Source of the DNA: Ilex aquifolium
Taxonomy: Eukaryota; Streptophyta; Magnoliopsida; Aquifoliales; Aquifoliaceae
Reading direction: 5' to 3'
NCBI GenBank assembly: GCA_951799425.1
Contig: OX637406.1
Span: 29,382,390 to 29,446,389, forward strand
Length of the DNA: 64,000 nucleotides
How positions within the stretch are numbered: the stretch's first letter is position 1; each line of letters begins with the position of its first letter. Shown here one piece after another: positions 1 through 64,000 of the stretch. The notes below the pieces were generated by a model. That model had not been told where the DNA came from. It saw only the letters and a program-made list of their open reading frames with translations, and searched no databases. A program made the translations under genes and the position numbers.

Positions 1-929
1 GGTGGTGGACGAGGATGCGTGTATTTTGAGAACAAATGTGAGGGGAAAGACATTTGATGTGACCCCAGACTTGACCGCTACTCTAATGAAGTACGAGAGG
101 CCACCTCCCAGCACCCCAGTGCACCCACACAACATCCCTGGGGTAAAAACCATCTCGGAGTATGCGGGGTTGATGTACGAGGACCTAACCCAATTCAGGG
201 GAACGATCCAAGTCGGGGGCCTCAAGCACTCCTATGGGATAATGAATAAGGTGCTACATTATAACTTGATCCCTAGGGGAGCCGAGAATAACTTGAACGT
301 GGAAAAGCTCGCCCTTCTGCACGCTGTTATGACCGAGAAGGCCATGGACATAGCCTTTTTGATATAGGAGTTTATGAAGGAATTCGCTCAAGCTAGAAAG
401 TTGAAGGTGAACCTTCCATTTGGCAATCTTGTCACCCCAATGTGCGACCACTGCAAGGTGAAGGGGTATATCTCTGACGTGTTGACTCCCCCCGAGACTA
501 GAGTCGTTGGGAAGTCGAGCAGCACCAAGAGGATAGCTATGAGTCGGGGTGAGCGAGCCAGAGTTTCGAGACCTAAGTCATCAGCTGCAGGGCCGTCTGC
601 TGCGAGGCCGTCTACTTCTGCCCCTATGCTCACAGTATCACAGTGCCTGGATGTGTTAGAGGAGACAGTGCAGGGGATATCGATGATGATGACCAGGCTC
701 TTACAACATACCTTCTCAGGTGAGCCGATCCCCAGTGGATCTCCTCCCCCAGCTACTATACCTTCCAGCTTCGCCCCCCTCACCTTCCACTATTGTTGAG
801 GTGGGAGATTCAGACGATGATGATGAGGAGGAGGAGGAGGAGGGGAGTGAGTATAAGAGTGAGGATGAGCATGCTGGTGAGGATGAGGATGCTGGAGAGG
901 ATGATGATGGGGACGAGGGTGATGAGTAG
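1..929 (+). pseudogene. PTP accessory ORF of a left-truncated Athila-like element (broken)
   Basis: The reading frame enters from the left edge and runs in frame 2 to a TAG at 365-367, resumes in the same frame to about 799, then shifts to frame 3 for a Glu/Asp-rich tail ending at 929. The translated core (VRG near residue 14, then SEYAG and MNKVLHYNLIPRG) aligns by eye with the ORFs at 23178-24161 and 44896-50526: same order of VRG-type strand, a TNKYR or MDKYK-like block, and LPF...LVT/LVS...C. This is the family I know as the putative plant transposon protein domain (Pfam PF20167, from memory). A Ser/Pro/Ala-rich linker and an amphipathic segment (LDVLEETV) precede the acidic tail. It lies between the unseen pol and the 3' LTR. 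Function unknown; I infer a nuclear regulatory protein. It is not an envelope: no signal peptide or membrane segment is visible. Confidence 0.7.
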
Positions 930-1239
930 GATGTTTTGGTTGTTTTGTTTCTTTTTGTTTTAGATTGTACACAGTTAGGGTTAGTTTTGTCGGCCTAGTA
1001 GAAGCGTCTTTAGGATTTTGGGCCGTTTTGTGTTGAACTCTAACCCCTTGTACTGAACTTTTAAAGTGATTACTGAAAAATGCCACAGTTGTTTGTTCTA
1101 TCTTGCCCAAGTTCATTTCTTTAATTGCATTGTGATTTTTTCATTTTGAATGTTTGGTGATATACTTGTTTAAATGGATTGTTGTAGTTTTATACTTTGT
1201 GGTTGAAAATAATAGGTTGCTAGGGACTAGCAAAAACTC
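930..1239 (+). other. Non-coding 3' tail before the polypurine tract
   Basis: T-rich sequence between the PTP ORF and the polypurine tract. No coding potential seen. The end (TTGCTAGGGACTAG at about 1217-1230) recurs, in element orientation, just before the polypurine tracts near 21390, 29150 and 42430, so it is a conserved part of the Athila-type 3' tail. Confidence 0.6.
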
Positions 1240-1250
1240 AAGTTGGGGGG
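1240..1250 (+). other. Polypurine tract (plus-strand primer) of Athila-like element
   Basis: AAGTTGGGGGG lies directly before the LTR start TGCAATTAGC. The same AAGTTGGGGGG(TG) word precedes the 3' LTR of element B at 29176 and, inverted, those at 21374 and 42411. Confidence 0.85.
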
Positions 1251-2872
1251 TGCAATTAGCATAATATTGCACATCATTTACACATTTGCACCCCTTTTAG
1301 ACTTGTTTTTGTGGTAAATATGGGAGGAATTATAATATTTCTACAATTAATGAGGTTCCGGTATGTTTGCAGGCAAATAGTTGGAAATGACATGAGTTAA
1401 GCCCCCATTGTATTGCTTAAGGGGCTTGACGATGGCATCGAAGGTGAAAAGACCAAGATTTGAGCAAAACAAGTAAAAACCTACCAGTAGGTTTGTTCAT
1501 AAAACTACTGGTAGGTTTTGTCTACTGGAGTTGGTTCTACCGCAAACCTTCCGGAAAGTTTTGGCTACTGGAGTAAAACCTACCGGTAGGTTTGGCCATC
1601 AACCTACTGGTAGGTTTTGCTGAAAAATGCCTGAAGCCTACAACTCAAGTTTTGTCACTTGGGGGTCCCACCTATGATTCTCCCACTTGTCCCCTGACAT
1701 CCCTTACACACATACATGCCTCCCCACATCTAAGGTTGGAATTTGGAGGCCCAAGCATTTATGAGGAAGAGAGAGAGAAGAAGGAAGCCTGAGAAGTTGT
1801 AGGCTAGGCTTGTTCTAGCCTGCCCAAGCCATCAACTCAGCCTCCTATGGATGGGAATCCTGTCACACATGCTAGAGGACCTCCATGGACGAAAATGCAA
1901 GCTACTCTTTAGATTATTCAGCATTGTAGAGGAGAAGCTCAAGGAGGAAGACAGTTTTAGAGAGAGAAGTTAGATTTTTGCATTTCTTCTACCCATTTCA
2001 CTTGTAATCTTCTGTAAGACTCTATTAAGCTTCATTTATTGCACGTAATGTCATATCTTTCAAGTGTATTGCAAGTTTAGTGAAATATCTTTCAATCTAC
2101 CATTGTTACATTCAAATTTTACATTTCAAGTTTTTTAGTTGGGTATTAAATGCACTTATTTTTGTCGTTTCACTTCTCTTCACTTTAATTACAAGTTTAA
2201 CTTCCATTTCAATACCATGTCTCTTTACACATTGTTTGTCTTTGCATTTAACATGAGTAGCTAAGCTTTAAGTTGGCTAATACAAGGGAGATTTCTTCTT
2301 GGGCATGCTAAATCCACTATTCTTCATTCCTCCTCGTAGTGTGAGATGGTTTGGTTTGACTAGGTTGAGTGTGGACATGGTTTTAAGCTCTTGATACACC
2401 GTAGACTTGTCACGGGGTATGCTTGAGTCTACACTTTCATTTAGTCCCTCGCTTCCTACGAATCAATCGAACATCTATGTACCATTGGAAGAATGTTTTG
2501 AGTTGATTTGGCATTCCCATTGGAATGACCTCTTTGGATTAGCCAACACTTGTTTCCATTATTTTCTATCACAAACTTCACTCATCAAAACTCAAACTCA
2601 AAAGATTTTACACTTTTCCTTTTTAACCAAAATCACCTTCAACACAATTCACCTTCCTTCCCTGGGGAGACAATCTTGGAATACCAATTCCAAGTAAAAC
2701 ACGACACTCGAAAGTCTCTCTACGCTTGGGGAGCACTTTTGTACACACACACACACATATTCCATTTCTTGCATGATATTCGGGGGAGAGTGACACTCAC
2801 CTAACCGTATAAGCCACATACACATTACTGGAATCATGGTAAAAAATTAGGAACGACGGATTAAATCAAGCA
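1251..2872 (+). mobile_element. 3' LTR, Athila-like, CTACCGGTAG palindrome type
   Basis: 1622 bp, starts TG, ends CA (AAATCAAGCA). It aligns along its length with the element B LTR (24162-26013): shared ATAATATTGCA start, GGGGGTCCCACC block, CACTTGTAATCTTTTGTAAG-like block near 2000, TTGGCTAATCCAAGGGAGA-like block near 2275 and the closing TTAGGAAC...CAAGCA. No usable TSD, because the left end of the element is outside the window. Confidence 0.85.
1478..1618 (+). promoter_or_regulatory. Palindrome cluster CCTACCGGTAGG in LTR U3
   Basis: A perfect 18-bp palindrome AAACCTACCGGTAGGTTT sits at 1576-1593. Three near-palindromic relatives (CCTACCAGTAGG or CCTACTGGTAGG) occur at about 1479-1492, 1503-1517 and 1601-1618. 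A TATA-like TTACACACATACATG follows at about 1702, so the cluster is upstream of the presumed promoter, as in the other LTRs here. Confidence 0.7.
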
Positions 2873-3542
2873 TAAGGTAAACCACATTTGACACCCACAT
2901 ACATTCCAACACATTCCACAAACAAGGAAGGACGTAATCCAAGCAAAAACCAATAACAAGTTCAGTAAAAAATAAATTAATATGATACAAATTGTTATAT
3001 ACAAGTGCTTGGGGGTAAATATAACAAAATAAAGGTAACCAATATCCACTGAGTCCCACATGGTGGTGCCTTCCTCTGTCGCTTGTCGGTTGTCCCTCAT
3101 ATGGATCTTGCATCTCCTTTGTCGACAGGTGCGACAATCCAACATCTACACGATAATGAGTATGGTACCCATGACCCCTACTATAGTCTCCCCCTTTGGC
3201 CTCTCCAATGTGTAGGTATGGAGAGATTGGTGGTGGAATAACCGATGTGATTGTAGGTGTCACCAACGGTCCAAGTGTCACATATGAAGGGGAATGAGTG
3301 AATGAATAGGTGGTGTGGTGGTATGAGTCACCAATGGTATTGGTGTCGCTAACGAAAGGGCAATGGCTGGTGGAGTGTCATGATCAACACTAGGGGGACC
3401 ATATAAAGGTGGTGGGTCTGGATGTGATGAAGTGGAAACAGTATCCAAGCCTGATGAAGAGGTTTGTCTTGGGGCTCACACCGTCTGTCGTAACATATGT
3501 ATACCATACTGAGGTGCAAGAATCAGTGTTGCAACTTGTGGT
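2873..3542. other. Unassigned spacer between two LTRs
   Basis: No LTR, polypurine tract or recognisable retroelement domain seen. The minus-strand translation from about 3540 to 2860 is rich in Pro, Thr, Ser and His and contains a Cys/Arg-rich stretch near 3110-3145, but it is broken by several stops. It could be the tail of a decayed transposase or host ORF; I cannot identify it. Confidence 0.3.
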
Positions 3543-5205
3543 TGATTAACCCTTACAAGTGACATTTCAATATAAATTAAAAGGGTTAATTACTTGTAAT
3601 TCATGTTTAATTGCTTATAAATTATGTGATTTCAATTGTGTAGGGTAAATATGGAGGCTAATAAAAATTGCGGGGTACAAGGAGCAATTTAGTAAAGTTC
3701 GGGGGTAGCAAGGTGGAAGAGTCAACGAAAAGAGGGAAAAACAAAAGTTTCTAGAAGGCTGCCACCGTCCGGACACTACTACCACCGTCCGGATGCCACC
3801 ACTCATATGAGATTCCCAATTAATGGATGCAAAGTTTGGAATAAAATTTGTATAAGCTAAAAGTGATCACCATCTGGAAGCCCCTCTCCAAAGTGCAGAA
3901 TTTAGCCTGAAAATCTGATTCCAGAGAATTGCCACCATCCGGACGCCACTACCACTGTCTAGACGTTGTTCCCCGAAGCTACATTTCTTACTTTTGATTT
4001 CAAGCCTTGGAATTGGTCCTTTTTGCCACCCATTTCCATGCATCTCCCTTTATAAATATCCCTAGTCCTTAGAAGAAGATCATCACTTCGTGGAGGAATT
4101 TCTCTTCCAATGCTCTCTAGTTTTGTAATGTTTACATTTCCTATCTTCTACATTTCTTGCTTAGCTATCTTCTTCATTTGGAGGGTTGAACTTCTCTCAC
4201 CTATCTAGATCTTTTGAAGCCATAAAGGGTGTGTAGTATTTCATTCATTCTTTAGTGAAGAAAGAAGCATTGTATTTATCTTTGGTAGTTTGTATCTTCT
4301 TCATTTCGAGGGATGGACTTCTCTCATTTTTCTAGATTCCCCTGAAGCCATGAAGGGTGAGTAGTATTTCATTCACTCTTTAGTGAAGAAAGAGTTTGTA
4401 TTCATCTTTTGCAATTGTAGTTCTCTTTACTTAGATGGATGAGATTCTCTCACTTGTGGCCATGAAGAGTGAGTAATTTATCATCCACTCTTCAGTGAAG
4501 GGTGATAGATTTGTAATGCATTATTTGAATAATATATTTGTGCAATTTCTATTATGCTTAATTGTTTCATCTCACTTTTGAATGATTGAATGTATCTAGC
4601 AAAGCTAAAGTACTTTGTATAATTGTTTGATCACCTATAGACAAATTAAGTCTTATTATAGGTGATGCTTATGATTCACTACAAGTACCCAAGCTAGGCC
4701 TTCGTGACAATCTTTTAATCTTTAATTCTATTGTGTTTAACCATATGATTGATTAACTTATTAAGATGCACATTTTTTTTTAAATTATTTGATTGGTTAT
4801 AGACAGGTTAAGTCTTGGCATACTCAATGTTTATAACTTTGTGCATAATGTCGGAGCTAAACTCTCTAACATAAAATAAATCATCATCTTTCGGTTAACT
4901 TTCTATTGACACCGGGGTTAACTGAGCTCTCATTATTGCACAAACATTGCACTCAAACACTATGCACATTTTTGGATCCCCGAAATAAAGAGTGACTTTA
5001 TCTTTATTATCAAGAACTTTATATTTTCTCTAGCACACAACTCTTCACAACCACTCATTTCTAAAGTTTTCATTCATCTTTGTCTCTATTGATCTTCTAT
5101 TTAAAATACCAACATTAGTTACATGTGGATACAACCTTGGACTTAACCGAGTTATTACTACAACTTGACTACTTTTACTTGGGCGTGCGTACCTTTGTCA
5201 AGTCA
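3543..5205 (+). mobile_element. 5' LTR, Athila-type, CGTCCGGACG palindrome type
   Basis: 1663 bp, starts TGATTAACCCT, as does the Athila II LTR in its own direction (42411 downward), and ends TCAAGTCA. It is followed at once by a decayed tRNA-Asp primer site and then a gag remnant, which sets the plus orientation. Internal copies of a sentence-like block (ATGAAGGGTGAGTAGTATTTCATTCA near 4350 and variants near 4220 and 4450) form a local threefold repeat. Confidence 0.8.
3766..4058 (+). promoter_or_regulatory. LTR promoter: CGTCCGGACG palindrome pairs and TATA box
   Basis: Two pairs of sites, each pair 20 bp apart start to start: 3766 (CGTCCGGACA) with 3786 (CGTCCGGATG), and 3936 (CATCCGGACG) with 3956 (TGTCTAGACG). 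Most departures from CGTCCGGACG are C to T or G to A. TATAAATA is at 4051-4058, 86 bp past the last site. Confidence 0.7.
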
Positions 5206-5210
5206 AGTTT

Positions 5211-5228
5211 TTAGCATCGTTGTCAAGG
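5211..5228 (+). other. Decayed primer binding site (tRNA-Asp)
   Basis: TAGCATCGTTGTCAAGGA replaces the Athila site TGGCGCCGTTGCCGGGGA. All six differences are C to T or G to A transitions, in a position six bases after the LTR end. Confidence 0.75.
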
Positions 5229-5411
5229 AACTATGGTTTTTGAAATAAAAGTGAAGAGACTTTGATTCTTTTGTATATATATTGTTGTTATCTCCATTTT
5301 CCTTATGTTTTGAATTCTTTTTATGTCTGTTGAATTAGTGGGGTCCGTAAAATAATCCAATCCTTCCACACATCGATCAATCACAGGCTCTTTTGATAAC
5401 AGATTGACTAA

Positions 5412-5640
5412 TAATCAGGGAGACGAGGAGGTAGTCCCTAATGTGTGAACCCTGAGCGAATACTTACATCCTATATGGAATAATGTCCCCTCTTGTTTTT
5501 TATTCCCTAAAAATGCACCTAACTTCAATCTGAAGCTTAGTACAATGCAATTACCAAGTTGGCAAGTTTTGCAAACTGAATTTTTCAAAAAAAATTTCCC
5601 TTTACACCGCACCAATGCACTCAAACAATAAATCATGAAT
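5412..5640 (+). pseudogene. gag: Athila gag remnant with internal deletion
   Basis: Plus-strand translation shows the Athila gag start region (SEYLHP, then VPSCFLFP, NAPNFNLK and a TMQLP block) joined directly to a later block (WQVLQTEFFKKNFPLHRTNALK). In the gag at 38927-40400 these blocks are separated by about 60 residues, so a deletion of roughly 180 bp lies between them. A stop interrupts the first block, and the frame ends near 5640 where the element is cut off. Non-functional. Confidence 0.75.
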
Positions 5641-6229
5641 TTTGTAGATTAGTGATTAAGTGGCACCTAGGAATTCAGGGTGTCACAAGATCTACCTTCT
5701 GGTTCAACTCTTTCAAGCATAGTAAGTCCAATTTTGTTAAAGTAGTTTCCCATCAGGCTCTAGGTAAACAGGGTATTGGTTCCATGATTTTCTCCTAGGA
5801 GGATTTTTGTGTCAACAAATTATTTGTGTTGTGGATGATTTTTATTGCTTTACTTTTCATACACATTTGCAATAGCATAGATGCGTACAATTTTTTCGAT
5901 GGAATGGTTGTTCTGATTCTCTTTGAATCGATTTGGTTATGGTTGGTGGAATTGAGCTTGTTGGAGGGTTGATTGGAGTGTTAAGCTAGTTGTAGGCATA
6001 CATACATTTCATCCATGCAATCAGTAGATGTTGTTCTTGTGGATAAATGAGGTGTTTAAAGGTCCAATTGACAAATTCATTGTTTAATTTTATAATTGAG
6101 GTTGATTAGGTTTTAAATTGGTCATTATCCGAGCATAATTTTTATAAACCTATTCACCTCCCTCTAAGTTGTGTCGAGCATTTCCACATGAATAGTCTTA
6201 AAGGTCCACTCGAATCTCCCCTTTCCTAG
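5641..6229. other. Degenerate sequence, possibly LINE 3' continuation
   Basis: Starts with a short GGTGTCACA-type LTR end (about 5670-5690). The rest could continue the minus-strand LINE of 6230-6838 towards its reverse transcriptase, but I see no RT motif. Nothing firm. Confidence 0.3.
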
Positions 6230-6838
6230 TTCTTTTTCCTTAGTATGGTGGACACGTGAAAATCTTTGTGTTTCTATCTGCTAGGGTTATCCACTTTAAC
6301 CTCGACTTTTGATACCATAATATTTCCTCTTGTTCTAAAATATTTTGGTATTGGAATTGAAGTTCTTCCTCCAGTTTATCTTACGTGAGTAATCATCCTC
6401 TTGGGATTTTGCGATGCCCTCAAGTGTGGCCATTATTATTCTTTTCTTTTAGAAAATATTCCCAAATTTTTCGATGTTGCATTCCCTTGCTTCATTTTCA
6501 AAGGCTGCAAATAGTTATTCTTATACTATGTTTGTGTTTATCATTCCATGTAAGTTTTCCCCACTGCATCCCAGGTTGATTAGGCCGCATTTTTCTACTC
6601 TTTCATTGAACTTACAAATTCTATTGCTATGATCCCCTCTTCTTCCTCTTTTTTCTGCGTACCTGGAGAAGTCGTTGAGATCCCCTGCAACCACCCACGA
6701 ATTATTGTAGTCATCCTTAGTATTGCTGATGTTATCCCATAATAATCCCTGTGTGAGCGTGAATTACTTATGATGTTGCCTCCTGAATTGTAATTGTCAC
6801 GTTAGTTGGGTTCCAGAATAGCCATATTCTCCTCAGAT
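6230..6838 (-). pseudogene. LINE (L1-type) ORF2 fragment: endonuclease and linker
   Basis: Minus-strand translation from 6838 downward gives the end of an apurinic endonuclease domain: a WLFWNPTNVTITIQ block, then LWDNIS, the WVVAGDLNDF signature (6661-6715) and CGLINLG (about 6570). Further on comes the L1 linker signature LEEELQFQYQNILEQEE followed by SRLKWITLADRNTKIF (about 6240-6370). Frameshifts and stops separate the blocks. The 5' side ends abruptly at 6839, where an LTR begins. Identification as L1-type is from these motifs alone. Confidence 0.75.
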
Positions 6839-6839
6839 C

Positions 6840-7620
6840 TATAAAACCCGAAAAAATTAAAATCTTAATTAAACGGATAAAATGGTAATTACACCATTAA
6901 ATAAGGGTTAAAAACTCAAATTTATATATAACTTGAATGGCGAAATGGACCTCACTGTTGGATTCATCTCGCGAACTCGAGTTAGGAAGTCAATTTTAAT
7001 TGAATTCCAAGACAGTCGGATTTTCACGTGTTGCAATAAGATCGGGTATGGCACGTTTAAAATTTTACGATCAGATTTTAATCGTGGGACACATAATATA
7101 ATTTAAATTAAATCTCATAAAAGTATATCAAACATGACACTTGGTGAGATGTGATTAGTTGGGACAAAATTAGACTAATGAAAAAGTGACACGTAGCGCG
7201 CTTTAGGGGCCAAGTATATAAAGGGGCTTAAAGGTGGAAGACTTTGTCTTCCACCACACATATTTCTTGAATATTTTCTGTAGAGAGAGGAAAGAGAGAG
7301 AAAAGGTCATCCACTTTTTCTTCTTCTTCATTTCTTCATTTGATCTACGAAGATTCGTTCGTTGGATCGGGATAGCACAAAAACTAAAGTTGTTCTTCTC
7401 GACAAGGGCTACGCGTCTATACCAACTACAACCCATTTCCCCAAATTTTGGAAAATAGGGGTTGCACTCTAAATCTTCAACATAGATTGGTTCCGATAAG
7501 TTTTTCAACACAAAGCTATGAAAAAACTTGTCATTTTGAGCACTAAATTTTCATTGGGACAAAGAGAGGTCCAATTGTGACTCAAACTATGTTTTCAAAA
7601 CTCATAAATTGTTTTAAAAA
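6840..7620 (+). mobile_element. LTR fragment, TGTAAAACCCG family
   Basis: Begins TATAAAACCCG and aligns by eye with the first 500 bp of the LTR at 45359: AAATGGTAATT, GGACCTCACTGTTGGATTC, GATAGTCGGATTTTAC-like and a GACAAGGGCTACGC block. A TATA box (AGTATATAAAGGGG) is at about 7211-7224. No matching right end; it is cut by the copia fragment. Confidence 0.65.
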
Positions 7621-8040
7621 ACTTTTCTTTTAAAATCATCTAGGTGTCATAATCGGATTGCTTCCAATTCCATTTTTATCGTAATCAACCTAAATTAAAA
7701 ATAACAAAGGGTTCATCTTAGGTGTCTAGGTCATTACGTTGTCTTAAGCATGAAGGTGCATACGAATGTTGAATGATGTTGTTTTGACGCTTGATCATCT
7801 CCCTTCAATGATGATTTTGGATCATGAACTTGATAGCATCATGACCATGGAACAGGTTGAGATTTTACAATGGATTCCAAGAAATTAGCCAATTACAAAT
7901 ATGACTTAACAATCTCCCCCCTTTGACAATTTCATGACAAAATACACAAGTTAGAAATTAAGATTACAACTCAAAGCCATTGAACAAAAGAATTGTAAAC
8001 TAATGTCAACTCTTATGCATACATCCTAAATCTCTATCTA
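7621..8040 (-). mobile_element. Copia 3' end fragment (polypurine tract and LTR start)
   Basis: On the minus strand, a CAAAGGGGGGAGATTG tract (about 7911-7926) is followed by TGTTAAGTC as an LTR start, the usual arrangement at the 3' end of SIRE/Maximus-type copia elements. The bases before it resemble the end of a polyprotein (ATGAAATTGTCAAAGGGG). No RT or integrase is present and the far LTR end is not defined. Confidence 0.45.
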
Positions 8041-8095
8041 AACATTGAGTGAAAGCATTCAAGTTTGAAAACAATAATATGATCATAAAATCAAT

Positions 8096-9059
8096 TTTAA
8101 AACCCGAAAAAATTTAAAATTTTATTGTGAAGGGAAAAATGATAATTAGCCATTGCAGTACGGATTGAAAACCCAAATTTTTCTAGAACTCGAGTCCTTG
8201 TTGAGATAGACCCTCACTTGGGTCCTTGTTGAGAAGAAGCTGGAATGTGGGTTTAAATTATATTTTTGTAAAACAATGGTGTAACTTGTTCTGAATTATA
8301 AATTGTGGGAAGAGAACATGTAATGAACTCTTTTGGATTGTTTTTTTGCATAATTGAATGTTATGTGAGTTTGGGCGAACTCGGAATGGGATTGGAGAGT
8401 TAAAGGTTAAAGTTAGAATGAATTTGAGGAAAATCTGGGCCCAGTTATTGATACCTAAGTGATTAAGTACCGGTACTACGTTGTTAGATGGGCTAGGTAC
8501 TAGTACTTTGACATACGGATACTAGTACCTGGATTCCAGAGGGCTTAGGTACCGGTACCAAGGCTTCAAGTACCAGTACTATGACATGTAGATACTGGTA
8601 CCTAGAAAACAGTAGGCTCAGGTACTGGTACCCCGTCACCTAGGTATTGGTACTTTGACAACTAGAAGGAACCTGGAAAAACAGAAGGCTCAAGTACCGT
8701 TACCACGTGAGAGAAGTACCAGTACCTCTTCCAAAATTTTTTAAAAAATTTAAATATAACTTTGCCAAGTCTTTGGGCCTTGAGCCTTCTTGTTTAAAGG
8801 AAGTAATTGGTTTAATATTAAGTGTAAATTGGTGGGGATTGGATCTTGGAATGGTCAAGTAATTGATATGTGCATAGGTTATGCGTTTGGGAGTGCTCCG
8901 GTACAAGGGAGACTCTGCCCAAACTCTGTGTTGGTTGCGATCTCGGTGAAGGGGAATGTGATGACGTGGTGTCGGGTTATGTGACATTCATGGGTACTTC
9001 CGCGGGTTGATGGGTGATCAATAGGTTGAGAAAGGACCCTCAGATTTTAGGGCGTCATA
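8096..9059 (+). mobile_element. Solo LTR, TGTAAAACCCG family, in a Tekay LTR
   Basis: 964 bp, starts TTTAAAACCCG and ends GGGCGTCATA (decayed TGTAAAACCCG...GGCGTCACA). Perfect 5-bp TSD TCAAT at 8091-8095 and 9060-9064. The last 100 bp match the end of the LTR at 45359-49924 (TACTTCCGCGGGTTGATGG near 8995). No internal region, so solo. Confidence 0.8.
8467..8715 (+). promoter_or_regulatory. Array of GTACCGGTAC-type palindromes
   Basis: At least nine sites of the form GTAC-NNN-GTAC or close variants: perfect GTACCGGTAC at 8467 and 8549, GTACTAGTAC at 8507, and variants at 8519, 8570, 8592, 8621, 8643 and about 8694-8715. Unlike the Athila and Tekay LTRs, I see no TATA box just downstream, so the role here is less clear. 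Confidence 0.65.
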
Positions 9060-9465
9060 TCAATACAGTGTTGCATCGGTCGGTGATCATCCTAATAGAC
9101 CACTCAGGGTCAATATGAACATACGATCCAACCTTTTAAGGGACTTTCAGCCCAAGGAAGATATGTTCCCTAATAAAAATTCGGTACCCAAGTTCGAAGA
9201 CCAACAGGGCCACCTACGTATTTACAAACTCAATGAGAAACCCTCTAAAACCTCAACCTGGAACATAAACCCTCTGCTACTAAACTGTTGTGCACTTACA
9301 TTTAATTCAAAAATGGACCCCAGTGTTTCATTCAATAGAAACAATATGAGCATTCCGAACATTTGAACAATACAAACAATTAGTGAGAACCGTACTCAAA
9401 CCCTAATCTGGGTCCGGATTCTAAGCTAATGTTCAAACACCCAATCATATATTTCAAAACACGTA
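9060..9465 (-). mobile_element. Inverted piece of a Tekay LTR
   Basis: Reverse complement matches the LTR at 17768-18160 (for example TTTTGAAATATATG, GGGTGTTTGAACATT, GATTAGGGTTTGAGT, GGATCGTATGTT). A further short piece at 8041-8090 continues it on the far side of the solo LTR. Interrupted at 9465/14552 by the Tat element. Confidence 0.75.
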
Positions 9466-10173
9466 TGATGGGGAGAATTTAGTCTCAACAAAGGGAAAGG
9501 TCCTAGTTGGCACTACCTTTAGAAATGTAACTGTTGGCTGACCTATTAGCAAGAAATGAAAGCTAGAGGAGTAATAAGCTTAGATAATCAGCTTTTCCCA
9601 ACCCGGTGGAAACTAGAAGCATGGTAAAGCTTATCCCAAATTTTTAGGAACCTTCTCTGCTAAAGACTGACTCAAATGGCAGATTTGTTTAGATATTGTA
9701 GGGAAGATAAGATGGTTAAGGGATAATGACAAGACCATACCCTCGACAAGCTTTATCCACATGATCAAACAGACTCCAAGCACTGATAGAACTCTGGATG
9801 GTTATCCCAACAAGGGATAAAGTCCATTGAAGCCAAGACTCCTCAACCGAAAGGAGATCTGGCAAATTCAAACAACTAGGAGAGCCTAGAGTCCACTTTC
9901 CCTTAGACACCTATCAAATTACTATAAAAAGGGACCTCTGAGGTAAGACCAAGGTAAGTACACTAAGCCCAATTAAATTGCTACACCTTAAAATTATGAG
10001 ATACTATCTTAAGCATCGGAGGGTTGACCCCGGAGCATCCCTCCAGTCTTTGACTTTCTTTTCAGGTAACACAATCGTTGAAAGCCTCTCTCAAAGCTCA
10101 AACAAATGTGTAGCTTGGCCTAGATCAACGTCAACAACTTTTAGTATAGTTGGATGCATTTTTTATTCCAATA
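9466..10173 (+). repeat. Tat 5' LTR
   Basis: 708 bp, starts TGATGGGGAGAATTTAGTC and ends TTATTCCAATA. Direct repeat of 13847-14551, for example GGGAAAGGTCCTAGTTGGCA and AAGGAGATCTGGCAAATTCAA. Confidence 0.85.
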
Positions 10174-10176
10174 GTT

Positions 10177-10194
10177 TGGCACCGTCTGTGGCAA
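10177..10194 (+). other. Tat primer binding site
   Basis: TGGCACCGTCTGTGGCAA, four bases after the LTR. It is close to the TGGCGCCGTCTGTGGGAA site of Tat/Ogre elements, which I recall as tRNA-Arg primed. Confidence 0.75.
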
Positions 10195-10405
10195 ACGACT
10201 TGATAACCAAAGTTCTTTCTCAGTTTTGCTATATGCCAGTGCATGGTGTCAACCAGAGCCATGAATGCCAATCAAAGACAACCTTACTAGAGATCAGCCA
10301 ACTCAAGGGATTGCTGGGGTTGAAATTCTAGATCTAGACCCTCCTCGCCTCAACAAACATCTGGAGGCCCAATAGATTCTCAACTTTGAAAGGAATATGG
10401 ATTAA

Positions 10406-11660
10406 ATGAACCAATCCATTGAAGGCATGAATCAACAAACCAAACAAATGCAACAAATTTTTCAAGGCCTTGTTGGTCCTCCAAATCAACAAGGAACTCG
10501 GGATCTTCGTTCTGAAGGGGCTCACCCCAACCATGAACCAAACTTGGTGGATGAGCATAGTCAAAATGATTCTAGCAACATCATGAAGAAGATGCCTCTT
10601 TGAATCAAAAGTTCAAGGAGGTGAATGATCGAATTGGAGATGTGTTGAACACCATGAAAGCTCAAGCTCCAGAAATAGTTGAAACACTAGTTCAAAGGCT
10701 TGAGTCACCTTTTTCTCATGATGTCATCAACTACCCTCACCCAGCCAAGTTCAAGATGTCGACCATCAAAACTTTCCATGGCAAGAAGGATCCTTTGGAT
10801 CATTTGGAAACTTATAAATCTCTCATGTTACTGCACAACATCCATGATGCCATTATGTGTAAAGCTTTCCTTACCACATTGAAGGGAACAACTCATCATT
10901 GGTTCAATAGGCTCTCTCCCGAGTCTATTGGATCCTTCCTAGAGCTTAGCAAATGCTTCATTTCCCATTTTATTGGATGAATGCCTCAAAAGAAACTCGC
11001 CAGTTCTCTCCTCAACATCCAAAAGATGAAAGAATAGACTCTTATGCAGTATGCAACAAGGTTTACGGAAGGGTCCCTATAGATAGGTGATGTTGATGAC
11101 GAGATGGATTTTATAGCCTTTATAATCGGACTTAGGTCTTCTAGGTTCTATTTCTCTGTGCAAAAAAATTCCCCCAAAACTATGGCAGAGCTCTTTTCCA
11201 TAGCAGAGAGCCATATGAATATGGAGGATACGGTTAATACGAAGAAAGGTGTGGAAGGCTCTACCTTTGAGAAGAAAAGAACGGGCCAGGAAAAGTCAGA
11301 CAAAACAAGTACTTCGAAGAAGGGGAAAGTTGATTGTGTCCAAGCTAGGGATAGGTTAGGCCCCCGCTTAACTGCAGCAATGGCCCAGTGTACACTCCAC
11401 TGAATGCTTTGGTTGAACAAGTCCTCTTTCAAGTGCAAAATGAAAACCTCCTGAAATGTGTTGGAAAGATCAAAACACCTCCTAACAAATGAGACAGAGA
11501 TAAGTATTTTCATTTTTACCTTGACCACGGGCATGATACCGAAGATTGTTTCACCCTTTGGGATCAGATTGATGATCTAATCTTGAAGGGCCACCTAGGA
11601 AGATTTGTAGAAAGGAACCACCGAGAAGAAAGAGTCCCTCAAGAGCCTCGAGAGCATTAA
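10406..11660 (+). pseudogene. gag: Tat gag (broken)
   Basis: A coiled, Gln-rich start (10406-10590) leads, after a frame change near 10595, into the gag core: PAKFKMSTIKTFHGKKDP, DHLETYKSLMLLHN, AFLTTLKGTTHHWFNRL and a SFLELSKCFISHFIG block ending at a TGA (10978-10980). The frame then resumes with stops at about 11036 and 11080 and continues to 11403. After another frame change, a [14 protein letters not shown] block (about 11515-11560) corresponds to the Tat zinc-finger-like CPFH..HGHDTEEC motif with its first Cys lost. Structural protein of the virus-like particle; inactive here. Confidence 0.8.
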
Positions 11661-11839
11661 TAGCCAATGGGGGAATTCAAGGTGATCTCTGGATGATTTG
11701 CTTCAGGGGGAAAGCAACTCGGCAAGGAAAGCTTATGCCTAGTGAGCTCGGGTAGAGAAGGAAGAAATCAACCTTGTTCAACCAAAAAAGGTGCCCTGTA
11801 GAAATTCTCCCACAACATTCACAGATGAAGATCTCAAGG

Positions 11840-11990
11840 GGATCTGAACTCCACATGCTGTTCCTATGGTGATCTCCATGGTTGTTTCCAACCATATTGT
11901 TCGAAGAGTTCTGGTAGATAGTGGCAGCTCTATAGATGTCATATTCTTTCATGTCGTCAATCAGTTGGGCATAAGAAAGTAAAATTTTTG
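11840..11990 (+). pseudogene. pol: Tat aspartic protease fragment
   Basis: Translation gives RRVLVDSGSSIDVIFFH (about 11900-11950), the retropepsin active site D-S-G-S-S followed by the usual hydrophobic stretch. Stops flank it (near 11843 and 11980). It would process Gag-Pol; here it is not in an open frame with gag or RT. Confidence 0.75.
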
Positions 11991-12082
11991 CCCTTTCTAG
12001 GCCCCTTTGGTAGGTTTCTCCAGAGAAAGAGCCTATCTAGTGGGGGCAATTTTAATTCCTATCTTCTTGCCAGCAAACACTC

Positions 12083-13846
12083 ATGGTAGATTTCATAGTA
12101 ATGTATTGGCCCTCATCATATAACATGATATTGGGGCCTCTAACCCTGTATGCCCTCAAAGAAGTACCGTCAACTTATCATGTTCTCTTACGATTCCCAA
12201 ATAGTCAAGGTATTGGAGAGGTTCGAGGAGATCAGGCCATAGCAATGGAATGCTACGTCATATTAACAAGTTCCTCTCAGATTTTTGAAACTTGCCAGGT
12301 GGATAACCTAGATCCTAGAGATCCTAAAGACCCAGAGAGAGCATGCCCTGATGACTAGTTAGTTCTGGTGACCTTGGGAAGGGAACCTGACCAGATTACA
12401 TATGTGGATTCCAACCTTTCCCCTCATATTAAAAATGAGGTGCAGAAGTTCTTGCAAGAGAATATATATGTCTTTGCTTGGGGTCATGAGGAAATACCAG
12501 GTATAGATCCACAGGAGATAGTCCACAGACTTGATGTGGATCTCTCATTTGAACCAGTAAAGCAAAAGAGGAGAGATTTTGCCCTTGAAAGGGCCAAGGC
12601 AATCATTGAGGAAATGCATAAACTCCTATAAGCAAAGTTAATTCGAGAAGGCCACTATCTAGATTGGATAGCCAATGTTTTGCTTGTAGAGAAACACAAT
12701 GGAAAATGGAGGTTTTGCATAGATTTCACTGACTTGAATAAGGCGTGACCAAATGACTGCTTTCCACTTCCAATGCTTGACCTCTTGGTGGATGCAACAA
12801 CAGGTTTCCAGCTTCCCAGTTTTATGGATGCATTCTCAGGGTATAATCAAATCGGCATGCACCCAGACAACCAAGAGAAAACCTCATTTGCCACGAAGCA
12901 AGAGCTGTATTGCTACCTGGTCATGCCCTTTGGCCTAAAGAACGCCGATGCCACTTATTAGTGTTTGGTCATTCACATTTCTAAGAACCTTATTGGGAAA
13001 AGCATGGAGGTCTATGTTGATGACATGTTGGTAAAAAGACAAGAAGTTGAGGACGATGTGAGCAAGTTACAAGAAGCTTTCTAGGTCCTAATGAAGTATA
13101 AGATGAAGTTAAACCCCGTGAAATGTGATTTTGGGGTATCCTCAGGAAAATTTATGGGATTCATGGTGTCTCAAAGGGCAATTGAGGCAAACCCAAAAAA
13201 AATTCAAGCTCTAATGGATATGCACTCGCCTCAAAATATTAAAGAGATGTAGTGCCTTACTAGACGTGTAGAAGCACTCAATAGGTTTATATTATGGGAC
13301 AGTGATAAATGTTTTCCTTTCTTTAAGACATTGAAGAAAGCTTTTGAATGGACATCAAAATATGAGGCAAGCCCCCATTATTATCAGCGCCAGTTGAAAG
13401 AGAGGTTATGTACCTTTATCTAGCTGTTTCAGATGAAACCATCAGTTCTGCCCTGATAATAGAAGAACAAAGAGCTCAAAATCCAGTATACTAAACTAGC
13501 CATGTCCTGAAAGGAGCAGAAGTAAGGTATTCGAGGATAGAGAAAGTAGCTTTGGCACTGATCTCTACAGTGCGAAAGTTGTGCCCATACTTCCAAGCTC
13601 ACCCAATCGTTGTCATGACTGACTCTCGAATCCGACAAGTTTTACAGTAACCAGAAATCTCTGGAAGGCTTGCTAAATGGGCCATTGAGTTGGGTGAGTT
13701 CGATATAACATATCAGCCAAGAACAGCCATCAAGGGCAAGCATTGGTGGACTTTATTGTTTAAAATACCTCGTCCGAATAAACCCAGTCATCAAACAGCT
13801 TGGAAAAAAAGAGTTGGATCCTCTTTACCAATGATGCATCAAATTC
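12083..13846 (+). pseudogene. pol: Tat reverse transcriptase and RNase H (broken, truncated)
   Basis: The linker (12083-12358) and RT (from 12368) show the family order: LDVDLSFEPVKQKRRDFA, VLLVEKHNGKWRFCIDFTDLNKA, FPLPMLDLLVD, FMDAFSGYNQI, TSFATKQELYCYLVMPFGLKNADATY and the catalytic YVDDMLVK block (about 13015-13035), which is intact. Stops occur at about 12630, 12747, 12960 and 13083. RNase H sequence (EVRYSRIEKVALALI, then MTDSRI near 13618) is decayed. The frame then reaches FTNDASNSEG, the start of the second RNase H of Tat elements, and meets the 3' LTR at 13847. Everything after that, including integrase, is missing. Confidence 0.85.
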
Positions 13847-14551
13847 TGAGGGAGAATTTAATCTCAACTAAGGGAAAGGTCCTAGTTGGCACTATCTTTA
13901 CAAATGTAACTGTTGACTGACCTGTTAGCAAGAAAGGAAAGCTGGAGGAGTAATGAGCTCAGATAATAGCTTTCCCCAGCTCGGTCGAAACCAAAAGGAT
14001 GGTAAAGCTTATCCCGAATTTTTAGGAACCTTATCTGCCAAAAACCTACTCAAATGAAGGATTCGTTTAGATATTATGGGGAAGATGATGCGGTAAAGGG
14101 ATAAAGATAAGACCATACACTCGTCAAGCCTTATCCATGCGATCAAACAGACTCCAAGCACAACTAAGACTCTGGATGGTTATCCCAATAAGGGATAAAT
14201 TCCATAGAAGTCAAGACTCCTCAACCAAAAGGAGATTAGGTAAATTCAAACTACCAGGAGAGTCTAGAGCCCACTCTCCCTGGGACACCTATCAAAATAC
14301 TATAAAATGGGACCTCTAGGGTAAGACCCAGATAAGCACACTAAGCCCAGTTAAATTGATGCACCTTAAAATTCTCAGACACTGAATTAAGCATCAAAGG
14401 GTCAACCCTTGGAGTACCCCTCCGATCTCTAACTTTCTTTTCAAGTACCATAATCAACAAAAACCCCACACAGAGCTTGGGAAAAGGTGTAGCCAAGCCT
14501 AGATCAACCCCAACAAATTGAGAATAGTTCGACACTTTTTTTACTCCAACA
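13847..14551 (+). repeat. Tat 3' LTR
   Basis: 705 bp, starts TGAGGGAGAATTTAATC and ends CTCCAACA; direct repeat of 9466-10173. Its first bases overlap the coding word TCTGAGGG of the second RNase H, a likely deletion joint. Confidence 0.85.
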
Positions 14552-14667
14552 ATGTTAATCTATAATAAATAGCATAGGGAATCATTTAAAATAAGTTTAT
14601 AAAATATCGCCTGATTTGGAATTGAGAAACCCTACTAGTCTTGGTATTTCGATTTGAAATAGTCAAA

Positions 14668-14726
<59 letters not shown>

Positions 14727-15403
14727 TATTTTTTGATGAAATTTAAAACGCGCACTCAATTTAACTATTTAAAAATAAATATAAAATTTATTTGGAAAAA
14801 AATACCCAAAACTGGGTTAAATTGGATAAGCATTCAAAAATGCTAGTACTACTAGAACTTAAATAAACAAGATTTTGTTTCAATTCAATGCATCCAGCTA
14901 AGAGGAAGAGGAATATGATTAGTCTTTTGTGAAAGTGCCCCACCCGCAGTCTAACCAAGAAAACCTCCTTTCTCGATTCTGATCTCTGGTAGGGTAGGGT
15001 GGGAGGTACCGCTTAGATTGTGGCCAATCTTCCTAACAACATCTAGGTCGGGCTTAGGGCACGTGAAACTCATCACTACACTCAAAATTGGAAGGAAAAA
15101 AAAACCCACCCAGTGGACTGTCGAGCTAGAAGTCCTACGACATAGGAGTAGGATTCTCTAAAAAGCCAAGGTCATGGGTGCTCAAGAGGGCCCACTTGGA
15201 GACTTGGGATCTTAGTAGGAAATGCGAAGAAATTTTAAACAACATAATGATATGGGTATTGAATTGACCTCAAATTTTATCGAGACCTTTATACAGACGT
15301 TATGAAACTTTTGGCACGGACCAGAGGTCCATCGAAGACCGAACACACCTTCACGTGCCATTGGGGTGTCCTGTGGTTCCTCCCTCCACTTCATCCCCCT
15401 CAA
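14552..15403 (-). mobile_element. Inverted piece of a Tekay LTR
   Basis: Reverse complement matches 17340-17767: GGTAGGGTTTCTCAATTC, CCACAGGACACCCC, AATTTGAGGTCAATTCAATA. It continues the inverted piece at 9060-9465 on the other side of the Tat element and ends at a junction with plus-oriented LTR at 15404. Confidence 0.75.
14664..14725. repeat. A-run and (TA)n microsatellite
   Basis: About 12 A followed by roughly 24 TA units within the inverted Tekay LTR piece. Confidence 0.95.
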
Positions 15404-16152
15404 AATGTTGGATTGTATGTTCGTATTGACTCTAAGTGGTCTATTAGTAGGTGGCAGGGATTGAACTTCCAGTTTACCTTTGTTTTTGTTAAATAGTGTA
15501 TGAGGGTTTCGTTACTATTTATAATAAGGGGATGTGACTGAAAAGTATATTTGATGTAATACTAAAAGGTTGTTATTCATACCATTAGAATAAGAGCTTA
15601 ACCAATGTTTGAGGAATGTGTTGTTTACTTCTAATGGAGGCTATTAGCCCACTAAATATTATGGAAATCGATTCGAGGCTTGATAGTTTGGTATCAGAGC
15701 ATAGGTTTGAGATTCTATAGACTGTCCTAAGTTTAGCTACTTAGGATTGTGACTTGTGGGTATTGGTGGAATTGATTTGTGATGAACATAATATTTATCA
15801 TATCAAAGGTTTTACTAGTGTTGACTTATCTATCTGTTTGTGGATTAAATTTGATTTTATAGGAAATTAGTTTCAGGGATGATTTGTGCTCAAGCTATTT
15901 GGATTGTGGTCACACCAATATGACTAGTATTTTACTAGATTTGTGTAGCAATAGAGTAGTGAAACATTCAAGTGGAAACCAAGTGAACATGATAAAGGAT
16001 GTGTGTTTATGATGACGAATAATGAGGATATGTTAGAGTGTTGAGGTAAGTATAAATTTTGAATAGGTATTTTGATATTAGTAGATACATTTATGCATAG
16101 TATGGTGTAAGAGTAAAATTTTGAGGACAATTTCTTTTTAAGGTGGGTATAC
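15404..16152 (+). mobile_element. Tekay 5' LTR end, primer site and tiny internal region
   Basis: 15404-15685 matches the last part of the LTR at 16153-18610, with 18139-18362 missing. The primer site TTGGTATCAGAGC (tRNA-iMet) follows at 15688-15700. Only about 450 bp of internal sequence remain. Its end (TTTTGAGGACAATTTCTT, then AAGGTGGGTATAC) is the decayed tail of the chromovirus integrase frame plus polypurine tract, next to the 3' LTR. All of gag and pol is gone. Confidence 0.75.
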
Positions 16153-18610
16153 TATAACGACTTGGTGTTCGGTGATCAAGAATTGGGTCAGAAATGAGTG
16201 TGCGCAATTAGGGGTTCAAAAATTGGACTATGAATTGATTACTAGGAGTGAGTGCGTAGGTGTTCTAGTAATGATTAGGATGTTAATTTAGGATAGGAAT
16301 GTGACTGGTGAAGAGAAATAAAGGTAATGTGTATTGGGGAGTTAGGGGTGTAAGGATGGCATTTACGGATCAAATCAAAGGTTGATTTGAGTCTTAAAAA
16401 TTTAATTGATAATTTTTCTAGCTGTTGATTTAATCTGTTTGTAATTTTAAGAAAAAAATATTTTTAATTGATTTTTGAAATTGAGCAAGAAATAGGAAAT
16501 TTACAAGTTTGCCCTTGAGGTAACAAGCACCTTGATGTTTACTTGGTGGCGGGTGGAAACTCTTCCTTGTTGCATGCTCTCCATAGAGCTACTTGGAGGG
16601 AGTGACTCCTGCTTGTTTGAAGTATAAGAAGTGGAGGAAAATCGGGTAGAAGAGAGAGAGAGAAGTTTACAGAGAGAAACACCAAGCTTGAAAATTTGGA
16701 TTTCTACAGAGGCAACTTCGAGCTCAAAGAGGTATGCAGCTAATATTGATGCTAGGAATTCATTCTTGTGCTTAGATTTTAGCTTGGGTTAATATACATG
16801 CATGAATTTGAGTTTTAAAGTTTCGGGTGTTAGGGTTTAATGAAACAGGTTTGTGGATTGTGGTTGTTTTGAGTTATTTGGTGGATTGGGTGGTGTTTTG
16901 GGGATTTCAAGGAGATGTCTGGTGGTGGTTTGGAGGCTAGTCATGGCTTGTAATAGTGTGGTGGTGAAGGTAAAGTTTTGGTCATGGAGTTTTTTATCTC
17001 CATGGTTTTGGGGTGAAGTTTCGAAGGGGGGCCATTCCTAGCTAATTTGGACCTTCAAAATCCATTGGTGGTCTCAAAAATGGGTTTAGGGGTCGTTTGG
17101 GGGGAGAAATCGTGAGTTAGAGGTCTGGCCATCATGGAAAAACCTTATTTTGTTTGTAACTTTGACTTCATTTTTTGATGGGTTTAAGTTAATTTGAAGC
17201 TTGAAACCTACGGGGTTTGATAGAGTACTGTGAGGTGTGTTTAGGTTCTCAATTTAGGTTGAATGGGGTACAGGAGAGTGAGAAATAGTGGGTGAAATAG
17301 GAGGAGTAGAAGCTAAAGTGGGGAACCTAGGATTTTGGTCAAGGCAAATGAGGAAGATGAAGTGGAGGGAGGTACCACAGGACACCCCGATGGCGTGTGA
17401 AAGCACGTCCAGTGTCCAATGGACTTTTGGTTGGTGCCAAAAGTTCTGTAACATCCATGGAAAGGTCCCGGTAAAATTTGAGGTCAATCCAATACCCGTA
17501 TCAATATGCGGTGTAAAATGTCTATTTTGCACTCTGGGGCCAATTCGACCTAGTTTTTGGGTAATTTTCCAAATAAATTTTATATTCATTCCTAAATAGT
17601 TAAATTGAGTATGTGTATAAAATTTCATCAAAAAAAAAAATTGTTTTATTTTTGGCTATTTCATATCGAAATACTGAGACTGGTAGGGTTTCTCAATTCT
17701 GGATCCGACGATATTTTCCAAACTTGTTTTTAAATTATTTCATATGCTATTTATGATCAACTAACATGTTTTGAAATATATGGTTGGGTGTTTGAACATT
17801 GACTTGGAATCCAGAACCAGATTAGGGTTTGAGTGCGGTTCGCATTAATTATTCGTATTGTTCAACTGTTCGAAATGTTCATATTATTTGTATTGAATGA
17901 AACACATGGGTCCTTTTTGAATTAAATGCAAGTGTGCAATGGTCGCGTGGCGGAGGGTAGAAATACTCTATGAGAAACCCTTTATGACCTTAACATGGAA
18001 TTTGAGGGACTTTCACTTTGAGGAAAATATGCTCCCCAAATCCTCTATTGGGGAGCATATCTTCCTCGGGGTGAAAGTCCCTCAAAATGTTGGATCGTAT
18101 GTTTGTATTGAGCCTGAGTGATCTATTAGGATGATTGCCCACCAGTGCAGCACTATATTGATGTTATGATTGTATTATTGTTTTCAAACTTTTATTCATT
18201 TGCTCAATGTTTTTTGCTCTATTATATATTTATGAAATGATTTATTTTGATATTGCCCAATCATGTCAAATTATGTTATTTTCAAACTCACATGCTTTGG
18301 AATTGAGTTACTCTATTGAGTTGTTGATGCTCATCCTACATTATTTCTCCTTTTTCAGATTAGCAGGTGGCGGGGAAGTTCGTGAATGATTGAACTGCCA
18401 GTTTATGCTTTTGTTAAATAGTGTCTGAGGGTTTCATTACTATTTGTAATAAGAGAATGTGATTGAAGAGTGTATTTGATGTAATACTGCAAGGTTGTTA
18501 CTCATATCATTGGTATTAGAGCTTAACCATTGTTTGAGGACTGTGTTGTTTACTTCTAATGGAGGCTATTAGCACTTTGAATATTAGGGAAATGGATTTG
18601 GGACTTGACA
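16153..18610 (+). mobile_element. Tekay-type 3' LTR
   Basis: 2458 bp, starts TATAACGACTTGG (decayed TGTAAC...) and ends GGGACTTGACA. It follows the polypurine tract and shares its end with 15404-15685 (AGGCTATTAG, GTTGTTTACTTCTAATGG). A TATA-like AGTATAAGAAG is near 16621. No clear palindrome cluster seen in this LTR. Confidence 0.75.
18004..18083. repeat. Long near-perfect hairpin (36-bp arms)
   Basis: Left arm 18004-18039, loop of 8 at 18040-18047, right arm 18048-18083. The arms differ at four positions, all C to T or G to A. The homologous LTR piece at 9060-9465 has the right arm but an unrelated left arm, so the fold-back arose in this copy. Confidence 0.9.
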
Positions 18611-19661
18611 CAAGGGAGGTTAGACTTATCCCCTTTTTCAATATTTGACGCATGAAACTCTACCATCAGATAAGGTGGAAGCTCAGAACCTCAATCGAAA
18701 GGGTAGAAGGCATCTGATAACAAGTGGAACCCTGTACAAGAGAAGGTTTCTCTCTGCCATACCCGCACTGCATGGAATTAGAAGATGCTCAGTATGTTCT
18801 CAGTGAGATCCATGAAGGAATCTTCGTCAACCATTCTAGAGGAAGAGCTCTAAAAGCTCTCCGTCAAGGATATTACTGGCCCACTATGTAAAGGGATGCC
18901 ATTGAATTATCACGAAGCTGTGACAAATGACAGAGGTTTGTTAATGTCCTCAAAAGTCCCCCTCAGGAACTCATCCCTATGACTAGCCCTTGACCTTTCA
19001 CACAATGAGGCATTGACATAGTAGGCCCATTGCCAACTTGGCAAGGGGAAAAATAGATTTGTAGTAATTGCCATTGATTACTTCACTAAGTGATCAGTGA
19101 TGGAACCATTGGCTGCAATCACCAACGAAAAGCTTAGGGGTTTTGTATGGAGATCCATAGTCTGTCGTTTTGGAGTACCTAGAGTTTTGCTAATTGATAA
19201 TGGGAAGCAGATTGACAATGACTCCTTTAGGGAGTTCTGTTATGACTTAGGAATTTGGAACAATTATTCGTCCCTTATCCACCCTCAAGCTAATGGACAG
19301 ACTGAAGTCACCATCAAAACTCTATTGAAAAGATTGAAGACAAGGTTGAAAGCTTCAAAAGGGATGTGGATAGAAGAGCTCCCCAACATCCTAATGGGCA
19401 TACAGAACCACAGTAAGGTCCCCTACCAGAGAAATCCCTTGCTCCTTAGCCTTTGGGACTGAAACAGTGATCCCAGTTAAGATAGGGCTAGCATCTACTA
19501 GAGTCAGACTGCGAAGTACTACGACAAGAGAGTGAAGATCCGAGAATTCTCTATAAGAGAGTTAGTATTGAAGAAAGTGACTCTGCTTCTAGAGATTCCA
19601 AACAAGGAAATCTAGGGCCAAACTTACAAGGTCCCTATCGGGTCAGCCGAATGGTGAGACC
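18611..19661 (+). pseudogene. pol: Tat-lineage integrase of an older copy (broken)
   Basis: Translation shows the end of the spacer before integrase, then FSLPYPH and the zinc-binding HHCC region (EIHEGIFVNH...ALRQGYYWP...SCDK near 18800-18930). The core start GIDIVGPLP follows (about 19010-19040), then FGVPRVLLIDNG (second catalytic Asp), and IHPQANGQTEVTIKTLL with the catalytic Glu (about 19275-19325). The C-terminal part runs to GPYRVSRM-like sequence ending at 19655. Several stops are present, including one shortly after the second block. The Tekay element abuts it at 18610 and the Athila I LTR at 19662, so both elements sit in or beside this older Tat copy. It need not belong to the Tat copy at 9466-14551. 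Confidence 0.75.
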
Positions 19662-21374
19662 TGACTTGAACCGAAATGTGTACACCCAAGTGCAGGCGGT
19701 CAAGTTGTAGTAATAATCCGGTTAAGTCCGGAGTCGAATCCACAGGAAACTAATGTTGGTGTTTCAGAGTAAGTAATGATAGAGACCAAAGTTACTAGAA
19801 CCCTTGAGATTTGAAGTTATGATGTTTATGGATTTTCCTGGACATAATATATGATTCTTTCCAAGGGGATTTTCTAGAAAAAATATAATATTCGTTCAAA
19901 TGTAAAAGTCACCCTTTAACTCGAGGATCTGGACATGTATTCAATCATCTGATTGTTATACTTGTGCTTGAGAACTCAATTAACCCCTGTGTCAACAACA
20001 AGTTAATTGGAGGATAAAGATGGATTGTAGGAATTAAGAGTATGGTTCCGATGTCATTGTAGAGATGTACAAGAATTGTCCATGCCGAGACTTAACCCGT
20101 CTACAAACAAGAAAGTAGTTCTACAAGCCATCCAACCACTATGTTAGTATTCTATTCTTAGTTGAAGCACAATAATGGTGAAGATTGAAATATAGTCATA
20201 AAGATCTAGCTGGAGTACTTGCAAATAACCAATGAGTCTTCCTATGCCAAGAGTCATCTATGTCATAGAAAGGACTCATGGTTGTACAAAGTACCTTAGC
20301 TTTGCTAGATGTATTCAATCATTCAATAAGTAAGTGAAAGATAAAGCATTAAGCATAAACGAAATGCACTATTATAACTTCCAAATGATTTATACATCTC
20401 CATCACCTCTTACTAAAGAGTGAATGAGAAACTACTCACTCTTCATGGCTTTAAGAAAGCTAGAAAAGTGAGTGATTCTCATCCCTCCAAGTAAAAGAGT
20501 TACAAGGTACAATACACTACACAATGAGCCTATCTTCGATGAAGAATGAGTGAATCACTTTCCACCCTTCAAGGCTTTGAGCAAGCTAGAAAAGTGGAAG
20601 AGTTTCACTCCTCTAAGGGAAGAGAGAAGCTCAAACAATGGAAGCTAATGAAACTAATAATGAAAGTAGAACGCTAGTCACTTTTGGAGGGTTTCCTCCT
20701 CAACCAAAAGATGATCTATCTCTCTCTATGTATGTTTATCTATATCTAAGTGCAAGTCTCCTCTTGAAGCTCCCACAATGGAGGTATTTATAGGCAAAGA
20801 GGAGGGGGTAAGGAAGAGTAAAGGAATAGTTCAAAGTCCTCATAGTCCAAGTGAATGCCCCAAGGTCCGGATAGAAAATCAACCATTCTGTAGCCTGTTT
20901 GGGGACTACGTTTGAATGTAGTATGGCGTTCAAACGTTGAATCTTGTCTTCTGTGATAGGCGTTCGAACACTTAATGGAGTTTGGCATGTCTCATTACCC
21001 TGGCAGTCTGGTCCTCAAATAATTCAAGATGGCGTTTGAACGTGGATTGACATTCGAACGTTCTACTCAAGTAGCTCTTGTTCTTCTGGAAGAATAACTG
21101 CAACATGCCATATGCCATCGCTCTAGCACTCTTCCAAGGGCCCTCAATTATTTCTAGATGGGCGTTCAAACATTAATTGACATTCGAACGTTGATGTCTT
21201 GCTTTAAACTTCTCCAATTTTCTTCCGGAACACGTGGGTGTTGCATGAAAGTTTGGTATCCATTGACTTTAGGCTTTTGTGTAACTTTGTCCTAAAATGT
21301 CATCATTTAAACTCCATCAAAGCATAATTAGTCTTGTAAAAGCATAGTAAGGTGCTAATTTTAGCTTTTCATCA
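19662..21374 (-). mobile_element. Athila I 3' LTR, CGTTCGAACG type
   Basis: 1713 bp; in element direction starts TGATGAAAAGC and ends TTCAAGTCA. Homologous over its length to the solo LTR at 30540-32489 (GTGTACACCCAAGTGCAG, ATCCGG...CCGGAGTCGAATCCACAG, ACTAAAGAGTGAATGAGAAA) and in part to 40517-41043. Confidence 0.85.
20785..21190 (-). promoter_or_regulatory. Athila I LTR promoter: decayed CGTTCGAACG pairs and TATA box
   Basis: TATAAATA is on the minus strand at 20785-20792. Seven sites lie upstream at 20909, 20927, 20961, 21033, 21051, 21163 and 21181. Three pairs are spaced exactly 18 bp. None is perfect: the nine base changes are all CpG transitions. Confidence 0.75.
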
Positions 21375-21390
21375 CACCCCCAACCTAAAT
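21375..21390 (-). other. Athila I polypurine tract
   Basis: Minus-strand ATTTAGGTTGGGGGTG directly before the LTR start. Confidence 0.85.
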
Positions 21391-23177
21391 ATTGCTAGTC
21401 CCTAGTAATACAACAACAATTGAATGAGAAATTATTTACAATGCCATTTTCGTAGGTCATCCAGTTGCATTTAGCATATGCAACAAGCTATTAAACCCCT
21501 AGGTTTTCCCTAGCGGACGAGTGTTGTCTCATGAGGGTTTCCAGTGAAGCTACCCACAACCTTCGGTCGAACAGATGTGTGTGTGTGTGTGTGAGATTGC
21601 CTGTCAGAGTGAGTTAGCACCATGGTCGTTGAGACACCCAACCCTCAATTTTGACTTATCTCCCAAGCACTTCTCTTTCATAGGTACGTACTCTATGCAA
21701 AAATAAACATGTGTTACATTGGTATTTTAAATTCCCTATGTAGTAGGAATAATCATTCTAGCGACAGGAATTGTTATATAACAAGCACTCCTCTTTACAA
21801 CCTTCCATGGATAGCTTTGATTTCACAAACCTCTCTTAGAATGCTCTCAGCAAAAATTCCCTCCGATTATAGTGACTTTTATCTCAAAGGGCATTTGATT
21901 AGAAGAAAGCTAATTCTAAATTCACATGCACAATTAGTAAGGGAGTGAAATCTAAGGAAACAGACTAATCACGTTTGGCATAATCTCATGGAAGAATATT
22001 GATACAAATAAAGTAATAATATTAACATACCCCAGATTTTTGATTGATGACCTACATATGCATCAGACTTGAGATCAATTATGGCTTTTTATAGGTTGTA
22101 ATGTGGCTAGGGGTCAGTGGTTTAAGAAACGACGTCAATGGTATTCAAAATCTATCAATTCTTTATGTAATGTAGCACACCTCTTTCTAGCTTTTTGAAA
22201 TTTCACCAAATGGTATTTCTTTCTTTCATTCTTTTTCTCATTTTTCACTTTCTTGGCCATTTTTTATTTTCCTTTCTCTTTCTTTTTCAGTTGTTTCCAC
22301 AGACTTTTCTTTCTTTGAACAGTAGCCACCATTTTATTTTATTTTTCTCTTGTTTTCCTGTATTATACTGATTTATAAGAGGGTGCAAGAAAATTAGATA
22401 GCAAAGGTATGTCAAATATATTTTTATGTGGCTCGGTTATCATATGGGTTACATGAAAAAGAAATCACACTTTAAAGGCTCAATCACGGCTAACTAGAGA
22501 TATAATTTTGTAAAAGAAATGGCTAAGACTCAAAATTAAATCAAAGATGGCCTAAGATCCTTTCTCAATCATGTGCACATGTATGTGTCGTATGAACAGA
22601 TTCTTTGTGGGATACATCAATAGATTGCTCTTAGTTGTGCCAATCAATAACAATTTTAATGAGACTATTCAAGGATAGAAAGTGAAAAATCTTACTTGAG
22701 TAAACGTTGATTTTCTCTCAAAAGCATCGCAATGCTCGAAAACTTAACATGGTATTCTTCGTTATCTCCACTGGTTATGTCAGGTTTTCAAAGAATGTCG
22801 GTTATATATCAATTCCATTTTCAATTCTGGTCATTCTGCACCTTAAGAATAACAAATATCAATGTACATTTGACATTTAAGCATAGAGAAAACACCATTT
22901 TTCAAGGAAATGTGGTTTTAAGTCTGGATTGTTAAGTGAGGTGTTAAACCGATCATGTGCTTAGTCACTTTAGCAAACAATCTCAATATTCACATATGTT
23001 TCATCAATCATTAACGAATAACAATGTAATGCTAAATCTAACACATGCATTTAAAAAGATAAATACAACATAACTAAATCATTAATTTCACAAAATCTCA
23101 TAGTTCAACACAAAAAAAAGGATTTCGATTATCCAAAAACAACACATAATCATCAATTTCAAGTACAGGAATCTCTC
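21391..23177 (-). other. Athila I non-coding 3' tail
   Basis: About 1.8 kb with no coding frame. It is homologous, in element direction, to 42428-44350 and to 27500-29160, for example the AAACCCCTAGGT...CTAG.GGACGAGT block at about 21490-21525. It holds a (GT)n run at about 21574-21592 and a pyrimidine-rich stretch at 22215-22370. Confidence 0.7.
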
Positions 23178-24161
23178 TCACTCTCTCGCCTCCCCAGTAT
23201 CTGAAGGTCCTCCAGCTCCAACCCTCAACAATCTGAGAATCTCCTCCTGCTGTCGGAGAATCTCATCTCGCTTGGCCTCGATGCCAAGCATGATATCCTG
23301 TAGTGTCCGTCGGGTGCTGGTGCCTACCTCGATCTTTGCATGTGCTTGTGCTTGCTTATGGGCCTCCTCAGCCTCTCTCTACTCCTCGACATCCAAAGCA
23401 TCCTGCACTTCATCGATGCCTTGGGCTGGTGGCACATCCTGTCTCGCCGCTAGGCCTCCACTATGGCCTTGGCTCCTTCGGAAGGACACCTTGTTCAATG
23501 GTCCCATTGGCTTTAGTACTCCCATTTGCGGCCTCACTTGCACTCCCTAGTCCAAGCACATCTCCGTCACAAGTGTACTAAAGGGGAGTGAATTCTTCTT
23601 CTCATTATACCCCTTCATCATCTCCGTCAAGATCAAGGACGGGAGGTCTATGCTTTGGGCCCTACCTATTGCGTATAGCAATCGGGCCATCTCTAGGAGG
23701 ATCTCATTCTTGCGTCCGATGGGGGCAAGATTCGAGACGGCAATCAAGTTGAACATTTTGTACTTGTCCATCAATTCACCTTGCCTAAAAATTCTTCTTC
23801 CTCCCCAAGCAAATGTTGACAAGCCCGTCAACTCAACACCGACCTCATCCCTCCCCACATTCTTTCTCGGGGAGTAGCTCGGCCTTGGTACCTGTGGTAT
23901 AGCTCTTATCTCCACAATGTAGTCTTCATCGACATTGATGTGAGCCCCCCTCACATATGTCTTAATCGCCCCATTCACAATTTCGGCGTTGGAGTAAAAA
24001 TCCCTCACCAACTCTTTTACCACCTCTCCTCTATTCCTCAAATACATCGTCCATCCCCTCGCCTCCATATTTGCATAAAGCCCTAACTCTGCAAAATCCA
24101 ATAACCCAATGGTACGTTCACAAACAATTGGTTGGTTTTGAAAAAAATTATCGTATCTATC
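23178..24161 (-). pseudogene. PTP accessory ORF of Athila I, main part
   Basis: Continues the N-terminal part at 32971-33152 across element B; the frame is kept if one copy of the 5-bp TSD is removed. Open from the insertion to a TAG at 23547-23549, then in the same frame through a second TAG (23379-23381) to a TGA at 23178-23180, about 386 codons in all. Visible features: the conserved core (LLDFAELGLYAN, TYVRGAHINV, GELMDKYKMFNLI, SLPFSTLVTEMC) and a charged C-terminal helix with heptad character (IEAKRDEILRQQEEILRLL, about 23210-23270). Homologues are at 1-929 and 44896-50526. It sits between pol and the 3' LTR with its own palindrome/TATA promoter upstream. Function unknown; I infer a DNA-binding nuclear protein, possibly dimeric through the helix. 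Confidence 0.75.
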
Positions 24162-26013
24162 TGATGAGCACATAATATTGCATATTTGAAGGCCTCATTA
24201 CATGCATTTTAACTCAACTTTTGCATTGAAGTACTTAGAGTTAGCCAAAGTTGTCAATAATGTTGAATTTTCGATGTTGCAGGTAATTATAGCATAAATG
24301 ATGGATTTTAGAACCTTGCAAATATGTGTGGATGTGTGGTGAAGAGATGGACACATTATATGAGGATTTGGAGGCTTAAAAGTGAAAGAAATCAAGGAGG
24401 TATTAGTGTTTGGTAACATAGGCATCAGCACCCACACCATTTTGTAGTAGTACCTCAGTTTTCCTCCATGTTGACTATGCTCCGCATCGAATCTGAAAAA
24501 ATGCAAAACATGAAAGTTGTAGATCTGGATGTCTTCTATATTGCGTCAACATTTCAGCACAATCGGATTGTTGGATCAAAAGTTATGATGATTCTACGAA
24601 AACTGGTCCGCAGCAGAAATAGTACCGGTACGCAGTACCAGTACGATTCTGCCTCTAGAGTTCGGGGTACCGGTACACAGTACCGGTACTGTCTGCTGAA
24701 CAGCCCAAAACACCTACAAACCATGCTCCACTTTCTTGGGGGTCCCACCATTGATTCCCCCACTTGTCCCCTGACATCCCTTACATATTTACATGATTCC
24801 TACACCCTTGTGGAAGACTTTGGAGGCCATTGCACTAATGAGAATGGGAGAGAAGGGGGCTGCCATGGGAGTTGTGGGTAGGCTGCTCCTAGCCTATCCA
24901 AGCCATCATCTAACCTCCCATTGATGGGAGGCCTGCACAGAGGCTAGGGGGACCCTCATGGACGAAAATGCAGAGCTCTCACACTCCATATACTCACCAT
25001 TCATCAAGCATTAAGTAGGGGTGGCTACCTAAGCTTAGGAGTAGTCCAAGGAAGAAGATGATGAATAGTAGATAGAAACGTTAGATTTTTGCATTGTCTT
25101 CACCCATTTCACTTGTAATCTTTTGTAAGGATCTTGTAAGCTTCATTTATTGTCTTTAATGTCATTTATTTCTAATGCTTTGCAAGTTTAGTTATGCATT
25201 CTAGATTCTACCATTGTTGTTTTGAGTTCTTCATTTTCAAGCTTTGAAATGGGTATTGAATATTTTTCTTCTTAGTTTAAGTTTTCTTGCTTTAAGTTAA
25301 GTTTCAATCTTCATTTCTTCATTATGTCTCTTTACATTATGTCTTTCTTGCTTAGCATGAGTAGCTAGATTTTTAAATTGGCTAATCCAAGGGAGACCTC
25401 CTTTTGGGTGTGCCATTTCAACTCATTTTCTTTCCTCCTCTCAGAGTACGATGGTTCGGCATGACTAGGTTGAGAGTGGATGTGGTTGTGAGTCTTTGAT
25501 ATCCCGTAGGCTTGGTCACGGGTTATGCTTGGATCCTCACCTCCATTTCGTCCCTAGTTTCCCACGAATCAATCGTTCATCTAAGCTTTATTGGAGGAAG
25601 GCTTCGAGTTGATTTGGAATTCCCATTGGAATGAACCCTTCGGATTAGCCAACACTTGTTTTATTTCATTTTCATTCACAAACTTCACTCCCCAAACTCA
25701 AACACAAAAGATTTTACACTTTTTCTTTTTGAAAAAATCACCTTCACACACTTGAGCTTTCCTTCCCTGAGGAGACAACCTTGGAATACTCATTCCAAGT
25801 AAAACACGACAAGCAAAAGACTCCTTGCGCTTGGGGAGCACTTTTGTTCATTTCGTATATTTTCCATTTCATACATTTCATTTCCACCACCATTCTGTTG
25901 CCTTTCTTTTGACATCATCCCAAGGGAGAGTGACACTCCCTTCGCACCTACATCATATACACATTGAGGGATGATATTACGAGGTTAGGAACAACAACAA
26001 TTTTGACCAAGCA
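24162..26013 (+). repeat. Element B 5' LTR, GTACCGGTAC type
   Basis: 1852 bp, TGATGAGCACATAATATTG to TTTGACCAAGCA. Near-identical by eye to 29176-30539 plus 32490-32970. Confidence 0.9.
24622..24689 (+). promoter_or_regulatory. GTACCGGTAC palindrome pairs, element B 5' LTR
   Basis: Sites at 24622 (perfect), 24635 (GTACCAGTAC), 24667 and 24680 (both perfect): two pairs, each 13 bp apart, 45 bp between pairs. A TATA-like TTACATATTTACATG follows at about 24781. Confidence 0.75.
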
Positions 26014-26017
26014 TTTT

Positions 26018-26035
26018 TAGCGCCGTTGCCGGGGA
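26018..26035 (+). other. Element B primer binding site (tRNA-Asp)
   Basis: TAGCGCCGTTGCCGGGGA, one transition away from the Athila site TGGCGCCGTTGCCGGGGA, five bases after the LTR. Confidence 0.85.
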
Positions 26036-26207
26036 AAGTTAAGCGTCGAGTTCAAGGTGATTTTGGGCGGCATAGGTAAGTCTCATGATTTTCATCATGG
26101 GCCGAGGTATGTCGTCTCTTTTGTAAATAGTTTGTAAATAGATTGTGTTTTATATAATGTTTTATAATTTTTATGAAAATGTATAAAATGCCCCATTTTT
26201 TGAAAAT

Positions 26208-27134
26208 GTGTGTGAGATTTGTGATGAGTATGGGCACATCACTAGTGAGTGCCCAATAAATGCCCCTTATTTTGAAAATATTTGCAAGATTTGTGTTGAG
26301 TATGGACACATCACTAATGAGTGCCCAATAAATGCCCCTTATTTTGAAAATGTTTGCGAGATTTGTGGTGAGTATGGACACATCACTAGTGAGTGCCCAA
26401 TAAATTATCCGGTTCAAGACTTTGCATGCGGAGGTTCAAATTCAATTTTGGCCTCCGAAAAATTTTACCCCGACCACTATGTTACACCGAGTTATGGTTG
26501 GGAGAACGAACCTTATAGTTTTCCATCCGATCTCACACCACCAAATGAATTTTGCTACTATCCAACATATGGGGACTCAACCGAAGAAGAATTGGAAAAT
26601 ATTTTGTATGAGTTTATGCAATGCCAAATGGAAGTCAATGCCCAAGTAGCCCAACAACTTTCTGAAATTAGAGATGGACTTGATACATTGACTAATGCTA
26701 TAATTGCTATGCATGAAGAACAAAATCTTGAGCATAGTCAATGTATTGAGGATGGTCATCTCAATGGAATGCATATTGATGTTGAATCTCCCACCACTCT
26801 AGATTGTGAAACATTTAATGAGGATATCATCTCACATGAGGCTAATGAGCCCAAGGTCATTTTGCCATCTATGAGTGGTGTTGAGATTCACACTTTTCAA
26901 CTTGGGAAGGGCATTGCAATGGAGTTAAGTGTAGAAACTTTTAAAGAAAAATTGTATGCTCCATTGTTGGTATTGCATAAACATGCCTATACCTCTATTC
27001 GGATGAGATTTTTGAATTATTATCCTTTGTATTGTTGGATAGAGTGGATAGAAAGGGCATTTATACAACAAAAAAATTTTAAAATCAAAAAAATCAATGG
27101 GCGCAAGCTCATATCCGAATTGAAGCCGGATTGA
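26208..27134 (+). CDS. Element B protein with three tandem CCHC zinc knuckles
   Basis: 308 codons, uninterrupted, the longest clean frame in the window. The first 72 residues are three copies of a 24-residue unit (72-bp DNA period at 26199, 26271, 26343), each with C-x2-C-x4-H-x4-C in a C-x-I-C-x-E-Y-G-H-I-T-x-E-C setting, the nucleic-acid-binding knuckle of Gag proteins. A middle part is acidic with a helical stretch (QLSEIRDGLDTLTNAI). The C-terminal third is hydrophobic then basic, ending in a Lys-rich tail (KNFKIKKINGRKL). It lacks a recognisable capsid domain. I chose the ATG at 26208, but the repeat starts slightly upstream, so translation may begin earlier. Probably binds element RNA for packaging by a helper; that is inference. 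Confidence 0.6.
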   Translation: MCEICDEYGHITSECPINAPYFENICKICVEYGHITNECPINAPYFENVCEICGEYGHITSECPINYPVQDFACGGSNSILASEKFYPDHYVTPSYGWENEPYSFPSDLTPPNEFCYYPTYGDSTEEELENILYEFMQCQMEVNAQVAQQLSEIRDGLDTLTNAIIAMHEEQNLEHSQCIEDGHLNGMHIDVESPTTLDCETFNEDIISHEANEPKVILPSMSGVEIHTFQLGKGIAMELSVETFKEKLYAPLLVLHKHAYTSIRMRFLNYYPLYCWIEWIERAFIQQKNFKIKKINGRKLISELKPD

Positions 27135-27302
27135 CATGAACCTTTTTTGTTTTGTTTTCATGCACATAGTAGTAGATTTCTTTTATTGTTATATTTTTAT
27201 TTTCATGTTGGTGTAGAGTAGAAGTTGTTAACCTCTCCCTAATTTGGACTCATTTCATTTTGAGCATCATCATAGACAAACTCATTCAATATCATATGCG
27301 AG

Positions 27303-27318
27303 TTTAAGTTGGGGGGTG
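27303..27318 (+). other. Internal polypurine-tract copy 1
   Basis: TTTAAGTTGGGGGGTG, identical in core to the true tract at 29162-29175 but about 1.86 kb upstream. Confidence 0.7.
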
Positions 27319-27455
27319 TAAACAAACTTTTTTGTTTTCCCTTTAAGATGTATACTAAAAAGAAAAAGAAAAGAAAAAGAAAAAGAGAAAAAAAAGGGGG
27401 GGGGTATCTCATTTCCCATGATACTTTCATTTTTCTTATTGCATGATTCCTTGTG

Positions 27456-27490
27456 CATTGAGGACAATGCATAGTTTAAGTTGGGGGGTG
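27456..27490 (+). other. CATTGAGGACAATG hairpin plus polypurine-tract copy 2
   Basis: CATTGAGGACAATG (27456-27469, inverted repeat) followed by TTTAAGTTGGGGGGTG (about 27475-27490). The same pairing occurs in Athila I (34532-34569) and Athila II (51638-51673). Confidence 0.7.
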
Positions 27491-29161
27491 AGGTACACCA
27501 TTTACATTTTCCACCACTTTTTGTATAGAATAATGGAAAATGTGAAAATTTTGAAACATTTTGGTTCAAATATTGAACTATATTCCCCTATCCTAATGGT
27601 TATGGGATTTGTGATTACTTGATCTACATTTTGAACTTTGAATACATGAGCACATTATAGAAGTTTATCCTATTGCTAAGAATATCACATACTTGTTTGC
27701 TTTTGAACTCAACCATAAGTGCATCATGAACTTGTAATTTTTTCAATTTACGGATTGAGTTCACATTTAGCGCTTGACATGAATAGTGGAGATGAGTAAG
27801 AACCCATGTGAACTTTAGTGTCAATCCTTGTTGGAGGGAACTTACATTTACTCAAGGAACAATTTTTCAAATTCCAAATTTGTTCAATAATCTCATTATG
27901 CTTGTTTTGGTTAGGTGCATTTGGGTAGTTAATTGACTTTGTCTTGATATGTACAATGCTCTCCCATGCCTATCTAGAAATCATCTTAGGCCATCTTTGA
28001 AATGCTTTGAGCCTTTGCCTTTGTCTTGTGAAAAATTTATCCCTAGTGTCGTGATTGAGCCTTAATTGTAAATTCATTTCCATGCCACACATTTGACCAA
28101 GCCAATGAAAATGATAAATATCTACCTTACCTTGGTTGTTCCTAGTGCTGAGTATGAGTGATCATAAAAGATAAGGAAGTGTGGTGTGGAAACTCAAACA
28201 AAAGGGTTGAATGAAGTTGAAACTCAAAGAGTTGAACGAAAAAGAATGAAAATCCAAGAAAAGGAGAAAAAGGGAGTGAAAAGAATCAAAGAAAAAAGGA
28301 AAATGTTAAGGAAAAGAAAGAAATGAAACAAAGAGTGTGGTGATGGGGTTAGCCTAGAAATCCCATAAAAGGGAGATCTTTTTGAAATAAAGGTCATTCA
28401 CTCGGAACAACCCTCTTAGTTACCCTATATCCTTCATTTCATTTGCCTCAATATCACCCCAAGGCCTCATTATAACCAGTGAAAGTCCTAAATGATCTAG
28501 AGAAGCATGGGGATGCATACTTTTTAAAGAAAAAGGGAAGTTGGTTTGCTATCTAATGCCCTAGCATTCCTTTCATGAGATTATGCCAATGTTGTTTCAT
28601 TTTTATGCATGTGCTTCATTTTTGGATTATATGTGAGTATATTTCATTTTGAGCACAAGATTCTATCTCACATATACACATGGAGAGCATGCCAAGATAA
28701 TCATAGTGTGATTCATTGTTGAGAGAAACCATTGGTGAGTTTTGCATCAAAGCTGAATTTGGATGGCTAAATGAATGTGAATTCCGTTGAGTAAATGCTT
28801 AAATTACATATTCATTTCACACACACACGAGTTTGAAAATGAATGTGTATGTGAATACTCTAGAATAGCATTTAAGGCTATGGTGTGTTTCATGTGTGAT
28901 TAGTTCTGGTATGTTGGACCAAGCTATTTTTGAAATCCCAATGCAAGTTAGGATAAGGGAATATGCTTTAAAATTTGGATACTAAGAAAAGAAGTTTGTA
29001 GGTACCTTCACTGGAAACCTTCACGAGACAAAACTCGTCCACTAGGGATCACCTAGGGGTTTAAAGGCTTATTGCATATGCTAAATGCAATTGCGGAATT
29101 AATATATGTTTATTTTGTTTCCTTGCTTTTTACATTTTGTTTGCTAGGGACTAGAAAAGCT

Positions 29162-29175
29162 TAAGTTGGGGGGTG
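29162..29175 (+). other. Element B polypurine tract
   Basis: TAAGTTGGGGGGTG directly before the 3' LTR. Confidence 0.85.
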
Positions 29176-30539
29176 TGATGAGCACATAATATTGCATATT
29201 TGAAGGCCTCATTACATGCATTTTAACTCAACTTTTGCATTTAAGTACTTAGAGTTAGCCAAAGTTGTCAATAATGTTGAATTTTCGATGTTGCAGGTAA
29301 TTATAGCATAAATGATGGATTTTAGAACCTTGAAACTATGTGTGGATGTGTGGTGAAGAGATGGACACATTACATGAGGATTTGGAGGCTTAAAAGTGAA
29401 AGAAATCAAAGAGGTATAGGTGTTTGGTAACATAGGCATCAGCACCCACACCATTTTGTAGTAGTACCTTAGTTATCCTCCTTTTTTAATATGATCCACT
29501 TCCAATCTGAAACAGTGAAAAACACGAAAGTTGTAGCTATAGATGTCTTCTGTAGTGTGTCAAACTTTCAGCTCAATCAGACGGTTGGATCAAAAGTTAT
29601 GATGATTCTACGAAAACTGGTCCGCAGAAGAAACAGTACCGGTACGGTTCTGCCTCTGGAGTTCGGGGTACCGGTACACAGTATCGGTATTGTCTACTGA
29701 ACAGCCCAAAACACATGCAAACCATGCTCCACTTGCTTGGGGGTCCCACCATTGATTCCCCCACTTGTTCCCTGACATCCCTTACACATTTACATGATTC
29801 CTACACCCTTGTGGAAGACTTTGGAGGCCATTGCATTAATGAGGATGGGAGAGAAGGGGGCTGCTAGGGGAGTTGCTGGGTAGGCTGCTCCTAGCTTGTC
29901 CAAGCCATCATCTAACCTCCCATTGATGGGAGGCCTGCACAGAGGCTAGGGGGACCCTCATGGACAAAAATGCAGAGCTCTCACACTCCATATACTCAGC
30001 ACTCATCAAGCATTGAGTGGGGGTGGCTACCTAAGTTTAGGAGTAGTCCAAGGAAGAAGATGATGAATAGTCGATAGAAACGTTATATTTTTGCATTGTC
30101 TTCACCCATTTCACTTGTAATCTTTTGTAAGGATCTTGTAAGCTTCATTTATTGTCTTTAATGTCATTTATTTTTAATGCTTTGCAAGTTTAGTTATGCA
30201 TTCTAGATTCTACCATTGTTGTTTTGAGTTCTTCATTTTCAAGCTTTGAAATGGGTATTGAATATTTTTCTTTTTACTTTTAGTTTTCTTGCTTTAAGTT
30301 AAGTTTCAATCTTCATTTCTTCATTATGTCTCTTTACATTATGTCTTTCTTGCTTAGCATGTGTAGCTAGATTTTTAAGTTGGCTAATTCAAGGGAGACC
30401 TCCTCTTGGGTGTGCCATTTCAACTCATTTTATTTGCTCCTCTCAGAATACAATGGTTCGGTTTGACTGGGTTGAGAGTCAATGCGGTTGTGAGTCTTTG
30501 ATATCCCGTAGGCCTGGTCACGGGTTATGCTTGGATCCT

Positions 30540-32489
30540 TGATGCTTGATCCGAAATGTGTACACCCAAGTGCAGACGGTCAAGCTGTAGTAATAATCCG
30601 GTTTGAGTCCGGAGTCGAATCCACAGGGAACTTTTGTTGATATTTCGGAGGTGAGCAGTCGTAGAGACCTATTGATTGTAACCTTTGAGATTTGCTATGA
30701 GATATAATTTTTTCTGGACAGAATATAAGATTCTTTCCAGGAAGATTTTCTTAACAAAATAGGTGCTAATAAAAAAAAGTCACCCTTTAGTGCAAGGATC
30801 TGGACATGTAGCTAGTTATCCGGTTTGTCATAATTGTGCTTGATAACTCAATTAACTTCCGTGTCAACAGCAAGTTAATCGGAAGATAAAGATGGATTGT
30901 GAGAATTAAGAACATGATCCCGATGTCTTTCTAGAAGTTTACAAGAATTGCCTGGGCCAAGACTTAACCCGTCTACAAACAAGCAAGTATTTTTACAAGA
31001 CATCCAATCATGATATTAATATTCCATTCTTTAAATGAAGTACAATAAGGGGGAAGATTGAGGGGTAGTCATGAGGATCTAGCCGGGGTACTTGCCTTGA
31101 ACTGATGAGTCTTTCTATGTAAGAGTCATCCGTGTCATAGAAAGAACCCACAATTATACAAAGTACCCTAGCTTTGCTAGATGCAATCAATCATCCAATA
31201 ACAAGAAGAAATAAGCGTTAAGCATAGAAACATTGCACAAATATGATTCCCGGATAACTTATACATGCCCTTCTCCTCTTACTAAAGAGTGAATGAGAAA
31301 CTACTCACTCTTCATGGCTTGGGTAAAGCTAGAAAAGTGAGTGATGCTCATCCCCCCAAATAGAGAACTTATAAGATAAAGTAACAACAAATGCGTAGCC
31401 AATCTTTAACAAAGAATGGGTGAATCACATTCCACCCTTCACAGCTTTGGTAAAGCTCTAGAAAAGTGGAAGAGTTTCACTCTTCTAAGAAAGAAAGAAG
31501 CGCAAGCAATGGAAGTGAAATATATGAACAATAAAAGTAGAAGAAAGCTAGTCACATTTGGAGGGTGGCTTCCTTAACCAAGAATTGGAGGGTTGCTTCC
31601 TCAACCAAAATGTGAGCTATCTCTCTTCTATGCATGAAAAATGAAAGCATAAACATAAGCATAAACATAAAACTACTGTTATAACAAGCAAGAGATGTTG
31701 GACTAAAGCCAAACTAATCTCTAAAATAAAGACTTCATACAAGGGAAATGAGCTAAATCTACAATGAGAGTGGGAGTCTAAGCCTCCATCAACTTTCCTA
31801 CTTCCTACTTAGCTCCCATAACTCTCCAACAAGGGGAGTATTTATAGGCAAGAGGAGGAGACAAGGGGGGGGGTGAAGGAATAGTGTTTGCCGCCCAAGT
31901 CCAAGTGAACAGTCAACAACTCTGCTGCCAGTCTGTGAATAACGTTCGAACGTGAGTTGGCGTTCGAACGTTCTTTCTGTTTTTGCACTAAGGGCGTTCG
32001 AACGTTTACTACCGTTCGAACGTTTCTTCTGTTTTTGCACTGAGGGCGTTCGAACGCCAGATTTGCTTTAACCCTATCACTCGAGTAGTCTGGTGGTCTT
32101 CTGTGAGGTTCAGTTCCAACTCTTTGCAGTGGTCTGGTCTTCCATCAACTCAAGTGTACGTTCGAACGTGAGTTGGCGTTCGAACGTGACACTCAAGTGC
32201 TTCAGAGCTCCAGTCTTCTTTCCTAACTGCAACATGCCTTCTCTTCAGCAGTTGAGTCTGCTACAGTGCAATGTGGACGTTCGAACGTGATTTGGCGTTC
32301 GAACGTTCTGGCTGTGCTCCAAGCTTTTCCAATTTTGGCCCTAATGTGCTGGTGCTGCATCCAAGTGTGGTACTTGTTGTTCTTGGGTCCTTGTTCAATT
32401 TAGGACCTGAAATGACATCACTTAAACTCCATTAAAGTACAATTAGTCTTAAAATGTCATAATAACATGTCAATTTTAAGTACTAATCA
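30540..32489 (-). mobile_element. Solo LTR of the Athila I family
   Basis: 1950 bp, perfect TSD ATCCT (30535-30539, 32490-32494). In its own direction starts TGATTAGTAC and ends GATCAAGCATCA. No internal sequence, so it is the product of LTR-LTR recombination. It is inserted inside element B, which is itself inside an Athila I element. Confidence 0.9.
31839..32306 (-). promoter_or_regulatory. Solo LTR promoter: nine intact CGTTCGAACG sites and TATA box
   Basis: TATAAATA on the minus strand at 31839-31846. Perfect CGTTCGAACG at 31943, 31961, 31995, 32013, 32047, 32159, 32177, 32279 and 32297. Four pairs are each exactly 18 bp apart. Confidence 0.9.
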
Positions 32490-32970
32490 ATCCTCACCTC
32501 CATTTCGTCCCTAGCTTCCCACGAATCAATCGTTCATCTAAGCTCTATTCGAGGAAGTCTTCGAGTTGATTTGGAATTCCCATTGGAATGAACCCTTCGG
32601 ATTAGCCAACACTTGTTTTATTTCATTTTCATTCAAAAACTTCACTCCCCAAACACAAACACAAAAGATTTTACACTTTTCCTTTTTGAAAAAATTACCT
32701 TCACACACTTGAACTTTCCTTCCCTGAAGAGACGACCTTGGAATACTCATTCCAAGTAAAACACGACAAGCAAAAGACTCCTTGCGCTTGGGGAGCACTT
32801 TTGTTCACTTCGCATATTTCCCATTTCATACATTTCATTTCCACCACCATTTCGTTGCCTTTTTTTTGACAGCATCCCAAGGGAGAGTGACACTCCCTTC
32901 GCACCTACATCATATACACATTGAGGGATGATATTAGGAGGTTAGGAACAACAACAATTTTGACCAAGCA

Positions 32971-33152
32971 CTATCCACTTTGAGAGCATTAGGGAAGCGA
33001 GTTCTATTGTACCTTTGGACTACGGGTGGACTTCCCTCTCGTTCCTCGATCACTTCTTCCACGAAGTTGGGCTCTTGGTTGGTCACCTTGTGCCTAGCGG
33101 GCATCTTCATTGTTGGAGGCATGTTTTTCGGATTTTTGGGGTTTGAGGGCAA
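32971..33152 (-). pseudogene. PTP accessory ORF of Athila I, N-terminal part
   Basis: Starts with ATG at 33152 (a second in-frame ATG at 33108 is possible) and runs into the TSD of element B. The first 25 residues are Pro/Lys/Asn/Met-rich and basic, then an acidic stretch (FVEEVIEEREG) and a short basic RYNRTRF block. It continues at 24161. The basic start compares with the Arg/Lys-rich start of the Athila II homologue. Confidence 0.7.
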
Positions 33153-33333
33153 GAAAAGTTTGGATTTCTTGGTAAAAATGTGAGAAATGAGGTGGGAATG
33201 TGTTTGGGATGGTGGATTTTTGGTAGAAATTGAGAATGAATGAGTATTTGAGGCTTGGGAGGTGAAGAGTCGTTCGAGGTTTGAAGGTTTTCAAGGGTTT
33301 TGGGTGTTTTTGAAATGGAGTAGACGAACTAGG
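33153..33333 (-). other. Presumed 5' leader of the Athila I PTP ORF
   Basis: About 180 bp, C/T-rich on the minus strand, between the TATA-like box and the ATG. No competing gene seen. Confidence 0.5.
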
Positions 33334-33643
33334 TATTATACCCAAGCAGCCAACGTTCGAACGTGAATGACGTTCGAACGTATATGGAAGGATTTTTAAC
33401 AGATGGTTCAAATGTTACACTGTCGTTCGAACGTTTGGTGCTCCCAGTACTTTTGATGTCCTGTAGAGGCCAAAGTACTGTAAGCTCCTGGCGTTCGAAC
33501 GTGGGTATGACGTTCGAACATTGGGTCCTAGTTCAAACTTTAATCAGGCATTCGAACGTTGGTGCTCCTAGTACTTTTGATGTCCTGCAGAGGCTAAAGT
33601 ACTGTGAGCAGCAAACGTTCGAACGTGAACTAGCGTTCGAACG
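33334..33643 (-). promoter_or_regulatory. Internal promoter of the PTP ORF: CGTTCGAACG cluster and TATA-like box
   Basis: On the minus strand, TATAATA (33334-33342) is preceded by sites at 33354, 33371, 33424, 33492, 33616 and 33634 (all perfect), 33511 (CGTTCGAACA) and 33549 (CATTCGAACG). Pair spacings are 17, 19 and 18 bp. A 60-bp block (GTGCTCC.AGTACTTTTGATG) is duplicated around 33440 and 33562. The core is the same as in the Athila I LTR. Confidence 0.75.
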
Positions 33644-33922
33644 CCAAATCAAAAATCATAATTTTATGCACATTTATATGCACACATTAAAAGAAGGCTA
33701 TATATATAATTTGAACTTGGAAAATCATGGCGTCTCAGGATAAGTCCCTACCCACGATATAACTTCGTTGGTTTTTTTGGACATTCCTTACTCGGCCCAC
33801 GTCTTTATTTCAAAAAAAGAGTTTGTACATTTAACAAAAAAATTTTACACTTTTTACAAAAAAGTTCGGACCATTAACATTCATAGAAAACACAGTTTTC
33901 CATCACTTTGTCAAAAAGCATT

Positions 33923-34333
33923 CTAATCCGAGTCTTGCCCTGTCTCTATGCCATTCGAACAATCAATGACTCTTCTAATTTCTTGTCACACAAAACGTGT
34001 AAGTAAAGTACCAGAATAGCATGGCATCTCATGATAATCCTTACTCTGCCCATTCACTATCCAGTCTATTCGATCGAGTGCGCGACCGGAAATTGGTTTA
34101 GAACACTGATTATATTCCTTCATGTGAAAGATTCTGCCACATTGTTTACAGGCACCAAGTCTTTTGGCACGACGACGTTTAGCAAAAGTACTTTTGCCAC
34201 ACAGTGATTTCGCTTGCTATTCTCGGATTTTAGTTTTTCTCAGCAATCTTGCTTTTCTCATTATCACAGAATGCACATCAGATGGAAAAGTGCATAAAAT
34301 GCCTAAATTGAACCAAAAAATCTTACTATCCAT
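33923..34333 (-). pseudogene. ORF-Z of Athila I: small basic Cys/His protein (two stops)
   Basis: ATG at 34333 to TAG at 33923-33925, 137 codons, with in-frame TAG (after residue 34 or so) and TGA (about 20 codons before the end). It aligns from start to stop with the ORF at 51160-51555: an LGxLxTF start, DVHxxIMRKAR, CGKS, an Arg/Lys-rich KRRRAKRL segment, then C-x2-C-x4-H-x6-C (CKQCGRIFHMKEYNQC), a PISGRALD block and a closing ..SD. Product unknown. The Arg-rich motif next to a Cys/His cluster suggests nucleic-acid binding or nuclear/nucleolar targeting; that is inference. Confidence 0.65.
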
Positions 34334-34531
34334 GCTTGCTAAGCTTAAGACACTCTATCTGGTTCTTTAATGTCTGTCAGTCACAAAGACGATTGAATTT
34401 GCTTTAAAGACATGATCATCAATTTTTTGTTTTTATATATACTTTAAAGACGGTAAAAATACACAATACAAGACAGAATACACAATATGATCAAGAAATT
34501 TTTTTTAAAAGCATAAAATATGGATTGTAGT

Positions 34532-34569
34532 TCTCACCCCCTAACCTAAACTCAACATTGTCCCCAATG
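34532..34569 (-). other. CATTGGGGACAATG hairpin plus purine tract after integrase
   Basis: On the minus strand CATTGGGGACAATG (34556-34569) is followed by a GAGTTTAGGTTAGGGGGTG tract (34532-34552). It parallels the internal purine tract of element B and of Athila II. Confidence 0.65.
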
Positions 34570-34658
34570 TTTCGAATTTACTAGTATACGTAAACTAGAG
34601 TTAGGATTGAAAGTAGAGATCTGTTCATCTGCCGACGCCTACAAACAAAATACACAAA

Positions 34659-34805
34659 TTAATCATCTTTATGAAGATCAGGGTTTCGGCTAGGATGGAA
34701 ACCCTTGTGCGTGAGTGTAAACAGAAGCAGGACACCCATGAGCAAGTACATAATTAAAATGTAAAACATGAAACAAAGGATTGTGTCAGTGGAGTGTGTG
34801 GTCAT
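34659..34805 (-). CDS. Possible 48-residue membrane peptide
   Basis: ATG at 34805 to TAA at 34659-34661. One strongly hydrophobic segment (about residues 9-31) is followed by a short basic/polar tail. A TATA-like TTTATAAG lies on the minus strand at about 34902-34910 with a CT-rich stretch (34843-34862) after it, so a short transcript is possible, although an overlapping 13-codon frame starts first. Not conserved at the matching place in Athila II, so it may be chance. Confidence 0.25.
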   Translation of the reverse strand: MTTHSTDTILCFMFYILIMYLLMGVLLLFTLTHKGFHPSRNPDLHKDD

Positions 34806-34949
34806 GGAGTTGCAGAGAGTGGGTCATTTGAAGAGAAAAAAGGAAGAAGAAGAAGAAGAAGAATGTCAGATGGGGAAAAGGGGATTTAGGGTTTGGAGGC
34901 CTTATAAAGGCGTCCGTTCGGGTCGAGTTAGGTTGGATTTTTCCTGACC

Positions 34950-36140
34950 CAACCTTTTTTTGTGTCGAAAGGCACGAATCTCGGCGGAATATTCTGGATC
35001 CATTAAAAAAATGGTTTCCACATCTTTAACAAAGTCTTCAAAAAATGGTTTTAAACGTTAACCGTTGATAGTAAAAATATTACCATTTGACGGATTCTCC
35101 ACTTCCACTACTCCATGCCCAAACACATGTTTGACAATGTAAGGCTCAGTCCACCTTGATCTCAACTTACAAAGAAATAGGCGGAGCCTTGAATTGAATA
35201 AGAGGACTTTCTATGAAGGGCAAAGGATTTTCTCAATATGTTTTTATCATGAAAAACTTTCATCCTTTCCTTTGCAATTTTAGCATTGTCATATTCCTCA
35301 TTTAAAAACTCTTCCAACTCATTAATCTGAAATTTTCTTGACATTCCAGTCTTTTCTAGGTCAAAGTTCATTGTTTTAATGGCCCAGTATGCTCTGTGTT
35401 CCAACTCCACATGTAGGTGACAAGGCTTGTCATAGACTAATCAATAAGGAGACCTGCCCAAAATTGTTTTAAAAGCAGTGCGATATGCCTAGAGTGCATC
35501 AGTTAGTCTTAATGACCAATCTTTGCGGTCTAGATTTACCATTTTTTCTAAAATCAGTTTGATCTCTCGATTAGCTAATTCAGCCTGTCCACTAGTCTGT
35601 GGATGATAAAGGGTTACAATTTTATGAGAAATCAAGTAATTTTTCATCAAATTTCGAAAAGGACGATTGCAAAAATGAGCACCCCCAACACTTATAATGG
35701 ATTTAGGAATTCCAAACCTGGACAAAATGTTTTCTTTTAAAAATTTATCATTATTTTGGCATGGAATTGTTTCAACCCATTTTGGACACATAATCAACAG
35801 CCACTAAAATATATAGATAGCCAAAAGAAGGGGGAAATGGTCTCATAAAATTGATGTCCCAACAATCAAAAATTTTAATTACCAGAATGGGTTTAAGGGC
35901 ATCATGTTTCTTTTAGAAATGCTTCCCAACCTTTGGCATCTATCACATGTTAGACAGAAAGGCATGGACATCTTTAAAAAGTGTGAGCCAATAAAATCCA
36001 CACTGCAAGATTTTCAAGGCGATTTTTTTAGATGAAAAATGGTCACCACAAGCTTCAGAATGACAAAAAGATATTACCTGTCTGCTCTCATGATTGGGGA
36101 TACAACACCTTATGATTTGATCCTTGCATTACTTAAACAC
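34950..36140 (-). pseudogene. pol: Athila I integrase (broken)
   Basis: Minus strand. The zinc-binding part ends in CDRCQRLG (about 35910). The core follows in several frames: [33 protein letters not shown] and YHPQTSGQAELANREIKLIL (about 35590-35640). In the second motif the catalytic Asp (S-D-G-G) reads Val. The first Asp block (GIDFMGP in the homologue at 52360) is also altered. The C-terminal part (YDKPCHL, ELEHRAYWAIK, ELEEFLNEEYDNAKIAKERMK) runs to about 35162 and on to 34950 in another frame. Stops at about 35487 and elsewhere. Confidence 0.8.
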
Positions 36141-36745
36141 TTATGGATCCTCCCAAAATAAATTATGAGCCTCCCTTAGAAATTTTTTCTTATCCATCAT
36201 TGTAAAGGAAGGAGGAAATGTACCAATAGCAAGGAAGTTAGCAATATCAGCGTACCATGGTGTTTCTACGACCGTGAAAAATTGTTCATCAGGAAAATTT
36301 TCATTGATTGGTAGTCTATCATCATGAAATTCATATGTTAACCTAGATAGATTATCTACCACCATATTCTCAGCACCTTTCTTGTCCTTAATGCTCAGAT
36401 CAAACTCTTGTAACAAGAGTATCCATCTTAAGAGCCTTAGCTTGGCATCTTTCTTTGTGAGCAAGAATTTTAAAACTGCATCATCAGTGAACAAAATAAC
36501 AATGAACCAACAAGGTAAGAATGAAATTTCTCCAAAGCAAATACTACAGCAAGCAATTCTTTCTCAGTTGTGGAATAATTCATTTGAGCATCATTCAAAG
36601 TTTTGTTTGCATAGTAAATCACATAGGGTTTCTTATCCTTTCTTTGTCCCAACACAACCCCCACAGCATAATCACTTGCATCACACATCAATTCAAACGG
36701 TAGAGTCCAGTCAGGAGGTTGCATTATTGGGACAGAAATTAACAT
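36141..36745 (-). pseudogene. pol: Athila I RNase H
   Basis: Begins PIMQPPDWTLPFELMCDASDYAVG (catalytic Asp in CDASD), then [37 protein letters not shown], the tether [20 protein letters not shown] and the spacer to integrase. One frameshift near 36480 separates the two halves. Confidence 0.85.
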
Positions 36746-36766
36746 ACCATTAAGCTTATCAAAAGC

Positions 36767-37701
36767 TTACTGGCATGCTTCACTCCACACAAAAGTTACA
36801 TCCTGAATTAGGAGATGACACATGGGTTTAGATATGGTACTAAAGTCTTTTATGAATCTTCTATAGAATCCTGCATGTCCTAGAAATGAGCGAATATCTT
36901 TAACAGTCCTGGGGGCAGGCAGATTTTCAATCAGATCTATTTTTGTCTTATCAACTTTTATACCTTCAGACGACACAATGTGACCTAAAATAATGTCTTG
37001 TGTTACCATGAAATGGCATTTCTTCCAATTGAGCACCAGATTGGTTTCGTTACATCTTATCAACACCTTCTCCAGATTTGTCAGACACAAATCAAACGAA
37101 TTACCATATACATAAACATCATCCATGAACACTTCCAAAAATCTCTCAACCATGTTACTAAAAAAACTCAGCATGTACCTTTGAAACATCGTAGGAGCGT
37201 TACAAAGTCTAAACTGCTTCCTTTTGAATGCGAAGGTGCCAAAGGGGCATGTGAATGTTGTTTTCTCTTGGTCATCTAGTGCTATCTCAATTTGGTATGC
37301 CTAGAATATCCATCTAGGAAACAGTAGAATGCATGTCCTCCAATTCTTTCTAAGACTTGGTCAGGAAAGGGAAGAGGAAAATGGTCTTTCCTAGTTACCA
37401 TATTAAGTTTTTGATAGTCTATGCACATCCGCCATCCTGTGAAAACTCGAGTTGGTACCAGTTCACTGGCATCATTTTTAACCATTGTGACCCCAGACTT
37501 ATTAGGCACAACTTGGGTTGGGCTAACCCATTTACTATCAGAGATGAAAAAGATTATTCTTGCATCCAATAGTTTGAGCAGCTCAGTCCTTACAACGTCC
37601 TTCATGTGAGGGTTCAGTCGTCGCTGCATTTGACAAGAGGATCTTGAATCCTCCTCAAGGTATATAGCATGATTGCATATTAATGGGCTTATACCTTTCA
37701 A
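36767..37701 (-). pseudogene. pol: Athila I reverse transcriptase
   Basis: Starts near 37701 (KGISPLICNHAIYLEED, RRLNPHMKDVVR), then SKWVSPTQVVPNKSGVTMV, GWRMCIDYQKLN, FPLPFPDQ and FYCFLDGYS. After a stop/frameshift around 37190-37290 come LCNAPTMFQRYM and the catalytic FMDDVYVYG block (about 37115), with Met-Asp-Asp intact, then GHIVSSEGIKVDK and RSFLGHAGFYRRFIKDFS. The order is that of Athila RT. Broken but close to full length. Confidence 0.88.
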
Positions 37702-37856
37702 ATCAGCAATGGTCCACCCAATGGTGCTTTTATGGCGTCATAGACTCTTGCAGATCTGCAAGCTTGGATGAAATGAACACTAGGTATGACTCGTCTTCCC
37801 CTAAGAATGCATATTTTAGGTCAGATGGGAGAGGTTTTAATTCAGGCTTTGGTGGC

Positions 37857-38893
37857 TTAACACTTGATGAAAGTGGCTTTGTACCACTTTGTGAGAGTTA
37901 TTCGAATTTTGGGTGCCCATGTCCCAGTAAAATGAGTATGACAACTTTGTAGACTTTGATCATCATCTGTTAACTCAGATGTGATAGGTTCCAACATACA
38001 ATATTTAGCAGAGTTTTCAAAAAATGTATCATTCAAATGTTCGTGTACCAAAAACTCAATGGAATTTACTTCTCTCACTTCCTTTTCCTCTCCTGGATGC
38101 TTGGCAATATTGAAAATGTTAAGCTCAAGAGTCATATTCCCAAAAGTTAATTTCATGACCCCATTCCTGTAATTGATTAATGCATTTGATGTTGCTAGGA
38201 AAGGTCGACCAAGAATGACGGGAATTTGGTTCTCTGTATGTATTGCTGACTGAGTATCCAAAACAATGAAGTCAACAGGAAAGACGAGTTGTCCACTTGA
38301 ACAAGGACATCCTTTACAATGCCCCTTGGAATTTTGATAGACCTATCTGTCAATTGGAGTGTGACACAAGTGGGTTTGAGTTCACCCAGATCCAATTGTT
38401 GGTAGACAGAGAAAGGGAGCAAATTGACACTAGCTCCAAGATCCAGCAGTGCTTGTTCTATTCTGAAATTTCCAATGACACATGACACAGTTGGACACCC
38501 TGAATCCTTGTATTTTGGAGGGGTTTTGTGTTGGAGTATAACACTGGCTTGTTCTACCAAGAAGGCTCTTTTCTGAACATTTTGGCTTCTTTTGATCGTG
38601 AATAAGTCTTTTAGAAACTTGGCATAAGAAGGAACCTGCTTGATTGCATCTAGAAGTGGAATATTGATTTTTACTTGCTTAAAGAGCTCGTAAATTTTTG
38701 GATGGTTATTCAACTTCGGTACTATTTTGAGCCTTTGAGGAAAAGGAGCAGGAATAGGACACGAATGATCTGTTTCCTTTGATGGTTCTGATTCTTTTTC
38801 AATCACAGGTTCAAGCTTTACTGGTTCATTGATTGGGATTGACTCAGGTTTTGGCTTTGAAATTAACATGTCTCTGATGGTTTTGTCAATCAC
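37857..38893 (-). pseudogene. pol: Athila I aspartic protease region
   Basis: VIGNFRIEQALLDLGASVNLLPFSVY (about 38395-38470) carries the Athila-type active site D-L-G-A-S. It follows a linker with the conserved KINIPLLDAIKQVPSYAKFLKDL block. After a frameshift near 38230, the flap and downstream part (IPVILGRPFLATSNALINYRNG) continue in a second frame to 37857. Confidence 0.85.
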
Positions 38894-38926
38894 CTTGCCA
38901 CTTCTCAGTGTAGTGATAGCTAGAGC

Positions 38927-40400
38927 TTAGTCTTGTGGGGTTTCCATGATTGAAGAATTTTCCACATGAAATCGACCTTGTAGTTTTTTTGGTTGGGCAG
39001 GAAACTTGCCCTTTTCATGTGTGGTCATTGATTGGGTCAGCTTTTGGATGCGGCTTTTGAGATCCTCGAAGGACTGAGTGGTCTGGGTTTTGAAATCATT
39101 GAAAGCCTGAGTGGAATGAGTGTTGTATTTCATTTGGCTTTGCATGAACTAATTTAGTGTATCCTCAAGACTTCTCTTGTGTGGTGGTTGGTATGGTTGA
39201 TATGCAGGACGTCCTTGAGGTGGTGGTTGTGAACCTTGTTGTGGATTCATGGGAGTTTGTTGTGTGTTCCTCCAACTGAAGTTCGGGTGATTCTACCACC
39301 CTAGATTATATGTTTCAGAATATGGGTTGGAATAAGGCTTATTGAAGTTGGAAATTGCATTTGTTTGTTCCAACAAGACCTCCTTGAATGCCGGAATGGT
39401 AGGACATTCCCCAGTAGGGTGTCCTTTCAGCGCATAAATCCCACACAATTGTTCTGTGGGAGGGCCAACATCAACTTGATGTACCTTTTTCATCTCTAGA
39501 GCTTCAAGCTTTCGAGAAAGGATAGTCAGTTTCGCTCTCAGTTCATCATCTTCTTTCAAGACATACTTACCCCCTTGAGAAGTAGATGATTTGGTTTCAA
39601 CAGCGGTAGGAGAGGCTGAGTCCCACATCTGAGAACTATCATATATGGTGTCAAAAAAATTGAATGCCTCCTTTGGACTCTTTCACATGAACTCTCCTTG
39701 AGCCATGATTTCAACAAACTGATGTAGTCTAGTGGGCAAGGAGTCATAGAAAAATCCTACCAAAGTCCAATTCTCAAAAGTATGGTGTGGGCAGGATTGG
39801 AGAAGATCCTTGAATCTCTCCCAACGTTGGTAAAATGTTTCTCCCTCTTTGACTGAAAAATTCATGATTTGTCTTTTGAGTGCATTTGTACGGTGTAGAG
39901 GAAAAAAATTTCTGAAAAAACTCATTCTGTAGTGCATGCCAGTTTGGCATTGAATGGACTTTCAAAGAATTTAGTCATTGTTTAGCTTTGTCCTTTAAAG
40001 AGAAAGGAAAAAGTTTCAACTTGGCCAGTTCTGAATTATCTTGAAATGTTCCACATACCTCCTCAAAACCGTTAATATCTAGATATGGGTTTTTCGATTC
40101 GACTCCATAAAATTGAGGTAGTAGTTGCATTGTCCCTGCCTTTACATTAAAGAGGGGCGCATTTGCAGGAAACAAAAAATAAGAGGGGACACTGTTTCGT
40201 GTGTGATGCAAATAATCCCATAGAGTTCGAATGTTAGGAACTTCCCCCTCTCTCTCAGGAACTACCCCTTGTCTCTCATTCTTGGCCATGCTATTATCAA
40301 AAAAGTCTGCTACTGATCGAGGTGAAGATGGTCCAGACTGATTTACAAACCCAACAGATTCTTTTGGCAAATTTTGAAAGTGAGGATCGTCCTCAGACAT
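38927..40400 (-). pseudogene. gag: Athila I gag (broken)
   Basis: ATG at 40400. The order is Athila gag: RTLWDYLHHTRNSVPSYF, ANAPLFNVKAGTMQLLPQFYG, NPYLDINGFEEVCGTF, KLKLFPFSLKDKAKQ. A stop (TGA in place of the usual Trp codon) follows at 39975-39977, then frameshifted RMSFFRNFFP, KEGETFYQRWERFKDLL and DSLPTRLHQFVE. A zinc-knuckle remnant (CGIYALKGHPTGEC, about 39440) has lost its second Cys to Tyr by a G to A change. The end (39145-38927) is a Thr/Gln-rich helix. Confidence 0.85.
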
Positions 40401-40492
40401 AAAATAAAATTATACACAGTAAATCAAGAAAAAATATATATACAACAAATGAAAGTCTTTTCACCTTTTACTTTAAAACACCTTTTCGAAGA

Positions 40493-40510
40493 TCCCCGGC
40501 AACGGCACCA
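40493..40510 (-). other. Athila I primer binding site (tRNA-Asp)
   Basis: Minus-strand TGGTGCCGTTGCCGGGGA, one transition from the Athila site, six bases inside the LTR end. Confidence 0.9.
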
Positions 40511-40516
40511 AAAACT

Positions 40517-41043
40517 TGGCTTGAAACAAAATGTGTACACCCGATTGTGGGAATTAAGAGCATGGTTCCGATGTCTTTCTAGAGATGTACAAGAATTGTC
40601 TGTGCCGAGACTCAACCCGTCTATAAACAAGCAAGTAGTTCTACAAGCCATCCAACCACTGTGTTAGTATTGCATTCTTAGTTGAATCACAATAATGGTG
40701 AAGATTGAAATGTAGTCATGAAGATCTAGCTGGAGTACTTGCAAAGAACCACTGAGTCTTCCTATGCCAAGAGTCATCTATTTCATAGAAAGGACTCATG
40801 GTTTTACAAAGTACATTAGCTTTGCTAGATGTATTCAATCATTCAATAAGCAAGTGAAAGATAAAGCATTAAGCATAAACAAAATGCACAAATATAACTT
40901 CCAAATGATTTATACATCTTCATCACCTCTTACTAAAGAGTGAATGAGAAACTAATCACTCTTCATGGCTTTGAGAAAGCTAGAAAAGTGAGTGATTCTC
41001 ATCCCTACAAGTAAAGGAGTTACAAGGTACAATACACTACACA
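40517..41043 (-). mobile_element. Athila I 5' LTR remnant
   Basis: Matches 19662-20515 of the 3' LTR but lacks about 340 bp just inside the LTR end (jump from GTGTACACCC to ATTGTGGGAATTAAG at about 40543). It is cut at 41043 by the end of the Athila II LTR. Confidence 0.85.
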
Positions 41044-42411
41044 TGTAAGCTTAAAACTGATAAATAAACACTTAGACTAAACTTTGATTACAACAATTGA
41101 AAAAGGCTACTCTTTAGCTCGGGGATCCAACCTGCATTCTACTACTTGAGATTATGAAAATGCCACCTTACAGCAATTAATCCCATGCTTTTGGAAAGTT
41201 AACTGATAGTTTTGATGTATAAGTTGAACCATATCACAGTAACTGTTAAGTTAGCCAGAAGTTCTATGCACCTTGCGACAACAAATTAATCCTAGTAAAT
41301 CCGAAGATGAGCCATTCAAAAGAATTACTATAGCTAATTGATCGGTAGTTCTATGATTCAATGAAGACAGAGTTCCAGTTTATGCATTGAATCAAAAGCA
41401 TTGGCTATGGCAAGACTTAACCCATCTATAGCCAATCTCCCGACTGTTACATAAATTCCAACTACGTGCATCATCGTATCATGTATGAAGTACATAATAA
41501 TGTATAGATGAAATGGTGTATTGCAATAAGTTTAGCTAGGTACTCGTAACCATGAGCATATAGTAATACGATACCAAACAAAAATAAAAACCATCCATCA
41601 TTTAAGAGAGGTATAAACACTAAAGCATAGATAAAACATCGGCATTTTCATGACTCAAATAATATTACACATGTCTTCACCCTTTACTAAAGATTATAAA
41701 GAGTATAAGCAAGAAGGGTAAGACAATCCCATTACAATACTACACAAATACAAAACAAAACGCAAAGAATCCTTCCCCGAGGAATAGTTGAAACACCCCC
41801 ACTTTTCACTAGCGGACTATGGCGAAAAAGTGAGAGAGGTTCAACCCTCCAAGTAAAAAGGAATGCAAAGAAATGTAGAAGAAGAGAATTTTTGGCTAGG
41901 GGTGTTTAGGTAGGGTATTTTTCTCTATGTCTTTGGCTTTCTAAAAGGTGGAAGATGATCTTCAAAATGGCTTAAACATGCCTATTTATAGGCTCCAATG
42001 AAGGCTTAAGGCGACAGACACCCAAGGCAACCAATAGGAGAGACGTGTTGCACCAATGAACCAATGGGAGAGAAGGAGAAGGTAAGTCGGTTAAGGCCAC
42101 CGTCCGGACGTTGCTCATCCTCTAGATTTTGCTTCTTGAGCTTCCTTTATTGTTTTTCCAGTGTTTTTCCACCATTGGGATGGTGGTTGGAACATCCAGA
42201 TGGTACATAGTTGCTGATTTTTCCTTTGCCCCCTCCTTTGTTCTTCTTTCGTGCTTTAACCCTCCAAGTTTTCGTAATTACATATAAAACCCTACAAAAC
42301 ATATAATTCAATCATTAATTATAATATAATCTGAATTAACCACTTTAAGTCAATTAACACGCATAATTAACCCTAACACTAATTCATTTACGCATTTTTT
42401 AGGGTTAATCA
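41044..42411 (-). mobile_element. Athila II 3' LTR, CGTCCGGACG type
   Basis: 1368 bp; in element direction starts TGATTAACCCTAAAAAATGCG and ends AGCTTACA. Homologous to the LTR at 3543-5205. Confidence 0.85.
41983..42202 (-). promoter_or_regulatory. Athila II LTR promoter: CGTCCGGACG and TATA box
   Basis: TATAAATA on the minus strand at 41983-41990. One perfect CGTCCGGACG at 42101-42110, inside GGCCACCGTCCGGACGTTG, and a decayed site CATCCAGATG at 42193-42202. Confidence 0.7.
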
Positions 42412-42427
42412 CACCCCCCAACCAAAT
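42412..42427 (-). other. Athila II polypurine tract
   Basis: Minus-strand ATTTGGTTGGGGGGTG next to the LTR start. Confidence 0.9.
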
Positions 42428-44895
42428 ATTACTAGTCCCTAATAATAAATACTATCACTTTTGTAGATCTCTCGATTGCATTTAACATATACAACAAGCC
42501 GTTAAACCCCTAGGTGATCACTAGTGGACGAGTTTTATCTCGTGAAGGTTTCTAATGAAGGTACCCACAAACTTCAATAGTTAAGATAATATAATCCATA
42601 TTTTTCACTCATAAAATTAAATCATCATTCCATCCTTTTGCCAGAATACCTCCCCCTTCCTTATCATTGTAAGAGTAACACACACCATTTGTAACACTAT
42701 TCAATATATTTTCAAAAAAAAACTCATATTTGTGTGTGTGGATTTTTTTTATTTCAAAAACACTTAAAAAATATCACAGCCACTTTGTTAACCTGTACGA
42801 AAATTAGCTTTGACGTCAATCCTTTCTTGGAAATCACTCAGCAAAGAACACTCTCAAGTTTTAGTGATTATCATTTAAAAATTACATGTGATAATTGAAT
42901 ATTGTAAGCGAAGCAAAGTAATGACACATGTAATATTCCAAAAAAAGGTTATTTGAATAAAACTAGAATTTGACATAATCTCATAAAAGAATAACAACAT
43001 GACATCAAATAATATTATCAACACTCTTCCTTATAATGAATAGTTGAAAATGATACACATGCATGAATTTTGGAATCAAAAATGACTTTATCAGGGTTAT
43101 AACGTAGCCAAGGGTGTTGAGCTTAAGAAACGACATCTAGGGGATTCAAAAACTATCATTTTCATTTTTGGTAGCACACAACTCTCTTTATCTTTCCAAA
43201 CTATTACAGAAATAGCATCATATTTTCCATTCCCATTTTCATTTTTTCAATCTCAGACCTGTAATTACTTGGCCATTCTTTTCTTTGCAAAATTTTCTTT
43301 CACCATTTTTCATTTCTTCCCACACATTCTTTCCTTCCTTTTCTTTTTTCTTTCTTTCCAACCATATTTCTCCACTTTTCTTTCTCCATATAATGCCTTC
43401 TTCTAAGAGAGGGTGCAAGAAAATTAGATTGCCAGGGTTGGATAAATATATTTTTATGGGCTCGTTCAATGTATTGGTTTAAGAAAAGAAATTTTAGTTA
43501 GGTTCAATCATAGCTTACTAAGGATATAATTTTGCAAAAGAAATGGTTAAAGCTCAAAATAAGATCACAAACGACCTAAAATCATTTTCTATAACTCATA
43601 CACCTACATAATTCTCATAAGAAATTTTAAAGGATAATGTTAACCTATCACTCAATCAGTGCTAATTAAAACAAGATTAATGAGATTATTCAAAGAAATC
43701 TTACGCTGAACTGAAATTCTTACTTGAGTAAGCATTTAAAATCTCTCCAATTAGGATAGGTTTAAAATCTACACAAGAGTTTCACATCTCCATTATGTAT
43801 GTAAGTTTCACAAAGGATCATATTATTTCAAAAGGTTTTCCAAAATAAGAAATCATTACATGCTCAAAATAGAAAGTTTTCTATGAAAATATAAAGATAG
43901 TGCACAAATAGCATATGAAAATCCCCCAAGATTCAGTTAGCATTATACCTGCAAATCAACATAATGACAATGTAATCCTATCGTGAATCATATGAACTAA
44001 TTATCCTAACATAGCAAAACATAATGAAATAAACACAAGCTAACTAAATTAACTGGAATTAAACTACCATCCAAAGCATAAAAGTAAATTCAAAAATATC
44101 CAAAGTACTTACAAAAACGAAGTGCATGGACTGGAAAATAAATAAAAATTCTAAGAAAGGTAGAGAGTGAAAGTTAGAGAATGAGGAATTGCCAAAACAT
44201 TTGACTCTTCACCCATTCCAATATAAAGGATTAGTCAATCAAATAAAGATAGTAAATGGGTCGGTTTGAAAATAAATGAATTGCTAGTCGTAGAATATTA
44301 TTCGCGTCAGACTTAAACTTAACGAAAATAATAAAGATTCGAACAATTTTTCTCTTTTCGGCGACATAAGTTAAGATAAATAAGAGTTTGATCCGCATTT
44401 TTATACCATTTAGGTATCATAGACTAAGAGGGAGGAAGGAAAGCTCTTTATTCTTTATTTGGGATTGGATTCAAGCTCATCAGATTCAAACTCAAAGCAG
44501 ACAACCCGCTTCCTCTGGTTTAAATATCCTGCTAGGTGTTCTCGGGTATCAGAATCAGAAGCTTATGAGGATTAGGTGCACGATCCTTATTTTGATTTAA
44601 GAAGCTGTTTTTCACTTGAATTCTCCAATGAAATATGAAATCAATGGTTTTGAGTCCCACTAGCAGAGGTGAGAGTTCTCGCCTTCACATCTTCAATGAA
44701 ACCAACAACCACTCTGCTCGCTCTTCTTTTTTTTGTAAAAAGCTTATTTTGCAGCCCTCGACGTTTGATCATTTTAATCCCACTCCACAGAGTGACTTCG
44801 AATTAAAGAGAAAAATAGGCGATTTCAGGGATATAGCTCAATGTGTCAACAAGCCTTTCCACTCTGATCGAGAAGAATGATTAAACCTCCGCATC
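42428..44895 (-). other. Athila II non-coding 3' tail
   Basis: About 2.5 kb without a coding frame. It is homologous to 21391-23177 (TTAAACCCCTAGGTGATCAC near 42503) and includes a pyrimidine-rich stretch on the plus strand (about 43280-43395). Confidence 0.7.
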
Positions 44896-45358
44896 TTAGT
44901 GTACGGTAGTAGTCATCCTTGTCTCAAGACCCAATAGAATCTGCATGTCAGTCTGATTATCCACTAGGTTATACGGTTGTTGCTCTTCTTGTTGTTGTTG
45001 TGGCTTTTCAAGTAGCTGAAAATTTGCACCTCCCAAAAATTGGTCTTTCTGTGGCTCGGGTGGTACTTTTTGTTGCACTTCCGCCTAAATTTCATGGCTC
45101 TTTTTCAAAGAAGTCTTGTCTAGCGGTGCCAAATGCTCCACAGTCGGCCATGATGGATCTAATATCACTCCCTTCTGTCTACACAAATCAGATACTAAAA
45201 TAGCAAAAGGAAGTGAGGGTTTTTTATTTTCCACTATCAGTGTCATTTGATCCATAATTAGAGTTGGCAGGTCAATAGTGTGTCTCATTCCAAAAGAGTA
45301 TAGAAAATATGCTTCTCAATAACGACTTGATTTTTCTGGGATTGGAGCAGCAAATTAT
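44896..45358 (-). pseudogene. PTP ORF of Athila II, C-terminal part
   Basis: Continues from 49925 after the inserted LTR: RHTIDLPTLIMDQM, KPSLPFAILVSDLC and VEHLAPLD blocks match the Athila I homologue. A stop follows near 45083. The same region ends with a Gln-rich segment and the helix DMQILLGLETRM, stopping at 44896-44898. One frameshift near 45290 is needed. Confidence 0.7.
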
Positions 45359-46565
45359 TGTAAAAACCGGGTAAATTTAATTTTTTTTTGAAAAGGGGCA
45401 AAATGGTAATTTGTCATTATAATGCGCATTTAAAATATGTATTTCTCTAGATCTCGGATGATGAAACGGACCTCACCGTTGTATTCGTCTCGTGAAATCT
45501 AATTGTCTTGTCAATTTTCGTCGAATTCCGAGATAGTCGGATTTTACGCGTTTTACGAGATGATTGTTTGTTGCGAAAACGGACCCGGACAAGGGGGCGT
45601 GTGGCGCGACGTGGACCAAGTGTTAAGGGTTATAAATATGAGCAAATATCTAATTTTTAGGCAGAATATTCTACATTTTCCAGTGTGTAAACGTGTGAGG
45701 GAGAGAGGAGAAGAAAAACAAAAATTTCAAGGCTTCTCTCGACGATTCACGGAGTTCCGTCAGTCGAAATCATTCGGACCAAGAGTTAAAGTCGATCATA
45801 TTGACGAGGGCTACGCAACCACACCAAGAACAAAGGATTTCACCGAAGATCCAAGAGGAGACTTTGGGAAAATCAAGAGTTTTAGGGCTTGGGAGGTGTT
45901 CTTGAAGTTCTCTACACTTCGTCTTACGCTACAAGAGGTAGAGTTCCCTCCTACTTTGGTTATTTACAACCTAGAGTGTCCATGTGGAATGGATAAGTGT
46001 ATGGGGCTATAGTTCACTTGCCTATGGTTAAGGTGTAGGTGTAGAAATGATTTAATCAATTTCTAGTGGAATTGATATGTGAAGTTCCATGGGAAAATTC
46101 TTGGAGCTTGGTATTGTGTGGACATGCTATGTGTTATATTGTGCCTTGTGAAAGAAATGAGTTATTTACATGGGTTATGTGATAACATGATTGGTGCTTT
46201 GAAGGTATTTTGCTACATGCCTATATGAGAATTAAGCTTGTTATGGCATAATTTATGTGTGACATGCTTGAGAAAAAGGTAATTGATATATGTTGTTAAT
46301 ATATTAGCATCATGATGAATTATGGTAATTATGTGCATTAGATATAAATTACCATGGCATATGTTGAAGTATGTGGTTAAATTCATCCATATGGCATTCA
46401 TTACATATGGGACTTGACATTGACATGCAATGGTTCATTACATTGCATTTGCACGGAGGCATCACATTAGGTGGGTGTGTGTGCATGGTGTGATCAAACA
46501 CCACACTTGGTGATTGATGAGTGGACTCAGGAAGGTTGGATTGAAGATCCTCTTGAGTCTCATGG

Positions 46566-48759
46566 TGTAAACCCTCACATTCGTATCTTTATATCGTAAT
46601 ATAACTATGTTTAGAAATGCTAATGTATGTGATAATGTATGCATGAACTACTTAGATTGTATGAGTATAAATAAAATGTTAGTTGAGGTAATAGGGTATG
46701 TTGTAGAAAGTTGGAAGTATTTCGGAGTGAAATCGCATTTTAGAGATAGTTTGGGTATGATGGATTTTGGACACTGCCTAGTATTTGGATCATAACTTTT
46801 TATCCTGATGTCTTTTTGATCTAAAATGTTGACAGTAGATAGTAGACTTCCAGGGCTACAAAAGTGTATTTCACGAAAATTTTCCAAATCAATCTCTAAA
46901 TAGGCCAAAACTTCATTGGAAGTTTCAGCAAAAACAGGAATTCCGTTCGAACGTGAATCGACGTTCGAACATGAATAAACGTTCGAACGAAAGCTCGTTC
47001 CAGTACTCTGGTCTGATGGAAAAACAAAAATACTGGGAGCATTGAACGTTCGAACGCCAATGACGTTCGAACGTGAGTTACAAATCTGGGTTTCAGAAAT
47101 CGCGCACAAGAGACCATTTCTCACCCTATAAATACATAAGGACGCCTCTCTTTGCATCATTTCAACATTTCTAACCCTAGGAAGACTTAGAGAGATAGAA
47201 AGAAGGGGAAAACACAAGATCAAGGGAGGATTTACACATTGAAGAGGATCAAAACCTCAAGTTTTTCAAGAACACTAAGGAAGAAGAAGGTAGGGGTTTC
47301 TTCCCATTCTCTTCCATTGAGGCTAAGGTTTATATATATGTATGTTTTGACTCTCAATCCTATATATATGATATGAAATCATTATTTCTTGATGCTCTTG
47401 CAAAGATTACCATGTTTTGAAGGAAGTTATGGTGGAATAGCCATAAAATCTCTTTCTATTGACTTGAAAACCCTAGTTTTCAAGAAAAAGGGGTTTTTCT
47501 CTCAATTTTCATTTGATCTTGATTTCTAAAGTCCTATTCTTGATTAAATCATGTTTTCATCTAATACATGTTCTTGTTCCAAGAAATTATGATTTTTGGC
47601 AAAAACTCAAAAATGTTGATATCAAAATTGTGAAGGTTTTATTGATATGATCTCTTGCATATTTTAATTCTTTTATTATTGTAGTATATTGAGAATTGTA
47701 CAATTGTGATATTTGAATTATTAATGGAAATTTTGATTGATTAAGATTGTGGTGGTTGAGAAAATGTTGGTTTTATCTCTTGTATGGTTTGTTGTGACGG
47801 ACTTGAATTGCCTTCGAGAGCTGTCGTAGAGTGTTAGAGGTTAGTATATCCCAGTGGGGGTGAGATGGTTTCCTAGCACTTGTAGTGAATTGTTGTTTGT
47901 GAGAGCAACCACTATTGTTCACGTAAGTTCGAGGCTGAGAGATGGTATACCTTTCCTGGGAAGGATTCCTCAATGCCGTGGGAGACGGTATACGCCCTTC
48001 CTAAAGTGTTTGTGATGTGCCCTGCGGGGAATGCTTGGTTTGTGGTGGGTGAACGAGGTAGAATCGTTGTGTAGATTCCTGAGAAGCAACCAACATACAT
48101 GACAATGGGAATGAACCAACATACATAAGAATATGGAATGATGTTACTGAATTATTTATGGATTGCTTTAATTTCTTGTAAGTTTATTCTTTTCATTGAT
48201 TTATTGTATTCCGTACACTTGAGATCATTACAACTATCATGGTTTTATCCTCAAAATCTATATATGCTATTTTCCAAAAGAGACTTGCCATCTTTTATTT
48301 GTTTTAAAACCTTGTTCGAGTTTGGGAGGATGTTGCTACAGAGCTTAGTGCTCACCCCCTACAAACAATATATTTTTCAGATTATGGTTTAGAGGAGGAG
48401 CTCGGAGTTGATGAGCAGATAACTTGGGAAACTCAATTGGATGGAAGCGTGGATCCCGAGGGGAACGTATATAGTTGTTCTCTTTATGTCCTAGACTAGA
48501 AGTGGATTTTGAGACAATGTATAGATGATATTTTGTTTATTCCGCTGTAAGATAATAGTTGATTTTTGACATACTTGTCATAGTGGGGCATATTCTTTTG
48601 GATGTAATGGCCATGGTTTGGCATATTCTTTTGGATGATGTTGGAGATATTATGCACGATGAATGAAATTTTCTTTACTTATGAAAATTATTAGTTGCTC
48701 TCATGATGTGAATGGTTTTAGATAGTAATGCCGTCCAAGGGGGATTTTGGGGCGTTACA
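46566..48759 (+). mobile_element. Tekay-type solo LTR, CGTTCGAACG type
   Basis: 2194 bp, perfect TSD CATGG (46561-46565, 48760-48764); starts TGTAAACCCTC, ends GGGGCGTTACA. Backbone homologous to the Tekay LTRs at 55469 and 60951, for example TAGAGTGTTAGAGGTTAGT, GGGGGTGAGATGGTTTCCTA and CTTTCCTGGGAAGG. Confidence 0.85.
46944..47134 (+). promoter_or_regulatory. Tekay solo LTR promoter: CGTTCGAACG sites and TATA box
   Basis: Sites at 46944, 46962 (CGTTCGAACA), 46980, 47047 and 47064, with pitches of 18, 18 and 17 bp. TATAAATA at 47127-47134, exactly 54 bp after the last site. Confidence 0.85.
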
Positions 48760-49567
48760 CATGGTTGCATGGAAAACTTGTGTCGGGTATAGCAAAAAGG
48801 GATAGATCCCCCCTCGGGTGCAAGACCCGGCCACATGGTTCATACACTTACCGGCGGTGAAATTCCAGAAAAGTGTAACGGTGTACGGAACCGGCGGTGA
48901 GACTCCGAGAATCTGATACCCAACAAAAACACTTGATTTTATTTTACAAAGTACCCATTCAATGAGAATCATCCAATAATGATTTGATTTATAAACACAT
49001 GACTTTTATTCCAAAATGATCATTGGATGGATTTTTGTCAATGACGGATTTACTTCACAAGTGCATTGCATTGTGTTGTGGGAGTCGGTGAGGACTCGGG
49101 TGTGAAGTTGCATGAGTGAGTCTCATTTCAATTCATAGCATGACATGGAAATTCCTATCATGGGATTACATTTTCTTGATTGAAAAGAGTGTTGCTTGTA
49201 AATTGTTGTATATGAACATTTCATATGCATCTAGGTTGAGGAGTAGCCTCTGTAGGAGATACTCTATTGAGCGTAGCTCACCCTATACGGGAAAACATTT
49301 CAAGTGCAAGGTACACACCGGTGGATGACGCTTACTCGGGGCCCCAAGGATAAAGAGAGGTCGATATGTGGCTTTACTTTGGGTTTTTGTAACTAATTAT
49401 GAAAACTTCATTTTTTACATCTAAATATATGCAAATGATTGTAATAGAACTTGTACCAACCATGTTTGATGTATAAATACATGTTGTATAAGTTTGGGAT
49501 GATTGTAGAAAGGTTTGGAATGGATTGGAATTGAAAAACATGTGAAACAGGCAAAATTGAGTAAAGT

Positions 49568-49641
49568 GTACCAGTACAACGTGGTCCAGTGGGCCCACCG
49601 TACCGGTACAGCGTGGTCCAGTGGGCACAGTGTACCGGTAC
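49568..49641 (+). promoter_or_regulatory. GTACCGGTAC sites in TGTAAAACCCG-family LTR
   Basis: GTACCAGTAC at 49568, GTACCGGTAC at 49600 and 49632: a 32-bp pitch, embedded in a duplicated GCGTGGTCCAGTGGGC-like block. No TATA box follows directly. Confidence 0.7.
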
Positions 49642-49924
49642 GCTTTCTAAAAATCAGAAAATTTCAAAATGTTTTGTCAAGCTTTTGGGCTATGTATTCC
49701 TTCCTTCCAATGTTATAAATGGACAACAATAGAGCACCAATAGTGGTATATTGGACCTCGGATGGGTCAATCAATCAAAAACATATAAGCCTTGTATTTT
49801 TTTTAAATCCCGGTAAGGGGATGTGGTGCCGCGGTGTCGGGTTAACCGGCATCCACGAGTATTTCCACGGGTTGATGGTTGATCAACGGACTTATAAATG
49901 ACCTCTGGTTTTTGGGGTGTCACA

Positions 49925-50526
49925 ACTATTCACAGTATTCAGGTTCAAAATTCGATATTTATTAGTTAAATCTCCCTGATTAATGTATTTGTTGGGCCTA
50001 CCCCAGACATCTGGATTCACAGTCAACTCAATCCCCACATTATACATACCAGGTGCCGATGTAAGAGGGTATTGGGGATTAGGGTGTCTCATAATAGGGT
50101 TCAAATGATTAGCAATGGTAGACACCGTAACTTAAAATTTAACCCCCCCTAACATATGCAAGTAATTTTCTTAACACAGTAACTTCAGCATTACTATAAA
50201 ATTCATGCACCAAGCATTCATAAGCAACACCCACAGTTTTCATATAATCCAACCATCCCCGTGCCGTTAAATTTTGTCTAACCCCAATATGCTCAAAATC
50301 CTCGTAGATAACAGGTTTTTCCCCAATGATAGTTTAAGATAAAAAAATGGGTATCATACTGGATTTGTTGTTCAATATTCTCAAACACATTATTATCAAA
50401 TTGATTTTGAACCTAGGGTTGATCCTCTTCTTGTGGCATTGCTGGGGGCAGTGGAGAGGCTCCTCGCCTTGGACAGCTTGAAGATGCACCATCCTTGCGA
50501 GCTCTTGATTTTCTTCTTGGATCCAT
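49925..50526 (-). pseudogene. PTP ORF of Athila II, N-terminal part
   Basis: ATG at 50526. The first 25 residues are Arg/Lys/Ser-rich (MDPRRKSRARKDG start), then a TAG at about 50413. The following sequence is decayed until a conserved core (YPLTSAPGMYN, ELTVNPDVWGRPNKYINQGDLTNKYRILNLN, about 49930-50070), which matches the Athila I homologue. It continues at 45358. Confidence 0.7.
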
Positions 50527-50725
50527 ATCTTGATGTTTTTTGAAAAAAGATGGGTTTCACAATATTTCAATCAGTAAAAGTCTAAATAATAAGATGGGTA
50601 AGTGTTTAATCGAAGCAAAATTGAAGAAAAACTTATGGGTAGGACATATCTGAGGAGAGAAGATAGTTTGGTTCGCTGGTTTTTGAAAAATCTAAGCAAA
50701 CTGATCTAGTTCGTGAACAGGCAGG

Positions 50726-50770
50726 TTTTATAGGAGGAAGTACCATCCGGACGCCACCACTGTCCGGACG
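50726..50770 (-). promoter_or_regulatory. Internal promoter of the Athila II PTP ORF: GTCCGGAC pair and TATA box
   Basis: Minus-strand TATAAAA at 50726-50732. Upstream are CATCCGGACG (50744-50753) and TGTCCGGACG (50761-50770), 17 bp apart. The core is that of the Athila II LTR. The ATG lies 200 bp downstream. Confidence 0.75.
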
Positions 50771-50927
50771 ATGCTCATCCACTGGTTTTGGCATGCCTGG
50801 CTCTCAGCTTTCTATCTTGCAACTTCCTGATTCTAGTTGGTAGTTACGAATCCTACAATCCATAAAAGTCTATATTAATTCAAATTCTTTATTCTTCCAA
50901 TTAATGTCCTAATTAAAACATATCAAT

Positions 50928-51019
50928 TTTTTTTTTGGGGAAGGGGGGTTGAACCCATGACCTCAAGAAGGCAAATCTTTCACAAGGTAAGGAGTATCAT
51001 TGGACCAAAGACCCATTGG
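50928..51019 (-). mobile_element. tRNA-derived SINE
   Basis: 92-bp body flanked by a perfect 15-bp TSD TTAAAACATATCAAT (50913-50927 and 51020-51034). On the minus strand: A-box-like TGGTCCAATGATACTCC, B-box-like GGGTTCAACCC, then a pyrimidine/A-rich end. The whole body resembles a tRNA-like head with an A tail; there is no separate SINE body. Confidence 0.8.
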
Positions 51020-51159
51020 TTAAAACATATCAATATAAAACACCAACTTAACAAAAAAATGCAACTTTCTAAGCTTTAAAGTTAAACACACCAAAACACA
51101 TAAAATAACATACCAAAGAAACTACGTTCCTAATTATTTACAGAAAAGGGTTCCAATTC

Positions 51160-51555
51160 TTAATCCGACTCTTCTGATTCCAATAGATTAGTCAGCCACC
51201 CAATCTCATTTTGCACATATCTTGTAAGCATTGGACTGGTATAAGATGGCGTGTCAGAAAAATCATTACTCTGCCCATACTTAATTCAATCGAGAAGATC
51301 AAGTGCATGACCTGAGATTGGTTGACAACACTAATTAAATTCCTTCATATGCAGAAGTCGACCGCATTGTTCACACCCAACAAGACGCCTTGCTAGTCGG
51401 CGCTTAGTGTATGAACTTTTTCCACACAAAGGTTTTGGTTGATTTTCAATTAATTCTTGCGTTCTAACCCCTCTTGCTTTTCTCATTATCAGATGGTGCA
51501 CATCCATCAGGAATGTGCGTAATGCACCTAAACTAAACCCGAAAGAGTTTTTCAT
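51160..51555 (-). pseudogene. ORF-Z of Athila II: small basic Cys/His protein (two stops)
   Basis: ATG at 51555 to TAA at 51160-51162, 131 codons plus stop, aligned throughout with 33923-34333. Conserved: LGALRTF, DVHHLIMRKAR, CGKS, KRRLARRL, CEQCGRLLHMKEFN, PISGHALD and an ESD end. In-frame stops are a TAG where the homologue has a Gln codon and a TGA where it has Trp, both simple transitions. The pattern implies selection on the protein before decay. Position: after integrase and before the PTP promoter, in both elements. Confidence 0.65.
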
Positions 51556-51637
51556 CCTTTTTTTGAAAAAAATTTAAAAAACTCACTATCCGATCCTTTA
51601 ATGTCTGCCAGTCACAAATGCGGTTATGGATTGTTTC

Positions 51638-51673
51638 ATCCCCCTCAACTTATATTTAACATTGTCCTCAATG
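51638..51673 (-). other. CATTGAGGACAATG hairpin plus purine tract after integrase
   Basis: Minus-strand CATTGAGGACAATG (51660-51673) followed by an ATAAGTTGAGGGGGAT tract (51638-51653). Confidence 0.65.
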
Positions 51674-51809
51674 TATAATATCATAAATCAAAATTTAAAG
51701 TCTTTGTTAATAAGGTTTGGAAATGAAACAAATCCATCACTTAAAACCCTAATCTGCAAAACAAACAATGGAACAATTAGTACTACTATTTATAAACAAA
51801 TACGCATAA

Positions 51810-52720
51810 TAACTTCTCAAGGCACATACTCTGGTTTCATTAGCTGAATGGAATCCACATTTTGAACAAATCCATAATAATATGACCTAAGACTTTGACC
51901 ATTCACTTTAAAAACATTCACACTTAATGGATTTTCAATTTCAATTGCCTCATGTTCAAAAATGTGTTTAACAACGTATGGACCCGTTCACTTAGACCTT
52001 AACTTGCCAGGAAATAGACGGAGCCTTGAATTGTATGCCATGACTTTTTGAGTTGGTACAAAGGACTTTCGTACAATGTTTTTATCATTAAAAATTTTTA
52101 TTCTGGCCTTGGCAATTTTTGCATTTCCATATGTTTCATTTCTCAACGCCTCCAATTTACTAATCTGAAGCTTGCGGGATGCACTTGCTTTGTCTATATC
52201 AAAATTCATCATTTTGATTGCCCAATATGCTTGATGTTCCAATTCCATAGATAAATGACATGATTTACCATAAAATAGCTGATAAGGAGACATTCCCAAA
52301 ATGGTTTTATAAGCAGTACGATATGCCTAAAGTGCATTAATTAGCCTCAAGCCTCAAGGTCCCATAAAATCAATGCCCCAACAATCAAAAATTTCAATAA
52401 TCAAAATAGGGTTTACAGGCATCATGTTTCTTTTTGAAATACTTCCCAACCTTTTGACATCAGTCACAGTTTAGACAAAATACATTTACATCTTTAAAAA
52501 GAGTGGGCTAGTAAAATCCGCACTATAAAATTTTAATAGCGGTTTTCTTTGAAGAAAAATGTCTACGACATGCTTCAGAATGGCAAAAAGAAATAACCTA
52601 ACCAATTTCATGATTGGGTACACAATGCTTTATTATTTGATCCTTGTAGTATTTGAACACATAAGGATCTTCCCAAAAGAAATTGCATACCTCTCTTAAA
52701 AATTTCTATTTGTATAGTGA
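51810..52720 (-). pseudogene. pol: Athila II integrase with catalytic core deleted
   Basis: The zinc-binding part (HSEAC ... CQKVGK, about 52440-52580) leads to WGIDFMGP (first Asp, about 52370). The frame then jumps to the C-terminal region (LRLINAL, AYRTAYKTILGMSPYQLFYGKSCHL, ELEHQAYWAIKMMNFD). Compared with Athila I, about 150 residues including the second Asp and the Glu are missing. The joint (about 52346-52360) carries a short direct repeat CCTCAAGCCTCAAG. Confidence 0.8.
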
Positions 52721-52859
52721 AAAGGAATGGTACATGTGACCAAGTATTTGACTATATCTACATACCATGGTACCTCAGTTATTGCAACTAATGGCTCATC
52801 AGGAAAATTTTCTTTGATCGGTATTGACTCCTCTTTTGTATCATAATTCAACCTTAGAA

Positions 52860-53349
52860 GATGATCGGCTACCACATTTTCAACTCCCTTCTTGTCTTTG
52901 ATAATAAGATCAAATTCTTGAAGTAACAGTATCCATCGGAGTAACGTGGCTTAGCATCCTTCTTTGTAAGCAAAGTACTTCAAAGCTGCATGATCAGTAA
53001 ACACAACAATTGAGGATCTAACTAAATATGATCTGAATTTATTTAAAGCAAATACTACATCAAGAAATTCTTTTTCTGTTTTAGAATAATTCATCAGTGC
53101 ATCATTCAAAGTTTTACTTGTGCAGTAGATCACATAAGGTCGCTTATCTTTTCTTTGTCCTAAGATAGCTCCTACAGTATAATCACTAGCATCACACATT
53201 AATTCAAAAGATAAGGACCAATCAGGAGGTTGCATAATTGGTTCAGAAATAAGCATGCTCTTAAGTTTATCAAATGTTATTTGATATGCTTCATTCCAAT
53301 CAAATGGTACATCTTGACATTGAAGATTACACATTGGTCTGGATATCAA
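52860..53349 (-). pseudogene. pol: Athila II RNase H
   Basis: RPMCNLQCQDVPFDW, PIMQPPDWSLSFELMCDASD, LGQRKDKRPYVIYCTSKTL, NYSKTEKEFLDVVFALNKF and the VVFTDHAALKYF block (catalytic Asp) are all present; broken near 52951. Confidence 0.85.
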
Positions 53350-53390
53350 ACTAAAGTCTTTAATAAATCTTCTATAGAATTTTGCATGAC

Positions 53391-54291
53391 CTAAGAAGGA
53401 TAAAACATCTTTACAGTCTTTGGTGGAGACAGATTTCCTATCAAATCAATTTTTGACTTATCAACTTCAATTCCCTCAGCAGAAACAACATAACCTAAGA
53501 CAATACCTTGTGTAACCATGAAATGACGTTTTTCCCAATTAAAAACAAGATTTGTCTCCTTACACCGAGTAAGGACTTTTTCAAGATTTTCTAGACACAA
53601 TACAAATGAATCACCATATGCAGAAAAATCATCCACAAAGACTTCTAAAAATCGCTCCACCATGTCACTGAAAATATTCAACATACATCGCTGAAAAGTA
53701 GCTGGAGCATTACACAATCCAAATGGCATTCTTTTATAAGAAAAAATGTCAAAAGGACATATAAAAGTGGTTTTTTTTCCTGGTCATCAATTGCTATTTC
53801 AATTTAGTTGTAGCTGGAGTACACGTCCAAAAAATAATAAAATGCATGTCCAGCTATCTTTTCCAGAAGTTGGTCTGGGAAGGGTAGAGGAAAATAGTCT
53901 TTTCTGGTAAGAGAATTTAGTTTTCGATAGTCGATACACATATGCCAACCAGTGACTGTACGCTTAGGGACTAATTCATTTTCTTGATTTTTACTACCGT
54001 AACACAAGACTTTTTGGGTACTACTTGTGTTGGGTTGGCCCATTTACTATCAGATATAGGGTATATAATCTCAACATCTAACAATTTAAGCACTTCAGCC
54101 CGAACAACTTCCTTAAGATATGGATTTAACCTATATTGTGGTTGTCGAGATGGTTTAGATTCTTCTTCCAAGTATATGCAATGAGTACAGAGAAGAGGAC
54201 TTATTCCTTTAATATCGACTATTGTCCAACCAATTGCACTTTGTTGATTTTTGTTGACTCTTATCAATTGAATTTCTTGAGACTCTGACAA
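53391..54291 (-). pseudogene. pol: Athila II reverse transcriptase
   Basis: Starts with the GISPLLCTHCIYLEEESK and RLNPYLKEVVRAE blocks, then SKWANPTQVVPKKS, GWHMCIDYRKLN, FPLPFPDQLLEKI, FYYFLDVYS; then MPFGLCNAPATFQRCM and FVDDFSAYG (catalytic Val-Asp-Asp intact, about 53625), GYVVSAEGIEVDKSKI. Frameshifts near 53990 and 53800. Confidence 0.88.
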
Positions 54292-54599
54292 CTTTTAAGA
54301 TATCACCACTAGATAAGTTTGATCCTCCCCCAAGAAGACATATTTCAAGTCAATCGGAAGAGATTTCAACTCTGGCTTGGAAGCCATGACACTAGACTCA
54401 ACAGACTTGGTTACATTGTGTAATAACTCTTTAAATTTAGAACCCATGTTCTAACAGTGGATATATCTACAATAGACTCAACATTATTTACAAACTCTAA
54501 CAATTCATGCGACTCTTTTTTATTACAAGCTTTTTTGAATAGACTCTGAGTTAATGACCCAATGCAATTTACTTCATGCAAATCTTACTCCTCCTTAGG

Positions 54600-55010
54600 T
54601 TGCTAAGAAATGTCAAACACATTTAATTCCAATGCCATGCTACCAAATGAAATTTTCATAATTTCATTCATACAATTAATCAATGCATTTGATGTAGTAA
54701 GGAACGAACATCCCAAAATGATAGGAATTTTTGTGGAGACATGAAAAACTGGTTGAGTATCCAAAACAATAAAATCCATAGGAAAATAAAACTTCTCAAC
54801 TTGAACAAGCACATCCTCAACAACTCCTCGTTGAATTTTCACAGATCGGTCAGTCAACTACAATGTGATATTTGTGGGTTTCAACTCTCCCAATCCTAAC
54901 TTCTTATAGATTGTAAACGGGAGTAAATTGACACTGGCTCCAAGATCAAGCAAAGCTTCCTCAATTCTGAAGTTTCCAATTATGCATGAACTGTGGGACT
55001 CCTATGATCT
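54600..55010 (-). pseudogene. pol: Athila II aspartic protease region
   Basis: The active site D-L-G-A-S region reads on the minus strand near 54930-54960 (ASVNLLPF). It is followed by LTDRSVKIQRGVVEDVLVQV, the IPIILGCSFLTTSNALINC block and FGSMALELNVFDIS. Several stops. Confidence 0.8.
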
Positions 55011-55468
55011 TTGTACTTTAGAGGGGCCTTGTGTTGAATGATACCACTAGCCTGTTTAGTTAAAAATGTTCTTTTTTGTACATTGATCCTTCTTTTACTG
55101 TGCAAAGGTCTTTCAAAAACTTGGCATATGATGGGACTTTCTTGATTGCATCCAACAGGGGGATGTTAATCTTCACTTGCTTAAATAACTCAAAAATTTC
55201 AGCATAATTGTTCAATGGTTGAGGTTTCTTAACTTGTTGAAGAAAAGGTAAAGGAATATGATTTGATTTGTCTTTTTCGTCAAGCAACTTTGTTTCCTTT
55301 TAAACAATTGGTTCAAACTCAACTAGTTCATTAACAGGGATTGACTCGGTTACTGGCTCAAGAGTTTTGGAATTGATGGTCTTGTCAATCACTTTATCAC
55401 TCCTCAGTGTGGTAATTTCTTGGACTTGGCTCGAAGAAGGTTCAAAAGACACGACATTAGTCTGGTTT
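55011..55468 (-). pseudogene. gag: Athila II gag C-terminal part
   Basis: TNVVSFEPSSSQVQEITTLRS, KVIDKTI and the KINIPLLDAIKKVPSYAKFLKDL linker to protease. The upstream part is at 63253-63322 beyond the inserted Tekay element; TSD GGTTT. Confidence 0.7.
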
Positions 55469-57764
55469 TGTAACGCCCCAAAACACACCCTGGACGGCAT
55501 TACATACTAAAACCATTTACATCATGAGAGCACTAATATCATCCATAAATAAATTAAACTTCATTCATCATCCATAAAATATTTACATCATTATCCAAAA
55601 GAATATGCCCAACCATGGCATTTACATCTCAAAAATTAATTAAAGTAGCACAGCGGAATAGCAAAAGAAACTAGACCTTACAGTGTCCAAAAGAATAACC
55701 TAGTCTAGTACAAAAGAAGCTACATCTCTACATATCCACCTCGGGATCTAGGTTCCCCTCGAGTGGAGCCTCCCAATGCCCTGACTCGTCGATGCCAAGA
55801 TCCTCCACTAGCACCAAATCTGAAAAATGTAATTTGTAGAGGATGAGCACGAAGCTCTGTAGCAAAATCTTCCCAACTCAAACAAGGTTTATAAAAATAT
55901 AAAACGGGTCGGTCACATTTCAAAATAATATATATCAATTTTTGAAGGAAAAACAGGACAGTTTAAAGAGATCTCAAGTTTAAGCCATAACAACAATCAA
56001 GTAAAAGAATAAATTAAATTGAACAACAATACACCGTGTCCAAAGTTGGGCCAATTCGGAAGGGCGTCTTCCGATGCATTGTCCCATACCAATGCACCGG
56101 CCAAGACGTTCCAATTCATCATCCCATGTAAATTGGTTCATCCCCGTACTATGTATGTTAATTCCTTCTCATGAATCTACCCAACGATTATACCTAGTCC
56201 ACCAATCACAATCACATTCACAAGCATTTTAGGAAAGGGCGTCTACCATCCCAATGGCAGTGACGAATCCCTTCCCAGGAAAAGTATACTATCCCTTGTT
56301 CGAACTCCAGTGAACGATAGTGGTTTCATTACCAAATGACAACCCACTACAAGTGCTAGGAAACCATCTCACCCCCACTGGGGTAGACTAACCTCTAACA
56401 CTCTACGGCATCTCTCGAAGGCAATCCAAGTCCCTCACAACAACCATACAATTGAGGAAACCAAAATATTCTCAATTCATCAACATTTCAAGGAATTACC
56501 AAATTCCACAATTTCTAATATAATGTTTCATAATAAGATGGAAGAAAATGAGCAAGAGATCATCATAAGTACATTTTGGTGTACAATATCAAACACTAAA
56601 GTTTTGAAAGCAATACCAAGGAAAAATAGAGGGAAAAGTCCCTTTCTCTTTAAAACCAAGGTTTGAAGATGAAAAAGAGAAATTTAATAGTTACCCAACC
56701 ATCACAATGTTCAAAACATGGCATTTATTTCAAGAGGAACAAGAATCATGTATTTCTTATCATGTATATAAGGATGAGAGTGAAAAACATATATATATAT
56801 ACATAAACCCTAGCCAATATGTAAGAGATTAGGAAGAAATCCCCTACCTCAACCAAGTATCTCTAGCAACCCAAGCTTTAAAGACTCCATTTTCCCCTTT
56901 TTCTTGCTCCCTTGCTACTTTCTCTTTTGGTTCTAAGAGGTTTGAATGAGGGTGAAGTGAAAGTATAGAAGAGAGAATGGGTGGAGAAGTGGGTTCTTGA
57001 AAAACTAGGGTTTGATTTTTATTCAAGGTGTAAATCTCTCTTGATTTTTTTGTGTTTTTCTCTTCCTCTCTAATGGTTTCTAGGGTTTCAAGTGGTGTAA
57101 TGAGGCTTAAGGAGGCGGCATTAAGTATTTATAGTGGAAGAAATGGAGAAAGAACCGAAGTCGGATCGGGCTGGGCTTTATCGGGCGTACCGGTACGCGT
57201 ACCGGTACGGTTTAGCTACTGGAGTTCGGCGTACCGGTACGTGTACCGGTACGGTTTGACTGCCAGATTTTTGTTTCAACTTCCAGTGCGATTTTGACCT
57301 ATTTAGAGGTCGAATTGGAAAAGTTTTATTAGATACACTTTTTTAGCCCTAGATGTCTAATATCTACTGTAAAAATTTGAGATCAATTGAATATAAGGAT
57401 AAAAAGTTATGACCAAAATACTAGAAGGTGTCCCAACTCCTTTTTACCCAAATTTTCGCTAAAGTGTATTTTAACTCCGGGACACTTCCTAACTTCCAAT
57501 ACATCCATATTACCACTCCTAATGTTTTTCGACCTTCCGGATTCAATGGAATCATTATTTTGACCTACAAACTTTTAGAAACTTGTCTAATCACCCTTTC
57601 CAAGTTTAAACATCTTCGACACGTAACTTCCCAATCAAATTGTCTCCATAGCATTTATTTCTACGGTTTATTCTTATGTCACTACATATATCTACATCTT
57701 TACAAATATTATTTACTATATATATATCTCTATAAATATATAAAAGAAAATTCGGGGTGTTACA
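55469..57764 (-). repeat. Tekay III 3' LTR
   Basis: 2296 bp; in element direction TGTAACACCCC to GGGGCGTTACA. By eye it differs from 60951-63247 at about two dozen places. Confidence 0.93.
57126..57252 (-). promoter_or_regulatory. Tekay III 3' LTR promoter: four GTACCGGTAC sites and TATA box
   Basis: Minus-strand TATAAATA at 57126-57133. Perfect sites at 57187, 57199, 57231 and 57243: two pairs 12 bp apart, 44 bp between pairs. The nearest site is 54 bp from the TATA box. Confidence 0.9.
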
Positions 57765-57780
57765 ATCCACCCCCCTTAAA
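57765..57780 (-). other. Tekay III polypurine tract
   Basis: Minus-strand TTTAAGGGGGGTGGAT directly before the LTR. Confidence 0.9.
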
Positions 57781-57805
57781 GAAAGTTTCGTCCTCGAAAC
57801 TTACC

Positions 57806-58340
57806 TCAAGTAGTGAACAGATATGGATACTTCTCCCGCATTTCTTGCTCCGGTTTCCATGTAGCTTCTTCCACCCCATGATGTCGCCACAAAACCTTCA
57901 CGAGTCGGATGACTTTGTTGCGGAGCACCTTTTCCTTGGCATCAGGAATCTCCACCGGTTGTTCTTCATATGTTGCTCCATCTTGAATTTCAATATCCTC
58001 CAAATCCACGACTGGAGTTGCATCCGATTGACACGTCCTCAACATCGACATGTGAAACATGCCATGTACTCCGGATAGCTGGGCTGGTAGTCGAAGTTGA
58101 TACGCGGCATTGCCTACCACTTTGATCACTTCAAACGGTCCGGTATATCTTGGCGCTAACTTCTCCTTCTTGCCGAATCGAAACACGCCCTTCTTGGGTG
58201 ACACCTTGAGAAACATGTAATCTCCCATTTTGAATTCCAAGGATCTTTGTCTGTGGTCCGCATAGCTCTTCTGTCTACTTTGCGCCGTGCGTAGCCTCTC
58301 TCGGATGAGTTGAATCTTCTCCGTAGTTTCCCCATTGTAG
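57806..58340 (-). pseudogene. pol: Tekay III integrase C-terminus and chromodomain
   Basis: Minus strand. Frame from about 58340 (EKIQLIRERLRTAQSRQKSYAD) through GDYMFLKVSPKKGVFRFGKKEKLAPRYTGPFEV (the GPF/Y module), AYQLRLPAQLSGVHGMFHMSMLR and EEQPVEIPDAKEKVLRNK. The chromodomain follows (IRLVKVLWRHH, EEATWKPEQEMREKYPYLF) and ends with a stop at 57806-57808. The segment is open and well preserved from 58240 down, unlike the rest of pol, which is deleted. The chromodomain of Tekay/Del integrases is thought to guide insertion into heterochromatin. Confidence 0.9.
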
Positions 58341-58544
58341 TCCTTACTCCGTTAGTTCGTTGCGTACTCTGATATAAATTACAATCCACCAAAGATTACA
58401 GTTGAAACCTAACCAGACTTGTCCTCCCATTTTAGCTTCCAAATCCATATACATTTTTTTTTTAACGAAATAATTTAAGAAAAATTAACATAATATCATC
58501 GAAAATACCATTTTAGCGGTCACTACAAATCACTAGAGTTTTGA
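58341..58544. other. Deletion joint and AT-rich spacer
   Basis: Between the integrase remnant and the minisatellite. No domain seen. Confidence 0.5.
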
Positions 58545-59615
58545 ATTCATGAGCAAATAAATAATCAAGCTTTAGAATCAAGAATAAATGGCTATCAAGC
58601 TTGGAAATCAAGAACAAAAGAACAAGCAAGGTTTGAAATTAATAACAAATGAATCTCAAGTTTTTGGAATCCAAAATAAAGGAACAATCAAGTCTCGAAT
58701 TTCATAACAAACCCATATCAAGCTTTGGAATCAAAATAAGAAACAATCAAAGCTTGAAATCAAGAACAAAGTAACAATCGAGTCTTGGAGTCAATAACAG
58801 ATGCATATCAAGCTTTGTAACCAAGAACTAAAGAGTATCAAGTTTTGAATTCAAGGACAAGGAGAAATCAGATATTGAAATCAAGAGCAATTGAATTTCA
58901 AGTCTTGAAATCAAGAACCAATGAATATCAAGTATTGAATATCAAGAATAAATGAATCACAAGGGTTGGAATCAATAACAAATGAATATTAAATTTGGCT
59001 ATCAAGAACCAATGGATCATCAAGCCTGGGGAAATTAAAAACAAAGGAACAACCAAGTCTTGAAATCAAGAACTAAAGGATGTCAAATATTGAATATCAA
59101 GAATACATGAATTACAATAGTTAGAATCAATCAAATGAATACCAAATTTGGCTATCAAGAGCAAATGAATATTAAGCTTGGAAATCAAGAATAAAAGCGT
59201 ATCAAGCTTGAAAGTCATGAACAAAGGAGAAATTAAGATTTAACGGAACAATCATGTATGAAAATCAATAACAAACGACTATCAAGGTGGGAAATCAAGA
59301 ACAAAGGATTATGAAGCTTAGAAATCAAGACCAAAAGAACACTCAAGTCTTGGAACCAAGAATAAAGAATATCAAGTATTGAATATTGAAAATAATTGAA
59401 TCACAAGGGTAGAATCAATAACAAACGAATATCAAATTTAGATACCAAGAACAAATGAATCATTAAGCTTAGGAAATTAAGGACAAGGAAACAATTAAGT
59501 CTCGAGATCAATAACAACGGATATCAAGCTTGGAATCAGAGATAAAGTAACAATCATATATGGGAATTGATAACGAACGACTATCAAGGTTTGAAATCAA
59601 TGACAAAGGCAAGAT
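58545..59615. repeat. Degenerate 28-33 bp minisatellite, about 35 units
   Basis: Units follow the pattern AATATCAAGCTTGGAAATCA followed by AGAACAAATG, with heavy drift. Blocks of four or five units recur in the same order starting near 58921, 59093 and 59370 (TATTGAATATCAAGAATA, then AATCACAAGGGTTGGAATCA, then AAATTTGGCTATCAAGA), a higher-order structure. No open frame. It occupies the place of RT, RNase H and the integrase core. Confidence 0.9.
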
Positions 59616-59909
59616 AAAGAGAAAACACCTCTCCCTTGAAAACTAGGATTTCAAGGGCATACCAAAAGGATTTGGTGGTCACCCACCCATAACATAGCTT
59701 AGAACAAATAATATTTAAGTTTGGGAATCAAGAACAAAGGAGAAATCAAGAGAAAAACACATCTCCTTTGTAAACTAGGGTTTGAAGGCATAAGAAAAGA
59801 TTTAGGGTTTACCCCACCATAATATATTTTGGGACAAGGTAGTATTATCCAGAATGGCAAGATATGATGATTCCATAGCAAGTAGATATAAATTAGAGTC
59901 AAAGATTAC
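59616..59909. other. Spacer between minisatellite and protease remnant
   Basis: Contains two related copies (about 59612-59690 and 59745-59830) of a block with AAAACACCTCTCCCTTGAAA and a GGTTTACCCCACCATAA-like end. No coding domain. Confidence 0.5.
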
Positions 59910-60800
59910 CTATAAATAAACCCTACTGGTATCTCCTTGTTTTCCCGTAGGCAAGTTAACATATACAGTAAGTTCTATTTCCTCGAAACCCAATCCCAAT
60001 TCCACAGCGTACACAGTACGTAGAAAAAAATAAGTCGCATAGAAATCCAATATTATTCGGGCCCAAAAATTGTAGAGAAGAGCAATACCTTCCACAACGG
60101 CGTTGGAGACATCTTCCTCCGGTTGAGTCAAAACAAAAACCCTTCCTTGATTGGCGCCGCCAGGGGCATGAGCTTGTAACGGTCTCTGTGGTGGTAATGA
60201 CTGTCGTAGTGGTGGCCTGTTTGCATTCACTCGCCCAGTTGCTTGGTTGGTCTTGGTAGAAAGCAATGGACAATTATCTATGAAGTGCCCTACACCTACA
60301 CAGGCAAAGCATCGGCGTGCATCCGTGTCTACTCTCTTTGGTACGCCTCCTGCTCCTCGAGCTATCTGAGGTCTCTACTGTGCTGGCATTTGTAGAGGTG
60401 GCTTGTTTACTGGTACTTGCTCGGTTGCTTGTTTGGTCCTTGGGGGAAACGAGGGGCATCTATGTTTGAAGTGTCCATACTCTCCGCATGCAAAGCATTG
60501 GCGCGGGTCCATGCCTGCTCTCCTCTGAGTAACTCCATCTTCTCCAACTGTCTGAAGTCTTTGGTCAACAGCGTCCACGTCCACGTCCACGTCCACGTCC
60601 ACGTCCACGTCCACGTCCACGTCCACGTCCACGTTCACGAGATCTTGTATTCTCGAATTCAAAGTGTAACCAGCTTCTCGCGGATGGAAGGCCTCAAATC
60701 TTGTTCAAAGCGTTTAGCCCTCCTTGCCTCAGTGACCATAAACTTGATTACGTAGCGAGACAACTCATCGAATCCGAACAAATAATTAACCCTTAACTAA
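59910..60800 (-). pseudogene. gag: Tekay III gag C-terminus and protease start
   Basis: Minus strand. Gag tail (YVIKFMVTEARRAKRFEQDL, RPSIREKL), a Val-Asp repeat, then two zinc knuckles C-x2-C-x4-H-x4-C (CFACGEYGHFKHRC near 60480, CFACVGVGHFIDNC near 60300), each followed by a similar Lys/Gln/Thr/Asn/Pro-rich linker, so the knuckle region is duplicated. The protease start (GRVFVLTQPEEDVSNAVVEG) is recognisable. Its active site reads D-F-Y-A-T-Y (about 60030-60047) where the family has D-S-G-A-T-H, so it is dead. The N-terminal part of gag is missing. Confidence 0.85.
60573..60638 (-). repeat. Hexanucleotide array (GTCCAC)10 plus GTTCAC
   Basis: Ten perfect GTCCAC units (60573-60632) and one variant; on the coding strand GTGGAC, giving about ten Val-Asp pairs just before the first zinc knuckle of gag. 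Confidence 0.97.
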
Positions 60801-60928
60801 ATATACCACAAATCTAACCTATCTGATAAGCACATAACTTCAAACAAATGCAAGCCTACGGTTCCTTCAACCTAGTCCTACCTTTCCAGTGGTAATACAT
60901 AACCTACAGCTCCCATGTAAGACCTAAA

Positions 60929-60946
60929 GCATAAGCTCTGATACCA
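60929..60946 (-). other. Tekay III primer binding site (tRNA-iMet)
   Basis: Minus-strand TGGTATCAGAGCTTATGC, four bases from the LTR end. Confidence 0.93.
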
Positions 60947-60950
60947 AATC

Positions 60951-63247
60951 TGTAACGCCCCAAAACACACCCTGGACGACATTACATACTAAAACCATTT
61001 ACATCATGAGAGCACTAATATCATTCATAAATAAATTAAACTTCATTCATCATCCATAAAATATTTACATCATTATCCAAAAGAATATGTCCAACCATGG
61101 CATTTATATCTCAAAAATTAATTAAAGTAGCACAGCGGAATAGCAAAAGAAACTAGACCTTACAGTGTCCAAAAGAATAACCTAGTCTAGTACAAAAGAA
61201 GCTACATCTCTACATATCCACCTCGGGATCTAGGTTCCCCTCGAGTGGAGCCTCCCAATGCCCTGACTCGTCGATGCCAAGATCCTCCTCTAGCACCAAA
61301 TCTGAAAAATGTAATTTGTAGAGGATGAGCACGAAGCTCTGTAGCAAAATCTTCCCAACTCAAACAAGGTTTATAAAAATATAAAACGGGTCGGTCACAT
61401 TTCGAAAATAATATATATCAATTTTTGAAGGAAAAATAGGACAGTTTAAAGAGATCTCAAGTTTAAGCCATAACAACAATCAAGTAAAAGAATAAATTAA
61501 ATTGAACAACAATACACCGTGTCCAAAGTTGGGCCAATTCGGAAGGGCGTCTTCCGATGCATTGTCCCATACCAATGCACCGGCCAAGACGTTCCAATTC
61601 ATCATCCCATGTAAATTGGTTCATCCCCGTACTATGTATGTTAATTCCTTCTCATGAATCTACCCAACGATTATACCTAGTCCACCAATCACAATCACAT
61701 TCACAAGCATTTTAGGAAAGGGCGTCTACCATCCCAATGGCAGTGACGAATCCCTTCCCAGGAAAAGTATACTATCCCTTGTTCGAACTCCAGTGAACGA
61801 TAGTGGTTTCATTACCAAATGACAACCCACTACAAGTGCTAGGAAACCATCTCACCCCCACTGGGGTAGACTAACCTCTAACACTATACGGCATCTCTCG
61901 AAGGCAATCCAAGTCCCTCACAACAACCATACAATTGAGGAAACCAAAATATTCTCAATTCATCAACATTTCAAGGAATTACCAAATTCCACAATTTCTA
62001 ATATAATGTTTCATAATAAGATGGAAGAAAATGAGCAAGAGATCATCATAAGTACATTTTGGTGTACAATATCAAACACTAAAGTTTTGAAAGCAATACC
62101 AAGGAAAAATAGAGGGAAAAGTCCCTTTCTCTTTAAAACCAAGGTTTGAAGATGAAAAAGAGAAATTTAATAGTTACCCAACCATCACAATGTTCAAAAC
62201 ATGGCATTTATTTCAAGAGGAACAAGAATCATGTATTTCTTATCATGTATATAAGTATGAGAGTGAAAAACATATATATATACATAAACCCTAGCCTCAA
62301 TGTAAGAGATTAGGAAGAAATCCCCTACCTCAACCAAGTATCTCTAGCAACCCAAGCTTTAAAGACTCCCTTTTTCCCTTTTTCTTGCTCCCTTGCTACT
62401 TTCTCTTTTGGTTCTAAGAGGTTTGAGTGAGGGTGAAGTGAAAGTATAGAAGAGAGAATGGGTGGAGAAGTGGGTTCTTGAAAAACTAGGGTTTGATTTT
62501 TATTCAAGGTGTAAATCTCTCTTGATTTTTTTGTGTTTTTCTCTTCCTCTCTAATGGTTTCTAGGGTTTCAAGTGGTGTAATGAGGCTTAAGGAGGCGGC
62601 ATTAAGTATTTATAGTGGAAGAAATGGAGAAAGACCCGAAGTCGGATCGGGCGGGGCTTTATCGGGCGTACCGGTACGCGTACCGGTACGGTTTAGCTAC
62701 TGGAGTTCGGCGTACCGGTACGCGTACCGGTACGGTTTGACTGCCAGATTTTTGTTTCAACTTCCAGTGCGATTTTGACCCATTTAGAGGTCGAATTGGA
62801 AAAGTTTTATTAGATACACTTTTTTAGCCCTAGATATCTACTATCTACTGTAAAAATTTGAGATCAATTGGATATAAGGATAAAAAGTTATGACCAAAAT
62901 ACTAGAAGGTGTCCCAACTCCTTTTTACCCAAATTTTCGCTAAAGTGTATTTTAACTCCGGGACACTTCCTAACTTCCAATACATCCATATTACCACTCC
63001 CAATGTTTTTCGACCTTCCGGATTCAATGGAATCATTATTTTGACCTACAAACTTTTAGAAACTTGTCTAATCACCCTTTCCAAGTTTAAACATCTTCGA
63101 CACGTAACTTCCCAATCAAATTGTCTCCATAGCATTTATTTCTACGGTTTATTCTTATGTCACTACATATATCTACATCTTTACAAATATTATTTACTAT
63201 ATATATATATCTCTATAAATATATAAAAGAAAATTCGGGGTGTTACA
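60951..63247 (-). repeat. Tekay III 5' LTR
   Basis: 2297 bp; direct repeat of 55469-57764. Confidence 0.93.
62607..62733 (-). promoter_or_regulatory. Tekay III 5' LTR promoter: four GTACCGGTAC sites and TATA box
   Basis: TATAAATA on the minus strand at 62607-62614. Perfect sites at 62668, 62680, 62712 and 62724, same pitches and same 54-bp distance to TATA as in the other LTR. Confidence 0.9.
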
Positions 63248-63252
63248 GGTTT

Positions 63253-63322
63253 TGACCCTGTGGAGGTTTAGGTTGACATGAGAATTTTTCCCTTCTCCAT
63301 TATGCTCAAAGGCTGGGTCAAC
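63253..63322 (-). pseudogene. gag: Athila II gag fragment between two insertions
   Basis: Minus-strand translation gives AQPLSIMEKGKFSCQPKPPQ-like sequence that joins in frame with 55463 downward. Bounded by Tekay III and by an LTR starting at 63323. Confidence 0.65.
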
Positions 63323-64000
63323 TGATGTGCGCATAATATTTCATATTTAATGGCCTCATTACATGCATTTTAACTCAACTTTGCATTTAATTAGTTAGAG
63401 TTCGTCAAATTTGTGAATAATATGAAAATTTTATTTTTACAGGTAATCTTAGAGTAATTGATGGCTTTCAGAACCCTACAACTATGTGTGGATGAGTGGT
63501 GAAGAGATGGACACATTACATGAGGATTTGGAGGCTTAAAAGTGAAAGAAATCAAGAAGGTATCAGTACTTGGTAACATAGGTTCCAGAACCCACACAAT
63601 TTGGTATTGGTACCTTGTTATTCCCCATTGTTGACCATGATCCACTTCGAATTTGAAAAAGTGAAAAACATCAAAGTTGTAGATCTGGATGTCCTATATG
63701 TTGTGTCAAAATTTCAGCTCAATCGGAAGGTGGAATCAAAAGTTATGACAAATTTATGAAAACTAATCCTGAGCTTGCATCCCTTTTACGACCTACCGAT
63801 AGAACCTTAAAACCTAGAAAAACCTACTGGAAGTTTTCTACCGGTAGGTTTTTGACGTTCTACCGGTAGAAATTGCCCAAAAATCCCAAACACTTCCCCC
63901 ACATGACTCCACCTACTTCGGAGACCCACCTCTTGACCTCCAAACCATACCCTGACATAATTGACACCCCATGATGCTCTTCTAACCCCAAAAGTCAGCT
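63323..64000 (+). mobile_element. Athila-like LTR (start), CTACCGGTAG type, runs off the window
   Basis: Starts TGATGTGCGCATAATATTTC and aligns with the first 650 bp of the element B LTR (GGAGGCTTAAAAGTGAAAGA, GTTGTAGATCTGGATGTC). Left flank TCAAC would be the TSD. Perfect CTACCGGTAG palindromes at 63838-63847 and 63860-63869. Confidence 0.8.

What the first reader, a model, noticed from the sequence alone, without database searches (positions are those of the whole stretch)
1478..63869. Family-specific CpG-centred palindrome clusters in LTR promoters of unrelated retrotransposons
Seen: at least nine LTRs carry clusters of short perfect palindromes: CTACCGGTAG (1478-1618, 63838-63869), CGTCCGGACG (3766-3965, 42101-42202), CGTTCGAACG (20909-21190, 31943-32306, 46944-47073) and GTACCGGTAC (24622-24689, 29636-29690, 57187-57252, 62668-62733). 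All have a central YCGR. In Athila and Tekay LTRs they lie about 54-120 bp upstream of a TATA box and are often paired at a fixed pitch: 18 bp for CGTTCGAACG, 20 for CGTCCGGACG, 12-13 for GTACCGGTAC. Known: VANDAL transposons in Arabidopsis encode VANC anti-silencing proteins that bind short family-specific repeats. Inference: these are sites for dimeric, methylation-sensitive regulators that diversify by family.
Basis: partly seen in the sequence, partly recalled or inferred. Interest (0 to 1): 0.9.

Follow-up and report, generated by a model that had tools for sequence, protein, structure and literature searches.

The report
Shared palindromic switches in plant retrotransposons
Related jumping genes in a plant genome carry arrays of short, perfectly symmetric DNA words in front of their main promoter and often, when they have an extra gene, in front of that gene too; the words change from lineage to lineage and turn up in unrelated elements, which points to a self-made or borrowed regulator that can now be tested.

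Summary
In the window CGTTCGAACG occurs 19 times and GTACCGGTAC 17 times; no CG-centred 10-bp palindrome exceeds 3 in 100 Markov-3 shuffles. In the 800-Mb genome paired CGTTCGAACG gives 7903 matches (control 0), paired GTACCGGTAC 16,102 (control 1); paired half-site hybrids give 10. "Family-specific" needs correcting: alignable LTRs carry different words in the same slot, and unrelated Athila and Tekay-type LTRs share words. A YCGR centre is not universal. New: the same word stands before the extra 3' gene (PF20167 aORF) and in the LTR in both window Athila elements, in 6 of 7 aORF loci fetched by the word and in 5 of 11 fetched by the aORF. Precedents: Sirevirus palindromic boxes (LTR plus upstream of ENV) and VANDAL/VANC. 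I think these are dimer sites of a regulator controlling LTR and aORF together. Whether the aORF product (0.42) or a host factor (0.40) reads them is open: GTACCGGTAC, the commoner pair, shows no aORF-promoter signature, one advance prediction failed, one was inconclusive.

The parts
2..799 (+). F1a element aORF remnant (PF20167 weak match in 2-367)
   Evidence: E 2.1e-6, below the Pfam cut-off
1481..1613 (+). F1a LTR cluster, CTACCGGTAG (1 perfect, 3 decayed)
   Evidence: follows PPT-like 1243-1252
3766..3965 (+). F2a Athila-type LTR cluster, CGTCCGGACG type (decayed copies only), TATA 106 bp after the last counted site (3936-3945)
8467..8725 (-). F5b LTR-like cluster, GTACCGGTAC type (2 perfect, others decayed)
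19664..21374 (-). 3' LTR of Athila-type element Y (F2b); inner end approximate
20909..21190 (-). decayed CGTTCGAACG cluster in Y's 3' LTR, TATA 117 bp downstream
23547..24161 (-). C-terminal part of Y's aORF (PF20167)
   Evidence: E 7.1e-23 for 23547-24194
24162..32970 (+). F1 element (two LTRs, short interior without PF20167-like hit) inserted in Y's aORF, TSD CTATC; its 3' LTR holds solo LTR F2c
24622..24689 (+). F1b LTR cluster, GTACCGGTAC (3 perfect, 1 decayed)
29636..29690 (+). F1c LTR cluster, GTACCGGTAC (2 perfect, 1 decayed)
30540..32489 (-). solo Athila-type LTR F2c, TSD ATCCT
31943..32305 (-). F2c cluster, 9 perfect CGTTCGAACG, TATA 97 bp downstream
32971..33122 (-). N-terminal part of Y's aORF (ATG at 33122)
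   Evidence: no Pfam match by itself
33354..33643 (-). aORF-promoter cluster of Y, CGTTCGAACG (6 perfect, 2 decayed), TATAATA 14 bp downstream
33989..40409 (-). gag-pol region of Athila-type element Y (broken)
40512..42411 (-). mosaic LTR F2d: U3 continuous with element X, 40543-41043 94% like Y's LTR; PBS-like TGGTGCCGTTGCC at 40510-40498
42101..42202 (-). X LTR cluster, CGTCCGGACG (1 perfect plus degenerate), TATA 111 bp downstream; shares 22 of 24 bp with X's aORF promoter
45040..45348 (-). C-terminal part of X's aORF
46566..48759 (+). solo Tekay/Del-like LTR F3a, TSD CATGG (start 46489 gives the same TSD)
46944..47073 (+). F3a cluster, 4 perfect CGTTCGAACG and 1 decayed, TATA 54 bp downstream
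49568..49641 (-). F5a LTR-like cluster, GTACCGGTAC type (2 perfect, 1 decayed), 32-bp pitch, inside X's split aORF
49928..50526 (-). 5' part of X's aORF (ATG at 50526; PF20167-like 50345-49928; frame broken)
50744..50770 (-). aORF-promoter pair of X, CGTCCGGACG type (both with one change), pitch 17, TATAAAA 12 bp downstream
51214..55416 (-). pol region of Athila-type element X (broken)
55469..63247 (-). Tekay/Del-like F3 element: LTRs 60951-63247 and 55469-57764, iMet PBS at 60946, TSD GGTTT; no PF20167-like hit in the interior
57187..57252 (-). F3b cluster, 4 GTACCGGTAC, TATA 54 bp downstream
62668..62733 (-). F3c cluster, 4 GTACCGGTAC, TATA 54 bp downstream
63793..63869 (+). F1d LTR cluster, CTACCGGTAG (2 perfect, 1 decayed)

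Best explanation
The palindromes are operator-like sites for a symmetric DNA-binding dimer. In LTRs they stand at set distances upstream of TATA (Athila-type mostly 94-118 bp, Tekay-type 53-54 bp). In several Athila-type lineages that carry the extra 3' gene (PF20167 aORF) the same word also stands just upstream of that gene, 12-14 bp before a TATA in elements X and Y, in the CGTTCGAACG lineage and in L036/L037. Most likely circuit: the aORF product, a nuclear protein, binds its own lineage's word and turns on, or keeps free of silencing, both its own promoter and the LTR, as VANC does for VANDAL DNA transposons. Elements without an aORF (Tekay-type F3, the short F1 element) took over the cassettes and use the regulator in trans. 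SHOWN: words, symmetry, TATA spacing, the aORF-plus-LTR arrangement in several lineages, replacement of the cassette between alignable LTRs, CpG decay.
For: Same word in aORF promoter and LTR: window elements X and Y, 2 of 2. Of 20 loci fetched because they hold paired CGTTCGAACG, 7 show an aORF and 6 of the 7 have the word in both places. Of 11 loci chosen by aORF hits (not at random: I spread them over open-frame lengths), 5 share a perfect palindromic 10-mer, the only one they share apart from (AT)n. TATA 14 bp from the last promoter site in 7 of 7 aORF promoters of the first set (for L013 from the cluster table), 12 and 14 in X and Y, 13 in L036/L037. CGTCCGGACG lies 5-35 bp before TATAAA 792 times against 4 in the reversed control; of the 100 rows listed 50 have 10-13 bp between. 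Symmetric against asymmetric paired words 7903 to 10. aORFs with CGTCCGGACG and CGTTCGAACG, words one base apart per half-site, are 37-45% identical; lineages with other words are 15-30% identical to them. Between X and Y the aORF is 33-44% identical, most pol pieces 52-69%. The F3 slot is at chance identity (0.484, shuffled mean 0.467) between flanks of 0.769 and 0.721. With palindromes masked the F3a cassette still matches Y's aORF promoter (0 of 200 shuffles as high). A sunflower Athila aORF with PF20167 is predicted nuclear (PMC11728184, passages).
Against: GTACCGGTAC shows no TATAAA enrichment at 5-35 bp (57 against 41), so no aORF promoter is known for it. 6 of 11 aORF-chosen loci share no perfect 10-mer: L034 (imperfect dyad only), L035, L043, and L038, L039, L041 (TGATCGATCA upstream only). 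L032 and L034 aORFs are 83% identical, yet only L032 has the perfect word. The two aORF lineages with CGTCCGGACG (L036, L040) are only 34% identical to each other, less than either is to the CGTTCGAACG lineage, so word and protein do not track simply. L032, L033 and L040 have no searched TATA word close downstream of their promoter sites. Half of the listed CGTCCGGACG-TATAAA rows are not at the aORF-type distance; 26 have 32 bp between, nearly all of them one LTR-like family. Prediction 2 failed; prediction 1 found no cluster, but the aORF start was not reached. L021 has CGTTCGAACG before the aORF and CTACCGGTAG downstream, with no match to the window's F2, F3 or F1b LTRs. Word and aORF may covary only by common descent. 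No DNA-binding fold was found (AlphaFold pLDDT 40; no PDB match). Sireviruses of another superfamily carry comparable boxes.
Confidence: 0.42

Rival explanations
1. Host transcription factors (a family of dimeric, possibly CpG-methylation-sensitive regulators) read the palindromes. Elements of several lineages independently recruit or exchange sites for different paralogues; LTR and aORF promoters share a word because both need the same host factor.
For: The same words stand in unrelated Athila-type and Tekay-type LTRs. Paired GTACCGGTAC has 16,102 matches but no aORF-promoter signature. No PF20167-like hit in the interiors of F3 and F1, which carry it. Sireviruses (Ty1/copia) with and without ENV carry palindromes, most with a CGG-CCG core, in monocots and eudicots (PMC2829016). 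Same-word aORFs L036 and L040 are only 34% identical.
Against: Very strict 10-12 bp words with symmetric switching of whole arrays. Distant aORF lineages have quite different words. At least one cassette shared by Athila-type and Tekay-type elements looks copied rather than convergent. I recall no plant factor with this set of words; no motif database was available, and one literature search for the LBD family returned nothing.
Confidence: 0.4
2. The palindromes act through RNA or DNA secondary structure (hairpins between repeated palindromes), as signals or as siRNA sources for silencing, as discussed for maize Sirevirus LTRs; no protein reads the letters.
For: All 10 modules folded (of 15 clusters) are more stable than dinucleotide shuffles (z -2.5 to -9.0). 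PMC10760457 (passages) reports an excess of small RNAs on palindromic Sirevirus LTR regions, citing Bousios 2016.
Against: Hairpins need complementarity, not one exact word at 12-14, 54 or about 95 bp before TATA. Any array of perfect palindromes folds well, so the z-scores follow from the array. The LTR sites lie upstream of TATA.
Confidence: 0.08
3. The arrays are passive tandem duplications that spread by copying and recombination without function.
For: Tandem units are visible (33406-33503 repeated at 33531-33627), and at least one cassette is shared between families.
Against: Spacers vary while the palindrome stays perfect. Sharp TATA spacing recurs in different families. The word switches at one place between conserved flanks (F3). 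The same word occurs at two separate promoters of one element.
Confidence: 0.06

Closest known systems
Sirevirus repeated-motif (RM) boxes, Bousios et al. 2010 (PMC2829016; read here: sections 9 and 11 and passages)
   Same: High-copy palindromic CpG-rich boxes upstream of the LTR TATA, extra copies upstream of the 3' ENV-like gene, element-specific words, no linker copies in the four RM elements without ENV.
   Different: Ty1/copia; the authors call the RM Sirevirus-specific against the classic retrotransposons they compared. Here Athila-type and Tekay-type elements; words are shared by unrelated families and replaced between alignable LTRs; in part of the elements a TATA at fixed distance follows the aORF cluster, where they could not conclusively identify an internal promoter.
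VANDAL/VANC anti-silencing system, Hosaka et al. 2017 (PMC5735166; passages read)
   Same: Short words clustered in non-coding parts of an element that encodes an extra protein; words differ between related elements; an unrelated element (AT9TSD1) carries VANC6's word.
   Different: DNA transposon; VANC has DUF1985, the aORF matches PF20167 only; the VANC21 and VANC6 words given (YAGTATTAY, AGTTGTCC/AC) are not palindromic and lack CG; binding and demethylation were shown there, nothing of the kind here.
3' aORF of Athila elements (Transposase_32 PF20167; sunflower, PMC11728184, passages read)
   Same: Same family of extra gene between pol and 3' LTR, predicted nuclear.
   Different: In the passages read, no regulatory words or promoter for the aORF are described.
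Grande gene23 (maize), as cited in PMC7264820 (passages read)
   Same: A nuclear protein from an extra 3' gene with its own promoter.
   Different: Antisense gene; no shared words described in the passages read.

Membership tests
Sirevirus RM system | Ty1/copia Sirevirus host element | tested here: not met
   RT piece 36767-37300 matches RVT_1 and no copia-type RT model; F3 has SH3_Tf2-1 and an iMet PBS; Athila-like PBS. That these mark Ty3/gypsy lineages is recalled
Sirevirus RM system | High-copy palindromic boxes upstream of LTR TATA | tested here: met
   F2 and F3 LTRs; F1 LTRs show no TATA in the stretch searched
Sirevirus RM system | Extra boxes upstream of the 3' ENV-like/aORF gene, absent when that gene is absent | tested here: inconclusive
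   X and Y have them; F1 and F3 interiors have neither gene nor CG-centred 10-bp palindromes; but L034, L035, L043 have the aORF without a perfect palindromic word shared with the LTR region
Sirevirus RM system | CGG-CCG core | tested here: inconclusive
   CCGG in three words; CGTTCGAACG lacks it; the paper's Tnd-1 also lacks it
Sirevirus RM system | Clusters form CpG islands | tested here: inconclusive
   CpG o/e 1.11 in clusters against 0.48 in the window; no island caller run
VANC system | Element encodes a VANC protein (DUF1985) | tested here: not met
   Pfam scan of five aORF proteins or pieces at E up to 10 gives PF20167 for four and nothing for the N-terminal piece
VANC system | VANDAL (Mutator-like) DNA transposon | tested here: not met
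   LTR retrotransposons with PBS, PPT-like tracts, RT and TSDs
VANC system | Short words repeated in non-coding parts and diverging between related elements | tested here: met
VANC system | Encoded protein binds the word | not testable with these tools
   needs EMSA, DAP-seq or ChIP
VANC system | Protein causes loss of DNA methylation on elements with the word | not testable with these tools
   needs a transgenic line and bisulfite data

The most novel reading that the evidence does not exclude
Athila-type retrotransposons encode their own lineage-specific regulators: the PF20167 3' aORF product binds the palindrome standing at its own promoter and in the LTR and counteracts silencing, and word and protein co-evolve. 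Other families steal the cassettes. By analogy the ENV-like genes of Sireviruses with RM boxes would do the same, giving plant 'env-like' genes a function that is not an envelope.
Probability: 0.37. Interest if true: 0.93.

Novelty: new variant of a known kind. Interest (0 to 1): 0.8.

Why it matters
What the extra 3' genes of plant LTR retrotransposons do is an open question (so stated in PMC7264820 and PMC11728184, passages). A palindromic word that stands at both the LTR and the promoter of that gene, in several divergent lineages, makes a direct test possible: does the protein bind its own word? If so, sequence-specific self-regulation, known from VANDAL DNA transposons, also runs in a large class of plant retrotransposons, with cassette theft between families as a form of competition.

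Tried and rejected
Strict family-specificity was rejected: F3a (CGTTCGAACG) and F3b/c (GTACCGGTAC) are alignable LTRs with different words in the same slot. F1b and F1d differ likewise, but there only the upstream flank is clearly alignable. A universal YCGR centre was rejected (GCGCCTAGGCGC in L032, L033). PF20167 structure: model too poor to search, so no fold search was run (pLDDT 40); no PDB sequence match. Viral contigs: no paired CGTTCGAACG, no relatives of the integrase or RT pieces; six stretches with paired GTACCGGTAC looked by eye like GT-rich or simple-repeat stretches in contigs with long open frames and were dropped. Exact-word literature search gave papers that look like primers and unrelated text in the listing. 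LBD motif search: 0 papers. Sasaki 2022 (PMC9016345) is not held; Sasaki 2023 (PMC10398659) was seen only in the listing and in the reference list; the 2016 Sirevirus palindrome paper is not held and is known here only through PMC10760457. Prediction 1 (tested) was inconclusive; prediction 2 (tested) failed. Genome-wide CGTTCGAACG-to-TATAAA and paired CGTCCGGACG did not complete.

Full report
WHAT WAS CHECKED. CG-centred 10-bp palindromes number 46 against 6.6 expected under a Markov-2 model (30 shuffles, maximum 14). In 100 Markov-3 shuffles no CG-centred 10-bp palindrome exceeded 3 copies, while CGTTCGAACG has 19 and GTACCGGTAC 17. 40 of the 46 lie in 15 clusters covering 3.9% of the window and all 40 are one of the four words; the clusters were drawn around them, so that split describes and does not test. 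A region of other elements (9471-19663) holds no CG-centred 10-bp palindrome.

SYMMETRY AND DECAY. No half-site hybrids of the four words occur in the window. Genome-wide, paired CGTTCGAACG at one spacing gives 7903 matches, while the paired asymmetric word CGTTCGGACG over five spacings gives 10, both strands summed. Arrays thus switch symmetrically, as expected of sites read by a homodimer (inference). Among 23 single-substitution variants inside clusters 21 are CpG transitions: decayed sites were methylated.

ANATOMY. Two broken Athila-type elements lie on the minus strand. Y: 3' LTR 19664-21374, aORF (PF20167) in two pieces 23547-24161 and 32971-33122, gag-pol 33989-40409. X: pol 51214-55416, aORF pieces 50526-49928 and 45348-45040, U3 of the mosaic LTR 40512-42411. 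A short F1 element (24162-32970, TSD CTATC) interrupts Y's aORF and itself contains the solo LTR F2c (TSD ATCCT). An F5 LTR-like stretch and the solo Tekay-type LTR F3a (TSD CATGG) lie within X's split aORF. The Tekay-type element F3 occupies 55469-63247 (TSD GGTTT, iMet PBS). Basis. F5 boundaries gave no TG..CA ends with a TSD. The names Athila and Tekay/Del rest on domains and on recalled PBS and LTR-end features.

PLACEMENT. In the four F2 LTRs the last site lies 97-117 bp before TATA; in the three F3 LTRs exactly 54 bp, although F3a carries CGTTCGAACG and F3b/c GTACCGGTAC. F1a, F1b and F1c have no searched TATA word within 300 bp, F1d none in the 131 bp left in the window; F5a has only a weak TATTTATA at 89 bp, F5b none. 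In front of the aORF, X has a CGTCCGGACG-type pair with TATAAAA 12 bp on and the ATG at 50526; Y has CGTTCGAACG sites (6 perfect, 2 decayed) with TATAATA 14 bp on and the ATG at 33122. X's LTR and X's aORF promoter share 22 of 24 bp around the site. The interiors of F1 and F3 have no PF20167-like hit and no CG-centred 10-bp palindrome.

SWITCHING AND SHARING. Between F3a and F3b the stretch holding the palindromes is at chance identity (0.484, shuffled mean 0.467, 20 shuffles) while the flanks are 0.769 and 0.721. F1b and F1d have an 0.831 upstream flank and different words; the module (0.554, shuffled maximum 0.672) and the downstream stretch (0.538, shuffled maximum 0.535) are near chance. 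With palindromes masked, F3a's cassette still matches Y's aORF-promoter cassette (score 34.5, maximum of 200 shuffles 22). The F1a-F3b match is shorter (25, maximum 20.5) and weak once the 78 comparisons are allowed for. So a cassette appears to have moved between unrelated families at least once.

GENOME. The window lies in an unnamed 800-Mb genome. Paired GTACCGGTAC with 2-3 bp between gives 16,102 matches, control 1. Within 5-35 bp before TATAAA, CGTCCGGACG gives 792 against 4, CTACCGGTAG 104 against 14, GTACCGGTAC 57 against 41. Of the 100 CGTCCGGACG rows listed, 50 have 10-13 bp between word and TATAAA, 26 have 32 (nearly all one LTR-like family, see Noticed in passing), 16 have 35 (mostly a second site 23 bp before one of the first kind), 8 others. 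The same count for CGTTCGAACG did not complete.

aORF AND LTR TOGETHER. Twenty 10-kb loci were fetched because they hold paired CGTTCGAACG, so they are biased. Seven show an aORF. In 7 of 7 a TATA lies 14 bp after the promoter sites (single site in L011; for L013 taken from the cluster table, since a stray decayed copy lies further down), and 6 of 7 have CGTTCGAACG 2.2-2.7 kb downstream. L021 has CTACCGGTAG there instead and no match to the window's F2, F3 or F1b LTRs. One search lists 27 clusters of two or more sites in the 20 loci: 6 at aORF promoters (TATA at 14), 14 with TATA at 63-118 bp (10 of them at 94-96) in loci with F2-like LTR matches, 5 with TATA at 53-54 bp in L025-L028, where the cluster lies in or beside F3a-like sequence, and 2 without TATA. 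L028's cluster also has a TATA word at 110 bp on the other strand. Eleven further loci were chosen from the 150 scored PF20167 hits (6661 first-look candidates), spread over open-frame lengths rather than at random. Five of 11 share a perfect palindromic 10-mer between the aORF-promoter stretch and the stretch downstream, the only one shared apart from (AT)n: L036, L037 (7 and 4 copies each of CGTCCGGACG), L040 (1 and 1), L032, L033 (CGCCTAGGCG, part of GCGCCTAGGCGC). L034 shares only an imperfect GCGC-N4-GCGC dyad; L035 and L043 share nothing; L038, L039, L041 have TGATCGATCA upstream only. In L036/L037 TATA follows the promoter sites by 13 bp; L032, L033 and L040 have none of the searched TATA words close by. 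L036 and L037 are near-identical copies, as are L038 and L039, so independent lineages are fewer than loci.

CO-DIVERGENCE. aORFs with CGTCCGGACG (L036, L040) are 37-45% identical to those with CGTTCGAACG, whose word differs by one base per half-site; aORFs with other words are 15-30% identical to them. Against a simple match: L036 and L040 share the word but are only 34% identical to each other and do not form a clade, and L032 and L034 are 83% identical although only L032 has the perfect word. Common descent of the whole element explains the pattern as well as co-evolution does. Between X and Y the aORF pieces are 33-44% identical and most pol pieces 52-69% (one weak overlapping protease hit was 37%; gag and the aORF N-terminus gave no hit).

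PREDICTIONS. Two were written before looking. The F1a aORF promoter left of the window should show CTACCGGTAG: no cluster of the four words was found in 5 kb, but the frame breaks before the aORF start, so the promoter was not reached. L038's LTR should show TGATCGATCA in the next 5 kb: it did not, one copy with a mismatch apart.

MECHANISM. Best reading: dimer sites controlling LTR and aORF promoters together, read by the aORF product in a VANC-like circuit, with theft by elements lacking it (0.42). A host factor family is nearly as likely (0.40), chiefly because GTACCGGTAC has no aORF-promoter signature, and because Sireviruses of another superfamily carry similar boxes. Hairpin action (10 of 15 clusters folded) and passive repeats are less likely. 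On checking, the L036/L040 and TATA results lowered the novel case from 0.38 to 0.37; the other odds stand.

KNOWN AND NEW. Bousios et al. 2010 (PMC2829016, sections 9 and 11 and passages) described the same layout in Sireviruses: palindromic boxes upstream of the LTR TATA and upstream of ENV. Hosaka et al. 2017 (PMC5735166, passages) showed VANC21 binding to element-specific words, and an unrelated element carrying VANC6's word. The sunflower paper PMC11728184 (passages) reports a predicted nuclear Athila aORF with PF20167; PMC12844716 (passages) raises the idea that LTR elements may encode factors that shape their own methylation. I found no paper describing these palindromes in Athila or Tekay or linking them to the aORF (searches; open-licence PMC papers only; mostly listings seen). 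New here as far as these searches go: the occurrence in Athila-type and Tekay-type elements, the fixed TATA spacing at the aORF promoter in part of the lineages, word replacement between alignable LTRs, and sharing across unrelated families.

Noticed in passing
G000, list (e.g. C1:2958992 and C1:2963450): Nearly identical CGTCCGGACG-N32-TATAAA stretches recur in pairs 4457-4459 bp apart (12 pairs in the 100 rows listed), as expected of LTR pairs of a young, short, perhaps non-autonomous family.
   Followed up: no
G000, list: Thirteen PF20167 hits with the same score (111.5 bits, E 1.8e-29) and a 377-aa open frame on many contigs: a recently amplified aORF-bearing lineage (L036, L037 are of it or next to it in score).
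   Followed up: partly
L038, L039, L041: A 382-385 aa aORF lineage with TGATCGATCA upstream and no perfect copy in about 8 kb downstream of L038; may not be a standard Athila element.
   Followed up: partly
window 40512-42411: Mosaic LTR: one part 94% like Y's LTR, the U3 continuous with element X, probably recombination between neighbouring elements.
   Followed up: partly
window 26186-26405: About three 72-bp tandem repeats encoding CCHC zinc knuckles in the F1 interior.
   Followed up: no
window 58528-59609: Long degenerate tandem repeats of about 30 bp inside the F3 element.
   Followed up: no
L014, L015, L017-L020 and three more loci: CACTCGAGTG occurs once in each of 9 of the 20 loci, possibly a single-copy site within the F2-type LTR.
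   Followed up: no
L021 positions 713 and 801: CTACCGGTAG sites downstream of an aORF whose own promoter has CGTTCGAACG: word mismatch, LTR swap or another element.
   Followed up: partly
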